Part shown: positions 1 through 64,000 of the stretch, in pieces
Layout: every line of letters begins with the position of its first letter
Numbering within the stretch: the stretch's first letter is position 1
DNA from: Lantana camara
Lineage: Eukaryota > Streptophyta > Magnoliopsida > Lamiales > Verbenaceae
Direction of reading: 5' to 3'
DNA length: 64,000 nucleotides
Assembly: GCA_037501455.1 (NCBI GenBank)
Contig: CM074860.1
Coordinates: 24,139,001 to 24,203,000, forward strand
Notes under the pieces: model-generated
Seen by the model: the letters and a program-made list of their open reading frames with translations, nothing else
Told to the model about the DNA's origin: nothing
The model's database searches: none
Position numbers and translations under genes: made by a program

Positions 1-2111
1 ATTCTTTTGACCCCGGAGCTTTGACGACATATCCCAACAACTCTTGCGAAGTATCTCGAAGGAGAGGATCAATCTTCAATCTGTAATTCTCATGCTTCAG
101 TCTTCCTGTATGTATTGACAATTTCACGGCGAGAGGCGACGGAAACCGCACGCATGGAAGGGTGGTTCGCATTTACAGGCATCTCTAGGGTATAAGTAAC
201 AATTTCGTAAGAAAACTCTTGTCGAGGTTGGCACGTTAAAACCTGGAATTGTACTGGCATTAACCAAATTGAATCCTTAGCTATTTACTTTGCCCACTGA
301 TATCCCAAGACTACACAAGAATCATAACACTGAAGAACCCATATTCTGATAACAGTAATAAAGCAAAGGTACTGTCAATGATGGAACTTTTCTTCGTGTA
401 AGAGGGAGGAAAGTTTAAGCTATTGCAGATTTCTTTCACATAGTTCTGATAGAGGCTCCCGGTAAACTCGGTTTTCTTGGAATTCTAACTTTCCAAAGTG
501 AGGTCTAAGTTTCGGCTTTAATTTGTTTCTGGAATGGCTCGGCTCTCCCCCTTAAGAAAATAGGAATTTTCCAATTCCTTGAACTGGTTTACCACTTCTC
601 AAGAAATTTACATTTTACTTAAGCCACATACTCGATGATCCTTACTCCAAGTGAGAGACCCCAATAGCGCCCCAAATGTAACTTCTCCCAATATCTTGAT
701 TCAAGGTAACCTTAGTTGAGGTGGTAGTGGAATAAAATTGGGAAGATAGCCTATTACAATAAACACTAAATAATGCATGCCGGTTAAAATGTTAATGCAC
801 ATAATACAATTACAACCAATTTAAAATGCAACACGTTGGGACAATTATATTAATGACATGGATATAATAAAGAGACTTAAATAATTTAAACAGGGTACTT
901 AACAAGTCACTCATGCAATCTCAGTAACAATTTATAGCAATACACATAAATAAGAAGCAAATTAATTTAATGCAATATATGATGCACGTGTTTATGAATA
1001 CGTTGAAGAACCTGTTACCGTAGAGATGTTAAGCTTGGATCCGGTATCCATTCCTTGTTAGCTAAATTACAGGCTTGATTCGAACGGTTGATCCTTCTTT
1101 AATTTTCCCCACGGTCTTTTATCCCTTCAAGATTCTCCGGCTTCCACTCGGACCTTTCCTTGACCTAGTTGGAAATTTCTTGAACCCAACTCCTTCCCGG
1201 TTATTGATGTCTACATAGTTTCCGAACCGTTTTCCATAATTTATTCGTTGGTCCAAAATTCCTTAGTAGGACTTTCGGTAGCTTTAGGATCCGAGGTGGT
1301 ACTTCTTGGATTTAATTGCTTCCCTTCTCGTGCCATCGATATCTCGGCGTTTCCCAAGGAGTTAATCTCTAACGGTGATCCCGGTATTCACCCTCGTCAT
1401 CCTATTGCCTTTCTTTATTGTTTCCATTTGTTGTTCCATATCTTCCAATTCAACCATACCATAGTTGGTAATCTTCAAAGCCACTTCACCATCAACTCCC
1501 GAGAATACTTCTTTCTTATTGTTAGAATTCTCGGTTTAAGCATCTTCGGAACATCTCTCTTTTCTTTTCTTTTTTTCCAACCTCTCGAATCTTGTGAGCG
1601 ACTTCCAAGCTTGATTCTTCTTTTCAGGATTTCATCACCTGAATTTGAACTCAATAGGGAAGATAATGACTCTCGAAGCCTGGTATGAATTTCCAGCACA
1701 CTTTCTTACTCGTCCCGAAGTTAAAGAAGGAATCTTGTAGTAGACTGAATTTGTTGAACGATTAGCCATAGTTTAATAGCATTTCCATAACCTGTCACTC
1801 ACAACTTATTTTGAAAATAAATGCATGTGGGTAAGGTATGTTCGTGTCACACAATTGTCACTAAAACAGTAAAATGAACAATCAAACACATTGGACATGT
1901 AAATCTTCAAGAAAAATAGGATCAAGCATGCGATAATTACGAATAAGAATCAATGCAACACTCAACTTATCCAATAATTCAAGTACTTCAAGAAATTCAA
2001 GTAGGTCAAGAAGTTCAAATAAAGTGCAAGACTCTCAATTAACAAGTAATTCCTATGCCGTACGACCTAGACTTGACACGACACGATGCTAGAACCTCGG
2101 GTTTGCAACCG
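1..2111 (-). other. Unclassified interior of a minus-strand LTR element
   Basis: This stretch lies directly downstream, on the minus strand, of the PBS at 2112-2124 and the 5' LTR at 2132-5867, so it should be that element's interior. The leader at about 1960-2111 resembles the leader of the gag-only element (53860-53952), including the pyrimidine-poor run before the PBS. No Gag motifs, zinc knuckle or pol motif could be recognised further in. A minus-strand reading frame at 1475-1699 is rich in Lys, Arg and Glu but matches nothing I know. There may be another nested insertion near 700-1250. No function is proposed. Confidence 0.4.
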
Positions 2112-2124
2112 GGCTCTGATACCA
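2112..2124 (-). other. Primer binding site, initiator tRNA-Met type
   Basis: Read on the minus strand this is TGGTATCAGAGCC, matching the 3' end of plant initiator tRNA-Met. It lies 7 bases from the LTR edge at 2132. It fixes the element as minus-oriented, with its interior to the left. Confidence 0.9.
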
Positions 2125-3641
2125 CCTAAGATGTAGCACCCCTTACACGTGGAGATACTACACCCCCGCACTATAGGTCGATCCTCATACGAAATGGGTA
2201 ATCCATACATGAACTAACCTACAGCGAACGGGTGACAATGCAAATAAAACGATAAGCTAGGCGGGACTAACTCATACATGCAACAGAATAATGCGGAAGC
2301 ATAATTGATTAACTCGCAAATATAACTATTTAAACATGCTATAACTTGGATCATTTGTTAGATAACTCGTATACTAGTTCACATATCAATACATTATCAT
2401 CTCCGAATACATAACAATTAACGTTAACAAAAATATCGTACGCAATTATAAATAATCAAATAAATGCACCGTGCCTGACTCGACTACATGGACTGGACTC
2501 GACTCGATTCCCGCCTAGAGTGCACCTGCAATAACCTGAGAGGTGGAGGCGTCAGTCTGTGAAGACCGAGTGAGGGGTTTAAATAAATATTTGCGCAGTT
2601 AACATGCAAGCTATATTCTCGGGTAAAGTTTTGGAAAAGATAAATGTATAATTTCAATAATAAAATATCTTCGCCCGCGAATACAACAGTCAAGATTAAA
2701 TACTTAATCATTTTCATGCATTCAATACATGGCCCCGGCGAGTGAGGGCGGTCTCCAACCTTACTCCAAATGTACATGAAACATGCTTGCTTGATTATTT
2801 AACAAGTGATCACGCAATTCAGTTACAGTGCATAGGTGCGATAGTGTATCAGGCAATACAATCAAGGAATGGAAATCATGCAATAACTCGAGGACAATCC
2901 GTGGTGCCGGACCCGTCCCCAGTCTCCTTCTCCCTCCAATGATGGGAAGGTAGCTAGCCTTCACCATCCACGACATGTTGAGCAGAGGGTACATGAATCT
3001 CTAAGCCCGGAACTCCTTCCTCCACTAATCTCCTAGCGGATTCAGGGGTCATCCCAATGTGGTGAGGATGGCGCGAGAGTTACCCGTCAGCCCTTGCTTT
3101 TCCGGTTAGCTCAAGCCACTACCCCCGGGCCCAACGTGAACGATCATGCTTACTCGCCTAAAACATGCACGATACATGGCTTGCTTGCTTTTCATGAACA
3201 TGACTTGCTTGCGTGAAATGACTTGCTTGTAATCATGAGTATTTTCATGGAAAACTATAAGTATCAATACCTTTTTGGCCGAAAGCTCACATAAAGATTG
3301 TATAGGTTCTATGTAACTAGAATTAAACCTCACCTGACAGGCGACACGATGACTCAGGAATGCGTAAATGTGTTCATGATCAACACTCTCCGCCCTGGAG
3401 AAGAACTGGACAAGAAAATAGGATATACGTGCATACGTGAGACAGTACTCGACAATGGTACCAAATATGGCACACAGCATGATCACATAACGAGATATCG
3501 TGCAATGAACAATGTAGCACATAATTATCATGTTATGACATGTAATTGATCATATAATAACAATTTGAGGTCAAATAATTCATTGGAATAAAATCCCAAA
3601 ATTCCATTTTTATGCAGAATATTCTGCCTCTCCAGAGACCT

Positions 3642-3843
3642 GGGAATGGCCGTTCCGCCCCTTAGTTCAAAATGGGAAGGGCCGTTCCCAGTTCCCCGAA
3701 GTTGCTCCCCGAAGATGGGAATGTCCGTTTCCGTCTGTGAGACAAAGTGGGAACGGTTGTTCCCATCCTCGCCGCCTAGCACACATTTCAAACATGGGAA
3801 CGACCGTTCCCCAAATACAAAGGGAACGGGAAGGGCCGTTCCC
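3642..3843. repeat. Array of six GGGAACGGCCGTTCCC-type palindromes
   Basis: Six copies of a 15-16 bp dyad start at 3642, 3674, 3718, 3749, 3796 and 3828. Each has GGGAA and TTCCC arms around a CGGCCG-like centre with small deviations. The intervening sequence is not repeated. The same array, better conserved, occurs in the LTRs at 51394-51620 and 55330-55556. Confidence 0.85.
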
Positions 3844-4494
3844 GTTACGCAGGAGATGTAGAAAACAGAGCAGAAGAACAGGGGAAGCACGAACACAATC
3901 AAATCTCCACAAAACACTTCATAACTCAATCTCAAATGCAGGAATTCATGAAGTAAACATACTAGCATACTTAATATACAATAAAATCCATCATAAAAAC
4001 CTAAAATATGCCTTAATCCCCAAAATCATCAACTTTCCTCCAAAGAAGAACTCATCAAATATTTCCCTAAATCTCAAGAGTTATGCATGAAATTCAAGGT
4101 TAAAGCTTAGAATCATGCTTTTAACAACTAAAACACAAGTTATTACATCAAGATCATAACCCTAACTTCAAGCTCTAATTCAAGAATTAACATATATAAT
4201 CATATATATACCTTGAAATGAAATTAAATGGAAAAGGATGATGGAGAGGAAAGATGAAGCTCCAAATTCCTAATTTTCTTGAAAAAACTTGATTGATTTA
4301 ATGAAATCTTCTCTTCCCTTCTTGATGTTTTTGGCTCGGTGGAAAGGAGCATAAATGGATGATGATTTTTGATAGAAAATAAAAGGAAGATTATAGAAGA
4401 GATGTGTATACCGTAATGCATCTCTGAAAAGAGATGAATCCCCATATTTTGCAATTAAATCCTCCAACTCTCACTACAAGAAATTCTGCAAATT

Positions 4495-4890
4495 CCGATG
4501 GGATTCCGACGGAATTTGTTTTTTTTTTTTAAATAAAAATTAAATAAATCCGACGGAAATTCTGTCGGAATTCCATCGGATTTTTAAAAAAATAAAATTA
4601 AAAATAATATTAAATAACTCCGACGGAATTCCGATGGGATTCCCGTCGGTTTTTTAAATATAAACTATACAAATAGAAATTAAATAATTCCGACGGGCAT
4701 TCCGTCGGAATTTTTAAAAATAAAAATTAAAAATAATATTAAATAATTCCGACGGAAAATTCCGTCGGAATTCCGTTGGATTTTTTTAAAATAAAAATTA
4801 AAAATAATATTAAATAATTCCGTCGGATTTTTTAAAAATAAAAATTAAAAATAATATTAAATAATTCCGACGGGATTTCCGTCGGAATTC
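4495..4890. repeat. Left subterminal repeat field of the CACTA element
   Basis: About six units of TTCCGACGGAATTCCGTCGG-like palindrome alternate with an AT spacer of the form AAATAAAAATTAAAAATAAT. The period is roughly 60-80 bp. Confidence 0.8.
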
Positions 4891-5052
4891 CGTCGGTTTT
4901 ATCTATGCTTAAATTGCATTCTTATGACGTATTATAATATTTGTAGTTATAATTAATATTTTCTTAGAACTCAATTTTAAATATAGTCTACAAAATTTAT
5001 GATTTTATTATTTCAAATGATATATAAATATTTGTATCAAACTAAACTAATG

Positions 5053-5151
5053 AATTGATCTAGCTCAACTGGTGTACCTTGGTTTTCATAAGGTCTTCCT
5101 ACCGCGAGGTTCGGTGTTCGAATCCCCAGTGGCTCATTAAGTTTTTTTTTT
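5053..5151 (+). ncRNA. Degenerate tRNA-like Pol III unit inside the CACTA element
   Basis: Box A-like TAGCTCAACTGG is at 5061-5072 and box B-like GTTCGAATCC at 5116-5125. A run of ten T (5142-5151) immediately follows and would stop Pol III. An anticodon-like stem CCTTG/TAAGG with a 7-base loop can be drawn between the boxes. The D-stem and acceptor stem do not pair well, so it is not a functional tRNA. It may be a tRNA pseudogene or the head of a tRNA-derived SINE captured by the CACTA element. Confidence 0.4.
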
Positions 5152-5156
5152 CCAGT

Positions 5157-5510
5157 AAATTCCGACGGAATTCCGAGGGAAATTCCGTCGGAAATAATTA
5201 ATTAAAAAAAATTTTAAAGCAAATTCCGACGGAATTCCGAGGGAAATTCCGTCGGAAATAATTAATTAAAAATTTTTTTAAAGCAAATTCCGACGGAATT
5301 CCGAGGGAAATTCCGTCGGGAGATATATTTTATTTTTTCAAAAATACGACTATTCCGACGGGATTTCCCTCGGAATCCCGTCGGAATTATTTTAATTTAA
5401 ATTTTTTTTTTTGTTTTGTCCCTCGGTTTTCCGTCGGTTTTCCGTCGGTTTATAAATTCCGATGAGGGTTTTTCCAACGGACTGTGTCCCGTCGGAATTC
5501 CGGGAATTTC
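5157..5510. repeat. Right subterminal repeat field of the CACTA element
   Basis: Three near-perfect tandem units of about 62 bp (5157-5320) each contain two TTCCGACGGAA/TTCCGTCGGAA dyads around TTCCGAGGGAA. They are followed by looser copies up to the terminal inverted repeat. Confidence 0.8.
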
Positions 5511-5867
5511 TTGTAGTGTCTAACAAGTCATGCAATCAAGGATAAAAGGTTTTGAAATTGATCAACTAAGTCCAAGAAATAATCATGCAATTTGGTCCAC
5601 TAACTTAAATAAATGTCAATTAAGGACAATTAAGCAATTAAACAAATTGGACAATTAATTAACGTAACAATCAAATCCATAGTCGTGCAATATTTCCCGA
5701 ATTGATACAAATTTCACATAATTTCATGTAAACATATTTGGAATAAATTCATATAATTTATCATAAATTGTAAGAATTTACTAAACGAGAGAAGTAAAAT
5801 AATTCCTAACTCTCGGAAAATCACACGTGTCATGCGTACCTGAATAACCGGAAAACGGGGCGTTACA

Positions 5868-6734
5868 AAATGTAAACCATCCATGTGCATAAATGTAAAG
5901 CATACAAAGACTAGTGCTCATGATCACCTAACATGCTTTTGCGAGAATTTAAACTTAGCCAATAAATTAAAATTCTCGTTTCAAGTCCTAATGACTTAAA
6001 ACACGACTTGATGCGAGTCTTGTTCATAAAAGTTTTCAATAAATCCCAAATTACTAAAACTAATAAAATTCCAATTAATTTTTGGAAATTAATAATTTTA
6101 TCAATGATGTAGTTTTCCAAAATTATAAGTCGTTTCCATTTCTCAAAAATCCCAATTTTAAATTCTATTAAAATTAAATATTAATAAAATAAAAATTTTA
6201 ATAATAAAAATAAAATTAAAATCGGGACTGGATTGCACGAAATACGAAAATGGATTACGAGGGAAAAACGGGGCCCGTACGTGAAGGGGCTGTACTCGTC
6301 GCAAGCGCGCGCGTGCCCCCGCGGCCCCTCTCGGCTAGTGGCGGGCGATCCCGGCGCGCCCGGAAGGCCTCCCGCGTGGTTGTGGGAGGGACTGGGCGCA
6401 AGGCCCTGCGCACGCCTAGGTCAGGCGGGTGGTGGCGCGCGACGCCTTCGCGCGCGGGGTTTCTCGTGTTCGTCGTAATCTGGGTTTTCGTTTCGTGTTT
6501 TCGTTCAAAAGCAAAACCAATCCAAGAAATCGAAAAACAGTTTATATAGTTTCAAATCTAAAACAGTTTTTAAAAAAAAAAATTAACAAAACAGTTTTCA
6601 GAAACTTTCAGGAAAAATACAGTTTCGTAATCCAGGCTTTCTAAAATAGTTACAAATACTCAATCGCATCAAGCCTAAGAATTTCTACCAAATTCAGAAT
6701 AATTGAGACGAATCAGAAACACAATTAACGAGGT
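5868..6734 (-). mobile_element. Interior piece of a minus-strand Copia-like non-autonomous element
   Basis: The segment lies on the interior side of the PBS at 6735-6747 and is cut off at 5867/5868 by the gypsy LTR that inserted there. No coding region is recognisable. AT-rich flanks surround a sharply GC-rich patch at about 6285-6465, with many CpG and GCGCGC runs. The open frames through that patch come from its composition and resemble no protein I know. Confidence 0.55.
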
Positions 6735-6747
6735 GGCTCTGATACCA
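6735..6747 (-). other. Primer binding site, initiator tRNA-Met type (Copia-like element)
   Basis: The minus strand reads TGGTATCAGAGCC, two to three bases from the LTR edge near 6750. It shows that LTR 6750-8692 is a 5' LTR and that the interior runs leftward. Confidence 0.85.
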
Positions 6748-6749
6748 CT

Positions 6750-8692
6750 AGTTGGAAAACAGGAATCAGAAAGCAGCGGAAATTTAAAAATTTTCCAACA
6801 AAAAGGATCAAAACTCGCAATCGTGAATCCGAATTCATAGAGATTAGAAACTTACTTTTCAATAATCTTTCTTGAAGCGTTTCAAGCCACCCAAGAACGC
6901 TCTTCTCGTGGCTTGATCCCCTCTCCTTGGTAAAGCTCAAATCGTCAAAACTGCTAACTTGAAGCTCTCAAGAGATAGTCCACCAACTTGACTACAATCT
7001 AACTAGTAAGGATGCTAGTTCTCTAGTTAGTGTTTAGGCTTAACCTAGGGTTTATTTGATCTTGGAGAAAGGATGGTGTTCAAAACATGAACCAAAAGAA
7101 TTGTCAATTACTCTCTAAGGGGAGCTCGAGCTCCCCTATATATAGGAAGGAGAGGGGCGGCCGAACCTAGTCCTATTAGACTAAGGATTTGGTCCCTCTC
7201 TCTTATTACTTGATCCTCAAGTAATTCCAAACTTTGATTTTTGAATTCTAATTCAAATCAACTTTTAAGAGAGCTAAAATATCCAAACCCCTTTTGGATA
7301 ATTTTATGCTTTATTTATTAATAAATAAATAACTTATTTTATCTAATTAATTAATTCGTAATTAATTAAATAGATTATTTTTCTCCAAAATAAGACTTTC
7401 CTTTTAATTCAAAAATTAAACCAAAGTCTATTAAATAATTAACACATTAATTATTTAATCACATATACATATATATGCATGTGTGACACACGTGTCACCA
7501 AGGACACGTGTCACTCACGTGACCCACACGTGTGATTCACACGTGTGGAACCCTCTCGGCATGATCAACTCTTTTAATCATTTCAAAACCTCAACTCATG
7601 TAACCAAGTTATTGTGTGTGACCCTCTTGGTTCTCAATTGAATTAGCAGTGACCCTAATTAATTAATTCACTAATTAATTAATCAGTCCACAGATTAAAC
7701 GACCATAGTCTAGCAACAGGTGTTTAACCCCTAGCTGAATTGGAATGTCTCGATTCGACAGAACCTTTAAGTCATTGATTCATGTGAGATACAATCCTCC
7801 TACTTACTATCTCTCAACCAAGATCTAGGGCAAGGGAATAATCAGAACCCCAATAATCTGGCCTTAAAGCTAAGTGCATTTCATATCCATTTGTTCTCAA
7901 TCCAAGAAACCCTTTTCTTGATGTCTTGATCTACTGTCTTGGCCAAGGACTCCATATGGCATATGAATGACTTACACAATAAGAGATCACCTTGCAAATT
8001 CAAGTGTGGGTCCTTTCTTGATTCTCATTCACTTTCATGAGTCACTTGTGCAGCCCCAGCATAAACCTTGAATCAGTTGTCTAAGGAGACACCCTTTAAA
8101 GCTTATACCTAAGACTACAGAGTTAACTCATAAAGTGATATGGAACCTCAAGTCTAAGGATCAATAATCATAACAATGACTCGTGAGATATTTCCTAATC
8201 TGGAAGTTTCCATTTCCTGAAATAGAGACTTCCTTTCCCATTTAGGAATCTTCTCACACAGGGCACCTTAGTGAACTTACTTACGGAAGTAAGCACCCTC
8301 ATGTATCACGCACGTATCAACTATACACTTTGCACCTCCATGAAATAAGGTGGTCCTTCTTAAGGGCGTGATCCCACAAGCAAGCCTTAGAGAAGTTAGG
8401 TTGAAACTCCCACTGTCTGTAGGACTCATCGGCTTGGAGTATTTTACAAATCATGACTTATGTGATATAGGGCTCATTTCATAAACCATTTCACCTAAAT
8501 GGTAGAGTCCTAAATTCATCAGGACTAGGGGAGTTCTCATACATGCACAATTAAAGTAAACGCATACCAAACAAGAGCATATAAAGAAGTCTTGCCTCAA
8601 TTCGTTATTTTATTCAAAGGTTGTCTGTGATTACAATAAGGAAAAGTACAAAGCGGATATACAATCGGCTTTCTAGGGCACTATTCCTAACA
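6750..8692 (-). mobile_element. 5' LTR of a Copia-like element
   Basis: On the minus strand it begins TGTTAGGAATAGTGCC at 8692 and ends ...TTTTCCAACTA next to the PBS. Length is about 1.94 kb. The beginning matches 20552-21170 and, more distantly, the LTR 32276-34316. A strong TATATATA lies at 7137-7144 (minus strand). The right flank GATAC (8693-8697) continues into the LARD LTR, which shows that this element inserted there. The Copia assignment rests on the termini and the PBS; no Copia polymerase is present here. Confidence 0.8.
7119..7144 (-). promoter_or_regulatory. TATA box followed by a perfect 18-bp palindrome
   Basis: On the minus strand TATATATA (7144-7137) is followed at once by GGGGAGCTCGAGCTCCCC (7136-7119), which is perfectly self-complementary. 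The palindrome would lie between the TATA box and the predicted transcription start of this Copia-like LTR. Confidence 0.6.
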
Positions 8693-8707
8693 GATACTGC
8701 CGGAGCC

Positions 8708-10806
8708 CATAACATGAATCAAGAACAATATTTTGCTTACATAATCCAGAATCAGCGTATTGATAAAGTGGACTTAAAATATATAATGTCCTAGTAGAAC
8801 GTTGATTCTAGCATGAAAGTATTTTCCCATTGAAGGGGATTCGATAATATGATATTATATATGCAGGATCGTAAATCATAAATAATAGGTAGGATTGAAA
8901 ACCATTTTATATATAGATACATATATATAGGCATGATTCCAGTTGAAAATATTTTAACCGTCACCTATACCGGTAGTCAGACATTGTAGTGTGGATTCCA
9001 GTGCGCCTGAAAGTATTAACTACTATAGGCTTAGAAGTAGGTTCCTTATTTTAATCAAATAAGCACATAAAACACATAATGTTCATGCATAAAAGGATTA
9101 CACATTATTCTAATCAAGTAAACACATAAACTATATCATGTTAGAGAATTCCCAATAAACTCTAATTTTAACCGTTTAAGGGAAATTAAGTAATTAATCA
9201 AGTTTCATGAATTCTTTAACCACTTAATTATTTATTAATCACATTATAATCCTAATTAGAACATTAGAGATGAAATTTAGAATTTAATTTCACAATGTAG
9301 GTTATATTTTAAAAATAATTCACAATTTATCGATTATTGGAAAATTCGGAAAAAATCTTTATTTAGAATTTCCACAACTAATTTTATAATTATTTTAATA
9401 ATATTTTCGAAATATTCCGCTTATGGGTAGACCAAAAAGTCAAAATTACTATTTAAAACATTTACTATTCAAATTCTTAAGAATTAAACATCTTATAACA
9501 TAAAATCAATCTCACACGCACACACACTAGCACACGGTCCACACATTGATCCAAGAACATCAAGAATATATTCTTAAGTCTATTTGAATATTCAAAGGAG
9601 GTGTATAACATACTTGATCATATTCATATTTGTAACATAGAATTTGAAGCATAATATAGCAAAATATATAAATTCTCTATGAAAATTAATTCATAATTAA
9701 ATTCTCTAAACATGCATTTGTTCTAACATTCAAGAACATGATTATGAATATTCAAACACATATTTAAATAAATTCATATAATAAACATGCATTTCTTAAT
9801 TTAAATTTCCTAACTCTATTTCATGAAAATAAATTCCTAAAGCATAATTCTCTAACATAATTTAAAACATATAAAATATAAATTAAATTGCATAATTTAA
9901 ATATAAAATAAAGCATAAAAGAAAACATAATTTAAAGCATAAAATAAACTAACCTTGAGGGATTTGGAGGGGGGATTTCGTGAGGCTTAGGGGGAGAGAG
10001 GAGAGTGATTTTTGTGTGTTGATTGGTGAGTTTAGAAATGACTCCTATGGGGGGTATTTATAGGTGGTAAGGTGGGGTCCTAGTGCAATTTCTAAGAGTT
10101 AGCAAGAGATGTGGAAGATTTCTAACTCACATATTTGTATGGAATTTTAGTAAGAAATGTGGAATATTTCTCATTCATACAAATATATGGTATTCTTGTA
10201 GGAAATGTGGAAAAACCCTAACTTGCACAATGTATGGAATTCTTGTAAAAGATGTGGAAGAATTACATTCACATCTCTAAACTTTCTATTTTTAGAAATT
10301 CTATTTTAGGAAAGTTAGGTCATGAATGGTGTCATGGTAAATAAAAATAAATATAAATTAATGTAAAATTTATTCAAGAGTCGAGAAACGAGAACTTAAA
10401 GTAGTAAAAATAATGAAAGAATGAGTGAAAAAAAATAAGCTTCGTTATGATTATAAATGTGGAATATTTAGGTTTTCCGTTTACAAGTCATAAAAGTTAA
10501 AGATGATAAAAAAATCATGGTAAAATTATATAAACGAAGCTGTGACGAAGTTTAAAGGTTGGAAAAATTATCATAGCTTAGAGAAAAATTCAAGAAACGT
10601 TTTAAGTAAAATTTTGAATATTAAATGAAAGCTAATTGTTTAAAATAAAATAATAATTTTTTAAAAGGGAAAATATTTATAAAATATGCTACGATTGGAA
10701 TCAAGTTTTGGTAAATGCATGAAAATTCATAAAATAATTCAAGGATCATTTTTACTATAATATTGTATAAGGCAAATGTTAGAATTCGGAAATCCCTCAA
10801 TTAGGG
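8708..10806. repeat. Tandem copy A of the 2.1-kb LTR segment
   Basis: It begins CATAACATGAATCAAG and is 2099 bp from the start of copy B. It carries private differences from copies B and C. These include an extra TAATTTAAATA stretch near 9893, GTCCTAG for GTCTTAG at about 10077, and CACAATG for CACAATTG near 10228. Confidence 0.9.
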
Positions 10807-12890
10807 CATAACATGAATCAAGAACAATATTTTGCTTGCATAATCCAGAATCAACGTATTGATAAATTGGACTTAAAATATATAATGTCCTAGTAAAACG
10901 TTGATTCTAGCATGAAAGTATTTTCCCTTTGAAGGGGATTCGATAATATGATATTAGATATGCAGGATCGTAAATCATAAATGATAGGTAGGCTTGAAAA
11001 CCATTTTATATATAGATACATATATATAGGCATGATTCCAGTTGAAAATATTCTAACCCTCACCTATAGCAGTAGTCAGACATTGTAATGTGGATTCCAG
11101 TGCGCCTGAAAGTATTAACTACTATAGGCTTAGAACTAGGTTTCTTATTTTAATCAAATAAACACATAAAACACATAATGTTCATGCATAAAAGGATTAC
11201 ACGTTATTCTAATCAAGTAAACACATAAACTATATCATGTTAGAGAATTCCCGATAAACTCTAATTTTAACCGTTTAAGGGAAATTAAGTAATTAATCAG
11301 GTTTCATGAATTCTTTAACCACTTAAATATTTATTAATCACGTTATAATCCTAATTAGAACATTAGAGATGAAATTTAGAATTTAATTTGACAATGTAGG
11401 TTATATTTTGAAAATAATTCACAATTTACCGATTTTTGGAAAATTCGGATAAAATCTTTATTTAGAATTTCCAAAACTAATTTTATAATTATTTTAATAA
11501 TATTTTCGAAATATTCCGCTTATGGGTAGACCAAAAAGTCAAAATTACTATATAAAACATTTACTATTCAAATTATAAGAATTAAACATCTTATAACATA
11601 AAATCACTCTCACACGCATACACACAAGCACACGGTCCACACATTGATCCAAGAACATCAAGAACATATTCTTAAGTCTATTTGAATATTCAAAGGAGGT
11701 GTGTAACATACTTGATCATATTCATATTTGTAACATAGAATTTGAAGCATAATATAGCAAAATATATAAATTCTCTATGAAAATTAATTCATAATTAAAT
11801 TCTCTAAACATGCATTTGTTCTAACATTCAAGAACATGATTATGAATATTCAAACACATATTTAAATAAATTCATATAATAAACATTCATTTCTTAATTT
11901 AAATTTCCTAACTCTTTTTCATGAAAATAAATTCCTAAAGTATAATTCTCTAACATAATTTAAAACATATAAAATATAAATTAAATATAAAATAAAGCAT
12001 AAATTAAAACATAATTTAAAGCATAAAATAAACTAACCTTGAGGGATTTGGAGGGGGGATTTCGTGAGGCTTAGAGGGAGAGAGGAGAGTGATTTTTGTG
12101 TGTTGATTTGTGAGTTTAGAAATGACTCCTATGGGGGGTATTTATAGGTGGTAAAGAGGGGTCTTAGTGCAATTTCTAAGAGTTAGCAAGAGATGTGGAA
12201 GATTTCTAACTCACATATTTGTATGGTATTTTAGTAAGAAATGTGGAATATTTCTCATTCATACAAATATATGGTATTCTTGTAGGAAATGTGGAAAAAC
12301 CCTAACTTGCACAATTGTATGGAATTCTTGTAAAAGATGTGGAAGAATTACATTCACATCTCTAAACTTTCTATTTTTAGAAATTCTATTTTAGGAAAGT
12401 TAGGTCATGAATGATGACATGGTAAATAAAAATAAATATAAATTAATGTAAAATTTATTCAAGAGTCGAGAAACGAGAACTTAAAGTAGTAAAAATAATG
12501 AAAGAATGAGTGAAAAAAAATAAGCTTCGTTATGATTATAAATGTGGAATAATTAGGTTTTCCGTTTAGAAGTCATGAACGTTAAAGATGATAAAAAAAT
12601 CATGGCAAAATTATATAAACGAAGCTGTGACGAAGTTTAAAGGTTGGAAAAATTATCATAGCTTAGAGAAAAATTCAAGAAACATTTTAAGTAAAATTTT
12701 GAATATTAAATGAAAGCTAATTGTTTAAAATAAAATAATAATTTTTTGAAATGGAAAATATTTATAAAATATGCTACGATTGGAATCAAGTTTTGGTAAA
12801 TGCATGAAAATTCATAAAATAATTCAAGGATCGTTTTTACTATAATATTGTATAAGGAAAAGGTTAGAATTCGGAAATCCCTCAATTAGG
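10807..12890. repeat. Tandem copy B of the 2.1-kb LTR segment
   Basis: It is joined head-to-tail to copy A at the sequence TTAGGGCATAAC, where both parents carry GGGC or a close match, so the junction shows microhomology. Copy B is closer to copy C (14816-16900) than to copy A. Confidence 0.9.
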
Positions 12891-13110
12891 GCAAAACTAG
12901 GGTTTTATGACCGGTTTTGGTTACTACGGGAGTTACGATGAGGATTAAGGTTTGAGAATGATATCAGAATTCATAAAATTTTGTAAGGATTCATTTGAGC
13001 CGAATACTGGATAGGCAAAGGTGGCTTGGAAAATTTATACGTTTAGGAATAAATAGTGAATACGGACTTTAGAAAGAATTCTTCTTGGCCCCGAAATCCG
13101 GGATGTTACA

Positions 13111-13126
13111 ATCCACCCCCCTTAAA
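13111..13126 (-). other. Polypurine tract of the non-coding element
   Basis: The minus strand reads TTTAAGGGGGGTGGAT directly before the LTR start TGTAACATCCC. This is the expected site for plus-strand DNA priming. Confidence 0.85.
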
Positions 13127-13877
13127 GAGAATTTATCCTCAGATTCTACTCATATTTCATAATACCTTCCGGTGATGTTTGTATCCTCTTATCAATGATA
13201 AGACAGGTTTCCAAAGGAGAGCTTACTTTAAAACATAAGGCAATTGTTCAAGTAAGAAATTGAAATGCACACATAAGTGATGTAATAAATGCATGGCGCC
13301 AGCATCAGTAATTGGCGTGTTTAGAATGCGTACCTTTAACAACTTTGGGGATGACAATTTTAAACTGCAACCACCCTTATAGAGATATATAATGCATGAT
13401 AGTTGAGAATGATGTGCAGATGATCACAAAATTAAAATTTCCAAGTAGGAGCAATTAACAGACACAACATCTTTAGCATATATAAAGGCACAGGAAATTA
13501 ATAGGTTAGTTTTCGGTCCTACTGGTATCTTGAAGAAATTCTAATAACTTAAAATTTGAACGAATTAGAAAGTGTAAGTGAAGTTTTTTCATGAGTTAGG
13601 AATGCTAGTATGATGAAGGAAATGTAGATCTTGTAACCAAATCTACCAACAACTTGATAATTGTGAAGAGTACTGAAGGATTTGATAGAACTCGGGATTT
13701 TGGTGTGGATTAAGACTGTATGCTTGACTTCATCGAGGAAGGGTTTAGTACTACATTTGTAACAAATCACATGCTGATCGGCCATCCCAACAGTGATTGA
13801 TCATAATATAAGCACTAAAGACACGAGAGTACATATGAGACTCTATGAATGATGAACCCCAGATTTCCGCAACCAGC
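13127..13877 (-). mobile_element. Very short non-coding interior of the minus-strand element
   Basis: Only about 0.75 kb separates the polypurine tract from the PBS. There is no Gag, protease or polymerase motif in any frame. A 78-codon minus-strand frame at 13549-13785 has no recognisable domain. With LTRs of about 3.2 kb, this element is almost entirely LTR, in the manner of LARD/TRIM-type non-autonomous elements but with unusual proportions. Confidence 0.8.
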
Positions 13878-13890
13878 GGCTCTGATACCA
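13878..13890 (-). other. Primer binding site of the non-coding element
   Basis: The minus strand reads TGGTATCAGAGCC, seven bases from the 5' LTR edge at 13898. It matches initiator tRNA-Met. Confidence 0.9.
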
Positions 13891-14815
13891 CTTTAATTGT
13901 AGCGCCTCCCCAGCACTACAACCCCGCACCGCAATACTCCCTGAGTGGAGGTTAGACCTAACACTCAAGAAATACTACGTCGAACGGTCAGGATAATATA
14001 TGAATGTAGTATATGTCATAGTGCAGCGGAAGATAAAAAGATTCAACTTTACCAATGAACGGGGAGGATAATGTACAATGAGCAAGGATTATCATTATTG
14101 ATCAAAGTAGTTCGCAAAAGAGTACTACAGGTTAACATGTAAGGACAAAGTATGAGATAGTTTGTTTTTACAGAGAGTAGGCTCAAGACAGTGTACTTTT
14201 AGGATCGGATCCAACCTACTGTTGTAAGGCTTCAAGATACCTCTAGTTGTCGTTCATTAATTCCTGAAATCATGCATTTTAAAATAAGCGAGAGGGTTAG
14301 TCAAAGTGACTAAGTGAAGGGGGTATGAGGGTTTATAGATATATGTATATATTTATATATTTATATGATCAAGAAAATCTTGATCTACAATATTAACAAT
14401 AGGAAATAGCAAATATGGAACGGTTCATGATATGTGTAAAACAGGGATAGGGGTAGTTTGGAATATTTGTAGAAGTATGAACCGTTTGTAACAAGAACAT
14501 TAATGTCCACAAGATAGGCCTCTCCATCCATAACTCCTTAAATAATTGGTAAAATAGTATCGGGCTGATCAAGGTACCGATACTTCAATAAAACCAAGAA
14601 TGTTAACTCCACTACTCCTTGATGTCAATAGGGAATCAAACCCTAGAGACCACGAACACGATTCGGGAGGTAGCTATCTCTCCCTCATCCCTTGGCGTGG
14701 AGTAACTAACCCCCAGTTAAACCACTACCAAGATGTGGTGGCAGTCCGCAGCACGAACAATACCCTCGGCCCGATAACTTCTGGGTACTTGTTCGCTACG
14801 GATACAACCGGGGCC

Positions 14816-16900
14816 CATAACATGAATCAAGAACAATATTTTGCTTGCATAATCCAGAATCAACGTATTGATAAATTGGACTTAAAATATATAATGTCCT
14901 AGTAAAACGTTGATTCTAGCATGAAAGTATTTTCCCTTTGAAGGGGATTGGATAATATGATATTAGATATGCAGGATCGTAAATCATAAATAATAGGTAG
15001 GCTTGAAAACCATTTTATATATAGATACATATATAAAGGTATGATTCGAGTTGAAAATATTCTAACCCCCACCTATACCAGTAGTCAGACATTGTAATGT
15101 GGATTCCAGTGCGCCTGAAAGTATTAACTACTATAGGCTTAGAACTAGGTTCCTTATTTTAATCATATAAACACATAAAACACATAATGTTCATGCATAA
15201 AAGGATTACAAGTTATTCTAATCAAGTAAACACATAAACTATATCATGTTAGAGAATTCCCGATAAACTCTAATTTTAACCGTTTAAGGGAAATTAAGTA
15301 ATTAATCAGGTTTCATGAATTCTTTAACCACTTAAATATTTATTAATCACGTTATAATCCTAATTAGAACATTAGAGATAAAATTTAGAATTTAATTTGA
15401 CAGTGTAGGTTATATTTTGAAAATAATTCACAATTTACCGATTTTTGGAAAATTCGGATAAAATCTTTATTTAGAATTTCCAAAACAAATTTTATAATTA
15501 TTTTAATAATATTTTCGAAAGATTCCGCTTATGGGTAGACCAAAAAGTCAAAATTACTATTTAAAACATTTACTATTCAAATTCTTAAGAATTAAACATC
15601 TTATAACATAAAATCAATCTCACACGCACACACACTAGCACACGGTCCACACATTGATCCAAGAACATCAAGAACATATTCTTAAATCTATTTGAATATT
15701 CAAAGGAGGTGTGTAACATACTTGATCATATTCATATTTGTAACATAGAATTTGAAGCATAATATAGCAAAATATATAAATTCTCTATGAAAATTAATTC
15801 ATAATTAAATTCTCTAAACATGCATTTGTTCTAACATTCAAGAACATGATTATGAATATTCAAACACATATTTAAATAAATTCATATAATAAACATTCAT
15901 TTCTTAATTTAAATTTCCTAACTATTTTTCATGAAAATAAATTCCTAAAGTATAATTCTCTAACATAATTTAAAACATATAAAATATAAATTAAATATAA
16001 AATAAAGCATAAATTAAAACATAATTTAAAGCATAAAATAAACTAACCTTGAGGGATTTGGAGGGGGGATTTCGTGAGGCTTAGAGGGAGAGAGGAGAGT
16101 GATTTTTGTGTGTTGATTTGTGAGTTTAGAAATGACTCCTATGGGGGGTATTTATAGGTGGTAAAGAGGGGTCTTAGTGCAATTTCTAAGAGTTAGCAAG
16201 AGATGTGGAAGATTTCTAACTCACATATTTGTATGGTATTTTAGTAAGAAATGTGGAATATTTCTCATTCATACAAATATATGGTATTCTTGTAGGAAAT
16301 GTGGAAAAACCCTAACTTGCACAATTGTATGGAATTCTTGTAAAAGAGTTGGAAGAATTACATTCACATCTCTAAACTTTCTATTTTTAGAAATTCTATT
16401 TTAGGAAAGTTAGGTCATGAATGATGACATGGTAAATAAAAATAAATATAAATTAATGTAAAATTTATTCAAGAGTCGAGAAACGAGAACTTAAAGTAGT
16501 AAAAATAATGAAAGAATGAGTGAAAAAAAATAAGCTTCGTTATGATTATAAATGTGGAATAATTAGGTTTTCCGTTTAGAAGTCATGAACGTTAAAGATG
16601 ATAAAAAAATCATGGCAAAATTATATAAACGAAGCTGTGACGAAGTTTAAAGGTTGGAAAAATTATCATAGCTTAGAGAAAAATTCAAGAAACGTTTTAA
16701 GTAAAATTTTGAATATTAAATGAAAGCTAATTGTTTAAAATAAAATAATAATTTTTAAAAGGGAAAATATTTATAAAATATGCTACGATTGGAATCAAGT
16801 TTTGGTAACTGCATGAAAATTCATAAAATAATTCAAGGATTGTTTTAACTATAATATTGTATAACCAAAATGTTAGAATTCGGAAATCCCTCAATTAGGG
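14816..16900. repeat. Copy C, the single copy of the 2.1-kb segment in the 5' LTR
   Basis: It is the equivalent of copies A and B in the partner LTR. It shares with B, against A, the shorter AAATTAAATATAAAATAAAG tract and the spellings GGTATTTTAG and GTCTTAG. Confidence 0.9.
16185..16368. repeat. Four-unit minisatellite upstream of the LTR TATA box (also 10091-10278 and 12175-12358)
   Basis: About 50-bp units share AAGAAATGTGGAA near their start and a CATAC or CACAT block downstream. Each unit therefore holds a spaced ATGTG...CACAT-type dyad when read on the minus strand. The open frame through this stretch, with four CG-aromatic repeats, follows from the tandem DNA repeat and is not taken as a gene. 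Confidence 0.65.
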
Positions 16901-17119
16901 TAAAACTAGGGTTTTATGACCGGTTTTGGTTACTACGGGAGTTACGATGAGGATTAAGGTTTGAGAATGATATCAAAATTCATAAAATTTTATAAGGATT
17001 GATTTGAGCCCAATACTGGATGGGTAAAGGTGGCTTGGAAAATTTCTACGTTTAGGAATGAATAGTGACTACGGACTTTAGAAGGAATTCTTCTTGGCCC
17101 AAAGATCCGGGATGTTTTA

Positions 17120-17329
17120 GAGTTGAATCTATTTTAGACTCTCTTTATCGTGTGAGTTGATGGAGCAATTCAAATGACCTGGTCGATTTGGAGATTCAAA
17201 CCCCTTGTGCTTGAAGACCTTTCTCGAGCTAACCCTTGTCGGGACGTCATGAACCTCGAACTTGGGTGAATACGGAAAGTTGTTCGAGCTTGAAACTCGA
17301 GCAGGTGAACCTGGGGACCACGTTCTCTT
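17120..17329 (+). mobile_element. Interior 3' tail of plus-strand element E1
   Basis: These bases closely match 57443-57656, the interior tail of element E2 that leads into its PPT. The rest of the E1 interior lies beyond the inserted minus-strand element and outside the window. No coding motif is visible. Confidence 0.85.
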
Positions 17330-17342
17330 AAAGGGGGGAGTG
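17330..17342 (+). other. Polypurine tract of E1
   Basis: AAAGGGGGGAGTG lies directly before the LTR start TGTGACACCCC. It corresponds to 57657-57667 in E2. Confidence 0.85.
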
Positions 17343-17344
17343 TG

Positions 17345-20300
17345 TGACACCCCATCTTCTCGACAATCCAGGTATGAAGTCTTGGGAGAGTTTAATTCAG
17401 TAATTATGTGAGTTGCATGCCTTACGTGTCAATTTGTAAATATTTTAGTTATGTGCGCATTGGAATTTAATTAAATATACTTGGACTCAATCGTCCAATA
17501 TTTGCAAATAAGGGACCTAATTGTAATTAGGATGTTTTTAGCCCTCGTAGCTACCTTGAGTTCGGGAATTCGAATGCGAATTCCGACCTTGTCATTGTGT
17601 TTGTTTCAACGATTCGGATTCAATGAAATTTAACCTTTTATTTTTCTACATCCGTTTGATTGCCCTACCGTTTTAAAATCCAATCCGAATGGATCGGATA
17701 CCGTTTGACCCTACCCAATTTGCCCGACCCGTTTCAGCCTTAAAGGGGCTGAAAATATCAGTTCTCTCGCTCTCCCCATTTTCATGTACCAAGAGAAGAG
17801 GAAAAAGAGAAGGAAAAGCCCCCCCTCCCCCTGGCCATTCCAAGCTTTGGTTCGAGCTTGCCTCGTCCGACCATCCGATCGAAGAACCAAGGTAACCATT
17901 GTATTCCTCTCGATACGTGCTTCGTTTCAATGGATATTTGATGCCTTGATTCTGTGTCTAAGTGGCTATTTAGGGATGAAGATGAATAGTTTCGGGTTCG
18001 GGATTTTGTATGCTCGGGTTTGTTTTGGGTGACCTAACTTGCATTTATGTGATTTACGTGTTATGCTTGCTTCGTGGTATGAATTTTGGGATGTTTCGTA
18101 GTTGTTTGAGGTCGTTTTGGTGTTTTGTTACTTTTCCCGACGCCATGGATGTGCTGGTATGAGCTCGGTCTCGCCCGCAACCGAATTTTGTGTAAAAATG
18201 GTCGCCCCCGCGACTATCCTCCAGGGGATGCTTCTATTTTGCCTTCGCAGCTGCGACTGGCTTCTAGTGCAATTTTGTCGCGGCCGCTCCGACCTCATAC
18301 GTGCTCCGTTTTGTCTGAATTTTGAAAGGTAGAAACCTTTTTTAGTCTAAAACATTCTCTAATTAGAATCACCTTAAAATTTGTTCTAGATTGTGAGATA
18401 TAACCGTTTGAATTTTGTGTCGCCACTTCTCCAGAATTGTGCATTTGTCCAACTTCAAACCTACGCTATTTTTGCCTCGCTTTGAACCATGGTTCTAGCC
18501 ATATACCATTTGAAAGATCAATGTGTCTAGTTTCTTTTCCATGAAGCAAAACTTAATTCCCGATTCTCAAACTAAAGTTATGATCTTTTTCCTACAGCTT
18601 GTTCATTTCGAAAAATTTCCATCTTTTGCCCGTTTTTGCTCGGAACCATTTCTTGTACTCTTCTTCCACTTTTCTTGCACCTTTTCGCTTCCGAACTCGT
18701 TCCTAACATTTTATAACTCATGTATGTGCATGTATTTGCTCTTATATACCTTTCGTTGACCTTTGTTTGCATTAATTGTGCACATGAACATGGCCTAACG
18801 TGTTTTATGCATATGTTAAATTATGAAATGCATTTCTTTGCACGGAATGAGTTTGAATATGAACCTTGCCTATGTATTTACCTCTCATAAGTTCTTATGC
18901 ATACGCGGTGCTTCTGTGTGGTTCATGATTGGGTCTAAGCTTTGTGTTTTGTCTTCAGTTTGTTCAGGTGCACCCGGGGTGGTAGTTTGTTAGCCGTGTT
19001 GATTCCGGGGTGGATCAATCGTCTCTTTCTCGGTTCTGTTAGTATAAGGTGAGGTTAGGTTATAGTTAAACCGTATGAAACGTGATCATTTTTTATGCAT
19101 GCGAACTATAACCTTAAGTATAAGTAAATATGTGTGAAATATGTAAGTTTATGAATTTGCTAAGACTTTGCAAGTACGATACGCTATGTACGAGCCTATG
19201 TACGCTTGTTTTGGTTTGTTATGTTTGCAACGTTAACTATGCTTCAAACCGTGTGCCTCTCATGAGCCGAGAGCTATGAGCTATGGATATGTTATGGATT
19301 TGACACGAAGAGGTATGTATAATATAGTTGTTACAAGGTAAGGTATGTTATGTTAAGTTTGATAAGTAGCAGGTTGTGATATGGTATGCTCTGTTGTGTT
19401 ATATTCGGTATGATGGGCCCCGAGGATGTGGGTAAGGGAGACCCGGGACGGCCATGGGGTTGCCGGTTATGACACCTATGCACATTCTCCTGTTAGATAG
19501 GATCAACCCGGAACCCACTAGGAGGTTTTGTTGGGGATGGAATCCTCGGTCGTGAGCGTCATGAAACTCACGACCCATACATAATGTAATGGATGGTTAG
19601 GGTCGCGCAAGCCTTCCATCACCGAAGAAGAAGGTATGCATGATAAGTATGCTATGTTATGTTTTAATTTGTTATGTATGTTTAGTTGGAGGAGCCCGGG
19701 ATGGGATTAGGTACTCGTACCCTCCGAGTTATGTATGTATGCTATGTTAAAGTTCGTGGAACGGGGATAGACTCGTAATTAAGATAAAATATGAATCTTT
19801 TAGAACTATAAGTTAAATTTGTTTCAATAAGATTTGTTACGCTAAGTATGTTTTGATACGTAAGAATTTTTTATGTTAAGTTTTGTTCGATTTTGATAAG
19901 AAGCCCCTATATGTATGTATCACGTGTAAATGTTTTGTATGCAAAAACTATCCTTGAGTTCACGAACATTGTTTGTTATATGTGCTTTGCTCTATATGTA
20001 TATAGCATGTGTGGGTAGCCCCTCACTCAGTCCGTGTGACTGACCCCTCTCATTTTTTTATTTTTTTGGTGTGTAGGTTTACGTGGAGTTGTGCTAGGCG
20101 GCGTGTCGAGTCTTTGGAGTCAGTCGAGTCCTTTGTTAAGTTTGAGTCCTCTGCATTTCTTACGTTTCGGATTTGTATAAGTATGAATATTTGATTATGT
20201 ATGCATTGTCTATTATGTATATTCGATTTCGGGACATGCTTCTAGGGACAGAATTGAAACCGTTTGTATTTATGATTTATGTTATTATTCGAGATTAGGT

Positions 20301-20551
20301 ATCTATGCTAGTTGAACCCATCACCTGCTGTTTGTGATTCATTATGTAAATATATGATTCGCTTCCGCATACGCATTTGGTTCTCTTTTTGTGGTTTGTG
20401 GTAAATTGTAGGGTCTACGTTCCGCCTAGCTTAGATGTGTATCTGTCTGTCTCCCGTTCGTTGCTGCTTGGTTCATGTACGGGTTTCCTATCTCCTATGT
20501 GGATTGGGCTTAGGTGTGGGGGATGTGGTAACCTACCGTGTGGGCTGCTAC
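17345..20551 (+). mobile_element. 3' LTR of element E1
   Basis: It starts TGACACCCC right after the polypurine tract and ends ...GTGTGGGCTGCTAC (slightly decayed GGGTGCTACA). Length is about 3207 bp. Donor-like CAAG|GTAACC (GT at 17892) and acceptor-like TTTTTGGTGTGTAG|G (20076) bracket about 2.18 kb containing a palindrome array at 18170-18293. The first 500 bp match the start of the E2 3' LTR and of solo LTR 25496-28540 at roughly 80 percent by eye, so all three are one LTR lineage. Downstream of the end, Copia LTR sequence resumes. Confidence 0.88.
18170..18293. repeat. Array of GTCGCGGCCGCGAC-type palindromes in the E1 LTR
   Basis: Three clear dyads are visible: GTCGCCCCCGCGAC (18201-18214), TTCGCAGCTGCGAC (18244-18257) and GTCGCGGCCGCTCCGAC (18277-18293). 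A weaker one, TCTCGCCCGCAA, lies near 18171. Their arms differ from those in the related LTRs at 25496 and 57670. Confidence 0.65.
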
Positions 20552-21170
20552 TTTTTATATGCCACTTGTACAGTCCCAGCATACGCTTTGAATCAGTTGT
20601 CTAAGGCCACACCCTTTAAAGCTTATACCTAAGACTACAGAGTTAGCTCACAAAGTATCAATGGAACCTCAAGTCTAACGATCACTTAATCACATCAATG
20701 ACTCGTGAGATATTTCCTAATCTGGAAGTTTTTATTTCCAGAAATAGAAACTTCCTTTCCCATTTAGGAATCTTCTCACACGGTACACCTCAGTGTACTT
20801 ACTTAGAATAAGTAAGCACCCCATGAAACAAGGTGATCCTTCTTAAGGGCGTGATCACATGAGCAAGCCTTGAATGAGTCAAGTCGACACTCCCACTGTC
20901 TTTAGGACTCATCAGCTTGGAGTGATTTCTAATCATGACTTATATGATATAGGGCTCGGTCCATGAACCATTTTACCTAAATGGTTGAGTCCTATAAGTC
21001 ATATTGATTAGGGGAGTTCTAATACATGCGCAGTTAAAGTAATCAATCAAATAAGAGCATATACAAAAGTGTTGCCAAAGTTCGTTTATTATTCAAAGAT
21101 TGTATGTGATTTAGAAAAACAAAGTACTAAAGCGGATATACAATCGGCTTTAAAGGCACTATTCCTAACA
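20552..21170 (-). mobile_element. Truncated Copia-like LTR
   Basis: About 619 bp match 8040-8692, the first third of the Copia-like LTR on the minus strand, ending (plus strand) GGCACTATTCCTAACA. The left end is cut by the insertion of E1. The right flank CTCAC continues an older plus-strand LTR. Confidence 0.85.
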
Positions 21171-21711
21171 CTCACACAGTCTTTGGACTGACCCTTCCCC
21201 TCCCCATGTTCTTTTAGTTTACAGGTCTTACTTTGGAGTTTGTGCTAGGTGGCGTGAGTCTGTCTTTGGAATCTTTTGTTGAGTCGGGTCTTTGTATAAG
21301 TTAGGTCCTTTGCATTCGCACTTGAATTCGATTAAGTTTGTACAATTTGACCAAACATATGTATAAGTATGCATTAATTACTTTATGTATTGTTTTGTTT
21401 CGGGACAGGCTTCTAGGAATAGATGAACCCGTTTGTATTTATGATTTATGTTTGATTTCAAGATTAGGAATTTATGCTAGTTGGACCCATCACCTGCTTA
21501 TGTATGTTTGAATTTTGTATAGGATGTTTACGCTTTTGCATTTTCGTTTGGTTGTACTTTGAAGTTCAGGGTCTACGTCCTGCCTAACTTAGGTGTGTGT
21601 TTGTCTATCTCCTGTTCACCATTTTTTGGTTCATGTATGGACTTCCATTTCATATGTGGACCAAAGTCCTTGGTGTGGCGGATGTGGTGACCTACTATGC
21701 GGGGTGCTACA
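21171..21711 (+). mobile_element. 3' fragment of an older plus-strand LTR
   Basis: It has the same order of blocks as the ends of the E1 and E2 LTRs: CTCACACAGTC, a pyrimidine tract with acceptor-like TTTACAG|G, the GTGCTAGGTGG block, then GGATGTGGTGACCTAC and the terminal GGGGTGCTACA. Its 5' part was displaced by the Copia-like element. Confidence 0.8.
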
Positions 21712-22139
21712 AGCACTCGACAAAGAAGTTTTCAATGGATGAAACCACCTTCTAAGAGCTCATCGAACTACGCCTTCAACTCCAACAATCTCGCTAGAAT
21801 TATCTGGTAGGGAGCCTTCGAACAAGGTTCAACTCCAGGATAAAGATCAACGACATCTCAACGTCCCTATCAAGTAGTAGAGAACCCCAACTTTCAAGGA
21901 ACATAAAAAATGCCTTTCTACGATCTTTGTCTTCTCGAGCTTGGCTCGATCCCTCGGTTAAGCCAAAGGTAAGCCATATAACTCGTCTCACCATCCCGGA
22001 TTAAACAACTGCTTCCACAAGGATATGACGGGCTAGCCTTCAAGCTATTACCCAAAAATATCATTGAGCCCAAAACGGGCCTCCTAAAGCAACATACCAA
22101 CTCAACTCGGTGCTCAAACAACCAACCCATGCCTAAGGT
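21712..22139 (-). pseudogene. Decayed gypsy pol remnant (protease-reverse transcriptase linker)
   Basis: Minus-strand frames resemble the region between the protease and the reverse transcriptase of gypsy polyproteins. There is a GWLFEHR block (compare MDWLFKHR in the 34801-35589 frame), and further on a YPGVEPCSKAPYQ block equivalent to [13 protein letters not shown]. Stops and frameshifts break it into short frames at 21800-21994 and 21918-22130. It belongs to the same decayed element as the gag at 22455-23361. The plus-strand LTR fragment ending at 21711 interrupted it. No catalytic motif of reverse transcriptase (YxDD) remains. Confidence 0.7.
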
Positions 22140-22454
22140 AGCTCCGTACCTTAAAAGGCGCCTTCAAACAAAACCACCGGGCCAACTCGGCCCTCACAAC
22201 TCACGAACAACTCGAACACTGAACCTTAACAAACTCTCCAAGAAGAGAGCTTACACCGAGGAAACAACAACACAAGCAAAAACAAACACTAAGTAGCTAC
22301 AAGGGGAGAAAAGTAACAAACATAGGTTTCCCAAGTTTAAATATGCATGAATGAGATTCCATGAATGCAAGTACCTCAATTTCTGGGTTCCATTTGTTCT
22401 CCAACTTGAAGCTTTTGGTTCCGCCTCCTTTGTCTATTAGCCCTCGAACGGTCG
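22140..22454. other. No recognisable content between gag and pol remnants
   Basis: The sequence has no frame with known motifs and no LTR similarity that I can see. Given its position it is probably decayed gag-pol junction or a small insertion. Confidence 0.3.
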
Positions 22455-23361
22455 CAATCGGGAAACTTGTGCTCTAAAGACCTGCAAGCATAATATCTCT
22501 TTAGTGTAATCTATCATCCCTCATACGGTTGGAACTCTCTCTCCGATTGAGGGGTCTTCGGGGACTTAGGCTTCTTGTTACTTCTTCTCTCGGTTCGTGT
22601 ACGATGCTGAAACGTTCTTTCCTCTACTTGCAAAGTGGAACTTGAACCTGATCCAAGTGGTTTGCTCCGGTGCCTCTTCTCCATGTCTTTTTCTTCATCC
22701 ACCGAGTTTTGATCCATTACCTTCTCAATAGCTTTGTCCCACGTACTCGTATCTTTTGCCATCAAAGCTTCCCTGAACTCACATCGAAGGCCTTCCATAA
22801 AGTATCTAGCCTTCATCCGATCATTATTTGTGATATGTGGCACGTATGCGCCCAACCTCTTGATCTCCTCTAAATACTCCATAACCATCTTCTCTCCTTG
22901 TTTAAGGTGAGAAACTCTTCGAACCTTTGATTTCGTAGAATGGTCGGCGTATAACTCTTTCTAAATTCTCGAACGAATACATCGCATGTATAGTCTTCAC
23001 TTGTTGCTTTTAGTTGTTAAGTAACTCTTGACCACCATAACTTTGCTTGCCCTTGTAGAAGTAGTGTAACAAGGCGGACCATGTTTTGAGGATTGCATGG
23101 CCACACTCGAAATATACCTTCTATCTCCGAGAGCCATTCCTCGGCCTTAATATCATCACCTCTTCAAAATTGTGAAGGATTGAAGTTCCCGAACTCCCGG
23201 TACAAGGTTGCTATCAGATCCATAGGTTGCAATGTAGATGAAGATTGTCCTGGATTCGGTTGGAAGTGTTGAAACATTGCGGTCATGAACTCCTCAGTAT
23301 TAAAGAATCGACGAGGATGTTGATGTGAAGGTTGACCGGAGTGTTGGCAACGAGGTGACAT
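22455..23361 (-). pseudogene. Decayed Gag of a minus-strand gypsy element
   Basis: The start codon at 23361 opens MSPRCQHS, followed by an N-terminal region ending in ATLYREFGNFNP, then the retrotransposon Gag fold with the blocks MEYLEEIKRLGAYVPHI and FMEGLRCEF in the frame 22514-22888. A zinc-knuckle relic near 22459-22500 keeps C, H and C, but the first Cys is Tyr. Stops and frameshifts near 23163 and 22890 disrupt it. The Gag is the same type as in E2 (49060-49930), so this may be a decayed relative that still had pol. Confidence 0.8.
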
Positions 23362-23557
23362 CCTGAAAATCTCAACAATTACAATATAGATATAGGTGCA
23401 TGTCGATTAGTAAGTGCATGTTCATGTGAACAATTAATACGAATAATAACAAATATCCACATAAATGGTGCAAATGAATGCAAACAAACACATAATCCTA
23501 TGCTGAACGACCTAGACAAACCCAACATGACACTAGAGCTCCAGTTTTGCAGCCAAG

Positions 23558-23570
23558 AGCCCTGATATCA
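23558..23570 (-). other. Decayed primer binding site
   Basis: The minus strand reads TGATATCAGGGCT, a mutated version of the initiator tRNA-Met PBS. It is eight bases from the LTR edge at 23579. Confidence 0.7.
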
Positions 23571-24780
23571 CTTTAGGATATAGCACCCCGAGCGAATAGC
23601 ACAACATCCCCCGCACCATAGCCCAACAAGTGTAACGAAATGGGAACTCCGCACACGCACCAAGCCATGGCGAACAAGAGACAAATAAAATCTCACCTAA
23701 GCTAGGCGGTTTAGACCCTAATAAAGAGCACACAATAAAATCAAATACTAAACGCGGAAGCCAGAGGATCAATGCATACAACCAAACTTGCTCAAACGAA
23801 TACAAGATATACATGTTATGCCATTCCCGGGCCAAATAAATCATATAAATCTCCAAGATTTCCAAATCATAATCATAATTATACTCATATATATATCTCC
23901 AAAGAATCAAAGCAAAAAGATAAAGACACAGTATGGAAAAGACTCGAACGACTCAAAAGAAAACTGTCGCCTAGCTCAAACCGAACCCTGCACCTGCAAC
24001 TCAAAGACAAAGGGGAAGAAGAGAATTAACAACGAAGGTCAGTCCTAAAGATTGGTGAGGGGGCTAACACACGTACACGTATATATAAATAAGAGTAGAG
24101 CATATTCAAAGTCATAAAATTCATGAACCAGGCCGTGGTTTTTGCAATCTAAAACATTTTAAATCCCGTGACACTATATATAAAAGAAGAGTTAGGCCGA
24201 AGGCCAAAATTCACCAATTTTAGTAATTAAAAGTCCTCTCCCATTTCATGAATCAAATTCATACTAACTCGGCGAGTACAAGTTTCCAAACCAAGCTCCT
24301 TCATATCATATTCAAATTCAAACAAAATCCAAATCAAATGTACCACCTCTACTCCGGGTGATGGAAGGGTTATACATACCATAACCATCCAAACACATAT
24401 ATATGGGTTATAAGTTTCATGACGCTCACGTCCGGGGATCCCATCCCTTACCAATATTTACTGGGTTCAGGGTTGATCCTTTCAAATTGGAGATTACGCT
24501 CAGGCCAATCCCGATGACCCACGGCTGTCCCGGGCTTCCCGACTCGTAGGCTCCAGGGCCCAAGTTAAAAATCAAATTCAGAGTTCATATTCATATCAAA
24601 GGGCCTATCTATCAAAGCCATACCTCGCAAAATATCATATTCCTATCCCACACACCAACACTTTTTCAAAACAAATAAACAAACATAGCTACATATACAT
24701 ATAAAAACGTTTTCAAAAGGTTTCATAGCAAACGGGCCAATTCCCACAAAATACGTACCAAACACATATATAAATACATA

Positions 24781-24838
24781 AATATATATATATATATATA
24801 TACATAAGTATATATACATATATATATATATACATAAG
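24781..24838. repeat. AT microsatellite
   Basis: A (TA)n tract is interrupted by two TACATAAGTA units. Ordinary slippage-prone sequence within the LTR. Confidence 0.8.
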
Positions 24839-25495
24839 TAGGTCGTATACGGGCTTAAAACAAATTTAGGGTTGTAGGTCGTAATAATTAAAAGGAAGAA
24901 AACCTCACCTTGACGAGCAAACCGAATGAACAAGCCCAAAGCACACCTATGGAGCTGCTTCCCACCAACGAGCTACTCCACTCGGATAATCTAAACATAA
25001 GAGACAACACTAATACTCAAAATGGACCAAAGAAATGTTTGTCAAATGCATATGGATGAAAATGATACAATGTACGTCATATAAGTTCACACTTAGACCT
25101 ATCAAAGCAAATAGCATAATATCACACAAATAATTCATGAATGAAACACATGGCACGTTAAATAAACTCATAACATATCATATTATAGCATATCATAAGC
25201 ATTCATAAGCTTAAAGTTCATAAGTGCATAAAGGCAGCTAGGGAGATCACATTTCATGCATCAAACTCCACGAAAACCGATCCTAAGACATGAATTCAAA
25301 AATGGAGCTTAAACCTAACTATTCATGCTCATACTCATAACATGCTCAAAACTTGATGACAGTTCACAAAACATGGCTTAAAAGAACCACAAGGAAGTTT
25401 AGAACAAGAACATATGCTTACCTCTTGAAATGGTTGAAGAATGAAGAATATTGAGCTCAAAATCTCCCAAGGATGAATAGTGATGGGTGGGTTCT

Positions 25496-28400
25496 TGTAG
25501 CACCCCGCACGTGAGGCACCACATCCCCTGCACTACGGTCCAACCCCAGCAACGAAATGGAGAGTCCGCACTCTGATCAAACCGTAGCGAACTGGAGACA
25601 AACAAAACAAACACCTAAGCTAGGCGGAACGTAGACCCTGTCAAGCAAAATCAACCAACAAAGCAGAGTACAGCGGAAGACTAAAGATCAAGCACAAGCA
25701 TTGGCCACAGGCCTACAGAAATTAAACACACGGCTCACATGCAGCCTTGGGCTCCTCAGGCCTCTTTTAAACAATTACAAAACCCAACAAGGGCAATTCA
25801 AATAACAAATGCATAAGTATACATATACAAATCTTACATATTGATCCGAATTCAAATAATACAAATGCAAATGCAGACTAAACTAACTCAAATCGACCAA
25901 CTCAAAAGACTTGACTCAACTCCGCTTAGCTCCAAACTCCAAAGTAGACCTGCACACTAAAAGATTGGGAAGGGACAGGGTCAGTCTACAACTCGACTGA
26001 GTGAGGGGGCTAACGCACACCAACACATATATACATATAGAGCAAAGCACGTATCTACAAAAGACTATGAACCGGGAATAGGGTTTTACACACCAAAGCT
26101 ATTTTCCAAAAGAACTCATATTTATACATATATTCATAAACTCTTAAGTGTGAAAACTCGTAAGGATTCATAGATTCAAAAAACGCATATGGATTGAAAT
26201 AGATTCAGACCGATTCACATATTCCAACTTACATGGATTCAAATATATTCAAATTGATTCATAAATTCATAAATTCAGAGCTTAATCGTATAAATCTCTT
26301 ATAAAAATCGAAATCTCCTATCCCGTTTCATAATCACCAAAACAAAAGAATTCAAATACCCGGCGAGTACGGGTTTCCAACCTTACTCCTTAATCAAAAG
26401 ACTCAAAAGATTCGTAAGGAAGCATAAACTCATAAATTCATAGGATTCATAAATTCATAGATTCATATTCCCGTATTCCAACCTTTCTCCAGAAGTCTAC
26501 ACGCGGGTTACGGGCCCACATCGTGCAACTCAAGATACATATTATAAGACACATATTTAATATACATATAGTATATATTCGCATGCGGGCTTGAAAACGA
26601 GCATATAGGGTCGTAGGTCGCTTTAACTAAAAGAAAAAAACCTAAACCTCAGCTTACACCGACGTGGCCAAGAATAAGACAAATGATTCACCCTGGAATC
26701 AACTCGGATCACGAAACACCACCCCGGGTGCACCTGGACAAACTGAAGATAATATGCAAAACTTAGACTCGAGGACGAACCATATAGACGCACGGCATAT
26801 GCTTAGTCACTTAAGAGAGGCAAATACTTAGTCAAAAGCTTATACACAAATCAAATTCATACAAGACGTGCAAAAACACACATATCATAGCTTAACAAAT
26901 TCATAATATGCATTAAAGCATGTTCATGTGCACAATTAAGGCATAATGAAGCATCTAAAAACATAACAAGGCGCATAAGCGATTCGTGCAAACAACTCAC
27001 ATTACTTAAGAAACAGAAAATGCATAAAAAGAGCATAAACATGCTAAAACAAGTTAGGAATAAGTTCAGAGGTGGAAAGATATGAGAAAAACGGAATAAG
27101 AACACAAAAAGGGGTTCCGAGTGAAATTGGGCCAAAGCTGGCAGATTTCTGAAACGGACAAGCTGTACGAAAACAGGAATATCTTGAGATTCAGGAATGG
27201 GAATTGAGTTTTGTTTCTTGGAAATGAAACTAGACATATATATCTTTAAAATGGTAGGTGGCTCGAATCATGGTTCAAAGCGGGACGAAAATGGCGAAGG
27301 TGTGAAGTTGAACGAATGCAGAACGGCGAAGTGGCGACACCAAATTAAAACGATTATAACTCACAATCTAGAACGATTTTTGGGGTAATTCCAATTGGAG
27401 ATTGTTCTAGACTCAATAAGGTTGAACATATCCAAAAATCAGTTCAATCCGAGGTCATATGAGGGGGAAAAGCAAGGCAGAAATCTACCCGGCCGGGTAA
27501 AAACAATGCAGAAACTTTCTGCACTAAATCTACCCGCCCGGGTACTTTTAACACACAAAACTACCCGCCCGGGTAGTCCTTCTGGACGAGAAAAAGAAGT
27601 AGAAATAGGGGCTAAACATGGAGGAAACCGAAAATGATCGAAACCACCTCAAAACTCAACCAAATGAAATGAAAATCAAGGCACAAGTTCATGGAAACAT
27701 GCTCTAACACATATCTTAAACTTAAGGCATGAAACAAACAAGAAACCAAGTTGCCATTTCATCTTCTTCAAGCTCCATTAATGGAGTTATATGCAATGCT
27801 CACCCAATAATGAAAATTCCAACATTTATGCAACACGGAAACTCAAAAGAAGAACATATATCAAATTTAGATCATATAATTCAAGTATGAAGGCAAGAGA
27901 TCAAATTTTCATTCAAGCATACTATTCATCATCTTCTCCAAGTTCATAGAATCAAGAAAAGAAAGCAAGATTCAATCGGTAGAATCGTTCCACGTAAGGA
28001 GAGGATCACAAATCTTACCTTGAATCTTCGATCGGTTGGTGGGATCTCGCAAACTTGAGCCAAAGCTTGAAGGGCCAAATGGGGAGGTTTTGTTCTTCTC
28101 CTTTCTTGCCTTGTTTTGTAAAAGGGGGAGATATTTTCAGCCATAAAGGGCTGAAACGGGTCGGTTTACGGGTCGGGTCAGAAAGGATCCGGTCCACTCG
28201 GATCGGATTTTAAAATGGTAGGGGTTTCAAATGGATTTAGAAAATTAAAAGGTTAATTTCATCAAATCCGAATCCTTGAAATGAACTCAATGACAAGGTC
28301 GGAATTCAAATTCGAATTCCCGAGCTCAAGGTAGCCACGAGGGCTAAAACACCCTAATTAAAATTAGGTCCCTAATCGACAAGCATTGGACGATTGAGTC

Positions 28401-28540
28401 CGAGTACATTTAATAAATTCTAAAGCGCATATGATTAAATAAAATTACAAATTGACATGTAAGGCATGCTAATCACATAATTACTGAATTAAACTCTCTC
28501 GAGACATCGTACCTGGATTACCGAGAAGACCGGTGTTACA
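25496..28540 (-). mobile_element. Solo LTR with target duplication GTTCT
   Basis: A single 3045-bp LTR (plus-strand edges TGTAGCACCCC and CCGGTGTTACA) is flanked by GTTCT on both sides (25491-25495 and 28541-28545). This is what LTR-LTR recombination leaves. The minus-strand start matches the E1 and E2 LTR starts. Donor-like TTCAAG|GTAAGA (GT at 28018) and acceptor-like TTTTAGTGTGCAG|G (25950) are about 2.07 kb apart and bracket the palindrome array at 27485-27576. Confidence 0.95.
27485..27576. repeat. Array of CTACCCGCCCGGGTAG-type palindromes
   Basis: Three copies lie at 27485-27500, 27530-27544 and 27561-27576. Between the first two is GCAGAAACTTTCTGC, itself a dyad. The same set, including the GCAGAA...TTCTGC dyad, occurs in the differently terminated LTR 42640-45533. 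Confidence 0.85.
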
Positions 28541-28950
28541 GTTCTTCTTTCCCCTTTCTTTTCCAGTGCCTTTCCCCTCTGTCTATGCTGAATTTTGAAA
28601 TGAGGGAATAAGGGTTGGGTAGGGGCCTGAGTTAGGTTAAAGTGGTTCCAAATTTGAGGTTATTTGGCCAAGAATTGAGAGAGATATGCCCAAAATAGTC
28701 AAAGGTGGTAAATCTACGTATGAGACTCGGTTCGGGCAAATTTCGGAGGTCCAAACTGGCTTAGAAAAATATGAGGCTTGTTCTATTGAACCCAAATTGT
28801 TGAAATGAGTCCAACAGTGGTGAAGGAATTTGAATCCAAATTTTGGAGCTCAAGTTATACCACCCAAAACCCAAGGTGCGGTAAAAACGTTTTAGGCCCT
28901 TAAGTCCGAAAATCACAAAAATGGTCAAAGACCACGTCAAATGAATTCGA

Positions 28951-29877
28951 AAACACAAACCCAACCGGCGTTGACAATTGTGATAAGTGTGGGAAGGATG
29001 TCCACAATGAGTATGCCCGGGCCTCTCTTATTGTAGTGGTGGAGCCGATAGTGCCGGAACTTTTTCCACGGACTTTTGCTTCTTATCATGGCTCTTGGGA
29101 GCTTGAATTTGTTGAAATACGGGCCTTTTTCCCACTCCCGAACCCGATCCGGTATGGAAAGTCCTCGACTTATGCTTTAATATTTTTGCCTCGGCCTCCA
29201 AAGCCTTGTCCGTGGCCTTTACCTAAGTGCTTGCATTAGAAAACCAATTACATCCTTAACCTCGTACCAGAGACCTTCCACAAATTGCAAAGCCTTGAGT
29301 TCGTCATCCCCAGCAATATGTGGAGCATAAGGACCCAACCGATTGAATTCCAAAATATACTCATTCACCGTTCTTCCCGCTTTTTTTAGATCAAGGAACT
29401 CCCTAAGTCTTCTAGCCCTTGCCGATAGTGGAATATAATTATTTTTGAATTCCCTTACAAAAGTCTCCCATATCAACTCGTCTCCATTAGCATAAATTCG
29501 AATACTTGCCATATTCCACCAATTTCTAACCTCTCCTTGAAGTTGCAAGATAGAGAGGTCAACCATTTCTTGCGGGCTACAACGGCACACCCGGAATATA
29601 TCTTGTATCTCTGCAAGCGAATCCTCGGCTTGTACATCATTACCTTCATGAAATTTTGGTGCATGATAAGATGAGATAATCCCCCTTCTTGAACCCGGGT
29701 AGGAGCCGGAGGTGGTGGTGGCGGTGGATTCTCATGAAGTCTCCTCTCTACATAATTCATGACCACTTCCATAAAATTTTCGGGAGTTGCTTGATGATTT
29801 CTCCCTTGAGGAGAAGGAGAACACTCACGATGATGGCGACGACCCGGAGAATGGTCACGCTCTCTTTGGGGAGGCAT
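28951..29877 (-). pseudogene. Frameshifted, truncated Gag of a minus-strand gypsy element
   Basis: The start at 29877 opens MPPQRERDHSP, an Arg/His/Ser-Pro-rich head like that of the intact Gag at 52753-53718. A frameshift near 29690 moves the reading to the frame of 29219-29590. That frame holds the Gag core, including the LSILQLQGEVRNWW block, WETFVREFKNNYIPL and EYILEFNRLGPYAPHI. A stop near 29237 and another near 29038 follow. Remains of the first zinc knuckle (CGHPSHTYHNC) are readable near 28975-29010. The sequence then breaks inside the second knuckle where it meets an unrelated LTR. Confidence 0.85.
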
Positions 29878-30063
29878 CCTATAAGATCAAACACTAAAAA
29901 TGCATGTTTGATTAATTTATGCTCGTGAAAGCAAAGAATACAACACGTAAATAATTCACATAATCAAGAAATTAGCAAGTAAATGAAAGAGCACGTTGAC
30001 AAGTTGTCCCTAAGTCGTACGACCTAGACATACCCGACTCTAGAACTCCGATTTTGCAACCTA

Positions 30064-30077
30064 GAGCTCTGATACCA
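30064..30077 (-). other. Primer binding site, initiator tRNA-Met type
   Basis: The minus strand reads TGGTATCAGAGCTC. It serves the element whose 5' LTR begins at 30086 and whose gag is 28951-29877. Confidence 0.88.
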
Positions 30078-30085
30078 CTTTAGGA

Positions 30086-30992
30086 TGTGACACCCTAGCA
30101 TGGGTTACCACATTCCCCGCACTATGACCAAACTTATATACGAATATAGTCCGCATACAAGTCCAATCATAGCGAACGGAGACAGGACACGGATCCTGGC
30201 TAGGTGGAACTAACCATGTACCAACAATTCAAATATCTAACAGGAATAAACAGGAATGTCAACAGGAGTTGCGGAAGCATAATCTTAACAAGTCATTAAA
30301 AGATAACATACTCCAAGTATATGATACATATCAAGATAAGTGTAATTGGCCCACGACCTCAATAATAAAAAACAAAATAGAATGTATAAGTGTGTGGTAC
30401 AGAACATGAGTGTAACCCAGCTAGACACGAAAATACACAAAATAATGCAATTTCCCGCTTAGCTATGTCTGTAAGAACCTGAGGGACAAAAAGGGAGGGG
30501 ACGGTCTCTACAAGACTGAGTAAATGGCATAAATAATATATATATAGCAGTAAATCTCATGTAAGCTATAATTCCATATAAGGTTTTTGAAGAAACTAGG
30601 AAACAAGGGGAAACCATTATATGGAATTATAACTATCAAATTCATTTCCGGATAAGTGATCAGTAGCTCGGCGAGTGAGCAGTCTCCAACCCTACTCCTT
30701 TAGTATACAGGATAAAGTTATTAGGTGTTCATCCAAGAATTAAGTTTCACTTGTTACAGGAATCAATTCAGGTGCATAAGTACTCCTTTTTCTTCCGGGT
30801 TGGTGGTTTGGGTAGCTAGCCCTTACCACCCAGGACAGGGTGATCAATGGGTACATGAATCCCATTGATCGGCGTCCTATCAATCCACCAACCCTACTGG
30901 CGGATATCTGAGTTGGTCCGAAAAGGTGGGACTTACGCAAGAGATAGTCATCAGCCCATGCTTTCCCGGTTCTCTCAATACACAAGCCCCTA
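30086..30992 (-). mobile_element. Partial 5' LTR, same family as solo LTR 42640-45533
   Basis: It starts (plus strand) TGTGACACCCTAGCATGG. Read on the minus strand it matches the 3' third of LTR 42640-45533, for example the TATAGTCCGCA and CTAGCCAGG blocks. An acceptor-like CCCTCAG|G near 30475 is conserved. It is cut at 30993 by a further LTR, and I do not see its continuation. Confidence 0.8.
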
Positions 30993-31025
30993 TGTAGCAC
31001 CCCAAGCAGTGGGAGCCACACACCT

Positions 31026-31052
31026 CCCCCCCCCCCCCCCGCGCGCGCGCCC
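31026..31052. repeat. Homopolymer C and alternating GC tract
   Basis: Some 15 C are followed by (GC)5 within the LTR, just inside its edge. Prone to slippage and to sequencing error. Confidence 0.9.
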
Positions 31053-31517
31053 GCCTGCACTAGAGCCCAACACGTGTAACGAAATGAAAAATCCGTGCAC
31101 GTACCAAGCACTAGCTAACAAGAGATAAACAAAAGCCACACCTAAGGTAGGCTGTCTAGAACCTCAAATAGAGTGCGCAAAAATTAAAACATTCAAGAAT
31201 GAAAGCATTTAAACAAACTTATAAAAGCATAAAGTCAAAATTACATCACTTAGAACAACTTACATACAAACTTGTCACAACGGACCAAAAGGGATCAAAT
31301 ACATATTCTAAATTACACGAGTTCCCAAGGTGCAAAGTGCAAAACTAACTGAGAATGAAAATGCAGACTCAAACTACGAGACGGAGACTCAAAAGACTGC
31401 AAACCACCTAGCTCGAACCACAAGATGGGTACATACAAGCTAAAACATATAGAAGAGGGAAGGTCAGTCATACTGACTGAGTGAGGGGCTACACACGCAC
31501 GCGTATATACATATACA

Positions 31518-31603
31518 GAGCACATCACATATCAAAGCTAGGGGTTCATGAACCGGGGCAGAGCACATCACATATCAAAGCTAGGGGTTCATGAACCGGG
31601 GCA
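31518..31603. repeat. Perfect 43-bp tandem duplication
   Basis: Two identical adjacent copies of a 43-bp segment start GAGCACATCACATATC, at 31518 and 31561. Confidence 0.95.
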
Positions 31604-32275
31604 TGGCTTTTGCATTCTAAAACAATTTCTCACGTGATACTAAATATAGGGAGAAAGAGAGCTAGGCCGAAGGCCAGAATAAGCAAATTTTAAGTAATTA
31701 AGAGTCCACTCCCGTTTCACAAACAATTTCACAACAAACTAGCATAACGGAAACATATACACAAGGCAAACCTTCAAGAAAAAGGGAAATGTTAAGAGGG
31801 ATAATGTCCGTCCAGGATTCCCTGTCCCACATCCCGATGATCATGCACGAAAGTAATACCCAGCGTCTTGAGCTCCCTTACCCATAATCACCGAGACCCA
31901 AACATATTCAGAGTAAAAGTCATATCATATAAAAAGCGTAACAAGGTCCAAGACCAAGTTCATATCCGTACCGTATTCGTATTCATAACCATAACATAGT
32001 CATATCATATTCATAACATATTTATATCATAACGGATTCATAGTCAGAACGTATTTATATCATATTCATACTTACTAGCGAGACATAACATAGCACTTGT
32101 CATACCTTTCTCTTGCGACAAGCTATGCTTTACTTACCCCTCCATGTCACCTCGTAGCTTCTTCACCTAACTTGATGCATGGCCGGGGTGGGGAACACGG
32201 TATGAAGCATAGCTTGGCATTGCCTGACATAACCATAGCATAACAAACATACATATACTAATGCCTAGCATATCA

Positions 32276-34316
32276 TGTTGGGAAAGACACGATCAGAAAG
32301 CACAGCGGAATTTAAAAATTTTCCCAAAAAGCAAGATTGGACTTGCAATTTCTATTTCCAATATTAAAGATTCAATAACTTACAAGAATCGACGCTTTCT
32401 TGACACATTTTGAGCCGCCCTCAAATGCGCTTCATGCGGTAATGGATACCCCATCCCTCGAGAGATTCTTTCTAGTAGATTCCACGATAGGTCTCCTCTA
32501 GAGTAATAATCCACACCAGTCCAAGATTCAAATCATGTGAGTGAGCATGCTAGTACTATGACATATGTAAAGACAGAAACAAAATGAGAAGAGAATAAGA
32601 GCATAATTAAATCTCCCTTCAAAACCTAGTTTGGCGAAGACAGAAATCTGCACGAGAAAAACCCTCGTGAAAAATTTGGTCGTTCTTCGTATGCACGAAC
32701 GGTTTTCACCATCTTGTGTGGATCGATTTTTTCACTCAGAATATTTCGAGTTCAAATCGTTCCACCAACCCTTGTGTTATTTATATGGGATTTCTTAGAT
32801 CCAAGTCTGTGTAGGAACAGGATTCCTACTGTTACTTTTCTTCTATTTTTCTTTCTTTCCAAGTAATAACATCTTATATAAATAAGATATTATCCTTCTA
32901 GAAAATAACTCTAATCAAATTAAGAATATTTAATTATTCTAATAACAATTAAATATATTATTCCAATAATATTTATTCTAATCATATTAGAATTAATATT
33001 TCTTAGAATAATAAAATAGAAGATATTTAGTGTTTATTTATTTATTTATTCTAATCAAATTAGAATGACTAAATAATCAAATACTTAGAATTAATTCTCT
33101 AATTAATTCCATAAAGGGCTTTAGAATTAATTCTCTAATTAATTCTAACGGGCTAAAATTAATTCTCTAACTAATTTCTTTGGGTTATATAATTAATTCT
33201 CCTAATTAATTATATTATGGATTTATAATTAATTCTCTAATTAATTATATTTGGGCTTTATAATTAGTTCTCCAATTAATTAACACATGGTCTAATTTTA
33301 CAATTGGACCACACGCCCAATCCATGCTCACATGCCACACATGTACATTACACTTGTGGTCTTGTTTCGATCAACTATTTGATCTTTCCGTCAATGCCCT
33401 TTGAACCTGGCATTTGTGTGTGACCCCCTAGGTTCATTTTCAGTTAGCAGTGAACCTAATTAGTTAGTACACTTTATTAATTAATTAGTTTACAGATCAC
33501 ACAAACGTAGTCTAGCAACAGGTGTGTGACCCCTACCCAAACAATGAATATATATTCGAAAGAACCTTTCAGTCAATGACAGCTGTGAGGTACAATCCTC
33601 CTACCATCCCATCTCTCGATTAAGATCTAGGGCATGGGAATAATGAGAGCCCCACTAATCTCGACCATAAAGCTAAGTTCGTTTCATATTCAGCTGTCTC
33701 GGGAGACATCCTTTAAAGCTTATACCAAAGACTACAGAGTTAGCCCACAAAGCATCAATGGAATCTCAAGTCAAAGGATTACTTTACTCACGCCATTGAC
33801 CTGTGAGATATTTCCTAATCTGGAAGTTTCCTCTTCCTGAAGTGGAAACTTGATTTCCCATTTAGGAATCTTCTCACGTAGGACACCTCAGTGTACACAT
33901 TCTAATAACGAGCACCCTCATGTATTGCGTACGCATCAACTTATACACTTTACACCCCATGAAACAGGATGATCCTTCTTAAGGACGCAATCCCATGAGC
34001 AAGTCTGAATTGAGCCTAATCAACACTCCTACTGTTTGTTGGACTCATTGACTTGGAGTAGTTTCTAATCCGGCCTTGAGTTAGGGCTTTTTTCATGTGT
34101 TATTCACCTAATGACAAAGTCCCTAACAGCCTTACGGATTAGGAGAGTTCTAATACATGCGCACATAATGGAAACGCACAAAACATGTATTACACATAAA
34201 TAAGTGTTTGCCTATGATAATAATCAATCGTTTATTATTCAAAGATTATCTGTGATATTCGAAAAGTACCAAAGCAGACTACATAGAATCGGCATTCTAG
34301 GGCACTATTCCCAACA
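32276..34316 (-). mobile_element. 3' LTR of a Copia-like element
   Basis: On the minus strand it begins TGTTGGGAATAGTGCC at 34316 and ends ...CTTTCCCAACA at 32276; 2041 bp. A polypurine tract lies immediately outside the start, which makes it a 3' LTR. It is distantly related to the LTR 6750-8692. The middle third is very AT-rich with repeated TAATTAATTC blocks (33100-33300). Confidence 0.88.
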
Positions 34317-34329
34317 ATCTCCCACTTGC
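34317..34329 (-). other. Polypurine tract of the Copia-like element
   Basis: The minus strand reads GCAAGTGGGAGAT directly before TGTTGGGAATAG. This is the usual arrangement in plant Copia elements. Confidence 0.85.
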
Positions 34330-34815
34330 CCGTAAAAGCCATTTAGGTACTTTAAGTCCTATCTTCTGAAGATGTACTTTGAGAGCCTATTGACTTTGGG
34401 AGTTTCCAAAGTGGATATGCTATGTTCTTTGCTGATGTGACCCTCTTATTTACACATCTCTAAAGAAACTCATTTTTCTCATTAAGTGATTCATAATCAC
34501 ATGTTCGGTTTCTTTGTGAGGTCTTGGTTCTCTTACTTGAGCAACCACCCATTTAATCATACAATATGATAATGGAGTTATTTAATGCTAGGAACTTCAT
34601 CTAACTAGTTAGATAGAGTTTCTTACCCAAACACTTAAGTTAGTGGTATTGATATTTAATACGGCCAAGTTCTCAACTACAATTTGGTACAGTCAATGGA
34701 TTTGGTAATTCAAATAGTAAGCAATAGAAAAGACTAATGGCTTGTTCGTCTATGTACGACCAATCTACGATAAAAGAGAAGGTTCCATCGGAATAATTAT
34801 TTATTTTAGTTCAGG
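34330..34815 (-). mobile_element. Truncated interior of the Copia-like element
   Basis: About 490 bp upstream of the PPT on the minus strand, with no recognisable coding motif. It ends abruptly near 34815, where gypsy reverse transcriptase sequence begins, so a deletion or rearrangement joined the two elements. Confidence 0.6.
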
Positions 34816-35589
34816 GTTCCTCGGCTCTCGGTAATCTATACACATTCTCAAAGTCCCATCCTTCTTCTTGACAAAAAGAACTGGTGCACCCCACGGTCGA
34901 ATATACCTGGTCTTAAGCAACTCTTCAAGCTGAATCTTCAACTCTTTCAGTTCGGTCGGTGCCATACGGTAGGGAGTCTTAGAATATGGCTCTGCTCCCG
35001 GATATAAGTCTATCACAAACTCAATCTCCCGATCCAGTGGCAAAGACCCCAAATTCTCTGAAAAAAATCTGGGAAATTCTTTCACGACTGCAGTATCCTC
35101 AAACTTTGCTTGATCTTTCAATTTGTTGAGAAGATAAGCAATAAATCCCGTAACTCCCTTTCTTACTAACTTGTGAGCTTCTGTAAAAGATAAAAGTGGC
35201 ACCGTCTTCGAACCAATACAAACAATCAACTCTTCACCTAGCTTAACTTTATGTACAAAATAATCAACCATATCCCGATGCTTGAACAACCAATCCATAC
35301 CCAGAATAACCTCGTACTTCTTCATAGGCATCACAATGAAGTCTGCAGGGTAGTCTCTGCCTTCTAAACTCACTGAGCAACCCAAATAACAACAAGAATG
35401 CAAACAGGTAACAGGCAAGCATAGAGCAGCAGCTAGATCACACGAAATAAAGGAATACATGACACCAGGATCAAAGAGTGCATGAATGTGCATGTTATGA
35501 ATGCATATGGAACCTTCCACCACGGCGGTGGGATCGGCCTCTACGTCCTGCTCCTCGCCCTTAAGGGCATAAGCACGTGCCTGGATCAT
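34801..35589 (-). pseudogene. Gypsy pol fragment: protease and N-terminal reverse transcriptase
   Basis: An open frame of 262 residues encodes the front of a Ty3/gypsy polyprotein. A retropepsin-type aspartic protease lies at about residues 25-125, with the catalytic LFDPG block near residue 35 and an ILGMDWL block near 95. A linker follows ([15 protein letters not shown]), then the start of reverse transcriptase with [21 protein letters not shown] at about 233-254. Normal sequence stops after YRE; the last residues come from the joined Copia-like DNA. No YxDD, RNase H or integrase remains. The frame follows the gag pseudogene at 35590-36651 on the same strand. It cannot be functional because the polymerase is cut away. 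Confidence 0.9.
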
Positions 35590-36651
35590 TGGCCTCGGAA
35601 CTCCAACTTAACACCCCGGAGTCTTATTTGGACAAACATCCACCATGTGATCCCCTTTCCCGTAGATAAGACACAATCCCAACCTCCTTCGACGATTATT
35701 GTAAGTATGGGTTGATCCTCCATAATGAGTGCATAGAGTTTTATCTCGGCATGGTCCCATAGGTACCGGTAGCGCCGAGAGCTTGTGGAACCGATCCTGC
35801 ATTACGAGGCTTCTTGAAAGGACCCTAAGTTGGTTGAGCAGCTTGTGCGATAGGCCTCTTGCCCGATCCCGATCCAGACCCTTGTCCCAAGAATACCCTC
35901 GAAATTGGATCTTTCTTCTTATATTCCTTCTCCTGAACCATAGCCCGTTACACCGTATCTGCAAAGGACTCAAAATTGTGTCCGGCATGACCATGCCTCA
36001 AGTCCTATCTCAGCCCTGCAATGAACTTCCTGGTCTTCTTCTTCTCAACTTGGGTTATATGAGGAGCATACTTCCCGAGTCTATTAAAAATAGCCAGGTA
36101 TTGGGCCACTGTGCAGGTGCCCTGCTTCAAGTCCATGAATTCTCGTTCCTTCTTTTCCCTAACAACCTCGGGCATAAAAGACTCCTGAAACTCCCTTTCA
36201 AAGACCTCCCAAGTTATCTCCTCCCCATCAAACTCAAGCTTCTCCCTTGTCCTTTCCTACCAATCAAAAGCTTGGCCATCTAGTTGAAATATGGCGATTG
36301 GGCCTTCTCTTGTGTAGTGAACTGCCGAACCCCATAAATCCTCTCAATCCTAGTCAACCACCCTTCTGAGATCGCATCATCTATAAAGCCAGAAAATCGA
36401 GGGGGATTATAGCTCAAAACTACCCCATGAGGATCCCGATTGTTTGGTGGAGGTGCTAGTTGCTCAGGCGGCTGTGGTGGTGGTGCTTGAACCCTTGGCT
36501 GCTCAACATAATTAAAAACCACTTCCATGAAGTTCTCCATGTTCATTGGAGGTAGCTGTGGTTGTTGTGGCTATTGTTGTTGTTCTTGTGGTGTCGGAGT
36601 ACGATCATGGCGATGGCTTCGCTCTGGAGATCTGTGTCTACGAGGGGGCAT
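35590..36651 (-). pseudogene. Gag with several stops and frameshifts
   Basis: The start codon at 36651 opens MPPRRHRSPERSHRH, an Arg/His/Ser-Pro-rich head. A Gln-rich run ends in an in-frame stop near 36570. The core is readable in pieces, with NPPRFSGFIDDA and RIERIYGVRQF in 36280-36546. An interruption before residues of the WEVFEREFQESFMPE type (36170-36215) follows, then GKYAPHI near 36060. Zinc-knuckle relics are in 35608-35994 (CTHYGGSTHTY and CLIYGKGDHMVDVC), each with a Cys changed to Tyr. The element's 5' LTR is 36865-39924. Confidence 0.88.
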
Positions 36652-36843
36652 CCTATCAATAAAACACTGAAATGTGTGTTATTTTTAGTTCATGCATGAG
36701 AGTGTAATTAATTCAAGCAAAATCAAGAATTAAAGCACATAATCACATAATAAATGCATAAAAGACACATTGGCAAGTAGTTCTTAAGTCGCACGACTTA
36801 GACTGACTCGACATGACACGAGAACCCGGGTTTTGCAACCCTA

Positions 36844-36856
36844 AGCTCTGATACCA
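36844..36856 (-). other. Primer binding site, initiator tRNA-Met type
   Basis: The minus strand reads TGGTATCAGAGCT, eight bases from the LTR at 36865. Confidence 0.9.
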
Positions 36857-36864
36857 CTTAAGGA

Positions 36865-39800
36865 TGTAGTACCCGAGCGCAAGGCACCACATCCCCTGCA
36901 CCGAGACCCGACCCGCATATGAAATGAAAAGTCCATACACATGCTAAATCATGGTGAACGGGGACAATCGCACTCCCTATGCTAGGCGAGAGCTAACCCT
37001 TAAACCATACAAGAACGAGGAATAATAAAATCAGAGTAAAGAAATTAAAGCGGAAGCAATTACTAACATATAACATATACAATAAACCATCAAGCTACAA
37101 AATCAAAGTACACACAAGTGTACATGTATCAACGGCCCACATGGCCTATCATAATCAAAATACGCCCAACATTTATAATCTCAATACAAAATAATAATAT
37201 GAGTGTGAGGGAAAATGAAAGAAAATGCTAGACCCAAATGCAAGACTCAACCGACTCGTATTCCCGCCTAGCACTCCCTAAAAACCTGCAGAACACAAAC
37301 TGAAAACAACACGGGTTCAGTCTAAAGGAGACTGGTGGGTATAAAACAAGGCATAATATATAAATATCGTGAAATTGAAACACATACAAGCAAGTCATAA
37401 TCCCTTGTGAAGTTTGATAACAATTTCCCAAGGGGCAAAACAAAGAAAACATCAACGGGATCATAACTATCATTTTCATTCATTAAGGTAATCATGTCTC
37501 GGCGAGTGGGCGTGCATAATCTCCAACCTATACCTTGTGTAATCATAAGCATTAATTATTAGGTTATCACACATATAATCTTTCGTGCACATTCATACGA
37601 TTCTTTCGTAATCATACATATACACCTTTTTTCCTCCGGGTGGTGGACGGGTTTGCAAGGCCGGATCACCCATACATTACGACAAGTGGGGGTATAGGAA
37701 TCCCCCAAAAGCCTCAGCTCTCATTCCCCGCTAATCTCCTAGCGAGGGCCCCGTATCACCGTAAATTTAATTGGAACTAGTACAAGGGATCACCATCTGC
37801 CCTTGCCTCCCCGGATAGCCACATGAACTATGTTCCTAGGCCTGTGATTTCATTCATGTCTCGCCAAAATCATAAGGTAGGGATACATAAAAGAAAGGCT
37901 TACGTTTGAAATCATTTATTCTTGAAAAGACTCGATATATAAATGTACTAGTCTAGCTTAAAACTTTTCACATAAGGGATATATCGGGTCATCATAGCTA
38001 TTAGAAGGGAAAGCCACCCTGTAAAAGCAAAAGAGGATGCACAAGAGCCTCAACGACTATCCTCGTCTCCGACTGGACCCAAATCTATTCAAAGAAAGTG
38101 AAGTGAGACTCAATATGACCAATTATGACACATGACAATGTGATAAACATGATATGAGATGCATATGAGGCATTAATAAGTTATGGAGATGTTCATATGC
38201 ACAATTAATGTCACATAGACACGTAAACAATCATTTCATTCATTATACGGAAGAACCATATTCATTCATAATCATATATTCACTTCAAGTCACGTTGGTA
38301 GCATGTAATCACATTGCACGTATTCATGATAATCAATTCATGATCAATTAAGTAGCATATTCATAATCACCCAATATACAAATCATTAGCATAATTAAAA
38401 CAAGATTAAAGCATAGGTTAAACAAAGTTAGCAAAATAAATCACACACAATGAACTCAGGGATACAAGAGGGATAACGGGGGTTACCCCCTTCAAGCCCA
38501 ATTGGAGGAACGCCCGTTCCTGGAGGCAGGGGCTTCATCCTTGGTTGGTAACGGGGGTTACCAAGTCCTAGTGTATTTGGGGTAACGGGCGTTACCCCAG
38601 GCAGGCGTCCAAGGTCTTGAAAAGGAGTGAAGGTAATAGGGGATACCTCCTTATAAGGCATTCGGGGTAACGGGCGTTACCCCTGTTCGAGGACCTCCCC
38701 TATTCTTCTTTTCTTCTTCTTCTCCAACGAGACAAACCCATAAACATACCATTGTTCTAATAGATCAAGAAAAGGCAAGGAAACCAACACTCCAAGGTAC
38801 AAACATGGTCACCAATTAAGGCATATACATATACAATTAGGTATGATCAAGAATCTAAGAAAAATGAAGAAAAAGGAATGATCAATTCTTGCATCTTCAA
38901 GCTTAAGAAAACAAGTTCATTAATGGAAACTCATTTAATCCTCAACCACCAAGAGAATTAAGTTCATAAATGCAATAAGGAGACTAAATTGGCATATATT
39001 CATGCTTCAAAGTAACTAAAAACCCTAAGGAATCAAACTGATCAAGAAATCATCTAATAACCTAACTATTCATTCATGTATTCAAAACACTATCAAATCT
39101 AACTCAAAATTATGGATACATGGATCAAAATAACCACAATTGAATGGAGATTAAAATCACATACTTACCTCTTTAATTTGGTTGAGTTTGGTTGAGATTT
39201 GAGCTCAAAATGTGGGGTTGGTGAATAGTGGCAAAATGGAGTTTGGAGTTCAGGACTTGGCTGAGCTTCTCTTCTTTCTCTTGAATGAGGAATGAAATGA
39301 GGCTTGGAGCATCAGGTAGCAGGTTTAACTAGGGTCATCTGAGGCTAACCTTGGTTAGTTTGGTTAAGTATTTAGAGAGTTATGATTAAAATGGATAAGT
39401 GGAAATTCTACGGACGAAGCTTGTTTTGATTGAATTTTGGATTTTCAAACGAGCTTAGAAAAATAGGACTCTTATCCTATTGAATTTGAATCGTTGATTT
39501 GAGTTCAACGGAGGTGACAAAATTCGAATCCGAATTTCCCGAGCTCAAGATATGTCACCCGGAACCAAAGGTGCGCTTAATTCTGTTTAGCCCCCGTTTT
39601 GGTTCCAAAAATCAAAATAAATCCAAAACCCAAACAAATGAGTCCAAAGACATAAAACGAGTATATAGACAGGTTCATAACACACATAATTCCAACATGC
39701 CAATTTTTCACAAAAATCGAAAATTAATTCGGATAGAAACGACACCCAAACAAAGTCACATAAGCATAAGCGTTCAAGAATTTCATACGAAAATTCGGAT

Positions 39801-39924
39801 TCAAATAATATAAATTAATAAAAGAGTTAATATATAAAAATATTTATGAATAATTTAATTTAAATTGCACAATTTGGTAAACACATACGTCATACTTGTA
39901 CGGACGAAAAGTTGGGGCGTTACA
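36865..39924 (-). mobile_element. 5' LTR of the decayed gypsy gag-pol element
   Basis: The plus-strand edges are TGTAGTACCCGAG and GGGGCGTTACA; 3060 bp. Donor-like AAAGAG|GTAAGT (GT at 39168, minus strand) and acceptor-like GTTCTGCAG|G (37286) bracket about 1.9 kb that includes the array at 38471-38683. The right flank GTTTC runs straight into the E2 5' LTR, so this element inserted into E2. The matching left flank was lost in the rearrangement near 34815. Confidence 0.92.
38471..38683. repeat. Array of GGGGTAACGGGCGTTACCCC-type palindromes
   Basis: Five dyads of the GGTAAC...GTTACC type are visible, for example at 38471-38490, about 38547-38562, 38579-38598 and 38664-38683, plus a weak GGTAATAGGGGATACC near 38631. 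One unit, GGAACGCCCGTTCC (38507-38520), has the arms typical of the other family's GGGAACGGCCGTTCCC array. The same type recurs in LTR 60221-63264. Confidence 0.85.
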
Positions 39925-40372
39925 GTTTCAGCCTTAAAAGCTAAAAATTTCATCCTCTCCCTCACATTTTGGTTCGGACCAAGCAGAAGTGAAGAAGGAG
40001 GGAAATTAGCCACTATTCACCCCGAACTTTTAGCTCAAGTTTTGGCTTCCTCGCTCGTCCAATCAATGATCCAAGGTAAGCATTGTATTCCTCTCTTCGA
40101 GTGCTTCCTTTTTCCCCGATTGAATCTTGTCTTACTTGCTTGAATTCTTACTTTTGTGAAATCGATAAATAGTGCTAAATTTTGGATTTGATGTGGTTAA
40201 GCTCATTTCGTGAGCTCTTGGTTGTGAATATGTGTTCTACGTGTCACAGATGACTTGTATATGCGCTTTTGGTATATTTGGAGTTGTGGTTGGGTTGGAA
40301 CCTAGTTTTTCCCCCTTATTTCTCTCTCTCTCTCTTGCCCACCATGTCTGGTGCTTGAAGCTTAAAGATGAG

Positions 40373-40593
40373 GGAGAGACACATCCGTGTCTCCCCATTA
40401 GCTTGTTGGGTGCTACGGCCGTGTCTGGTTGTGGGTTTCGAAGATTTGGCCCTTTGTACTGAGGCATGACCGTGACTCGGTTTTTGCATTGAGGGAGACA
40501 CGGCCGTATCTGTCGGGAACCTTCGAACCTCTGTACTGAGCCACGGTCGTGGCTCAGTTTGTTCTTTTGGGGAGGCACCCCCATATCTCTCCC
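40373..40593. repeat. Array of GAGACACGGCCGTGTCTC-type palindromes (E2 5' LTR)
   Basis: About six units are present, such as GAGACACATCCGTGTCTC, GAGACACGGCCGTATCT and GAGCCACGGTCGTGGCTC. They are preceded by a short (CT)n tract at 40321. Unit by unit it corresponds to 58519-58738 in the 3' LTR. Confidence 0.85.
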
Positions 40594-41883
40594 TTTGTGT
40601 GGAGTTGTGTGCTTTGTTCCATTTCGTGTGTTTGTTATAAGCTTTTATCCCTCCCCAAGCATGATCCTAACGTGATTTACAATATGATATGCATATAAAT
40701 ATATAAGGAATGATTCATTTTAGGATTTTATGGTGTGCCTTGAGTGTTCAAACGTGTTACGTGTTCCTATATGAATAAATGCTACTATATGCATTATATT
40801 TGTAGGTGTTTGCTTGTATTTTTTTGTTTGGATCTCTTACGTGCCCATGCATAAGTCGTGCGTCTATGTCGTTCATCTTTAAGTTTAAGTTTGTGTTTTG
40901 TCTTCAGTTTGTTCATGTGCACCCGGGGTGGTATCCCGTTGGCCGTGTTAATCCCAGGGTGGATCATTCTTCGTCTTCGGTATCCGTCGGTGTAAGGTGA
41001 GGTTAGGTTATTGTAGTACCCTAAGCGATGGGGCACCACACCCCCGCACTATGACCCGCCACGTGTACGAAATGGAAAGTCCGTATACGCCCCAAGTCAC
41101 AGCGAATGGGTGACAAACGGAAACACACACACACTAGCTAGGCAGTACCTAACCCTGTACAAATGAAAATATGCAGTATCTGAATGCGGAAGCGGTACAA
41201 AATACGAACTTTCAAAAAACTTCAACAACAAACATAATTTATACATTTCAGAATATGAATTAACATCAACTACATTGGTTCAACTAATAAAAGAAACTTG
41301 TCCTAACCTGTCCCGAATAATCATACAACAGAACGGGTTGAACTAATCCAAACCCTGTCCTAGCCTGTCGAAGAAATTTATATAATCGAGGCATAATCAT
41401 AAACCTGCTCAGAATGACATAACATATCGAATAAACTAAACTTTTACATTAAAAAAACTTAAATCAAATTCAAACTAATGAAAAACATATAGAAATACAA
41501 GACCGAACTCAACTCGAGCAAAACAAAAGACTCAACTCAACCGCCTAACACCGACGAAATCCAAAGCTAATCCTGCACACTAAAAACATAAAGAGGGAGA
41601 GGTCAGTCCAAAGACTGAGTGAGGGGCTACACACGCACGAGTACATATGTATATAGAGCACAACACATAACATAGAAGGGAGTTTATGAACCGGGGCGTG
41701 GTTTTTACATTCTAAAACCTTTTCACATGTGATACTATATATAGGGAATAAAAGAGTTAGGCCGAACACCAAAACAACCATATTTTATTAATTAGAAATC
41801 CACTCACGTTTCATAAACTATTAAGTATCAAACTAACATAACTAAAGCATAATGGGAAATAAACATAACATACCCACACACAC

Positions 41884-42024
41884 ACACGTCCATCAGCCTA
41901 AAATAAACCGTCCCGGAGCAGAACATACGCACACGTCCGTCGACCTAAAATAAGCCGTCCCGGAGCAGAACACACGCACATGTCTGTCGACCTAAAATAA
42001 GCCACCTCAGAGCAGAACACACAC
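41884..42024. repeat. Three tandem 47-bp units
   Basis: Units beginning CACGTCCATCAGCC, CACGTCCGTCGACC and CATGTCTGTCGACC are spaced exactly 47 bp apart. All contain CCTAAAATAA and GAGCAGAACA. Confidence 0.9.
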
Positions 42025-42639
42025 TCAGCATAACATATCACTTACATCCCGATCATACGTACACGCTCATACATATAACCACTTACCACTTACAACCCGG
42101 TGACATGTACACGCTCATAGGTATCATCACCTGCGTACACATCGCATACACATACACACACACGTACACCCACACATCACACACTCATAAAGCATAATCA
42201 TACTCATATATCTAGCATAAACATAACCTAGCATATCATAATCTAATATATTCGCATCTCTAACATGAGCATAGCATACATAGCATAAGCACCTCCTAAC
42301 TAGATCTTAGTCACAACCTAATCATAACATACTTTTGTTCATGATTCTAGCATACTCGTATTCTAAAATAATCACACTCTAACATATTCATATTCCTAGC
42401 TTATTCACATGCATAGCATACCGGATTCTTAGCATATTCCTGTTCTAACATAATCATAATCTATAGAATACAACATAATCACACATATTCATAGGGTTTA
42501 TATTCACATGCATACATATCAATCACGTTTCATTAGGGTTTAACTATAACCTAACCTCACCTGGCACGAAGAAAGCCAAACCCAAAGCAAATGGTCTACC
42601 CCGGAACCTGCATGACCCACTGTCACCACCCCGGGTGCA

Positions 42640-45533
42640 TGTGACACCCCGATTTCTCGACTGTACAGGTACGCGCACCACGAATGAGAGTTTTAAGGGT
42701 TAGGCCTATTTAATTTCTTTTATTGATTTAATTGTGTGATTTAAACCTTCCATTTTTGATTTCTTTTTGTGGTTTATGTTATTTAATTTTTCGAGCATGT
42801 GTAAGTGTTTAATTATTTTTGTATTTGTAAGAATTTTATTTAATTGTCTTTAATCGCCCTCTTGGAGATGTTTGATACTTGATTGATAATTTGATGAGAA
42901 TTGAATTTTTTCATATGTATAACATTTCATACTTAATTGTATTCTTTTGAATTTGATAAGGACCAAAGTGCATTTTCTTCCTTTTTCTCCCCACTTGATC
43001 GATATATCTACATACACACACCTATACATACATTTCTTCATTTCATCTTCATCTTCCAAGAACCAATAACAAGGGCAAGACATCTCTTTCATTTCAATTC
43101 ACAAGACAACAAGAGATTTGAACTTTCTTCCATCTTTTCTTCAAGGAATTCACTCCAAGACCATCTCTTCTTCCATTCCCCTTCTTTTTCTTCCATTTCT
43201 AAGGTATGTTAGAAACTTGTATTTTTGAAGAATGTGAGTTTAGACTAGGGCTTTCACTTTCTTTGGATTTCATAACATGTTTTGAAGCTTATGTGATGAA
43301 TTTGAATTAATCTGATGCATATATGACATGTTATACTTTAACTTTGATGCATTCATGGTTATGGAATATTTGAGGGTTTTATTAAGGGATTTTAATGCAT
43401 CTAAACATGTTCCTTTGGATTTTAAGTGGCCTAAACGAGATATTATGAAACTATGATTGTTGTTAGATGTTTTGAGTGCTTGTGGTTGAGATTGGAGTTG
43501 AATTGGTGGTTTGGTCATCCCCTCCCGCGAGCTTCCCCTGTTCTGCAACATTCTTCTTCTCCAGAAGGACTACCCGGGTGGGTAGTTTTTGCCGGTGGGT
43601 AGTTTTTGCCCACAAAACTACCCGGGCGGGTAGTTTAGTGCAGAAGGTTTTCTGCACCTGCTCTCCCCTGCCGGGTAAGATTCTGCCTTGTTTTCCCCCG
43701 TCCGGGTACTCCCTCATATGAACTCCGATTGACCTAATTTTTGAACTGTTGGAAACCTTTTGAAGTATAAAACAACCTCCAATTGGAATCATCTCAATAT
43801 ATTTTGTCATTTGTGAGATACCATCAATTCTTTTTGGTGTCGCCACTTCGCCGAAAATCTGTTTTCACCCAACTTTAAGCTTATGCCATTTTCTCCTCGC
43901 TTCGAACCAAGTTTTGTACCATATATCATTTAAAAAGTCTATGTGTCTAGTTTCATTTCCAACAAACAAAACTCCATTTAAAGTTGTATAACAAAATATA
44001 TTCCCGTTTTACTATAGATTGTCCGTTTTGGAAATCTGTCAGCTTTGTTCCAATTTCGCTCGGAAGCTCTTTTTGTGTTTTATTTCCTTTTTCTCACATG
44101 TCTCCACCTCCGAACTTGTCTCTAACTTATTATTTCTTGATTATATGCCCATACTTGTTCTCATATGCATTTGTATCGCTTGAATGACATGAATTGGTTT
44201 CACAAATTTCATGTGCGCCTTGTTAGGCATTTAAATGTTATATTATGCATTAAATGGTGCACTTGAACATGTCATTAATATCATATAATTTCATATTCAT
44301 GTCTTATGTAATTAATTCACTTTCCGTGCGTCATATCTAGTTCATGTTGAGTCGAGTTTCACTCGTGTCCTATTTCCTTGTCCAGAGAGTTCTCAGGAGG
44401 ACGCTGAGCACGTCCAGTAGGGTTGAGGAGTTCCCATTCTTCCTTTTTGTCTGGTACAGGTGAGGAATTGTTAGGATATAATATAAATCCTACAACCCTC
44501 TTATATGTTGGTTTGGCCAAAACTTATATTATACTTATATCTTGATTTCAAATAAACAAATGATTTTGAAAAATGAAACCAATCTTGATCCTGTCCTGTT
44601 TTGGCAAGACTGTTACACTTCCTGGGACCCAGGGGCTTATGTATTAAGAGAACTGGGGAAGCATGGGCTGACGGCTATCTCTTGTATAAGTCCCAACCAA
44701 CTCTGACCAACCCGGAGGTTCACCAGGAGGTTTGGTGAATCAATGGGATTCCGCTCAATGGGATTCATGTACCCATTGATCACTGTTACTAGGTGGTAAG
44801 GGCTAGCTACCCGAGCCACCAACCCGAAGGAAAAAGGAGTAATTGTACACTTGAATTGAATCCTGTAACCAAGTGAAACCAAATATATTGCATGATCGCT
44901 TAATTAAATTATCTTGTACACTAAAGGAGTAAGGTTGGAGAATGCTCACTCGCCGAGCCACTGAATCACTTTCCTGAAATGAATGGTCCAAGTCGTAATT
45001 CCATACAATGAGAGCCACATTTTACTTGTTCTTCCAAAACCTTGTATGGAATTATTGCTCGCATGACTTTACTGCTTTACATATATTATTTATGGCTTTC
45101 ACTTAGTCTTGTAGAGACCGACCCCTCCCTTCTTTGTCCCTCAGGTTCCTTGCAGGTGTAGCTAGGCGGGAAATTCCTTTACTTATTGCAATTTTGTGTC
45201 TAGCTTGTGTCACATGGTTGTTGTACCACACACCCATATTAACTTTTGTTATGTATATATTTTGTGAGGCCGTGAGGGCCAAATACTTTCACTTGTAAAT
45301 TATGTAAGCTCTTGACGAGAGATCCTGTTGTTATGGATTACTAGTTTATGTTTATGGTTTACACTCTTGTTTCTGTCGCTTGGTTGCATAAATTATTTGG
45401 TACAGGGTTAGCGCGCCTAGCCAGGGTCCATGTCGTGTCCCCGTTCGCTAAGATTGGGTTTGTGTGCGGACTATATTCGTATATGATCTTGGTCTTAGTA
45501 CGGGGGATGTGGGGCGCATGCTAAGGCGTCACA
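42640..45533 (+). mobile_element. Solo LTR with target duplication GTGCA
   Basis: The LTR runs TGTGACACCCCG...AAGGCGTCACA, 2894 bp, flanked by GTGCA at 42635-42639 and 45534-45538. The host LTR sequence reads CACCACCCCGGGTGCA up to the break, as in LTR 25496-28540 near 26710. Donor-like TCTAAG|GTATGT (GT at 43204) and acceptor-like CCTTGCAG|G (45155) are 1.95 kb apart. They bracket the array at 43570-43709. Confidence 0.95.
43570..43709. repeat. Array of CTACCCGGGCGGGTAG-type palindromes
   Basis: Clear units are at 43570-43585 and 43618-43633, with half-matches near 43593, 43667 and 43696. A GCAGAAGGTTTTCTGC dyad lies at 43640. It is the same motif set as LTR 25496-28540, although the two LTRs have different ends. 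Confidence 0.85.
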
Positions 45534-46242
45534 GTGCATCTGTACCAACATAACGAGGCGGATAAACTGCCCGAACACCGTCGGAATACCGCCATCGGAG
45601 CTGCCGAAACAGTGGCAGGCCGCCGCTCGGCCGCTACTGGAACGTACTGGAAATATCCCTAAATTTTACCCGTGTTCGTTCCAAATCCTCGATCAATTTC
45701 CATGACGAGCTCTTCGAAACCCATAAGCTATTCGCCGGAGCCGACTGCCACCGCGAACCGCCGTTGTACCATTGCCATTCCACCACCTACGGACTTCGAT
45801 TGCTCAAATTGACACCGGAATCAAACTCAGGAGGGTCAAAAACCTTGGAAATCATCATGCCTCATCGGAAAACGCGGCCGAAAGACGGCAAAATGCGCCG
45901 CTACAGTAACACGCCGCCACCACGTCTAATTCAGGCGGCGCGTAAAGTTCAACCGTGGCCCCTATGGCCACACCTCCAACGTCCAGAGTTGCAAGAAGGT
46001 GGCCGAAAACCACCGTGGGACGCCGGCAAAGTCGCGGTGGTCCGACACCCCACCGTTGTGACTAAAATTCGATATAACTCCACCGTCATTCGTCGTCGAG
46101 CTTATATCTAAGTAAGGTTATGTTCGCGGAGTCGAGCTCTTCGAAATGGACTAGTTGTTTGTCGAATTCCGTCGAGAAACGACCGAGTTCTGGGAAGTGT
46201 ATGTTTTCACACCTCGAGTGTATGTGAAAAATGACTGAATCA

Positions 46243-46272
46243 CGGGAGAGAGAGAGAGAGAGAGAGAGAGCT
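46243..46272. repeat. GA/CT microsatellite
   Basis: About fourteen GA units. On the minus strand it is a (CT)n tract of the kind seen in plant 5' leaders. Confidence 0.9.
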
Positions 46273-47297
46273 GGGTCTGATGTTCTGGCACATAAAACGA
46301 GGATTCGGGTCTTTTATCTCGGGTCCTCGTGCACAAAACGATTAGGAGGAAAGGCTAACGATGTCAGAATTGGGCAAACTTAGAGTCTACGGACTCGTTT
46401 CGATTCTCCGAATGTGTTGAATGGGTCAAAAAGGTCAAAATGTCAATCGAACGAGTAGTGACCGAAAAACCCCCTAAAAAGAGAAAATTACAACCAAGCC
46501 CCTAAACTCTCAAAGAGTTCAAAATAGGGCCACTTAAATCACAAAATCACATAATTAAACACACAAGGAACTCGAAAGGTGGCGTACCTTATACGTCGAA
46601 CGAGCGGGATGTTACAGTTATAGTTAAACCCTATGATATGTGCTCGTTTTCTATGCATGCGAACTATAACCTTAAGTATAAGTAAATATGTGAGGATACG
46701 TAAATTTGAGACTTGGCTAAGTATTTGCAAGTATGATACTCTATGTACAAGCGTATGTATGCTTGTTCTACCTTGATATTATTCTTTCAGTTTGGCACCC
46801 TAAAACTATGCTTCAACCCATGCACCTTCTATGAGCCGGGAGCTACAAGCTATGGATACGTTACTGATTTGGCACGGAGAGGTATGTATAGTATAGTTAT
46901 CGCAAGGTAAGATTGTTATGTAAGTTATGTTCAGTAGCTGGCTATGTATTGCTTTGTACTTGTACGTATTGGTATTATTTATTAGGCCACGGAGCCTGCG
47001 ACTCAGGACGCCCGGTATGGTAGCGGGCCTTCGGGTTAAGCCTGAGCGTAGTCTCCACCTTTATAGGACTAACCCGAAACCTGGCCAGGAGGTTTGGTAA
47101 GGGGATGGGACCCTGAGGGTTGAGTGTGCGCACTCCCCTCTTTCATACGTATGGTTAGGGTCGCGCAACCTTCCATCACCGGAGAAGGAGGTTATTCTGT
47201 AAGTATGTTATTTGTTTATTTACCTTATATGTATGATTAGTCGGAGGAGCCCAGGATGGGATTAGGTACTCGTACCCGCCGAGTATGTATGTATGTA

Positions 47298-48650
47298 TGC
47301 TCTGTTAGAGTTTGTGAAACGGTGGTAGATTTATAATTAAGATAAAATATGAATCTTTTGAAAGTATAAGCTAAGATATGATTTGATTTAATCTGATTTG
47401 ATAAAAGTTGATCTGTAAGATACGTGAGGATTTGTTAAGTTAAGTTTGGTCGGTTTTGATAAGAAACCTTCATATGTATGTATCACGGGAAAATGTTTTA
47501 GTGTGCAAAAATTATCCCTTAATTCATGAACATTATGTGTATGTGCTTTGCTCTATACATATATAACGTGTGTGGGTAGCCCCTCACTCAGTCCATGTGA
47601 CTAACCCCTCTTCTTTTTGTTTTAGTGTGAAGAAGTTGCGTGGAGTCCGAGCTAGGCGGCGTGTCGAGTCCTTGGAGTGTGTCATGTTTTCGTTCGTCCG
47701 AGTCTGTTGCATTTTCATTCGATTTGGATTTTTGTATAAGTATTTTAGTATGTTTTTGTAAGCTTTGTTTATATGTAATATGATTTCGGAACAGGCTTCT
47801 AGGAACAAATATGAACCTGTCTGCTTTTATGATTATTGTTATGTTCGGGCTTAGGTATCTATGCTAGTTGAACCCGTCACCTGCTATTTGTGCTTTTAAA
47901 TTTGAATGAATGTTTGGCTTCCGTATTTGCAGTTGTTTTGTGATTTGTTTTAATTTGCAGTTGTTTTGTGATTTGTTTTAATTTGAATGCTCTATTAGAG
48001 TTCGTGAAACGGCGGTAGATTGATAATTAAGATAAAATATGAATCTTTTGAAAGTATTAGCTAAGATATGATTTGATTTGATCTGATTTGATAAAATTTG
48101 ATCTGTAAGATACGTGAGGATTTGTTAAGTTAAGTTTGGTCTATTTTGATAAGAAACCTTTATATGTATGTATCACGGGAAAGTGTTTTAGTGTGCAAAA
48201 ACTATCCCTTAATTCATGAACATTATGTGTATGTGCTTTGCTCTATACATATGTTGTGTGTATGGGTAGCCCCTCACTCAGTCCGTGTGACTGACCCCTC
48301 TTCTTTTTGTTTTTGTGTGAAGAAGTTACGTGGTGTCTGAGCTAGGCGGTGTGTCGAGTCCTTGGAGTCTGTCGTGTTTTCGTTGGTTCGAGTCTGTTGC
48401 ATTTTCATTCGATTTGGATTTTTGTATAAGTATTTTAGTATGTTTTTGTAAGCTTTGTTTGTATGTAATATGATTTCGGGACAAGCTTCTAGGAACAAAT
48501 ATGAACCTGCCTGCTTTTATGATTATTGTTATGTTCGGGGTTAGGTATCTATGCTAGTTGAACCCGTCACCTGCTATTTGTGCTTTTAAATTTGAATGTA
48601 TGTTTGGCTTCCGTATTTGCAGTTGTTTTGTGATTTGTTTTAATTTGCAG
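47298..48650. repeat. 690-bp tandem duplication in the E2 5' LTR
   Basis: The segment 47298-47987 is repeated from 47988 (GCTCTGTTAGAG at 47300 and GCTCTATTAGAG at 47990). It duplicates the acceptor region and the TAGGCGG block. At the junction a 28-bp unit (AGTTGTTTTGTGATTTG...) is itself doubled at 47931-47986. The E2 3' LTR has one copy. Confidence 0.9.
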
Positions 48651-48799
48651 GGTGTACATCCCGCCTAGCTTAGGTGTGTGTCTATCGATCTCCCGTTCGT
48701 CTCTGCTTGGTTCATATACGGGTTTTTCACCTCATATATGGATTAAGTTTAGGTGCGAGGGATGTGGTGACCCACCGTGCGGGGTGCTACACCCTCAAG

Positions 48800-48812
48800 T
48801 GGTATCATAGCC
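48800..48812 (+). other. Primer binding site of E2
   Basis: TGGTATCATAGCC has one mismatch to the initiator tRNA-Met PBS and lies eight bases after the LTR end at 48791. It shows that E2 is plus-oriented. Confidence 0.88.
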
Positions 48813-49059
48813 CTGGATTGCAAAACCTAGGCTCAGAGTTGTGTTGTGTCGGTCTAAGTCAAACGACATAGGACAATGTGGTATTTTTTGTGCATTTGCA
48901 TCATAATTTTCTATGATATACGTTTGAATTCTTATTACTTTGTTGACTTTATCTTTCTATGATGCATTGCATTTTCCTAGTTGCTCTTGCTTGACTTATT
49001 TATGTGGTATCCTCACATACTAATCAGCATGCACATTTCCATATTGTAGTTGTTGAAAT

Positions 49060-49930
49060 TTTTAGGATATCACCACGTCGATAAGATTTCAGTCAACCAT
49101 TCCATCAAAGCCTTCACAATCAAGAGCAACAACACGCCGAGATGCAACCTGGTTATTCGACAGTAACATTATATCGTGACTTCAGGACCTTCAATTCTCC
49201 CGAATTTAGAGAAGGCAATAATGTCCCGGCGGAAGAGTGGATTTCTGAGATAGAAAGCATATTCGAAGTATGGTCGTGCAACCCTCAAGACATGGCTCGT
49301 CTCGCCATATTACTCCTATAAGGATATGTGAGACAATGGTGGAAAAGAGTTGCCCCACAAGTTGAAGCAACGAACGAAGGATTGACATGGGATAACTTTG
49401 TTCAGGAGTTTAGAAGAAGGTACTCACCGGCCATTTTACGAGACCAAAGATTTGACGAGTTTTGTACCCTAAAACAGGGAGACAAAATGGTCATGGAGTA
49501 CATTGAAGAGTTCAAAAGGTTAGGCACCAATGTGCCTCATATTATGAGCAACGATGAGATGAAGATGTGGTACTTCATGGAAGGACTTCGGGATGAGTTT
49601 AAGGAGACGGTGATTGCAGAAGATACGAGTACGTGGGATAAAGCTACAACGAAAGCTTTAAGGGTTGAGAATCAAAGAATAACAAGATGTAAGGAAGAAG
49701 AGAATTTGGGACCGAGAGGTGAATTGGGATTGTGCTCAAATTTACAAGTGGAAGAAAGAATCCAACATCCCGATATTCAAGTTAGGAAGAAGATTCGTGG
49801 GAAGAAGCATAAGGCCAGAAATCCTTGAAGACTAAGGAAATCCTAATCACGCCTACAACACGTGTTGGGATCGGTTGAAGAAGTGTTATACATGCGGGTC
49901 AAGGGAACGTATGGTCTCCGATTGCGACCA
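49060..49930 (+). pseudogene. Decayed Gag of E2
   Basis: The expected start is mutated (ATA ahead of TCACCACGTCG). The readable frame begins around 49143 with a VTLYRDFRTFNSPEF block. It continues through PAEEWISEIESIFEVW and meets a stop before GYVRQWW at 49319. It resumes as the open frame 49328-49828 with WDNFVQEFRRRYSP, EYIEEFKRLGTNVPHI and FMEGLRDEFKE. After a stop at 49826 a zinc-knuckle relic (CYTCGSRERMVSDC, 49882-49923) has Arg in place of the His. The Gag is the type seen at 22455-23361. E2 carries no pol, so it needed helper enzymes even before it decayed. Confidence 0.88.
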
Positions 49931-50036
49931 ATCTAAAGCTAACAAGCAATGGAAGTCAGATTAAAGGCTTTAAATCGGAAACCAACATGAATCTGAGGAT
50001 GGAGGTATTTGCATCCATAGCATGTACATCCATAAC

Positions 50037-52404
50037 TGTAACACCCGAAGCGCAAAGGTGTCACATCCCCCGCACTAGAGCCCAGTCCATATATGAAACG
50101 GTCAATCCATACATGAACTGAGCCATAGCGAACGGGTGATAAGAAAATAAATGCTAACTAGCTAGGCGGGACTAACCCCAAACCAATTACCACAACAGGA
50201 AATAAACTGAAGTGCGTTAAGAACAAGTCTTTAACAAGCAAACTATTCTAATCCTATCAATACATTGTCATCTCTCAAATACATAACATTTCATAAAACA
50301 GTAGATAACAATACATATGCCAAAGTAGGATGGACACGTGTTAGACCCGAAATGAAAGACTTGACGCGACACCAATCCCGCCTAGCACACAACCTGCAAA
50401 ACTGAAAGGTGAGGTGTCAGTCTCTACAAGACTGAGCGAGGGGCATAATAATTTATAAGCGCAGATAACATGCACGTCATAACCTCGGGTAAGGTTTTAT
50501 AGACAAAAACAATCTAAGTTCAATAACAACATAAAGCTCGCCCGAGATTACAACTATCAGATTTAACAATCAATTATTTCAATCAATCAATCAATCAGTG
50601 GCCCGGCGAGTGAGGGCATTCTCCAACCTTACTCCGACAGTGTACAATCACGATACCTTTCATTAATTAATTAAGTGATCACACAATAAATTATAGTGCA
50701 CACGTAGCAGTTTCAATAACTCCTTCTTCCTCCAATGATGGTGGGTTTGCAAGGCCCGATCCATCCACGGTAAACACGGTGTACGTCGGGAACATGACTC
50801 CCACGCACGGGACTCCTTCCTCCACCAAACCTCCTGGTGGATTCAGGGTTCATCCCCACGGTAGAGAGGAGTGTAAGAGTTACCTGTCAGCCCATGCTTT
50901 CCCGGTTGGCTCAAACACTAACTCTCGGGCCCACAGTGCACGATACAGTATACTCGCCCAAAACACGGTCAATCAATACAATACAATTCGGTAAATCAGT
51001 TGCAATTCAATAGAGTTTGGAAAACTATAGATATATATACCTTTTGGCTTAAAACATCACATAGGGTTGTAATGGTTCTAGATAACTAGCAATTAAACCT
51101 CACCTGTACCGACAAAACAAAGAGAAAGGCACGGCCTAAGAAGCCCACTCCACGTCACTGGCGTGCCGGTCTGTGCAACAAAGACAAGTGTACATAACAC
51201 ACGACTCAAAATGTACCAAATAGGACGAACGGCGAAATGCAACGAGACGACGAGTATGATGCAATGTACCATGAAAATATCTTGTTTCACTTCATTTTAG
51301 ATCATATAATATCAAATCGGGGTCAAAGAAGCCGTTGGAACGAGGTGTTAGAAATGCAATTTTATGCAGAATATTTTGTTCTGTCAGACGCATGGGAACG
51401 GCCGTTCCGGCTTCCCTTTGAAAATGGGAAGGGCCGTTCCCGTGGCCCTTCAAAACGCACCAGCGTTTTCTCAAAACAAAACACGCTTTGGCTGGGAACG
51501 GCCCTTCCGGCTAGCAGGCCAAAGTGGGAACGGCCGTTCCCAGTCTCGCTGGCCTAACCACACTCAGAAGCCTGGGAACGCCCGTTCCCAAAATGCACTA
51601 AGGCGGGAACGACCGTTCCCAGTTTCTGGACATAACAGAAACAGAGCAGTTATGCAGGGGAGAACGAACCAAAACCAAAACTCCACAAATGATCATATAC
51701 CAAACTCCAAAGGCATATAATTCATGAAATAAACATGCTTGCATACTTATAGTTCAATAATAACTCATTTAAACACTTAAATCCATGCTTAATCATCAAA
51801 AATCAACAAGATCAAACCCACAACAAACTCATGCTCCAAGCTTATAAACTCCACAATTTATGCATCAAATCATAGCTAGAACCATGTAATCATGCTTTCA
51901 ACAACTCAAACATCATTAGGCAAGCTTAAACCATAGCCCTAGCTCTCATATATATTCATGTATTTCCCCAACTAGAAGCTCATACCTTGAATGAATGAAA
52001 AGAAGGAAAAGAGATGATGTTGGGATGATGATGATGCTTCAATTTATGCAAATAACCCTTGAATTCAAGCTTCCAATGAAGAATCCTCTTCTTTCTTCTT
52101 GCTCGGTTGAACGAGATGAGGGAGAGAAGGGAGGGATCAAGTGTGCATATGTTTGATGCAACCAAAGGATATATGCTAGATATTATAATGCTAAACACAA
52201 TTTGCAATTTAATCCCTCCAAAACATTAGTCATGCAATCAAGTTCAATCCCATGCAAAATGATCAATTAAGTCCAAGACTATTTCATGCAATTAGGTCAT
52301 CAATTTAATAAAATGACCACTTAAGGACAATTATGCAATTAAACAATTAAGTCATATTTGGAAATTAATTCACATATTGCATAATTGAAAATTGGGGCGT
52401 TACA
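50037..52404 (-). mobile_element. 3' LTR of the gag-only element
   Basis: The plus-strand edges are TGTAACACCCGAAGC and GGGGCGTTACA. It sits beside the PPT, so it is the 3' LTR. Donor-like TTCAAG|GTATGA (GT at 51985) and acceptor-like CAGTTTTGCAG|G (50394) are about 1.6 kb apart and bracket the array 51394-51620. Confidence 0.95.
51394..51620. repeat. Array of six GGGAACGGCCGTTCCC palindromes
   Basis: Units lie at 51394, 51426, 51495, 51526, 51574 and 51605. The fourth is the perfect 16-bp palindrome; the others differ at one or two central or edge positions. Spacing is 31-69 bp. Confidence 0.92.
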
Positions 52405-52423
52405 ATCACCCCTCCTTAAGAGG
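52405..52423 (-). other. Polypurine tract of the gag-only element
   Basis: The minus strand reads CCTCTTAAGGAGGGGTGAT immediately before the LTR start TGTAACGCCCC. Confidence 0.9.
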
Positions 52424-52752
52424 ACCTGGTCCCCAGGTCCACTGCTCGAACTATAAATTAAAACACGTGACGAGAGAACCCCGTCTCTCCAAACAATTAA
52501 TGAGAAAACCCCGTTTCTCCACACACAAGAGAGCACCCCGACTCTCGAGCAAAGAAGAGAGCACCCCGTCTCTCACACAACCACACCACGTACAAACTTA
52601 AATAATCACATACATGTACCAGCACATATGAAGCAAGTAGGGAGAACAACACTTCAATTACTCACACAAGATCAAATAGCAAACACAAGGAATACCATAT
52701 ATAAAATAAGAAAGCATATGATGCCCGTGATATGCATGATTAGATGTACCGT
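52424..52752 (-). other. 3' untranslated interior of the gag-only element
   Basis: Between the gag stop and the PPT there is no coding sequence. Four spaced copies of a GAGA(C/A)GGGGT(G/T)(C/T)TCTC-like dyad (plus-strand 52470-52580, AGAGCACCCCGTCTCTC type) form another small array of self-complementary motifs. Confidence 0.6.
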
Positions 52753-53718
52753 TCACCGTTGTTCTTGCCTGTTAAATGGTCGTTGACCCCCGGTGGATAG
52801 TTCTTGTCGCTCCGGACATGTATCTATCTGATGCTCAGCACTCCCACAACGGAAACATAGACGCAACCGCTTCCTACAACCATCATAAGTGTGGGTGTCG
52901 CGTCCACAATAAGTGCAGAGAGGTTTTTCTGGAGATTGTGACAAAGCCGGTTTAGGTGGAGTTTTCTGAATCGATCCCGCTCGTGAGGTAGAACTCCTAG
53001 CATTGACGGCGTCCTCAACTTTCAAAGCTTTGCTAGTAGCTTTGGCCCACGTGCTTATATTGACCGCTTCTAATGCCTCCTGTATGTCCGGTCGAAGCCC
53101 TTGCACAAACTGCATTGCCTTATGAAAGTCATCACTCGCTATATTAGGTGCATAGCGAGACAGCCTCTCATACTCGGATATATACTCCGAAACTGACATC
53201 CTTGCTTGCCTTAACTCGGTAAACTCCTTCAATCTCCTAGTACGCGCTGAGGGAGGAATGAACTTATTCTTAAACTCTCGAGTAAATACCTCCCAATTTA
53301 TCTCCTCCCCGGTGGCCTCCAACACTATCTTAGTACTTTCCCACCAAGAGTAAGCCTCTCCTTGGATCAATGTAATGGTGCAACGAGCTTTCTCTCGAGA
53401 CTCACATGGTATAAGCTCCCAAATTCTCTCTACTTCCTTTAACCACATCTCCGCCTCGGTATCATTGCCATGGAAGAATTTAGGAGGGTGTTGATTCTGG
53501 AATTCCCGAAGTATAGTTGAGATAGGTGCTTCTAATTGCACCGGTGGAGCAGGCGGTGCAGGAGTAACATGCTCTCTCATCCTCTGATCTATAAGGCCAA
53601 CCACAGCATTCATGAAGTCCTGTGGTTGAGCTGGAGGGGGTGGTGATCTCTCTCGATGATGATGCCGACGATGGCGATGTCCCGGAGAACGATCACGATG
53701 AGGACGACCTCGGTGCAT
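52753..53718 (-). CDS. gag: Gag polyprotein of the gag-only retrotransposon
   Basis: An intact frame of 321 residues should form the virus-like particle that packages element RNA in the cytoplasm. Residues 1-27 are an Arg/His/Ser-rich head (MHRGRPHRDRSPGHRHRRHH) followed by a Pro-rich stretch. The retrotransposon Gag fold spans about 70-220, with the blocks AEMWLKEVERIWEL, GEAYSWWEST, WEVFTREFKNKFIP, EYISEYERLSRYAPNI and FVQGLRPDI. Two CCHC zinc knuckles follow at about 271-284 (CTYCGRDTHTYDGC) and 292-305 (CFRCGSAEHQIDTC), both with complete CX2CX4HX4C spacing for RNA binding. The start is the first ATG after the leader. No protease, RT, RNase H or integrase follows, so helper enzymes in trans are needed. 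Confidence 0.95.
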   Translation of the reverse strand: MHRGRPHRDRSPGHRHRRHHHRERSPPPPAQPQDFMNAVVGLIDQRMREHVTPAPPAPPVQLEAPISTILREFQNQHPPKFFHGNDTEAEMWLKEVERIWELIPCESREKARCTITLIQGEAYSWWESTKIVLEATGEEINWEVFTREFKNKFIPPSARTRRLKEFTELRQARMSVSEYISEYERLSRYAPNIASDDFHKAMQFVQGLRPDIQEALEAVNISTWAKATSKALKVEDAVNARSSTSRAGSIQKTPPKPALSQSPEKPLCTYCGRDTHTYDGCRKRLRLCFRCGSAEHQIDTCPERQELSTGGQRPFNRQEQR

Positions 53719-53952
53719 CCTGTAACCTAAGACACTAAGGATGCATGTTGAATTAGTGGATGCTAATGGTTACAAATAAGTCTCAAGTCACAAATAATTC
53801 ACATAATTCAAAGACTTCAAGTTATTCAAATACTTCAAATAAGTCAAATAATTTCAGTTAAAGATGCAAGACTCTCAAGTTGACAATTAATTCCTATGCC
53901 GCACGACCTAGACTCGACTCGACACGACACTAAAGACCCGGTTTTGCAACCG

Positions 53953-53965
53953 GGCTCTGATACCA
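53953..53965 (-). other. Primer binding site of the gag-only element
   Basis: The minus strand reads TGGTATCAGAGCC, matching initiator tRNA-Met, seven bases from the 5' LTR edge at 53973. Confidence 0.93.
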
Positions 53966-53972
53966 CCTAAGA

Positions 53973-56340
53973 TGTAACACCCGAAGCGCAAAGGTGTCAC
54001 ATCCCCCGCACTAGAGCCCAGTCCATATATGAAACGGTCAATCCATACATGAACTGAGCCATAGCGACCGGGTGACAAGAAAATAAATGCTAACTAGCTA
54101 GGCAGGACTAACCCCAAACCAATTACCACAACAGGAAATAAACTGAAGTGCGTTAAGAACAAGTCTTTAACAAGAAAACTATTCTAATCTTATCAATACA
54201 TTGTCATCTCTCAAATACATAACATTTCATAAAACAGTAGATAACAATACATATGCCGAAGTAGGATGGACACGTGCTAGACCCGAAATGAAAGACTTGA
54301 CTCGACACCAATCCCGCCTAGCACACAACCTGTAAAACTGAAAGGTGAGGTGTCAGTCTCCACAAGACTGAGCGAGGGGCATAATAATATATAAGCGCAG
54401 ATAACATGCACGTCATAACCTCGGGTAAGGTTTTATAGACAAAAACAATCTAAGTTCAATAACAATATAAAGCTCGCCCGAGATTACAACTATCAGATTT
54501 AACAATCAATTATTTCAATCAATCAATCAATCAGTGGCCCGGCGAGTGAGGGCATTCTCCAACCTTACTCCGACAGTGTACAATCACGATACCTTTCATC
54601 AATTAATTAAGTGATCACACAATAAATTACAGTGCACACGTAGCAGTTTCAATAACTCCTTCTTCCTCCAATGATGGTGGGTTTGCAAGGCCCGATCCAT
54701 CCACGGTAAACACGGTGTACGTCGGGAACATGACTCCCACGCACGGGACTCCTTCCTCCACCAAACCTCCTGGTGGATTCAGGGTTCATCCCCACGGTAG
54801 AGAGGAGTGTAAGAGTTACCCGTCAGCCCATGCTTTCCCGGTTGGCTCAAACACTAACTCTCGGGCCCACAGTGCACGATACAGTATACTCGCCCAAAAC
54901 ACGGTCAATCAATACAATACAATTCGGTAAATCAGTTGCAATTCAATAGAGTTTGGAAAACTATAGATATATATACCTTTTGGCTTAAAACATCACATAG
55001 GGTTGTAATGGTTCTAGATATCTAGCAATTAAACCTCACCTGTACCGACAAAACAAAGAGAAAGGCACGGCCTAAGAAGCCCACTCCACGTCACTGGCGT
55101 GCCGGTCTGTGCAACAAAGACAAGTGTACATAACACACGACTCAAAATGTACCAAATAGGACGAACGGCGAAATGCAACGAGACGACGAGTATGATGCAA
55201 TGTACCATGAAAATATCTTGTTTCACTTCATTTTAGATCATATAATATCAAATCGGGGTCAAAGAAGCCGTTGGAACGAGGTGTTAGAAATGCAATTTTA
55301 TGCAGAATATTTTGTTCTGTCAGACGTATGGGAACGGCCGTTCCGGCTTCCCTTTGAAAATGGGAAGGGCCGTTCCCGTGGCCCTTCAAAACACACCAGC
55401 GTTTTCTCAAAACAAAACACGCTTTGGCTGGGAACGGCCCTTCCAGCTAGCAGGCCAAAGTGGGAACGGCCGTTCCCAGTCTCGCTGGCCTAACCACACT
55501 CAGAAGCCTGGGAACGCCCGTTCCCAAAATGCACTAAGGCGGGAACGACCGTTCCCAGTTTCTGGACATAACAGAAACAGAGCAGTTATGCAGGGGAGAA
55601 CGAACCAAAACCAAAACTCCACAAATGATCATATACCAAACTCCAAAGGCATATAATTCATGAAATAAACATGCTTGCATACTTATAGTTCAATAATAAC
55701 TCATTTAAACACTTAAATCCATGCTTAATCATCAAAAATCAACAAGATCAAACCCACAACAAACTCATGCTCCAAGCTTATAAACTCCACAATTTATGCA
55801 TCAAATCATAGCTAGAACCATGTAATCATGCTTTCAACAACACAAACATCATTAGGCAAGCTCAAACCATAGCCCTAGCTCTCATATATATTCATGTATT
55901 TCCCCAACTAGAAGCTCATACCTTGAATGAATGAAAAGAAGGAAAAGAGATGATGTTGGGATGATGATGATGCTTCAATTTATGCAAATAACCCTTGAAT
56001 TCAAGCTTCCAATGAAGAATCCTCTTCTTTCTTCTTGCTCGGTTGAACGAGATGAGGGAGAGAAGGGAGGGATCAAGTGTGCATATGTTTGATGCAACCA
56101 AAGGATATATGCTAGATATTATAATGCTAAACACAATTTGCAATTTAATCCCTCCAAAACATTAGTCATGCAATCAAGTTCAATCCCATGCAAAATGATC
56201 AATTAAGTCCAAGACTATTTCATGCAATTAGGTCATCAATTTAATAAAATGACCACTTAAGGACAATTATGCAATTAAACAATTAAGTCATATTTGGAAA
56301 TTAATTCACATATTGCATAATTGAAAATTGGGGCGTTACA
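53973..56340 (-). mobile_element. 5' LTR of the gag-only element
   Basis: 2368 bp, colinear with 50037-52404 at an offset of 3936. It has the same donor-like and acceptor-like sites (the acceptor is TTTTACAG|G here) and the palindrome array at 55330-55556. As the 5' LTR it should supply the promoter for gag. Confidence 0.95.
55330..55556. repeat. Palindrome array, 5' LTR copy
   Basis: Same six units as 51394-51620. The third differs by CTTCCAG for CTTCCGG, a CpG transition in the flank. Confidence 0.92.
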
Positions 56341-56345
56341 ATAAC

Positions 56346-57656
56346 ATATTTAAAATTTTGCACTTGTTTATTTGTTGTGCTATATTTGTTAATTATAACA
56401 TTCTTAGTGCTTGAGTGGAAATTACTTGATGCATAGCATCGGCATATATAACCCAACATGCTTATTCAGTGTTTGCTTGATAGGATGCCGTTTCTTTCAA
56501 CCTCTGAGTTTAGAACGCTACTAAGTTGGGAAGTATATCAACGGGACAGAAGATTCAAGAGAATTGGAACCCGCTTTGAAGGAGAGCTAATTTTCCCAAA
56601 GAAGGTACTATGATGAAAGTACCGAGAAGTGAAGTGATTAATCCACAAGGGATTTCGGGACTTTCTAATAATACGGACAATGTAAGAAGATGTCTTCGGG
56701 CTAGAGGGGGGAGTTTGATGAGAACCATTAAGAGACCTTGGACGCACTTCTCTAATGTTCTAAGAAAAGAGTGGTGTGAAAGTGAGAGTCGGTGCCCTAG
56801 TTTGAAGGATCTTAACGAGGAGGAACGATGGTTACGAGGTAATACCTCTTCCTGGGGATTTCTATGAGGAAGCATTCGAGTGAAGGAATCCGGACTATAA
56901 GGTCGTTGGTGATAAATCAAAACCTGTGGAATTCAATTCTTAGGAATGATAACCACACCAAGAGAACACTTAAGAATTGAAGGTTGGGTTAGAAGAATCT
57001 CCAGGATAGGCAACAACTATGAGATGGAGATTGGGATGATGCCGTTGCACAAAAAGCAATGGTAATTTTAAAGTATAATGGTGGGCAAAGAGACCTCGGC
57101 TCCAATCAAATCATCACCACATGAGATTTTCCACAACGGTGAACGGTACACTAAAACATACATATCATGTGCATCATGCATTTTAGTTTCGTTCATGTTT
57201 GTTGTGTTGTTATTTGTTGTTGCTACGTGGTAAGATGAGGGTCAAGCTTTGCAACGAGATCAATAGCCTCTTGAAGATTTTAGGTGGTGTAAGAAAAGGG
57301 TCCGGATACTAAACACTTCGGACCTTAGATCGTGGACAAAAAGAAGACTTGGATTGAGCTTGGTTATGTGAATGGCGTGAGTTTGTAGCTACACCTTTGA
57401 GAGAATACCGAGCTCGGGAGTTGACTCAAATAAACTCAAATGGTGAGAGTTGAATCTATTTTAGACCCTCTTTATCGTGCGAGTCGATCGAGCAATTCAA
57501 ATGACCGGATCGATTTAGAGATTCAAACCCCTTGTGCTTGAAAACCTTTCTCGAGCTAACCCTCGTTGGGGCATCGTGAACCTCGAACTTGGGTGAATAC
57601 GAAAAGTTGTTCGAGCTTGAAACTCGAGCAGGAGAACCTGGGGACTAAGTTCTCTT
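56346..57656 (+). mobile_element. Interior 3' part of element E2, no recognisable gene
   Basis: It continues E2 after the inserted gag-only element and runs to the polypurine tract. An 85-codon plus frame at 56610-56867 has no motif I recognise, and overlapping minus-strand frames look like shadows. There is no protease, RT or integrase signature. The total E2 interior without the insertion is about 2.57 kb, so E2 was also non-autonomous unless deleted. Confidence 0.7.
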
Positions 57657-57667
57657 AAGGGGGGGAT
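57657..57667 (+). other. Polypurine tract of E2
   Basis: AAGGGGGGGAT immediately precedes the 3' LTR start TGACACCCC. Confidence 0.88.
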
Positions 57668-58518
57668 TATGACACCCCGTCTTCTCGGCAATCCAGGTAT
57701 GACATCACGAGAGAGTTTAATTCAATAATTTTATGAATTACGTGAATTTGTATGCCTTACATGTCAATATATATTTCATTTTAATTATGTGCATGTTAGA
57801 ATTTAATTAACTGTACTTGGACTCAATCGACCAACAGTTTAAAATTAGGGACCTAATTGTAATTAAGGTGTTTTCAACCTTCGTAGCTACCTTGAGCTCG
57901 GGAATTCGAATTCGAATTCCAACCTTGTCATTGAGTTTGTTTCGATGATTCGAATTCAATGAATTAACCCTTTTTATTTCCAGAGCCGTTTGAACGCCCT
58001 ACCGTTTTTAATTCCGATTGAATTGGACCGGATACCGTTTGACCCTACCCGGTTAACTGGCCTGTTTTAGCCTTAAAAGTTGAAAATTTCATCCTGTCCG
58101 TCACATTTTGGTTCGGTCCAAGGAGAAGAGAAGAAGGAGGGAAATTGGTTACTATTCACCCCGAACTTTGAGCTCAAGTTTCGGCTTCCTCGCTTGTCCA
58201 ATCAACGATCCAAGGCAAGCATTGTATTCCTCTCTTATAATGCTTCGTTTTCCCTCAATTGAATCTTGTCTTACGTACTTGAATTCTTGCTTTTGTGAAA
58301 TCGATGAATAGTGCTAAATTTGGGATTTGATATGTTTAAGCTCGTTTCGTGAGCTCTTACTTGCGAATATGTGTTCTACGTGTTACATACGACTTTTATA
58401 TGCGATTTTGGTGGATTTGGAGTTGTGGTTGGGTTGGAATCTTGTTTTTTCACTTTTCTCTCTCTCTCTCTCTCTCCCTCTCGCCCGCCATGTCTGCTGC
58501 TTGAAGTTTGAAGACGAG

Positions 58519-58738
58519 GGGGAGACACGCCCGGGTCTCCCTATTGGCTTGTTGGGTGCCACAGCCGTGTATGGCCGTGGGTTTCGAAGATTTGGCCCTC
58601 TGTACTAAGACATGACCGTGTCTCAGTTTGGGCATTGAGGGAGATACGGCTGTATCTCTCTGGAATCCTCGAGCCTCTGTACCGAGCCACGATCGTGGCT
58701 TAGTTTGTTCTTTTGGGGAGGCACCCCCTTGTCTCTCT
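58519..58738. repeat. Array of GAGACACGGCCGTGTCTC-type palindromes (E2 3' LTR)
   Basis: About six degenerate units, including GGAGACACGCCCGGGTCTCC, GAGATACGGCTGTATCTC and GAGCCACGATCGTGGCTT. Compared with the 5' LTR, substitutions sometimes change both arms (ACGG...CCGT to ACGG...CTGT with GATAC/GTATC), which keeps the dyad. Confidence 0.82.
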
Positions 58739-60220
58739 TTTTTGTGTGGAGTTGTGTGCTTTGTTCCATTTCGTATGTTTGTTATAAGGTTTTATCCCTT
58801 CCTAAGCATGATCCTAATGTCATTTACGATATAATATACGTATAAATTGATAAGGTATAATTCGTTTTATGATTTTATGGTGTACCTTGAGTGTTTAAAC
58901 GTGTTACGTGTTCCTATATGAATAAATGCTACTATATGCATTATATATGTACGTGTTTGCATTAATTGTGCACATGAACATCTCTTGAGGTGTTTCATGG
59001 TTGTATTATGCTTTGATATGTCTTTTTTTTTGCTTGAAATTCATTTGCTTATGAGCTTTGCCTATAGTTTGCATCTCTTACGTGCCTATGCATAAGCCAT
59101 GCGTCTATGTGGTTCGTCTTTGAGTCGAAGTCTGTGTTTTGTCTTCAGTTTGTTCAGGCGCACCTGGGGTGGTGTCCCGTTGGCCGTGTTAATCTCGGGG
59201 TGGATCATTCTTCATGTTCGGTTTTTGTTGGTGTAAGGTGAGGTTAGGTTATAGCTAAACCCTATGATATGTGCTCATTTTCTATGTATATAAATTATAA
59301 CATTAAGTATAAGTAAATATGTACGGATATGTAAATTTGAGACTTGGCTAAGTATTTGCAAGTATGATACGCTATGTACAAGCCTATGTATGCTTACAAG
59401 CCTATGTATGCTTGTTCCGCCTTGATATTATTCGTTCTGTTTTGCAACCTAAAACTATGCTTTAAACCGTGTGCCTCCTATGAGCCGAGAGCTGCAAGCT
59501 ACGGATACGCTATGGATTTGGCACGGAGAGGTATGTATAACATAGTTGTTGCAAGGTAAGATTTTTATGTAAGTTATATTCAGTAGCGGGTTATGTATTG
59601 CTCTGTATTTGTACGTATTGGAATTAATTGTTGGGCCCCGGAGCCTGCAAACACCCGGTACTACAGCGGGCCGTCGGGTTAAGCCTGAGTGTAGTCTCCA
59701 CCTTAATAGGACTAACCCGTAACCCGCACAGGAGGTTTGGTAGGGGGATGGGACCCTGAGGGTAGAGTGTGCGCGCTCCCCTCTTCTGTACGGATGGTTT
59801 GGGACGCTCAACCCTTCCATCACCGAGGAAGGTGGTTATTCTGTAAGTATGTTATTTATGTATTTGCCTTGTATGTATGATTATTTGGAGGAGCCCAGGA
59901 TGGGATTACGTACTCGTACCCGCCGAGTATGTATGTATGTGTGCTCTGTTAGCGTTTGTGAAACGGGGGTAGCTTTATAATTAAGATAAAATATGAATCT
60001 TTTGAAAGTATAAGCTAAGATATGATTTGATTTGATCTGATTTGATAAGATTTGATCTGTAAGATACCTAAGGATTTGTTAAGTTAAGTTTGTTTTGTTT
60101 TGATAAGAAACCCCTGTATGTATCTATCACTGGAAATGTTTTAGTGTGCAAAAACTATCCCTGAGTTCATGAACATTATGTGTTGTACATGCTTTGCTCT
60201 ATACGTATGCTGTGTGTGTG

Positions 60221-63200
60221 TGTAACATCCCGACTTTCAGGTACGCCCTTACGGGTGTGATACGTGTGCAATTTAATTATTTACTTATACAATTATGTGA
60301 TACTATAACGTTTATATGATTATTTGAACCTATTTGAAATTATTTGGCTAAGTATGAATTTATGCTCTTTATGCCTTATAATCTGCTCTATTTGTATCTG
60401 AATTCAATTATGTTTCTTGTGAATTTTTTATATGCGAGTATTACATGAGTTATGAACTTGATTATATGCTCGTTATGTGATTTTCAATTTATTTGATTTA
60501 GTTTTGGCTCGTTTTTGTTTTACGGGACCTAAAGGGGGCTAAAGGGCATTTAGCGCACCTTGGGTTTTGGGCGGCGTATCCTGAGTTCGGGAATTCGGAT
60601 TCAAATTCTGTCAACTTCGTTGGACTTGTATCAATGATTCGGGTTTAATGAACCAAGCCTCATATTTTTCTAAGCCCATTTAGACCTCCGAAATTCCACC
60701 GAAATGAGCACCTCGTACCAAAATGACCCCTTTTGACTAATTTTGAGTTTGTAGGACCATCTTAACCCCAATTAACCCCAAACCTTGACTAATATACCTT
60801 GGGTTAATCCTCCTTCTTCCCTTAACCCAGCCATTCAAACCACACCACCACAAGAGAAGGAAAATTCAGTTCCAAGAAGAAGAGAAGAGGAGAAGAAAAA
60901 GAACTATTGTAATTTTGATCCTTTGAGTTCAATACTCTTCCATACTTCATCATATCTCAAAGGTAAGTGTATTTTTGTAATCCTCACTCTTCTATGCTTC
61001 TTTTAATAGAAGAGTAAGGGTTTGGCATGAGCTTGGAATTATGCATGAATAGTAAGGGTTAGCTCTTATATCTGAAGCTTTACCTTAGCTTGAGATTGTG
61101 GCTGAATTAATGCATATTTGTTGATCATATGAGCTTGTTAACTTCACTTCTTGACACTTAACACTTGGTGGTTATGTAATAAGGGATATGCCATTAACGA
61201 ACTTGAGTTAAAACTTGGAAGAAACTTGGAATTCTTGTTATATTTCATGAACTTATGCATGTTTCCAATTGATGGTTGATTGTATAGCTTGAATTCATGC
61301 CTTTTGTGAGTTATTTGTTGTTGTTGTTGTTCTTTTACTCCTTTTCTTCCTTTCTTTTTGTTACTGCTACGTTGAAGTTGAAACAGAGGAAGATCTTAAT
61401 GGCTTCTGCTCGAAAATGAAGCTGCCAGGGGTAACGGGCGTTACCCCGATTCCTCTACAAGAGAGTAATGTCCGTTACTCTTCTTTCTTGCGAGACTGCC
61501 TCCATTAATGGGGGTTAAGCTTTTTGTACTAAAGCTTGGTAACCCACGTTACCTCCTTGAAGAGCTGCTGCTGTGAACTTTAATGGGAGTCACTCCATTT
61601 GGCTTGGAAGGAGTGACCCCCGTTACCCTCCCTTTTGTGTGTAATGTTTGTATTATTTTGTTGATTAATGTTTACATTATATATATGAATTATATGCTTC
61701 TTTCATGTCCTAAATTACATTGTTAACATGTTAGATGATGTGTTATAATTTATGTTTTAATCTATAAACGTGATTTAAGTGCTCACATGCAAAGTAGGAA
61801 CTTATATGACCGAAGTTTGATTTCCTTGCATTTCATTTGCATCATTTACATTTATACACATTTGCCGAGTATTTATTTGGTACATTTTGAGTCTAAGAGT
61901 GTCCTTTGTTGTTTGTTTGGTACAACTAACCCTCCCGTTGATGACGAGGTTGATCCTTAGGCGTCCGATTTGCACTTTTGTCCCCGCTACACGCTTATTC
62001 AAGGTGAGGTTTTGTTCTTTTAGATATAATGACCTAAAACCTTACTTGTTTTGAATCCCGCGTGCGAGTTATGTATATTATACATTAGATACGTGTATGA
62101 TATGTACTTTGAGGGCTTGTCCCATTCGTTATAAGTCTTAAAAATTATTTATATACGTATGTAAGATATTTTACGTTTGATTTGAAACCCTTTGATACGT
62201 GTACTTGTGTAAGCGAGCTTTGAGCTTTGAAAGATAATCTTTGTTGGAAAATGTGATTTTGAACTATGATTCGGGCCCCAGGGAGTGGTATGGTATCTCG
62301 GGACGGCCGTGGGGTGGCCGAGCTCTTCCATCAACACTTTCCTTTGAGAGTTCCGCCTAACCTTGGGAGGTTGAGGAAGGGCATTGCTCTTGAGCCAGCG
62401 GAAGCAACCGTCGAAGGTTTCACGGACGTAATTAAGCCTTGTCTCGTGTGAATTTTTGATTGATAGTTAGGGCCGTCAACCCTTCTATCACCCGGAGAAA
62501 GGATGGTTCATGATTTGTATTTTTATTATGATTATGTTTTGTTAAGAGAAGTTGGAGGAATAACTCGTACTCGCCGAGTTGTGTGAATCCGTATGATCTA
62601 TGAAACGGGAATGGATTCCTAAATACCTAAAACTTGTCATTTTGGCCTATGGCCTTAACTTCTTTTAGGTATATATATTTATTACCACGGGAAATGTTTT
62701 AGCTTGCAAAAACCATCCTTGGTTCATGGATCTCTTTATGAATTTTGATAAGTGCTTTGCTTTATACCTATTATGGGTGCGTGTGTTAGCCCCCCACTAG
62801 TCATTAGGACTAACCCTCATTGTTGTTTCTTCCTTTTTCCCTTTCTTTTGAGCTGTAGGTACAGTCTGGGTCGAGTCTTCATATGCATTGTAGTGGCTTT
62901 GACTTTGATACTTATGATCTATTTTCGGAGACATGTATTATGAATACTTCGCTACACTTTGATACTTGTTCTATTTTTGGCCCCGGATGGGCGATGTGCA
63001 TTTGTATATAAATCTAACTTGCCAATATGGATTTATTTTGATGTATATGTTGATCTTTGGATTTTGATATGACTGTTTAATCGCTTCCTCTATATTTTTG
63101 ATTTGATATGCACTCTGACTGAGGGGTCTAGGCCGCCTAGCTAGTGTGTGAGTTTTGTTTGTCACCCATTCGCTATTGTTTGATGCGTCTACATACCTTC

Positions 63201-63264
63201 CATTTCATTACATGTGTCGGACTCTAGTGCGGGGGATGTGGTGCCCTACGCTCGGGGTGCTACA
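60221..63264 (+). mobile_element. Solo LTR with target duplication GTGTG
   Basis: The LTR runs TGTAACATCCCGAC...CTCGGGGTGCTACA, 3044 bp, flanked by GTGTG at 60216-60220 and 63265-63269. Donor-like TCAAAG|GTAAGT (GT at 60963) and an acceptor with a long pyrimidine tract, GAGCTGTAG|G (62858), are 1.9 kb apart. They bracket the array at 61428-61631. Confidence 0.95.
61428..61631. repeat. Array of GGGGTAACGGGCGTTACCCC-type palindromes
   Basis: The first unit (61428-61447) is the 20-bp dyad in full. It is followed by GAGTAATGTCCGTTACTC, a GGTAACCCACGTTACC unit, AATGGGAGTCACTCCATT and GGAGTGACCCCCGTTACC. The arms vary, but most units stay self-complementary. Confidence 0.85.
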
Positions 63265-63795
63265 GTGTGGGTAGCCCCTCACTCAGCCCGTGTGACTGAC
63301 CCCTCTCCCCTTTGTTTTAGTGTGCAGGTGTTGCGTGGAGTCTGAGTTAGGCGGCATGTCGAGTCGTTGGAGTCTGTCGTGTTTTCATTCGTTCTAGTCT
63401 GTTGCATTTTCATTCGACTTGAATTTTCGTATAAGTATGTTAGTATGTTTTTGTAAGCTTTGTTTTTATGTAATATGATTTCGGGATAGGCTTCAAGCAA
63501 CATATTTGAAGTCGTCTGCTTTTATGATTATTGTTATGTTCGGGATTAGGTATTTATGCTAGTTGAACCCGTCACCTACTATTTGTGCTTTTAAATTTGG
63601 ATATATGTTTAGCTTCCGCATTCCTAGTTGCTTTGTGATTTGTTTTAATTTGCAGGGTGTACATCCCGCCTAGCTTAGGTGTATGTCTGTCGGTCTCTCG
63701 TCCGCCTCTACTTGGTTCATGTACGGGTTTTCCATCCCGTATGTGGATTAGGCTTAGGTGTGGGGGATGTGGTGACCCACTATGTGGGGTGCTAT

Positions 63796-64000
63796 AGGGG
63801 CTAACACACTCACACGTATATATGCATAAGAGCTGAGTATATTCAAAGTTAAAGAGTTCATAAACCGGGGCGTGGTTTTTACATTCTAAAATATTTTATC
63901 CCATGATACTATATATAAGGAAACAAGTTTAAGGTCGAAGGCCAAAATCAACCAATTTTAGAAATTAGAATTCCACTCCCGTTTAACGAATCATATTTAA
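63796..64000 (-). mobile_element. Fragment of the LTR into which E2 inserted
   Basis: It reads (plus strand) GGGGCTAACACACTCACACG and continues like 24056-24250 of LTR 23579-28950. It is the middle of a minus-oriented LTR that runs off the window edge. Confidence 0.8.

Follow-up and report, generated by a model that had tools for sequence, protein, structure and literature searches.

The window, i.e., the whole 64,000-nucleotide stretch of Lantana camara DNA analysed here, contains ten arrays of short palindromes (dyads) arranged pairwise as couplets within long terminal repeats (LTRs). All ten had been located by the initial annotation and all were confirmed in place:

55328..55558, minus strand: array A1, located in element A's 5' LTR, with three couplets (six dyads) and GGGAAC/GTTCCC arms
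51392..51622, minus strand: array A2, the same array as A1, in the 3' LTR of element A
3640..3845, minus strand: array I, GGGAAC arms, three couplets, in an LTR related to that of A (~66% identity)
58521..58736, plus strand: array B, AGACAC-type arms, three couplets, spacing 34
40375..40590, plus strand: array E, AGACAC-type arms, three couplets, in an LTR piece with 87% identity to B
61428..61629, plus strand: array C, belonging to solo LTR C, GGTAAC arms in couplets, four of six slots found and two decayed
38470..38683, minus strand: array D, GGTAAC arms, three couplets, one dyad being AGGAAC/GTTCCT
18165..18293, plus strand: array F, GGTCGC arms, two degenerate couplets, palindromes not above shuffles
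27452..27578, minus strand: array G, CTACCC/GGGTAG arms, two couplets, last dyad decayed, 3' flank homologous to F
43568..43711, plus strand: array H, CTACCC arms, two couplets, one with a 17-bp tandem insertion

The host elements and LTRs are the following:

53973..56340, minus strand: 5' LTR of element A, 2368 bp
50037..52404, minus strand: 3' LTR of element A, 99.1% identical to the 5' LTR, with ATAAC as 5-bp target duplication
52756..53769, minus strand: Ty3-type gag ORF of element A, the sole ORF of at least 150 aa in the 1.57-kb interior
60221..63264, plus strand: solo LTR C, 3044 bp, target duplication GTGTG
36865..39924, minus strand: LTR D, 3060 bp, followed by a PBS
25496..28540, minus strand: LTR G, 3045 bp

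In a domain search, the gag of element A and three other proteins of the window matched Retrotrans_gag, Ty3_capsid or RVP_2, whereas one element (L004-L005) displayed gag, RVP_2, RVT_1, RNase H, integrase zinc-binding and SH3_Tf2-1 domains, the last with E 2.7e-26, together with a Chromo match (E 5.9e-4) whose 20.1 bits lie below the curated cut-off of 25.1. Judged by their predicted domains, the array-bearing elements are Ty3/gypsy and not Ty1/copia Sireviruses, the domain matches being Ty3-type, and the presence of a chromodomain is probable; the hosts may belong to the Tekay lineage, and the PBS next to LTR D is probably of the iMet type. A search for homologous proteins returned seven gag-like matches without informative names, and no relative was confirmed in the viral contigs searched with gag and protease. 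Three 16-mer matches in viral contigs were regarded as chance.

In the six LTRs measured (those of E, H and I, whose ends are interrupted or not fixed, were left out) the arrays lie 785-1454 nt into the LTR, counted from its 5' end, in keeping with the ~0.8-1.4 kb originally proposed. Donor-like sites precede the array in all six LTRs scanned, while TATA-like sites, scanned for on the upstream side only, occur in five of the six and are not always ahead of the donor. Two putative splice features, in different LTRs, are the following:

60960..60970, plus strand: putative first splice donor AAAG|GTAAGT, preceding the array in LTR C
59140..59245, plus strand: putative internal exon of LTR B, with a pyrimidine tract and CAG, then AAG|GTGAGGTT

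The arrays apparently sit inside a predicted leader intron which, if real, would be an addition to the few introns known from plant LTR elements, where introns are called exceptions in the available part of a 2025 review (PMC12786077).

A dyad consists of two complementary arms of 6-8 bp flanking a 4-bp, often asymmetric centre. The commonest centre is GGCC (11 of 45 dyads), GGGC, CCCC, GCCC and others being also frequent, and the inner two bases are complementary in just 16 of the 45; it is therefore not the centre that is constant, as had been supposed, but the arms within most arrays. Nor is a CGG-CCG-like centre universal, since the large ATCC..GGAT family found outside the window is centred on GGGG or GAGG. 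When near-palindromes (7-nt arms, at most one mismatch) were compared with 1000 dinucleotide shuffles of each array, the observed count was reached by only 0-2 shuffles in I, A1, A2, G and E and, with a weaker excess, by 10 in D, 16 in B and 34 in C, while no excess was found in F (196/1000) and H (193/1000); with 8-nt arms and two mismatches H rises above chance (3/1000) but F does not (478/1000). A blind scan of the window yielded 15 clusters, among them seven of the ten arrays (F, H and I were missed), those outside the arrays being AT-rich; 100 shuffles gave a mean of 0.92 and a maximum of 4 clusters. CpG observed/expected ratios range from 0.56 to 1.24 and GC content from 0.50 to 0.59 (six arrays).

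That the dyads are symmetric sites diversifying in their arms, as first suggested, is borne out by arm pairing, which amounts to 235/312 against 140 for arms swapped between arrays (0/5000 permutations reach it; array E excluded as a near copy of B). The excess over arms re-paired within arrays is modest (267/360 versus 251, 11/10000; with 6-nt arms 223/270 versus 216, 141/10000). These pairing tests therefore make a dimeric partner or RNA hairpins, the alternatives initially offered, a fair pair of readings. A microsatellite origin is rejected, the units being dyads of 16-20 bp with differing linkers and a tandem-repeat finder reporting at the arrays only the 17-bp duplication in H.

The initial annotation recognized that each array holds several dyads but overlooked their couplet grid. 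In 24 arrays the start-to-start spacing is 31-34 bp in 52 of 108 gaps, the dyads being paired as couplets, and short and long gaps alternate (short-long 35, long-short 24, short-short 0); the gaps between couplets measure 38, 41-45, 47-48, 51-52 bp and others. Genome-wide, among the 100 places listed for each motif, GGTAAC displays spacings of 34-35 bp (10) and 79-83 bp (9), while for ATCC 40 of the 67 gaps shorter than 300 bp measure 31-33 bp. The spacing is precise and independent of arm sequence. That couplets are larger palindromes is not supported, the self-complementarity of the 47 within-couplet linkers (48/141) being no higher than after re-pairing (47.8); among the 35 longer linkers there is a weak excess (55/140 versus 39.5; 8/3000).

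In the 1.27-Gb genome there are 15,128 copies of GGGAACGGCCGTTCCC, 9,342 of GACACGGCCGTGTC and 4,421 of GGTAACGGGCGTTACC, compared to none for reversed-pattern controls. Gradual compensatory drift was not detected at position 4 of the GGGAAC arm, where no double and 62 single changes stand against 15,128 intact places; a mirror test of this family, which proved uninformative, gave 195 places, 98 of the 100 listed being perfect. Arm switching within an array occurs as well: among 15 genome LTRs, 13 of them chosen by pattern, five hold couplets of two unrelated arm types on a common grid; these mixed arrays represent natural arm-swap experiments.

Contrary to the premise that no plant LTR feature of this kind had been described, the repeated motifs of Sirevirus (Ty1/copia) LTRs are, in the available part of Bousios 2010 (PMC2829016), palindromic, clustered and endowed with a CGG-CCG core, a regulatory role being suggested there but not tested. 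As far as that source goes, both systems have in common clusters of short palindromes in the LTR with family-specific arms, and a short symmetric unit with intervening bases present in several copies per LTR within a GC-rich patch. They differ in the host (Ty1/copia versus Ty3/gypsy), in the core, present in nearly all Sirevirus motifs but here in several families and not in the large ATCC family, in the place, upstream of a mid-LTR TATA box versus downstream of the putative first splice donor, and in the couplet grid, none being described in that part of PMC2829016. The VANDAL/VANC system (Hosaka et al. 2017, PMC5735166, as partly available) is similar in that family-specific motif arrays occupy non-coding parts of plant transposons, introns included, and turn over via tandem repeats; however, its motifs are short, singly oriented and bound by an element-encoded protein, and no VANC-type gene was found in element A, where gag is the only ORF of at least 150 aa. 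The open-licence literature on palindromes, LTR motifs, VANC and introns, in the parts available, describes no such arrays for LTRs of the Ty3/gypsy type. Within the reach of that search, four features are new: the Ty3 host, the couplet grid, the within-array arm switching and the placement of the array behind a putative splice donor.

The array can be regarded, tentatively but as the most likely reading, as a cis-acting module of the Ty3/gypsy LTR in which DNA sites are clustered that a dimeric host protein, or a set of paralogues, would bind. One dyad would accommodate one dimer, a half-site on either side of a 4-bp spacer. Neighbouring sites, separated by about three helical turns, would cooperate as a pair, and two to five such pairs could make the transcribed LTR leader resemble an enhancer or an anti-silencing element in its effect on transcription. 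Symmetric arms around a mostly asymmetric central 2 bp are expected of a spacer between half-sites, and the same reading is favored by the couplet spacing and gap alternation, repeated in the genome listings, by the retention of the Sirevirus CGG-CCG core in several families and by the equal numbers of G.U and A.C mismatches (11 each) among the dyads of the window. On the other hand, it is hard to see a single protein binding GGGAAC, GACAC, GGTAAC, CTACCC and ATCC arms, so that several factors would be needed, and not all gaps between couplets correspond to whole helical turns.

Less probable, yet possible, is that the dyads are tetraloop hairpins of the unspliced genomic RNA, situated in the leader intron and constituting an export, packaging or family-specific dimerisation mark that is absent after splicing; self-complementarity would be the conserved property, leaving the arms free to change, as the two arm types on one grid would allow. 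Retroviral packaging and dimerisation hairpins are likewise structured RNA retained only in unspliced genomic RNA. The same is reported for the MusD/IAP transport elements in the available part of PMC12786077; both, however, are one compact domain, whereas the present arrays are many short repeated dyads known from DNA alone. The location of the arrays between the putative first donor and the putative acceptor-exon-donor block agrees with the RNA reading, as does the folding of the sense array RNA (z -2.2 to -10.5 in nine window arrays, -2.8 to +2.1 in 36 flanking controls), although the sense strand is not consistently the stabler (3 of 13 genome and 6 of 9 window arrays), a lack of strand bias that counts for a DNA site. 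The ATCC family varies almost exclusively in one arm, as RNA pairing would permit and against the protein reading: the two inner 5'-arm positions are R,Y in 14,862 of 15,008 dyads (99.0%) and pair on the sense strand with the fixed 3' arm by Watson-Crick or G.U, only 13 among 100 listed dyads being fully Watson-Crick, and with the 5' arm set to AC the 3' arm is unchanged in 96 among 100 listed. Yet a few amplified ancestors may account for these variants, the 5' C belongs to a CpG, and outside ATCC the bias is opposite (14 G.U versus 30 A.C mismatches in 129 units that are not independent). Since the evidence conflicts, DNA-level binding of a dimeric factor is only slightly favored over RNA hairpins. 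A more specific and rather doubtful version is that the couplets are a structure-coded kin-recognition signal whereby each family would dimerise, export or package its own unspliced RNA, foreign couplets being insertable as blocks.

It is unlikely that the palindromes are by-products of reverse transcription and recombination, generated and kept uniform through slippage, template switching or gene conversion, and either functionless or relevant only because the host recognises hairpin small RNAs made from them. Tandem duplication is indeed visible, as the 17 bp in H and as couplet-level blocks, and maize small RNAs map to Sirevirus palindromes, which are small-RNA hotspots in the available parts of PMC5311732 and PMC10760457; nevertheless, dyads with different arm sequences agree in the length of the arms, in the 4-bp centre and in the spacing of couplets, and the array slot is retained in LTRs otherwise diverged to ~66-79% identity, neither of which is predicted by neutral homogenisation. 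Insertion-site palindromes are dismissed, PMC6911290, in the part available, dealing with 20-bp target sites and the C and D insertions falling outside the arrays.

Palindrome arrays are therefore not peculiar to Sireviruses, abundant Ty3/gypsy LTRs having them too, and the precise spacing of the latter makes directly testable whether LTR palindromes serve as binding sites for proteins, as RNA hairpins or as bait for silencing. Not every LTR family carries them: for the LTR repeats at 8.7-17.1 kb the blind scan reported no GC-rich cluster, and these repeats carry instead a 48-bp tandem repeat that, in the one LTR copy examined, lies shortly ahead of a TATA box.

All ten LTR palindrome arrays described in the initial annotation are present in the window. 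In element-sense orientation, the nine distinct ones (A2, in the 3′ LTR of element A, is excluded as a duplicate of A1 in the 5′ LTR) contain 45 dyads, six each in I, A1, D, E and B, four each in F, H and C, and three in G. Each dyad consists of an arm of 6–8 bp, a 4-bp center and the complementary arm, as identified with family consensus arms and non-overlap as the sole spacing rule. Proceeding from the inside outwards, Watson–Crick pairs occupy successive arm positions in 33, 42, 39, 36, 41, 32 and 28 of the 45 dyads, pairing dropping to 16, 20 and 15 of 45 beyond the seventh position; within the center, the inner pair is complementary in 16/45 dyads and the outer in 31/45, the prevailing sequences being GGCC (11), GGGC (6), CCCC (6) and GCCC (4), the rest being others. 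These per-position counts limit the earlier proposal of a constant center with variable arms to comparisons between families, where it holds; inside most arrays it is the arms that are constant and the center that varies.

In I, A1, A2, G and E the palindrome content attributed to the arrays lies clearly above that of per-array shuffles. The excess is moderate in B, C and D, seen in H only on a looser measure, and absent from F. When the window was scanned blind for groups of at least three dyads with similar arms inside about 300 bp, 15 clusters emerged versus 0.92 in shuffles (maximum 4); the GC-rich clusters all coincide with reported arrays, seven of the ten being recovered. Across 20 segments of the genome, 10 kb each and placed systematically, the same scan gave five GC-rich clusters versus none in five shuffled sets, and four of these we judge to be arrays of this dyad type. 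Throughout the 1.27-Gb genome, exact matches number 15,128 for GGGAACGGCCGTTCCC, 9,342 for GACACGGCCGTGTC and 2,344 + 2,077 for GGTAACGGGCGTTACC, the reversed-pattern controls being 0 in each case. CGGCCG pairs 20–50 bp apart occur 20,128 times versus 577 for the reversed pattern, with a spacing of 32 in 16 among the 50 matches listed, several other repeats among these being unrelated. A separate repeat family found among the pair matches (e.g., C1:1752670) has pairs 48 bp apart without complementary arms.

The dyads are arranged in couplets. Over 24 arrays, nine from the window and 15 from genome loci carrying AGGTGAGGTT, which gives the sense strand of the latter, the 108 gaps comprise 52 of 31–34 bp (the couplet spacing), six of 35–40 bp, 35 of 41–54 bp, 15 larger and none below 31 bp; among consecutive gaps, short-to-long transitions number 35 and long-to-short ones 24, and no two short gaps are adjacent. 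Excluded from this set are the LTR duplicates L005, L007 and A2 and, for want of AGGTGAGGTT near an array, L011, L015 and nine of the 20 loci of one genome set. Independent listings of GGTAAC gaps (34–35 bp, 10; 79–83 bp, 9; 113–115 bp, 5; among 28 listed gaps below 300 bp) and of ATCC gaps (31–33 bp, 40; 38 bp, 15; among 67 listed gaps) show the same grid.

Different arms occur on this grid. Arrays F and G/H have a common 3′ flank at about 70% identity (F–G 70%, F–H 69%), despite which the arms are GGTCGC in F and CTACCC in G and H. Furthermore, five of the 15 distinct genome arrays (L004, L006, L039, L042 and L045) are mixed, combining GGGAAC couplets and ATCC..GGAT couplets at the same spacings, a proportion that is not a genome frequency because 13 of the 15 loci, including the five mixed ones, come from one chromosome, where they were selected by matches to GGGAAC or CGGCCG patterns. 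Re-pairing the arms within each mixed array worsened the match, the observed value being reached by 23 to 135 of 5000 re-pairings.

The RNA of the arrays, unlike that of the flanks, is far more structured than its shuffles, though any palindrome would be, and three tests for selection on RNA disagree. Sense-strand mismatches amount to 11 G.U versus 11 A.C in the window and to 38 versus 32 over 154 units, LTR duplicates included, the latter set splitting into 24 versus 2 for the ATCC family and 14 versus 30 for the rest; the sense fold is lower in energy in 3/13 genome arrays and 6/9 window arrays. Of the 15,008 ATCC dyads counted in the genome, 14,862 carry R,Y in their 5′ arm, G.U-compatible with the fixed GTGGAT 3′ arm; changes of the 3′ arm occur in four among 100 matches listed. 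A 5′ arm that varies yet stays G.U-compatible, facing a near-fixed 3′ arm, looks like the product of sense-strand RNA pairing. Descent from few ancestors and a CpG on one side could, however, mimic this pattern. In view of the conflicting tests and of these alternative causes, DNA sites are favored over RNA only slightly. The one-sided G.U-compatible variation of the ATCC-type dyads (L004–L007, L039, L042, L045; about 15,000 genome copies) is unlike the variation seen elsewhere.

Four ORFs of the window are Ty3-type gag or RVP_2, and target duplications accompany the following structures:

50037–56340, element A: ATAAC duplications at both ends, LTRs 99.1% identical, gag as the only ORF of at least 150 aa
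60221–63264, solo LTR C: inside LTR B, which continues from 63265; GTGTG duplication

Element A, whose primer site we take to be of the iMet type, is young, judging from its LTR identity, complete and gag-only; the lack of another ORF of that length suggests that it is non-autonomous, relying on an autonomous partner. The genome element L004–L005, which has a mixed array, encodes gag, protease, RT, RNase H, an integrase zinc-binding domain and a Tf2-type SH3, whereas the matches to the integrase core and to a chromodomain fall short of their thresholds; this domain set, Tf2-type SH3 and sub-threshold chromodomain included, makes it a probable chromovirus.

Within six LTRs the array lies at 785–1011, 850–1069, 1208–1411, 1242–1454, 826–949 and 965–1056, counted in nt from the 5′ end of the LTR. 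In LTR alignments it is preceded by a donor-like AG|GTAAGY (LTR A has GTATGA, B a GC variant and F GTAACC) and followed by a pyrimidine tract with YAG and then AAG|GTGAGGTT. In 21 LTRs with the second donor (15 genome loci and six window LTRs), pyrimidines were counted in the 12 bases preceding a YAG in the stretch 40–125 nt upstream of that donor: at least 9/12 were found in 16 LTRs versus 13.9% of 770 control windows, and at least 8/12 in 20 versus 25.6%. The best YAG is 62–99 nt before the second donor except in LTR C, which fails this acceptor test with 6/12 pyrimidines; the exact second donor is absent from D and G. TATA-like sites are weak, preceding the array in five of six LTRs and not always the donor. 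Taken as splice signals, these motifs would place the arrays inside a probable leader intron.

Palindromic LTR motifs in many copies, with a CGG–CCG core, CpG islands and a TATA box shortly downstream, are described for Sireviruses, a Ty1/copia group, by Bousios et al. (2010; PMC2829016), and in later papers the palindromes of maize are cited both as hotspots of small RNAs and as cis-regulatory (PMC5311732, PMC10760457). In the light of that description, our arrays are a variant of the same kind of motif, placed in another superfamily, Ty3. The Ty3 setting, the couplet grid, the mixed arrays and the probable intron position are, as far as searched, new relative to the Sirevirus motifs, no precedent having been found in the portions consulted of the open-licence literature on LTR palindromes and motifs, VANC and introns.

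Other repeats lie nearby in the window. On the minus strand, 41012–46616 is a probable solo LTR with a GTTAT duplication, split by the nested element bearing array H. The 5′ portion of this solo LTR itself is CGG/GGC-rich and gave no dyad cluster in the blind scan. Another LTR-like repeat, which contains a 48-bp tandem repeat, is present in three near-identical copies at 8700–17116, where the blind scan found no GC-rich dyad array; in one copy, immediately downstream of the tandem come a TATA box (CCTATAAATA) and CAAG|GTTAGT, a putative donor. Finally, AATTCCGACGG-type inverted repeats at 4491–5451, nested within LTR I, are MITE-like and constitute a palindrome source unrelated to the arrays.
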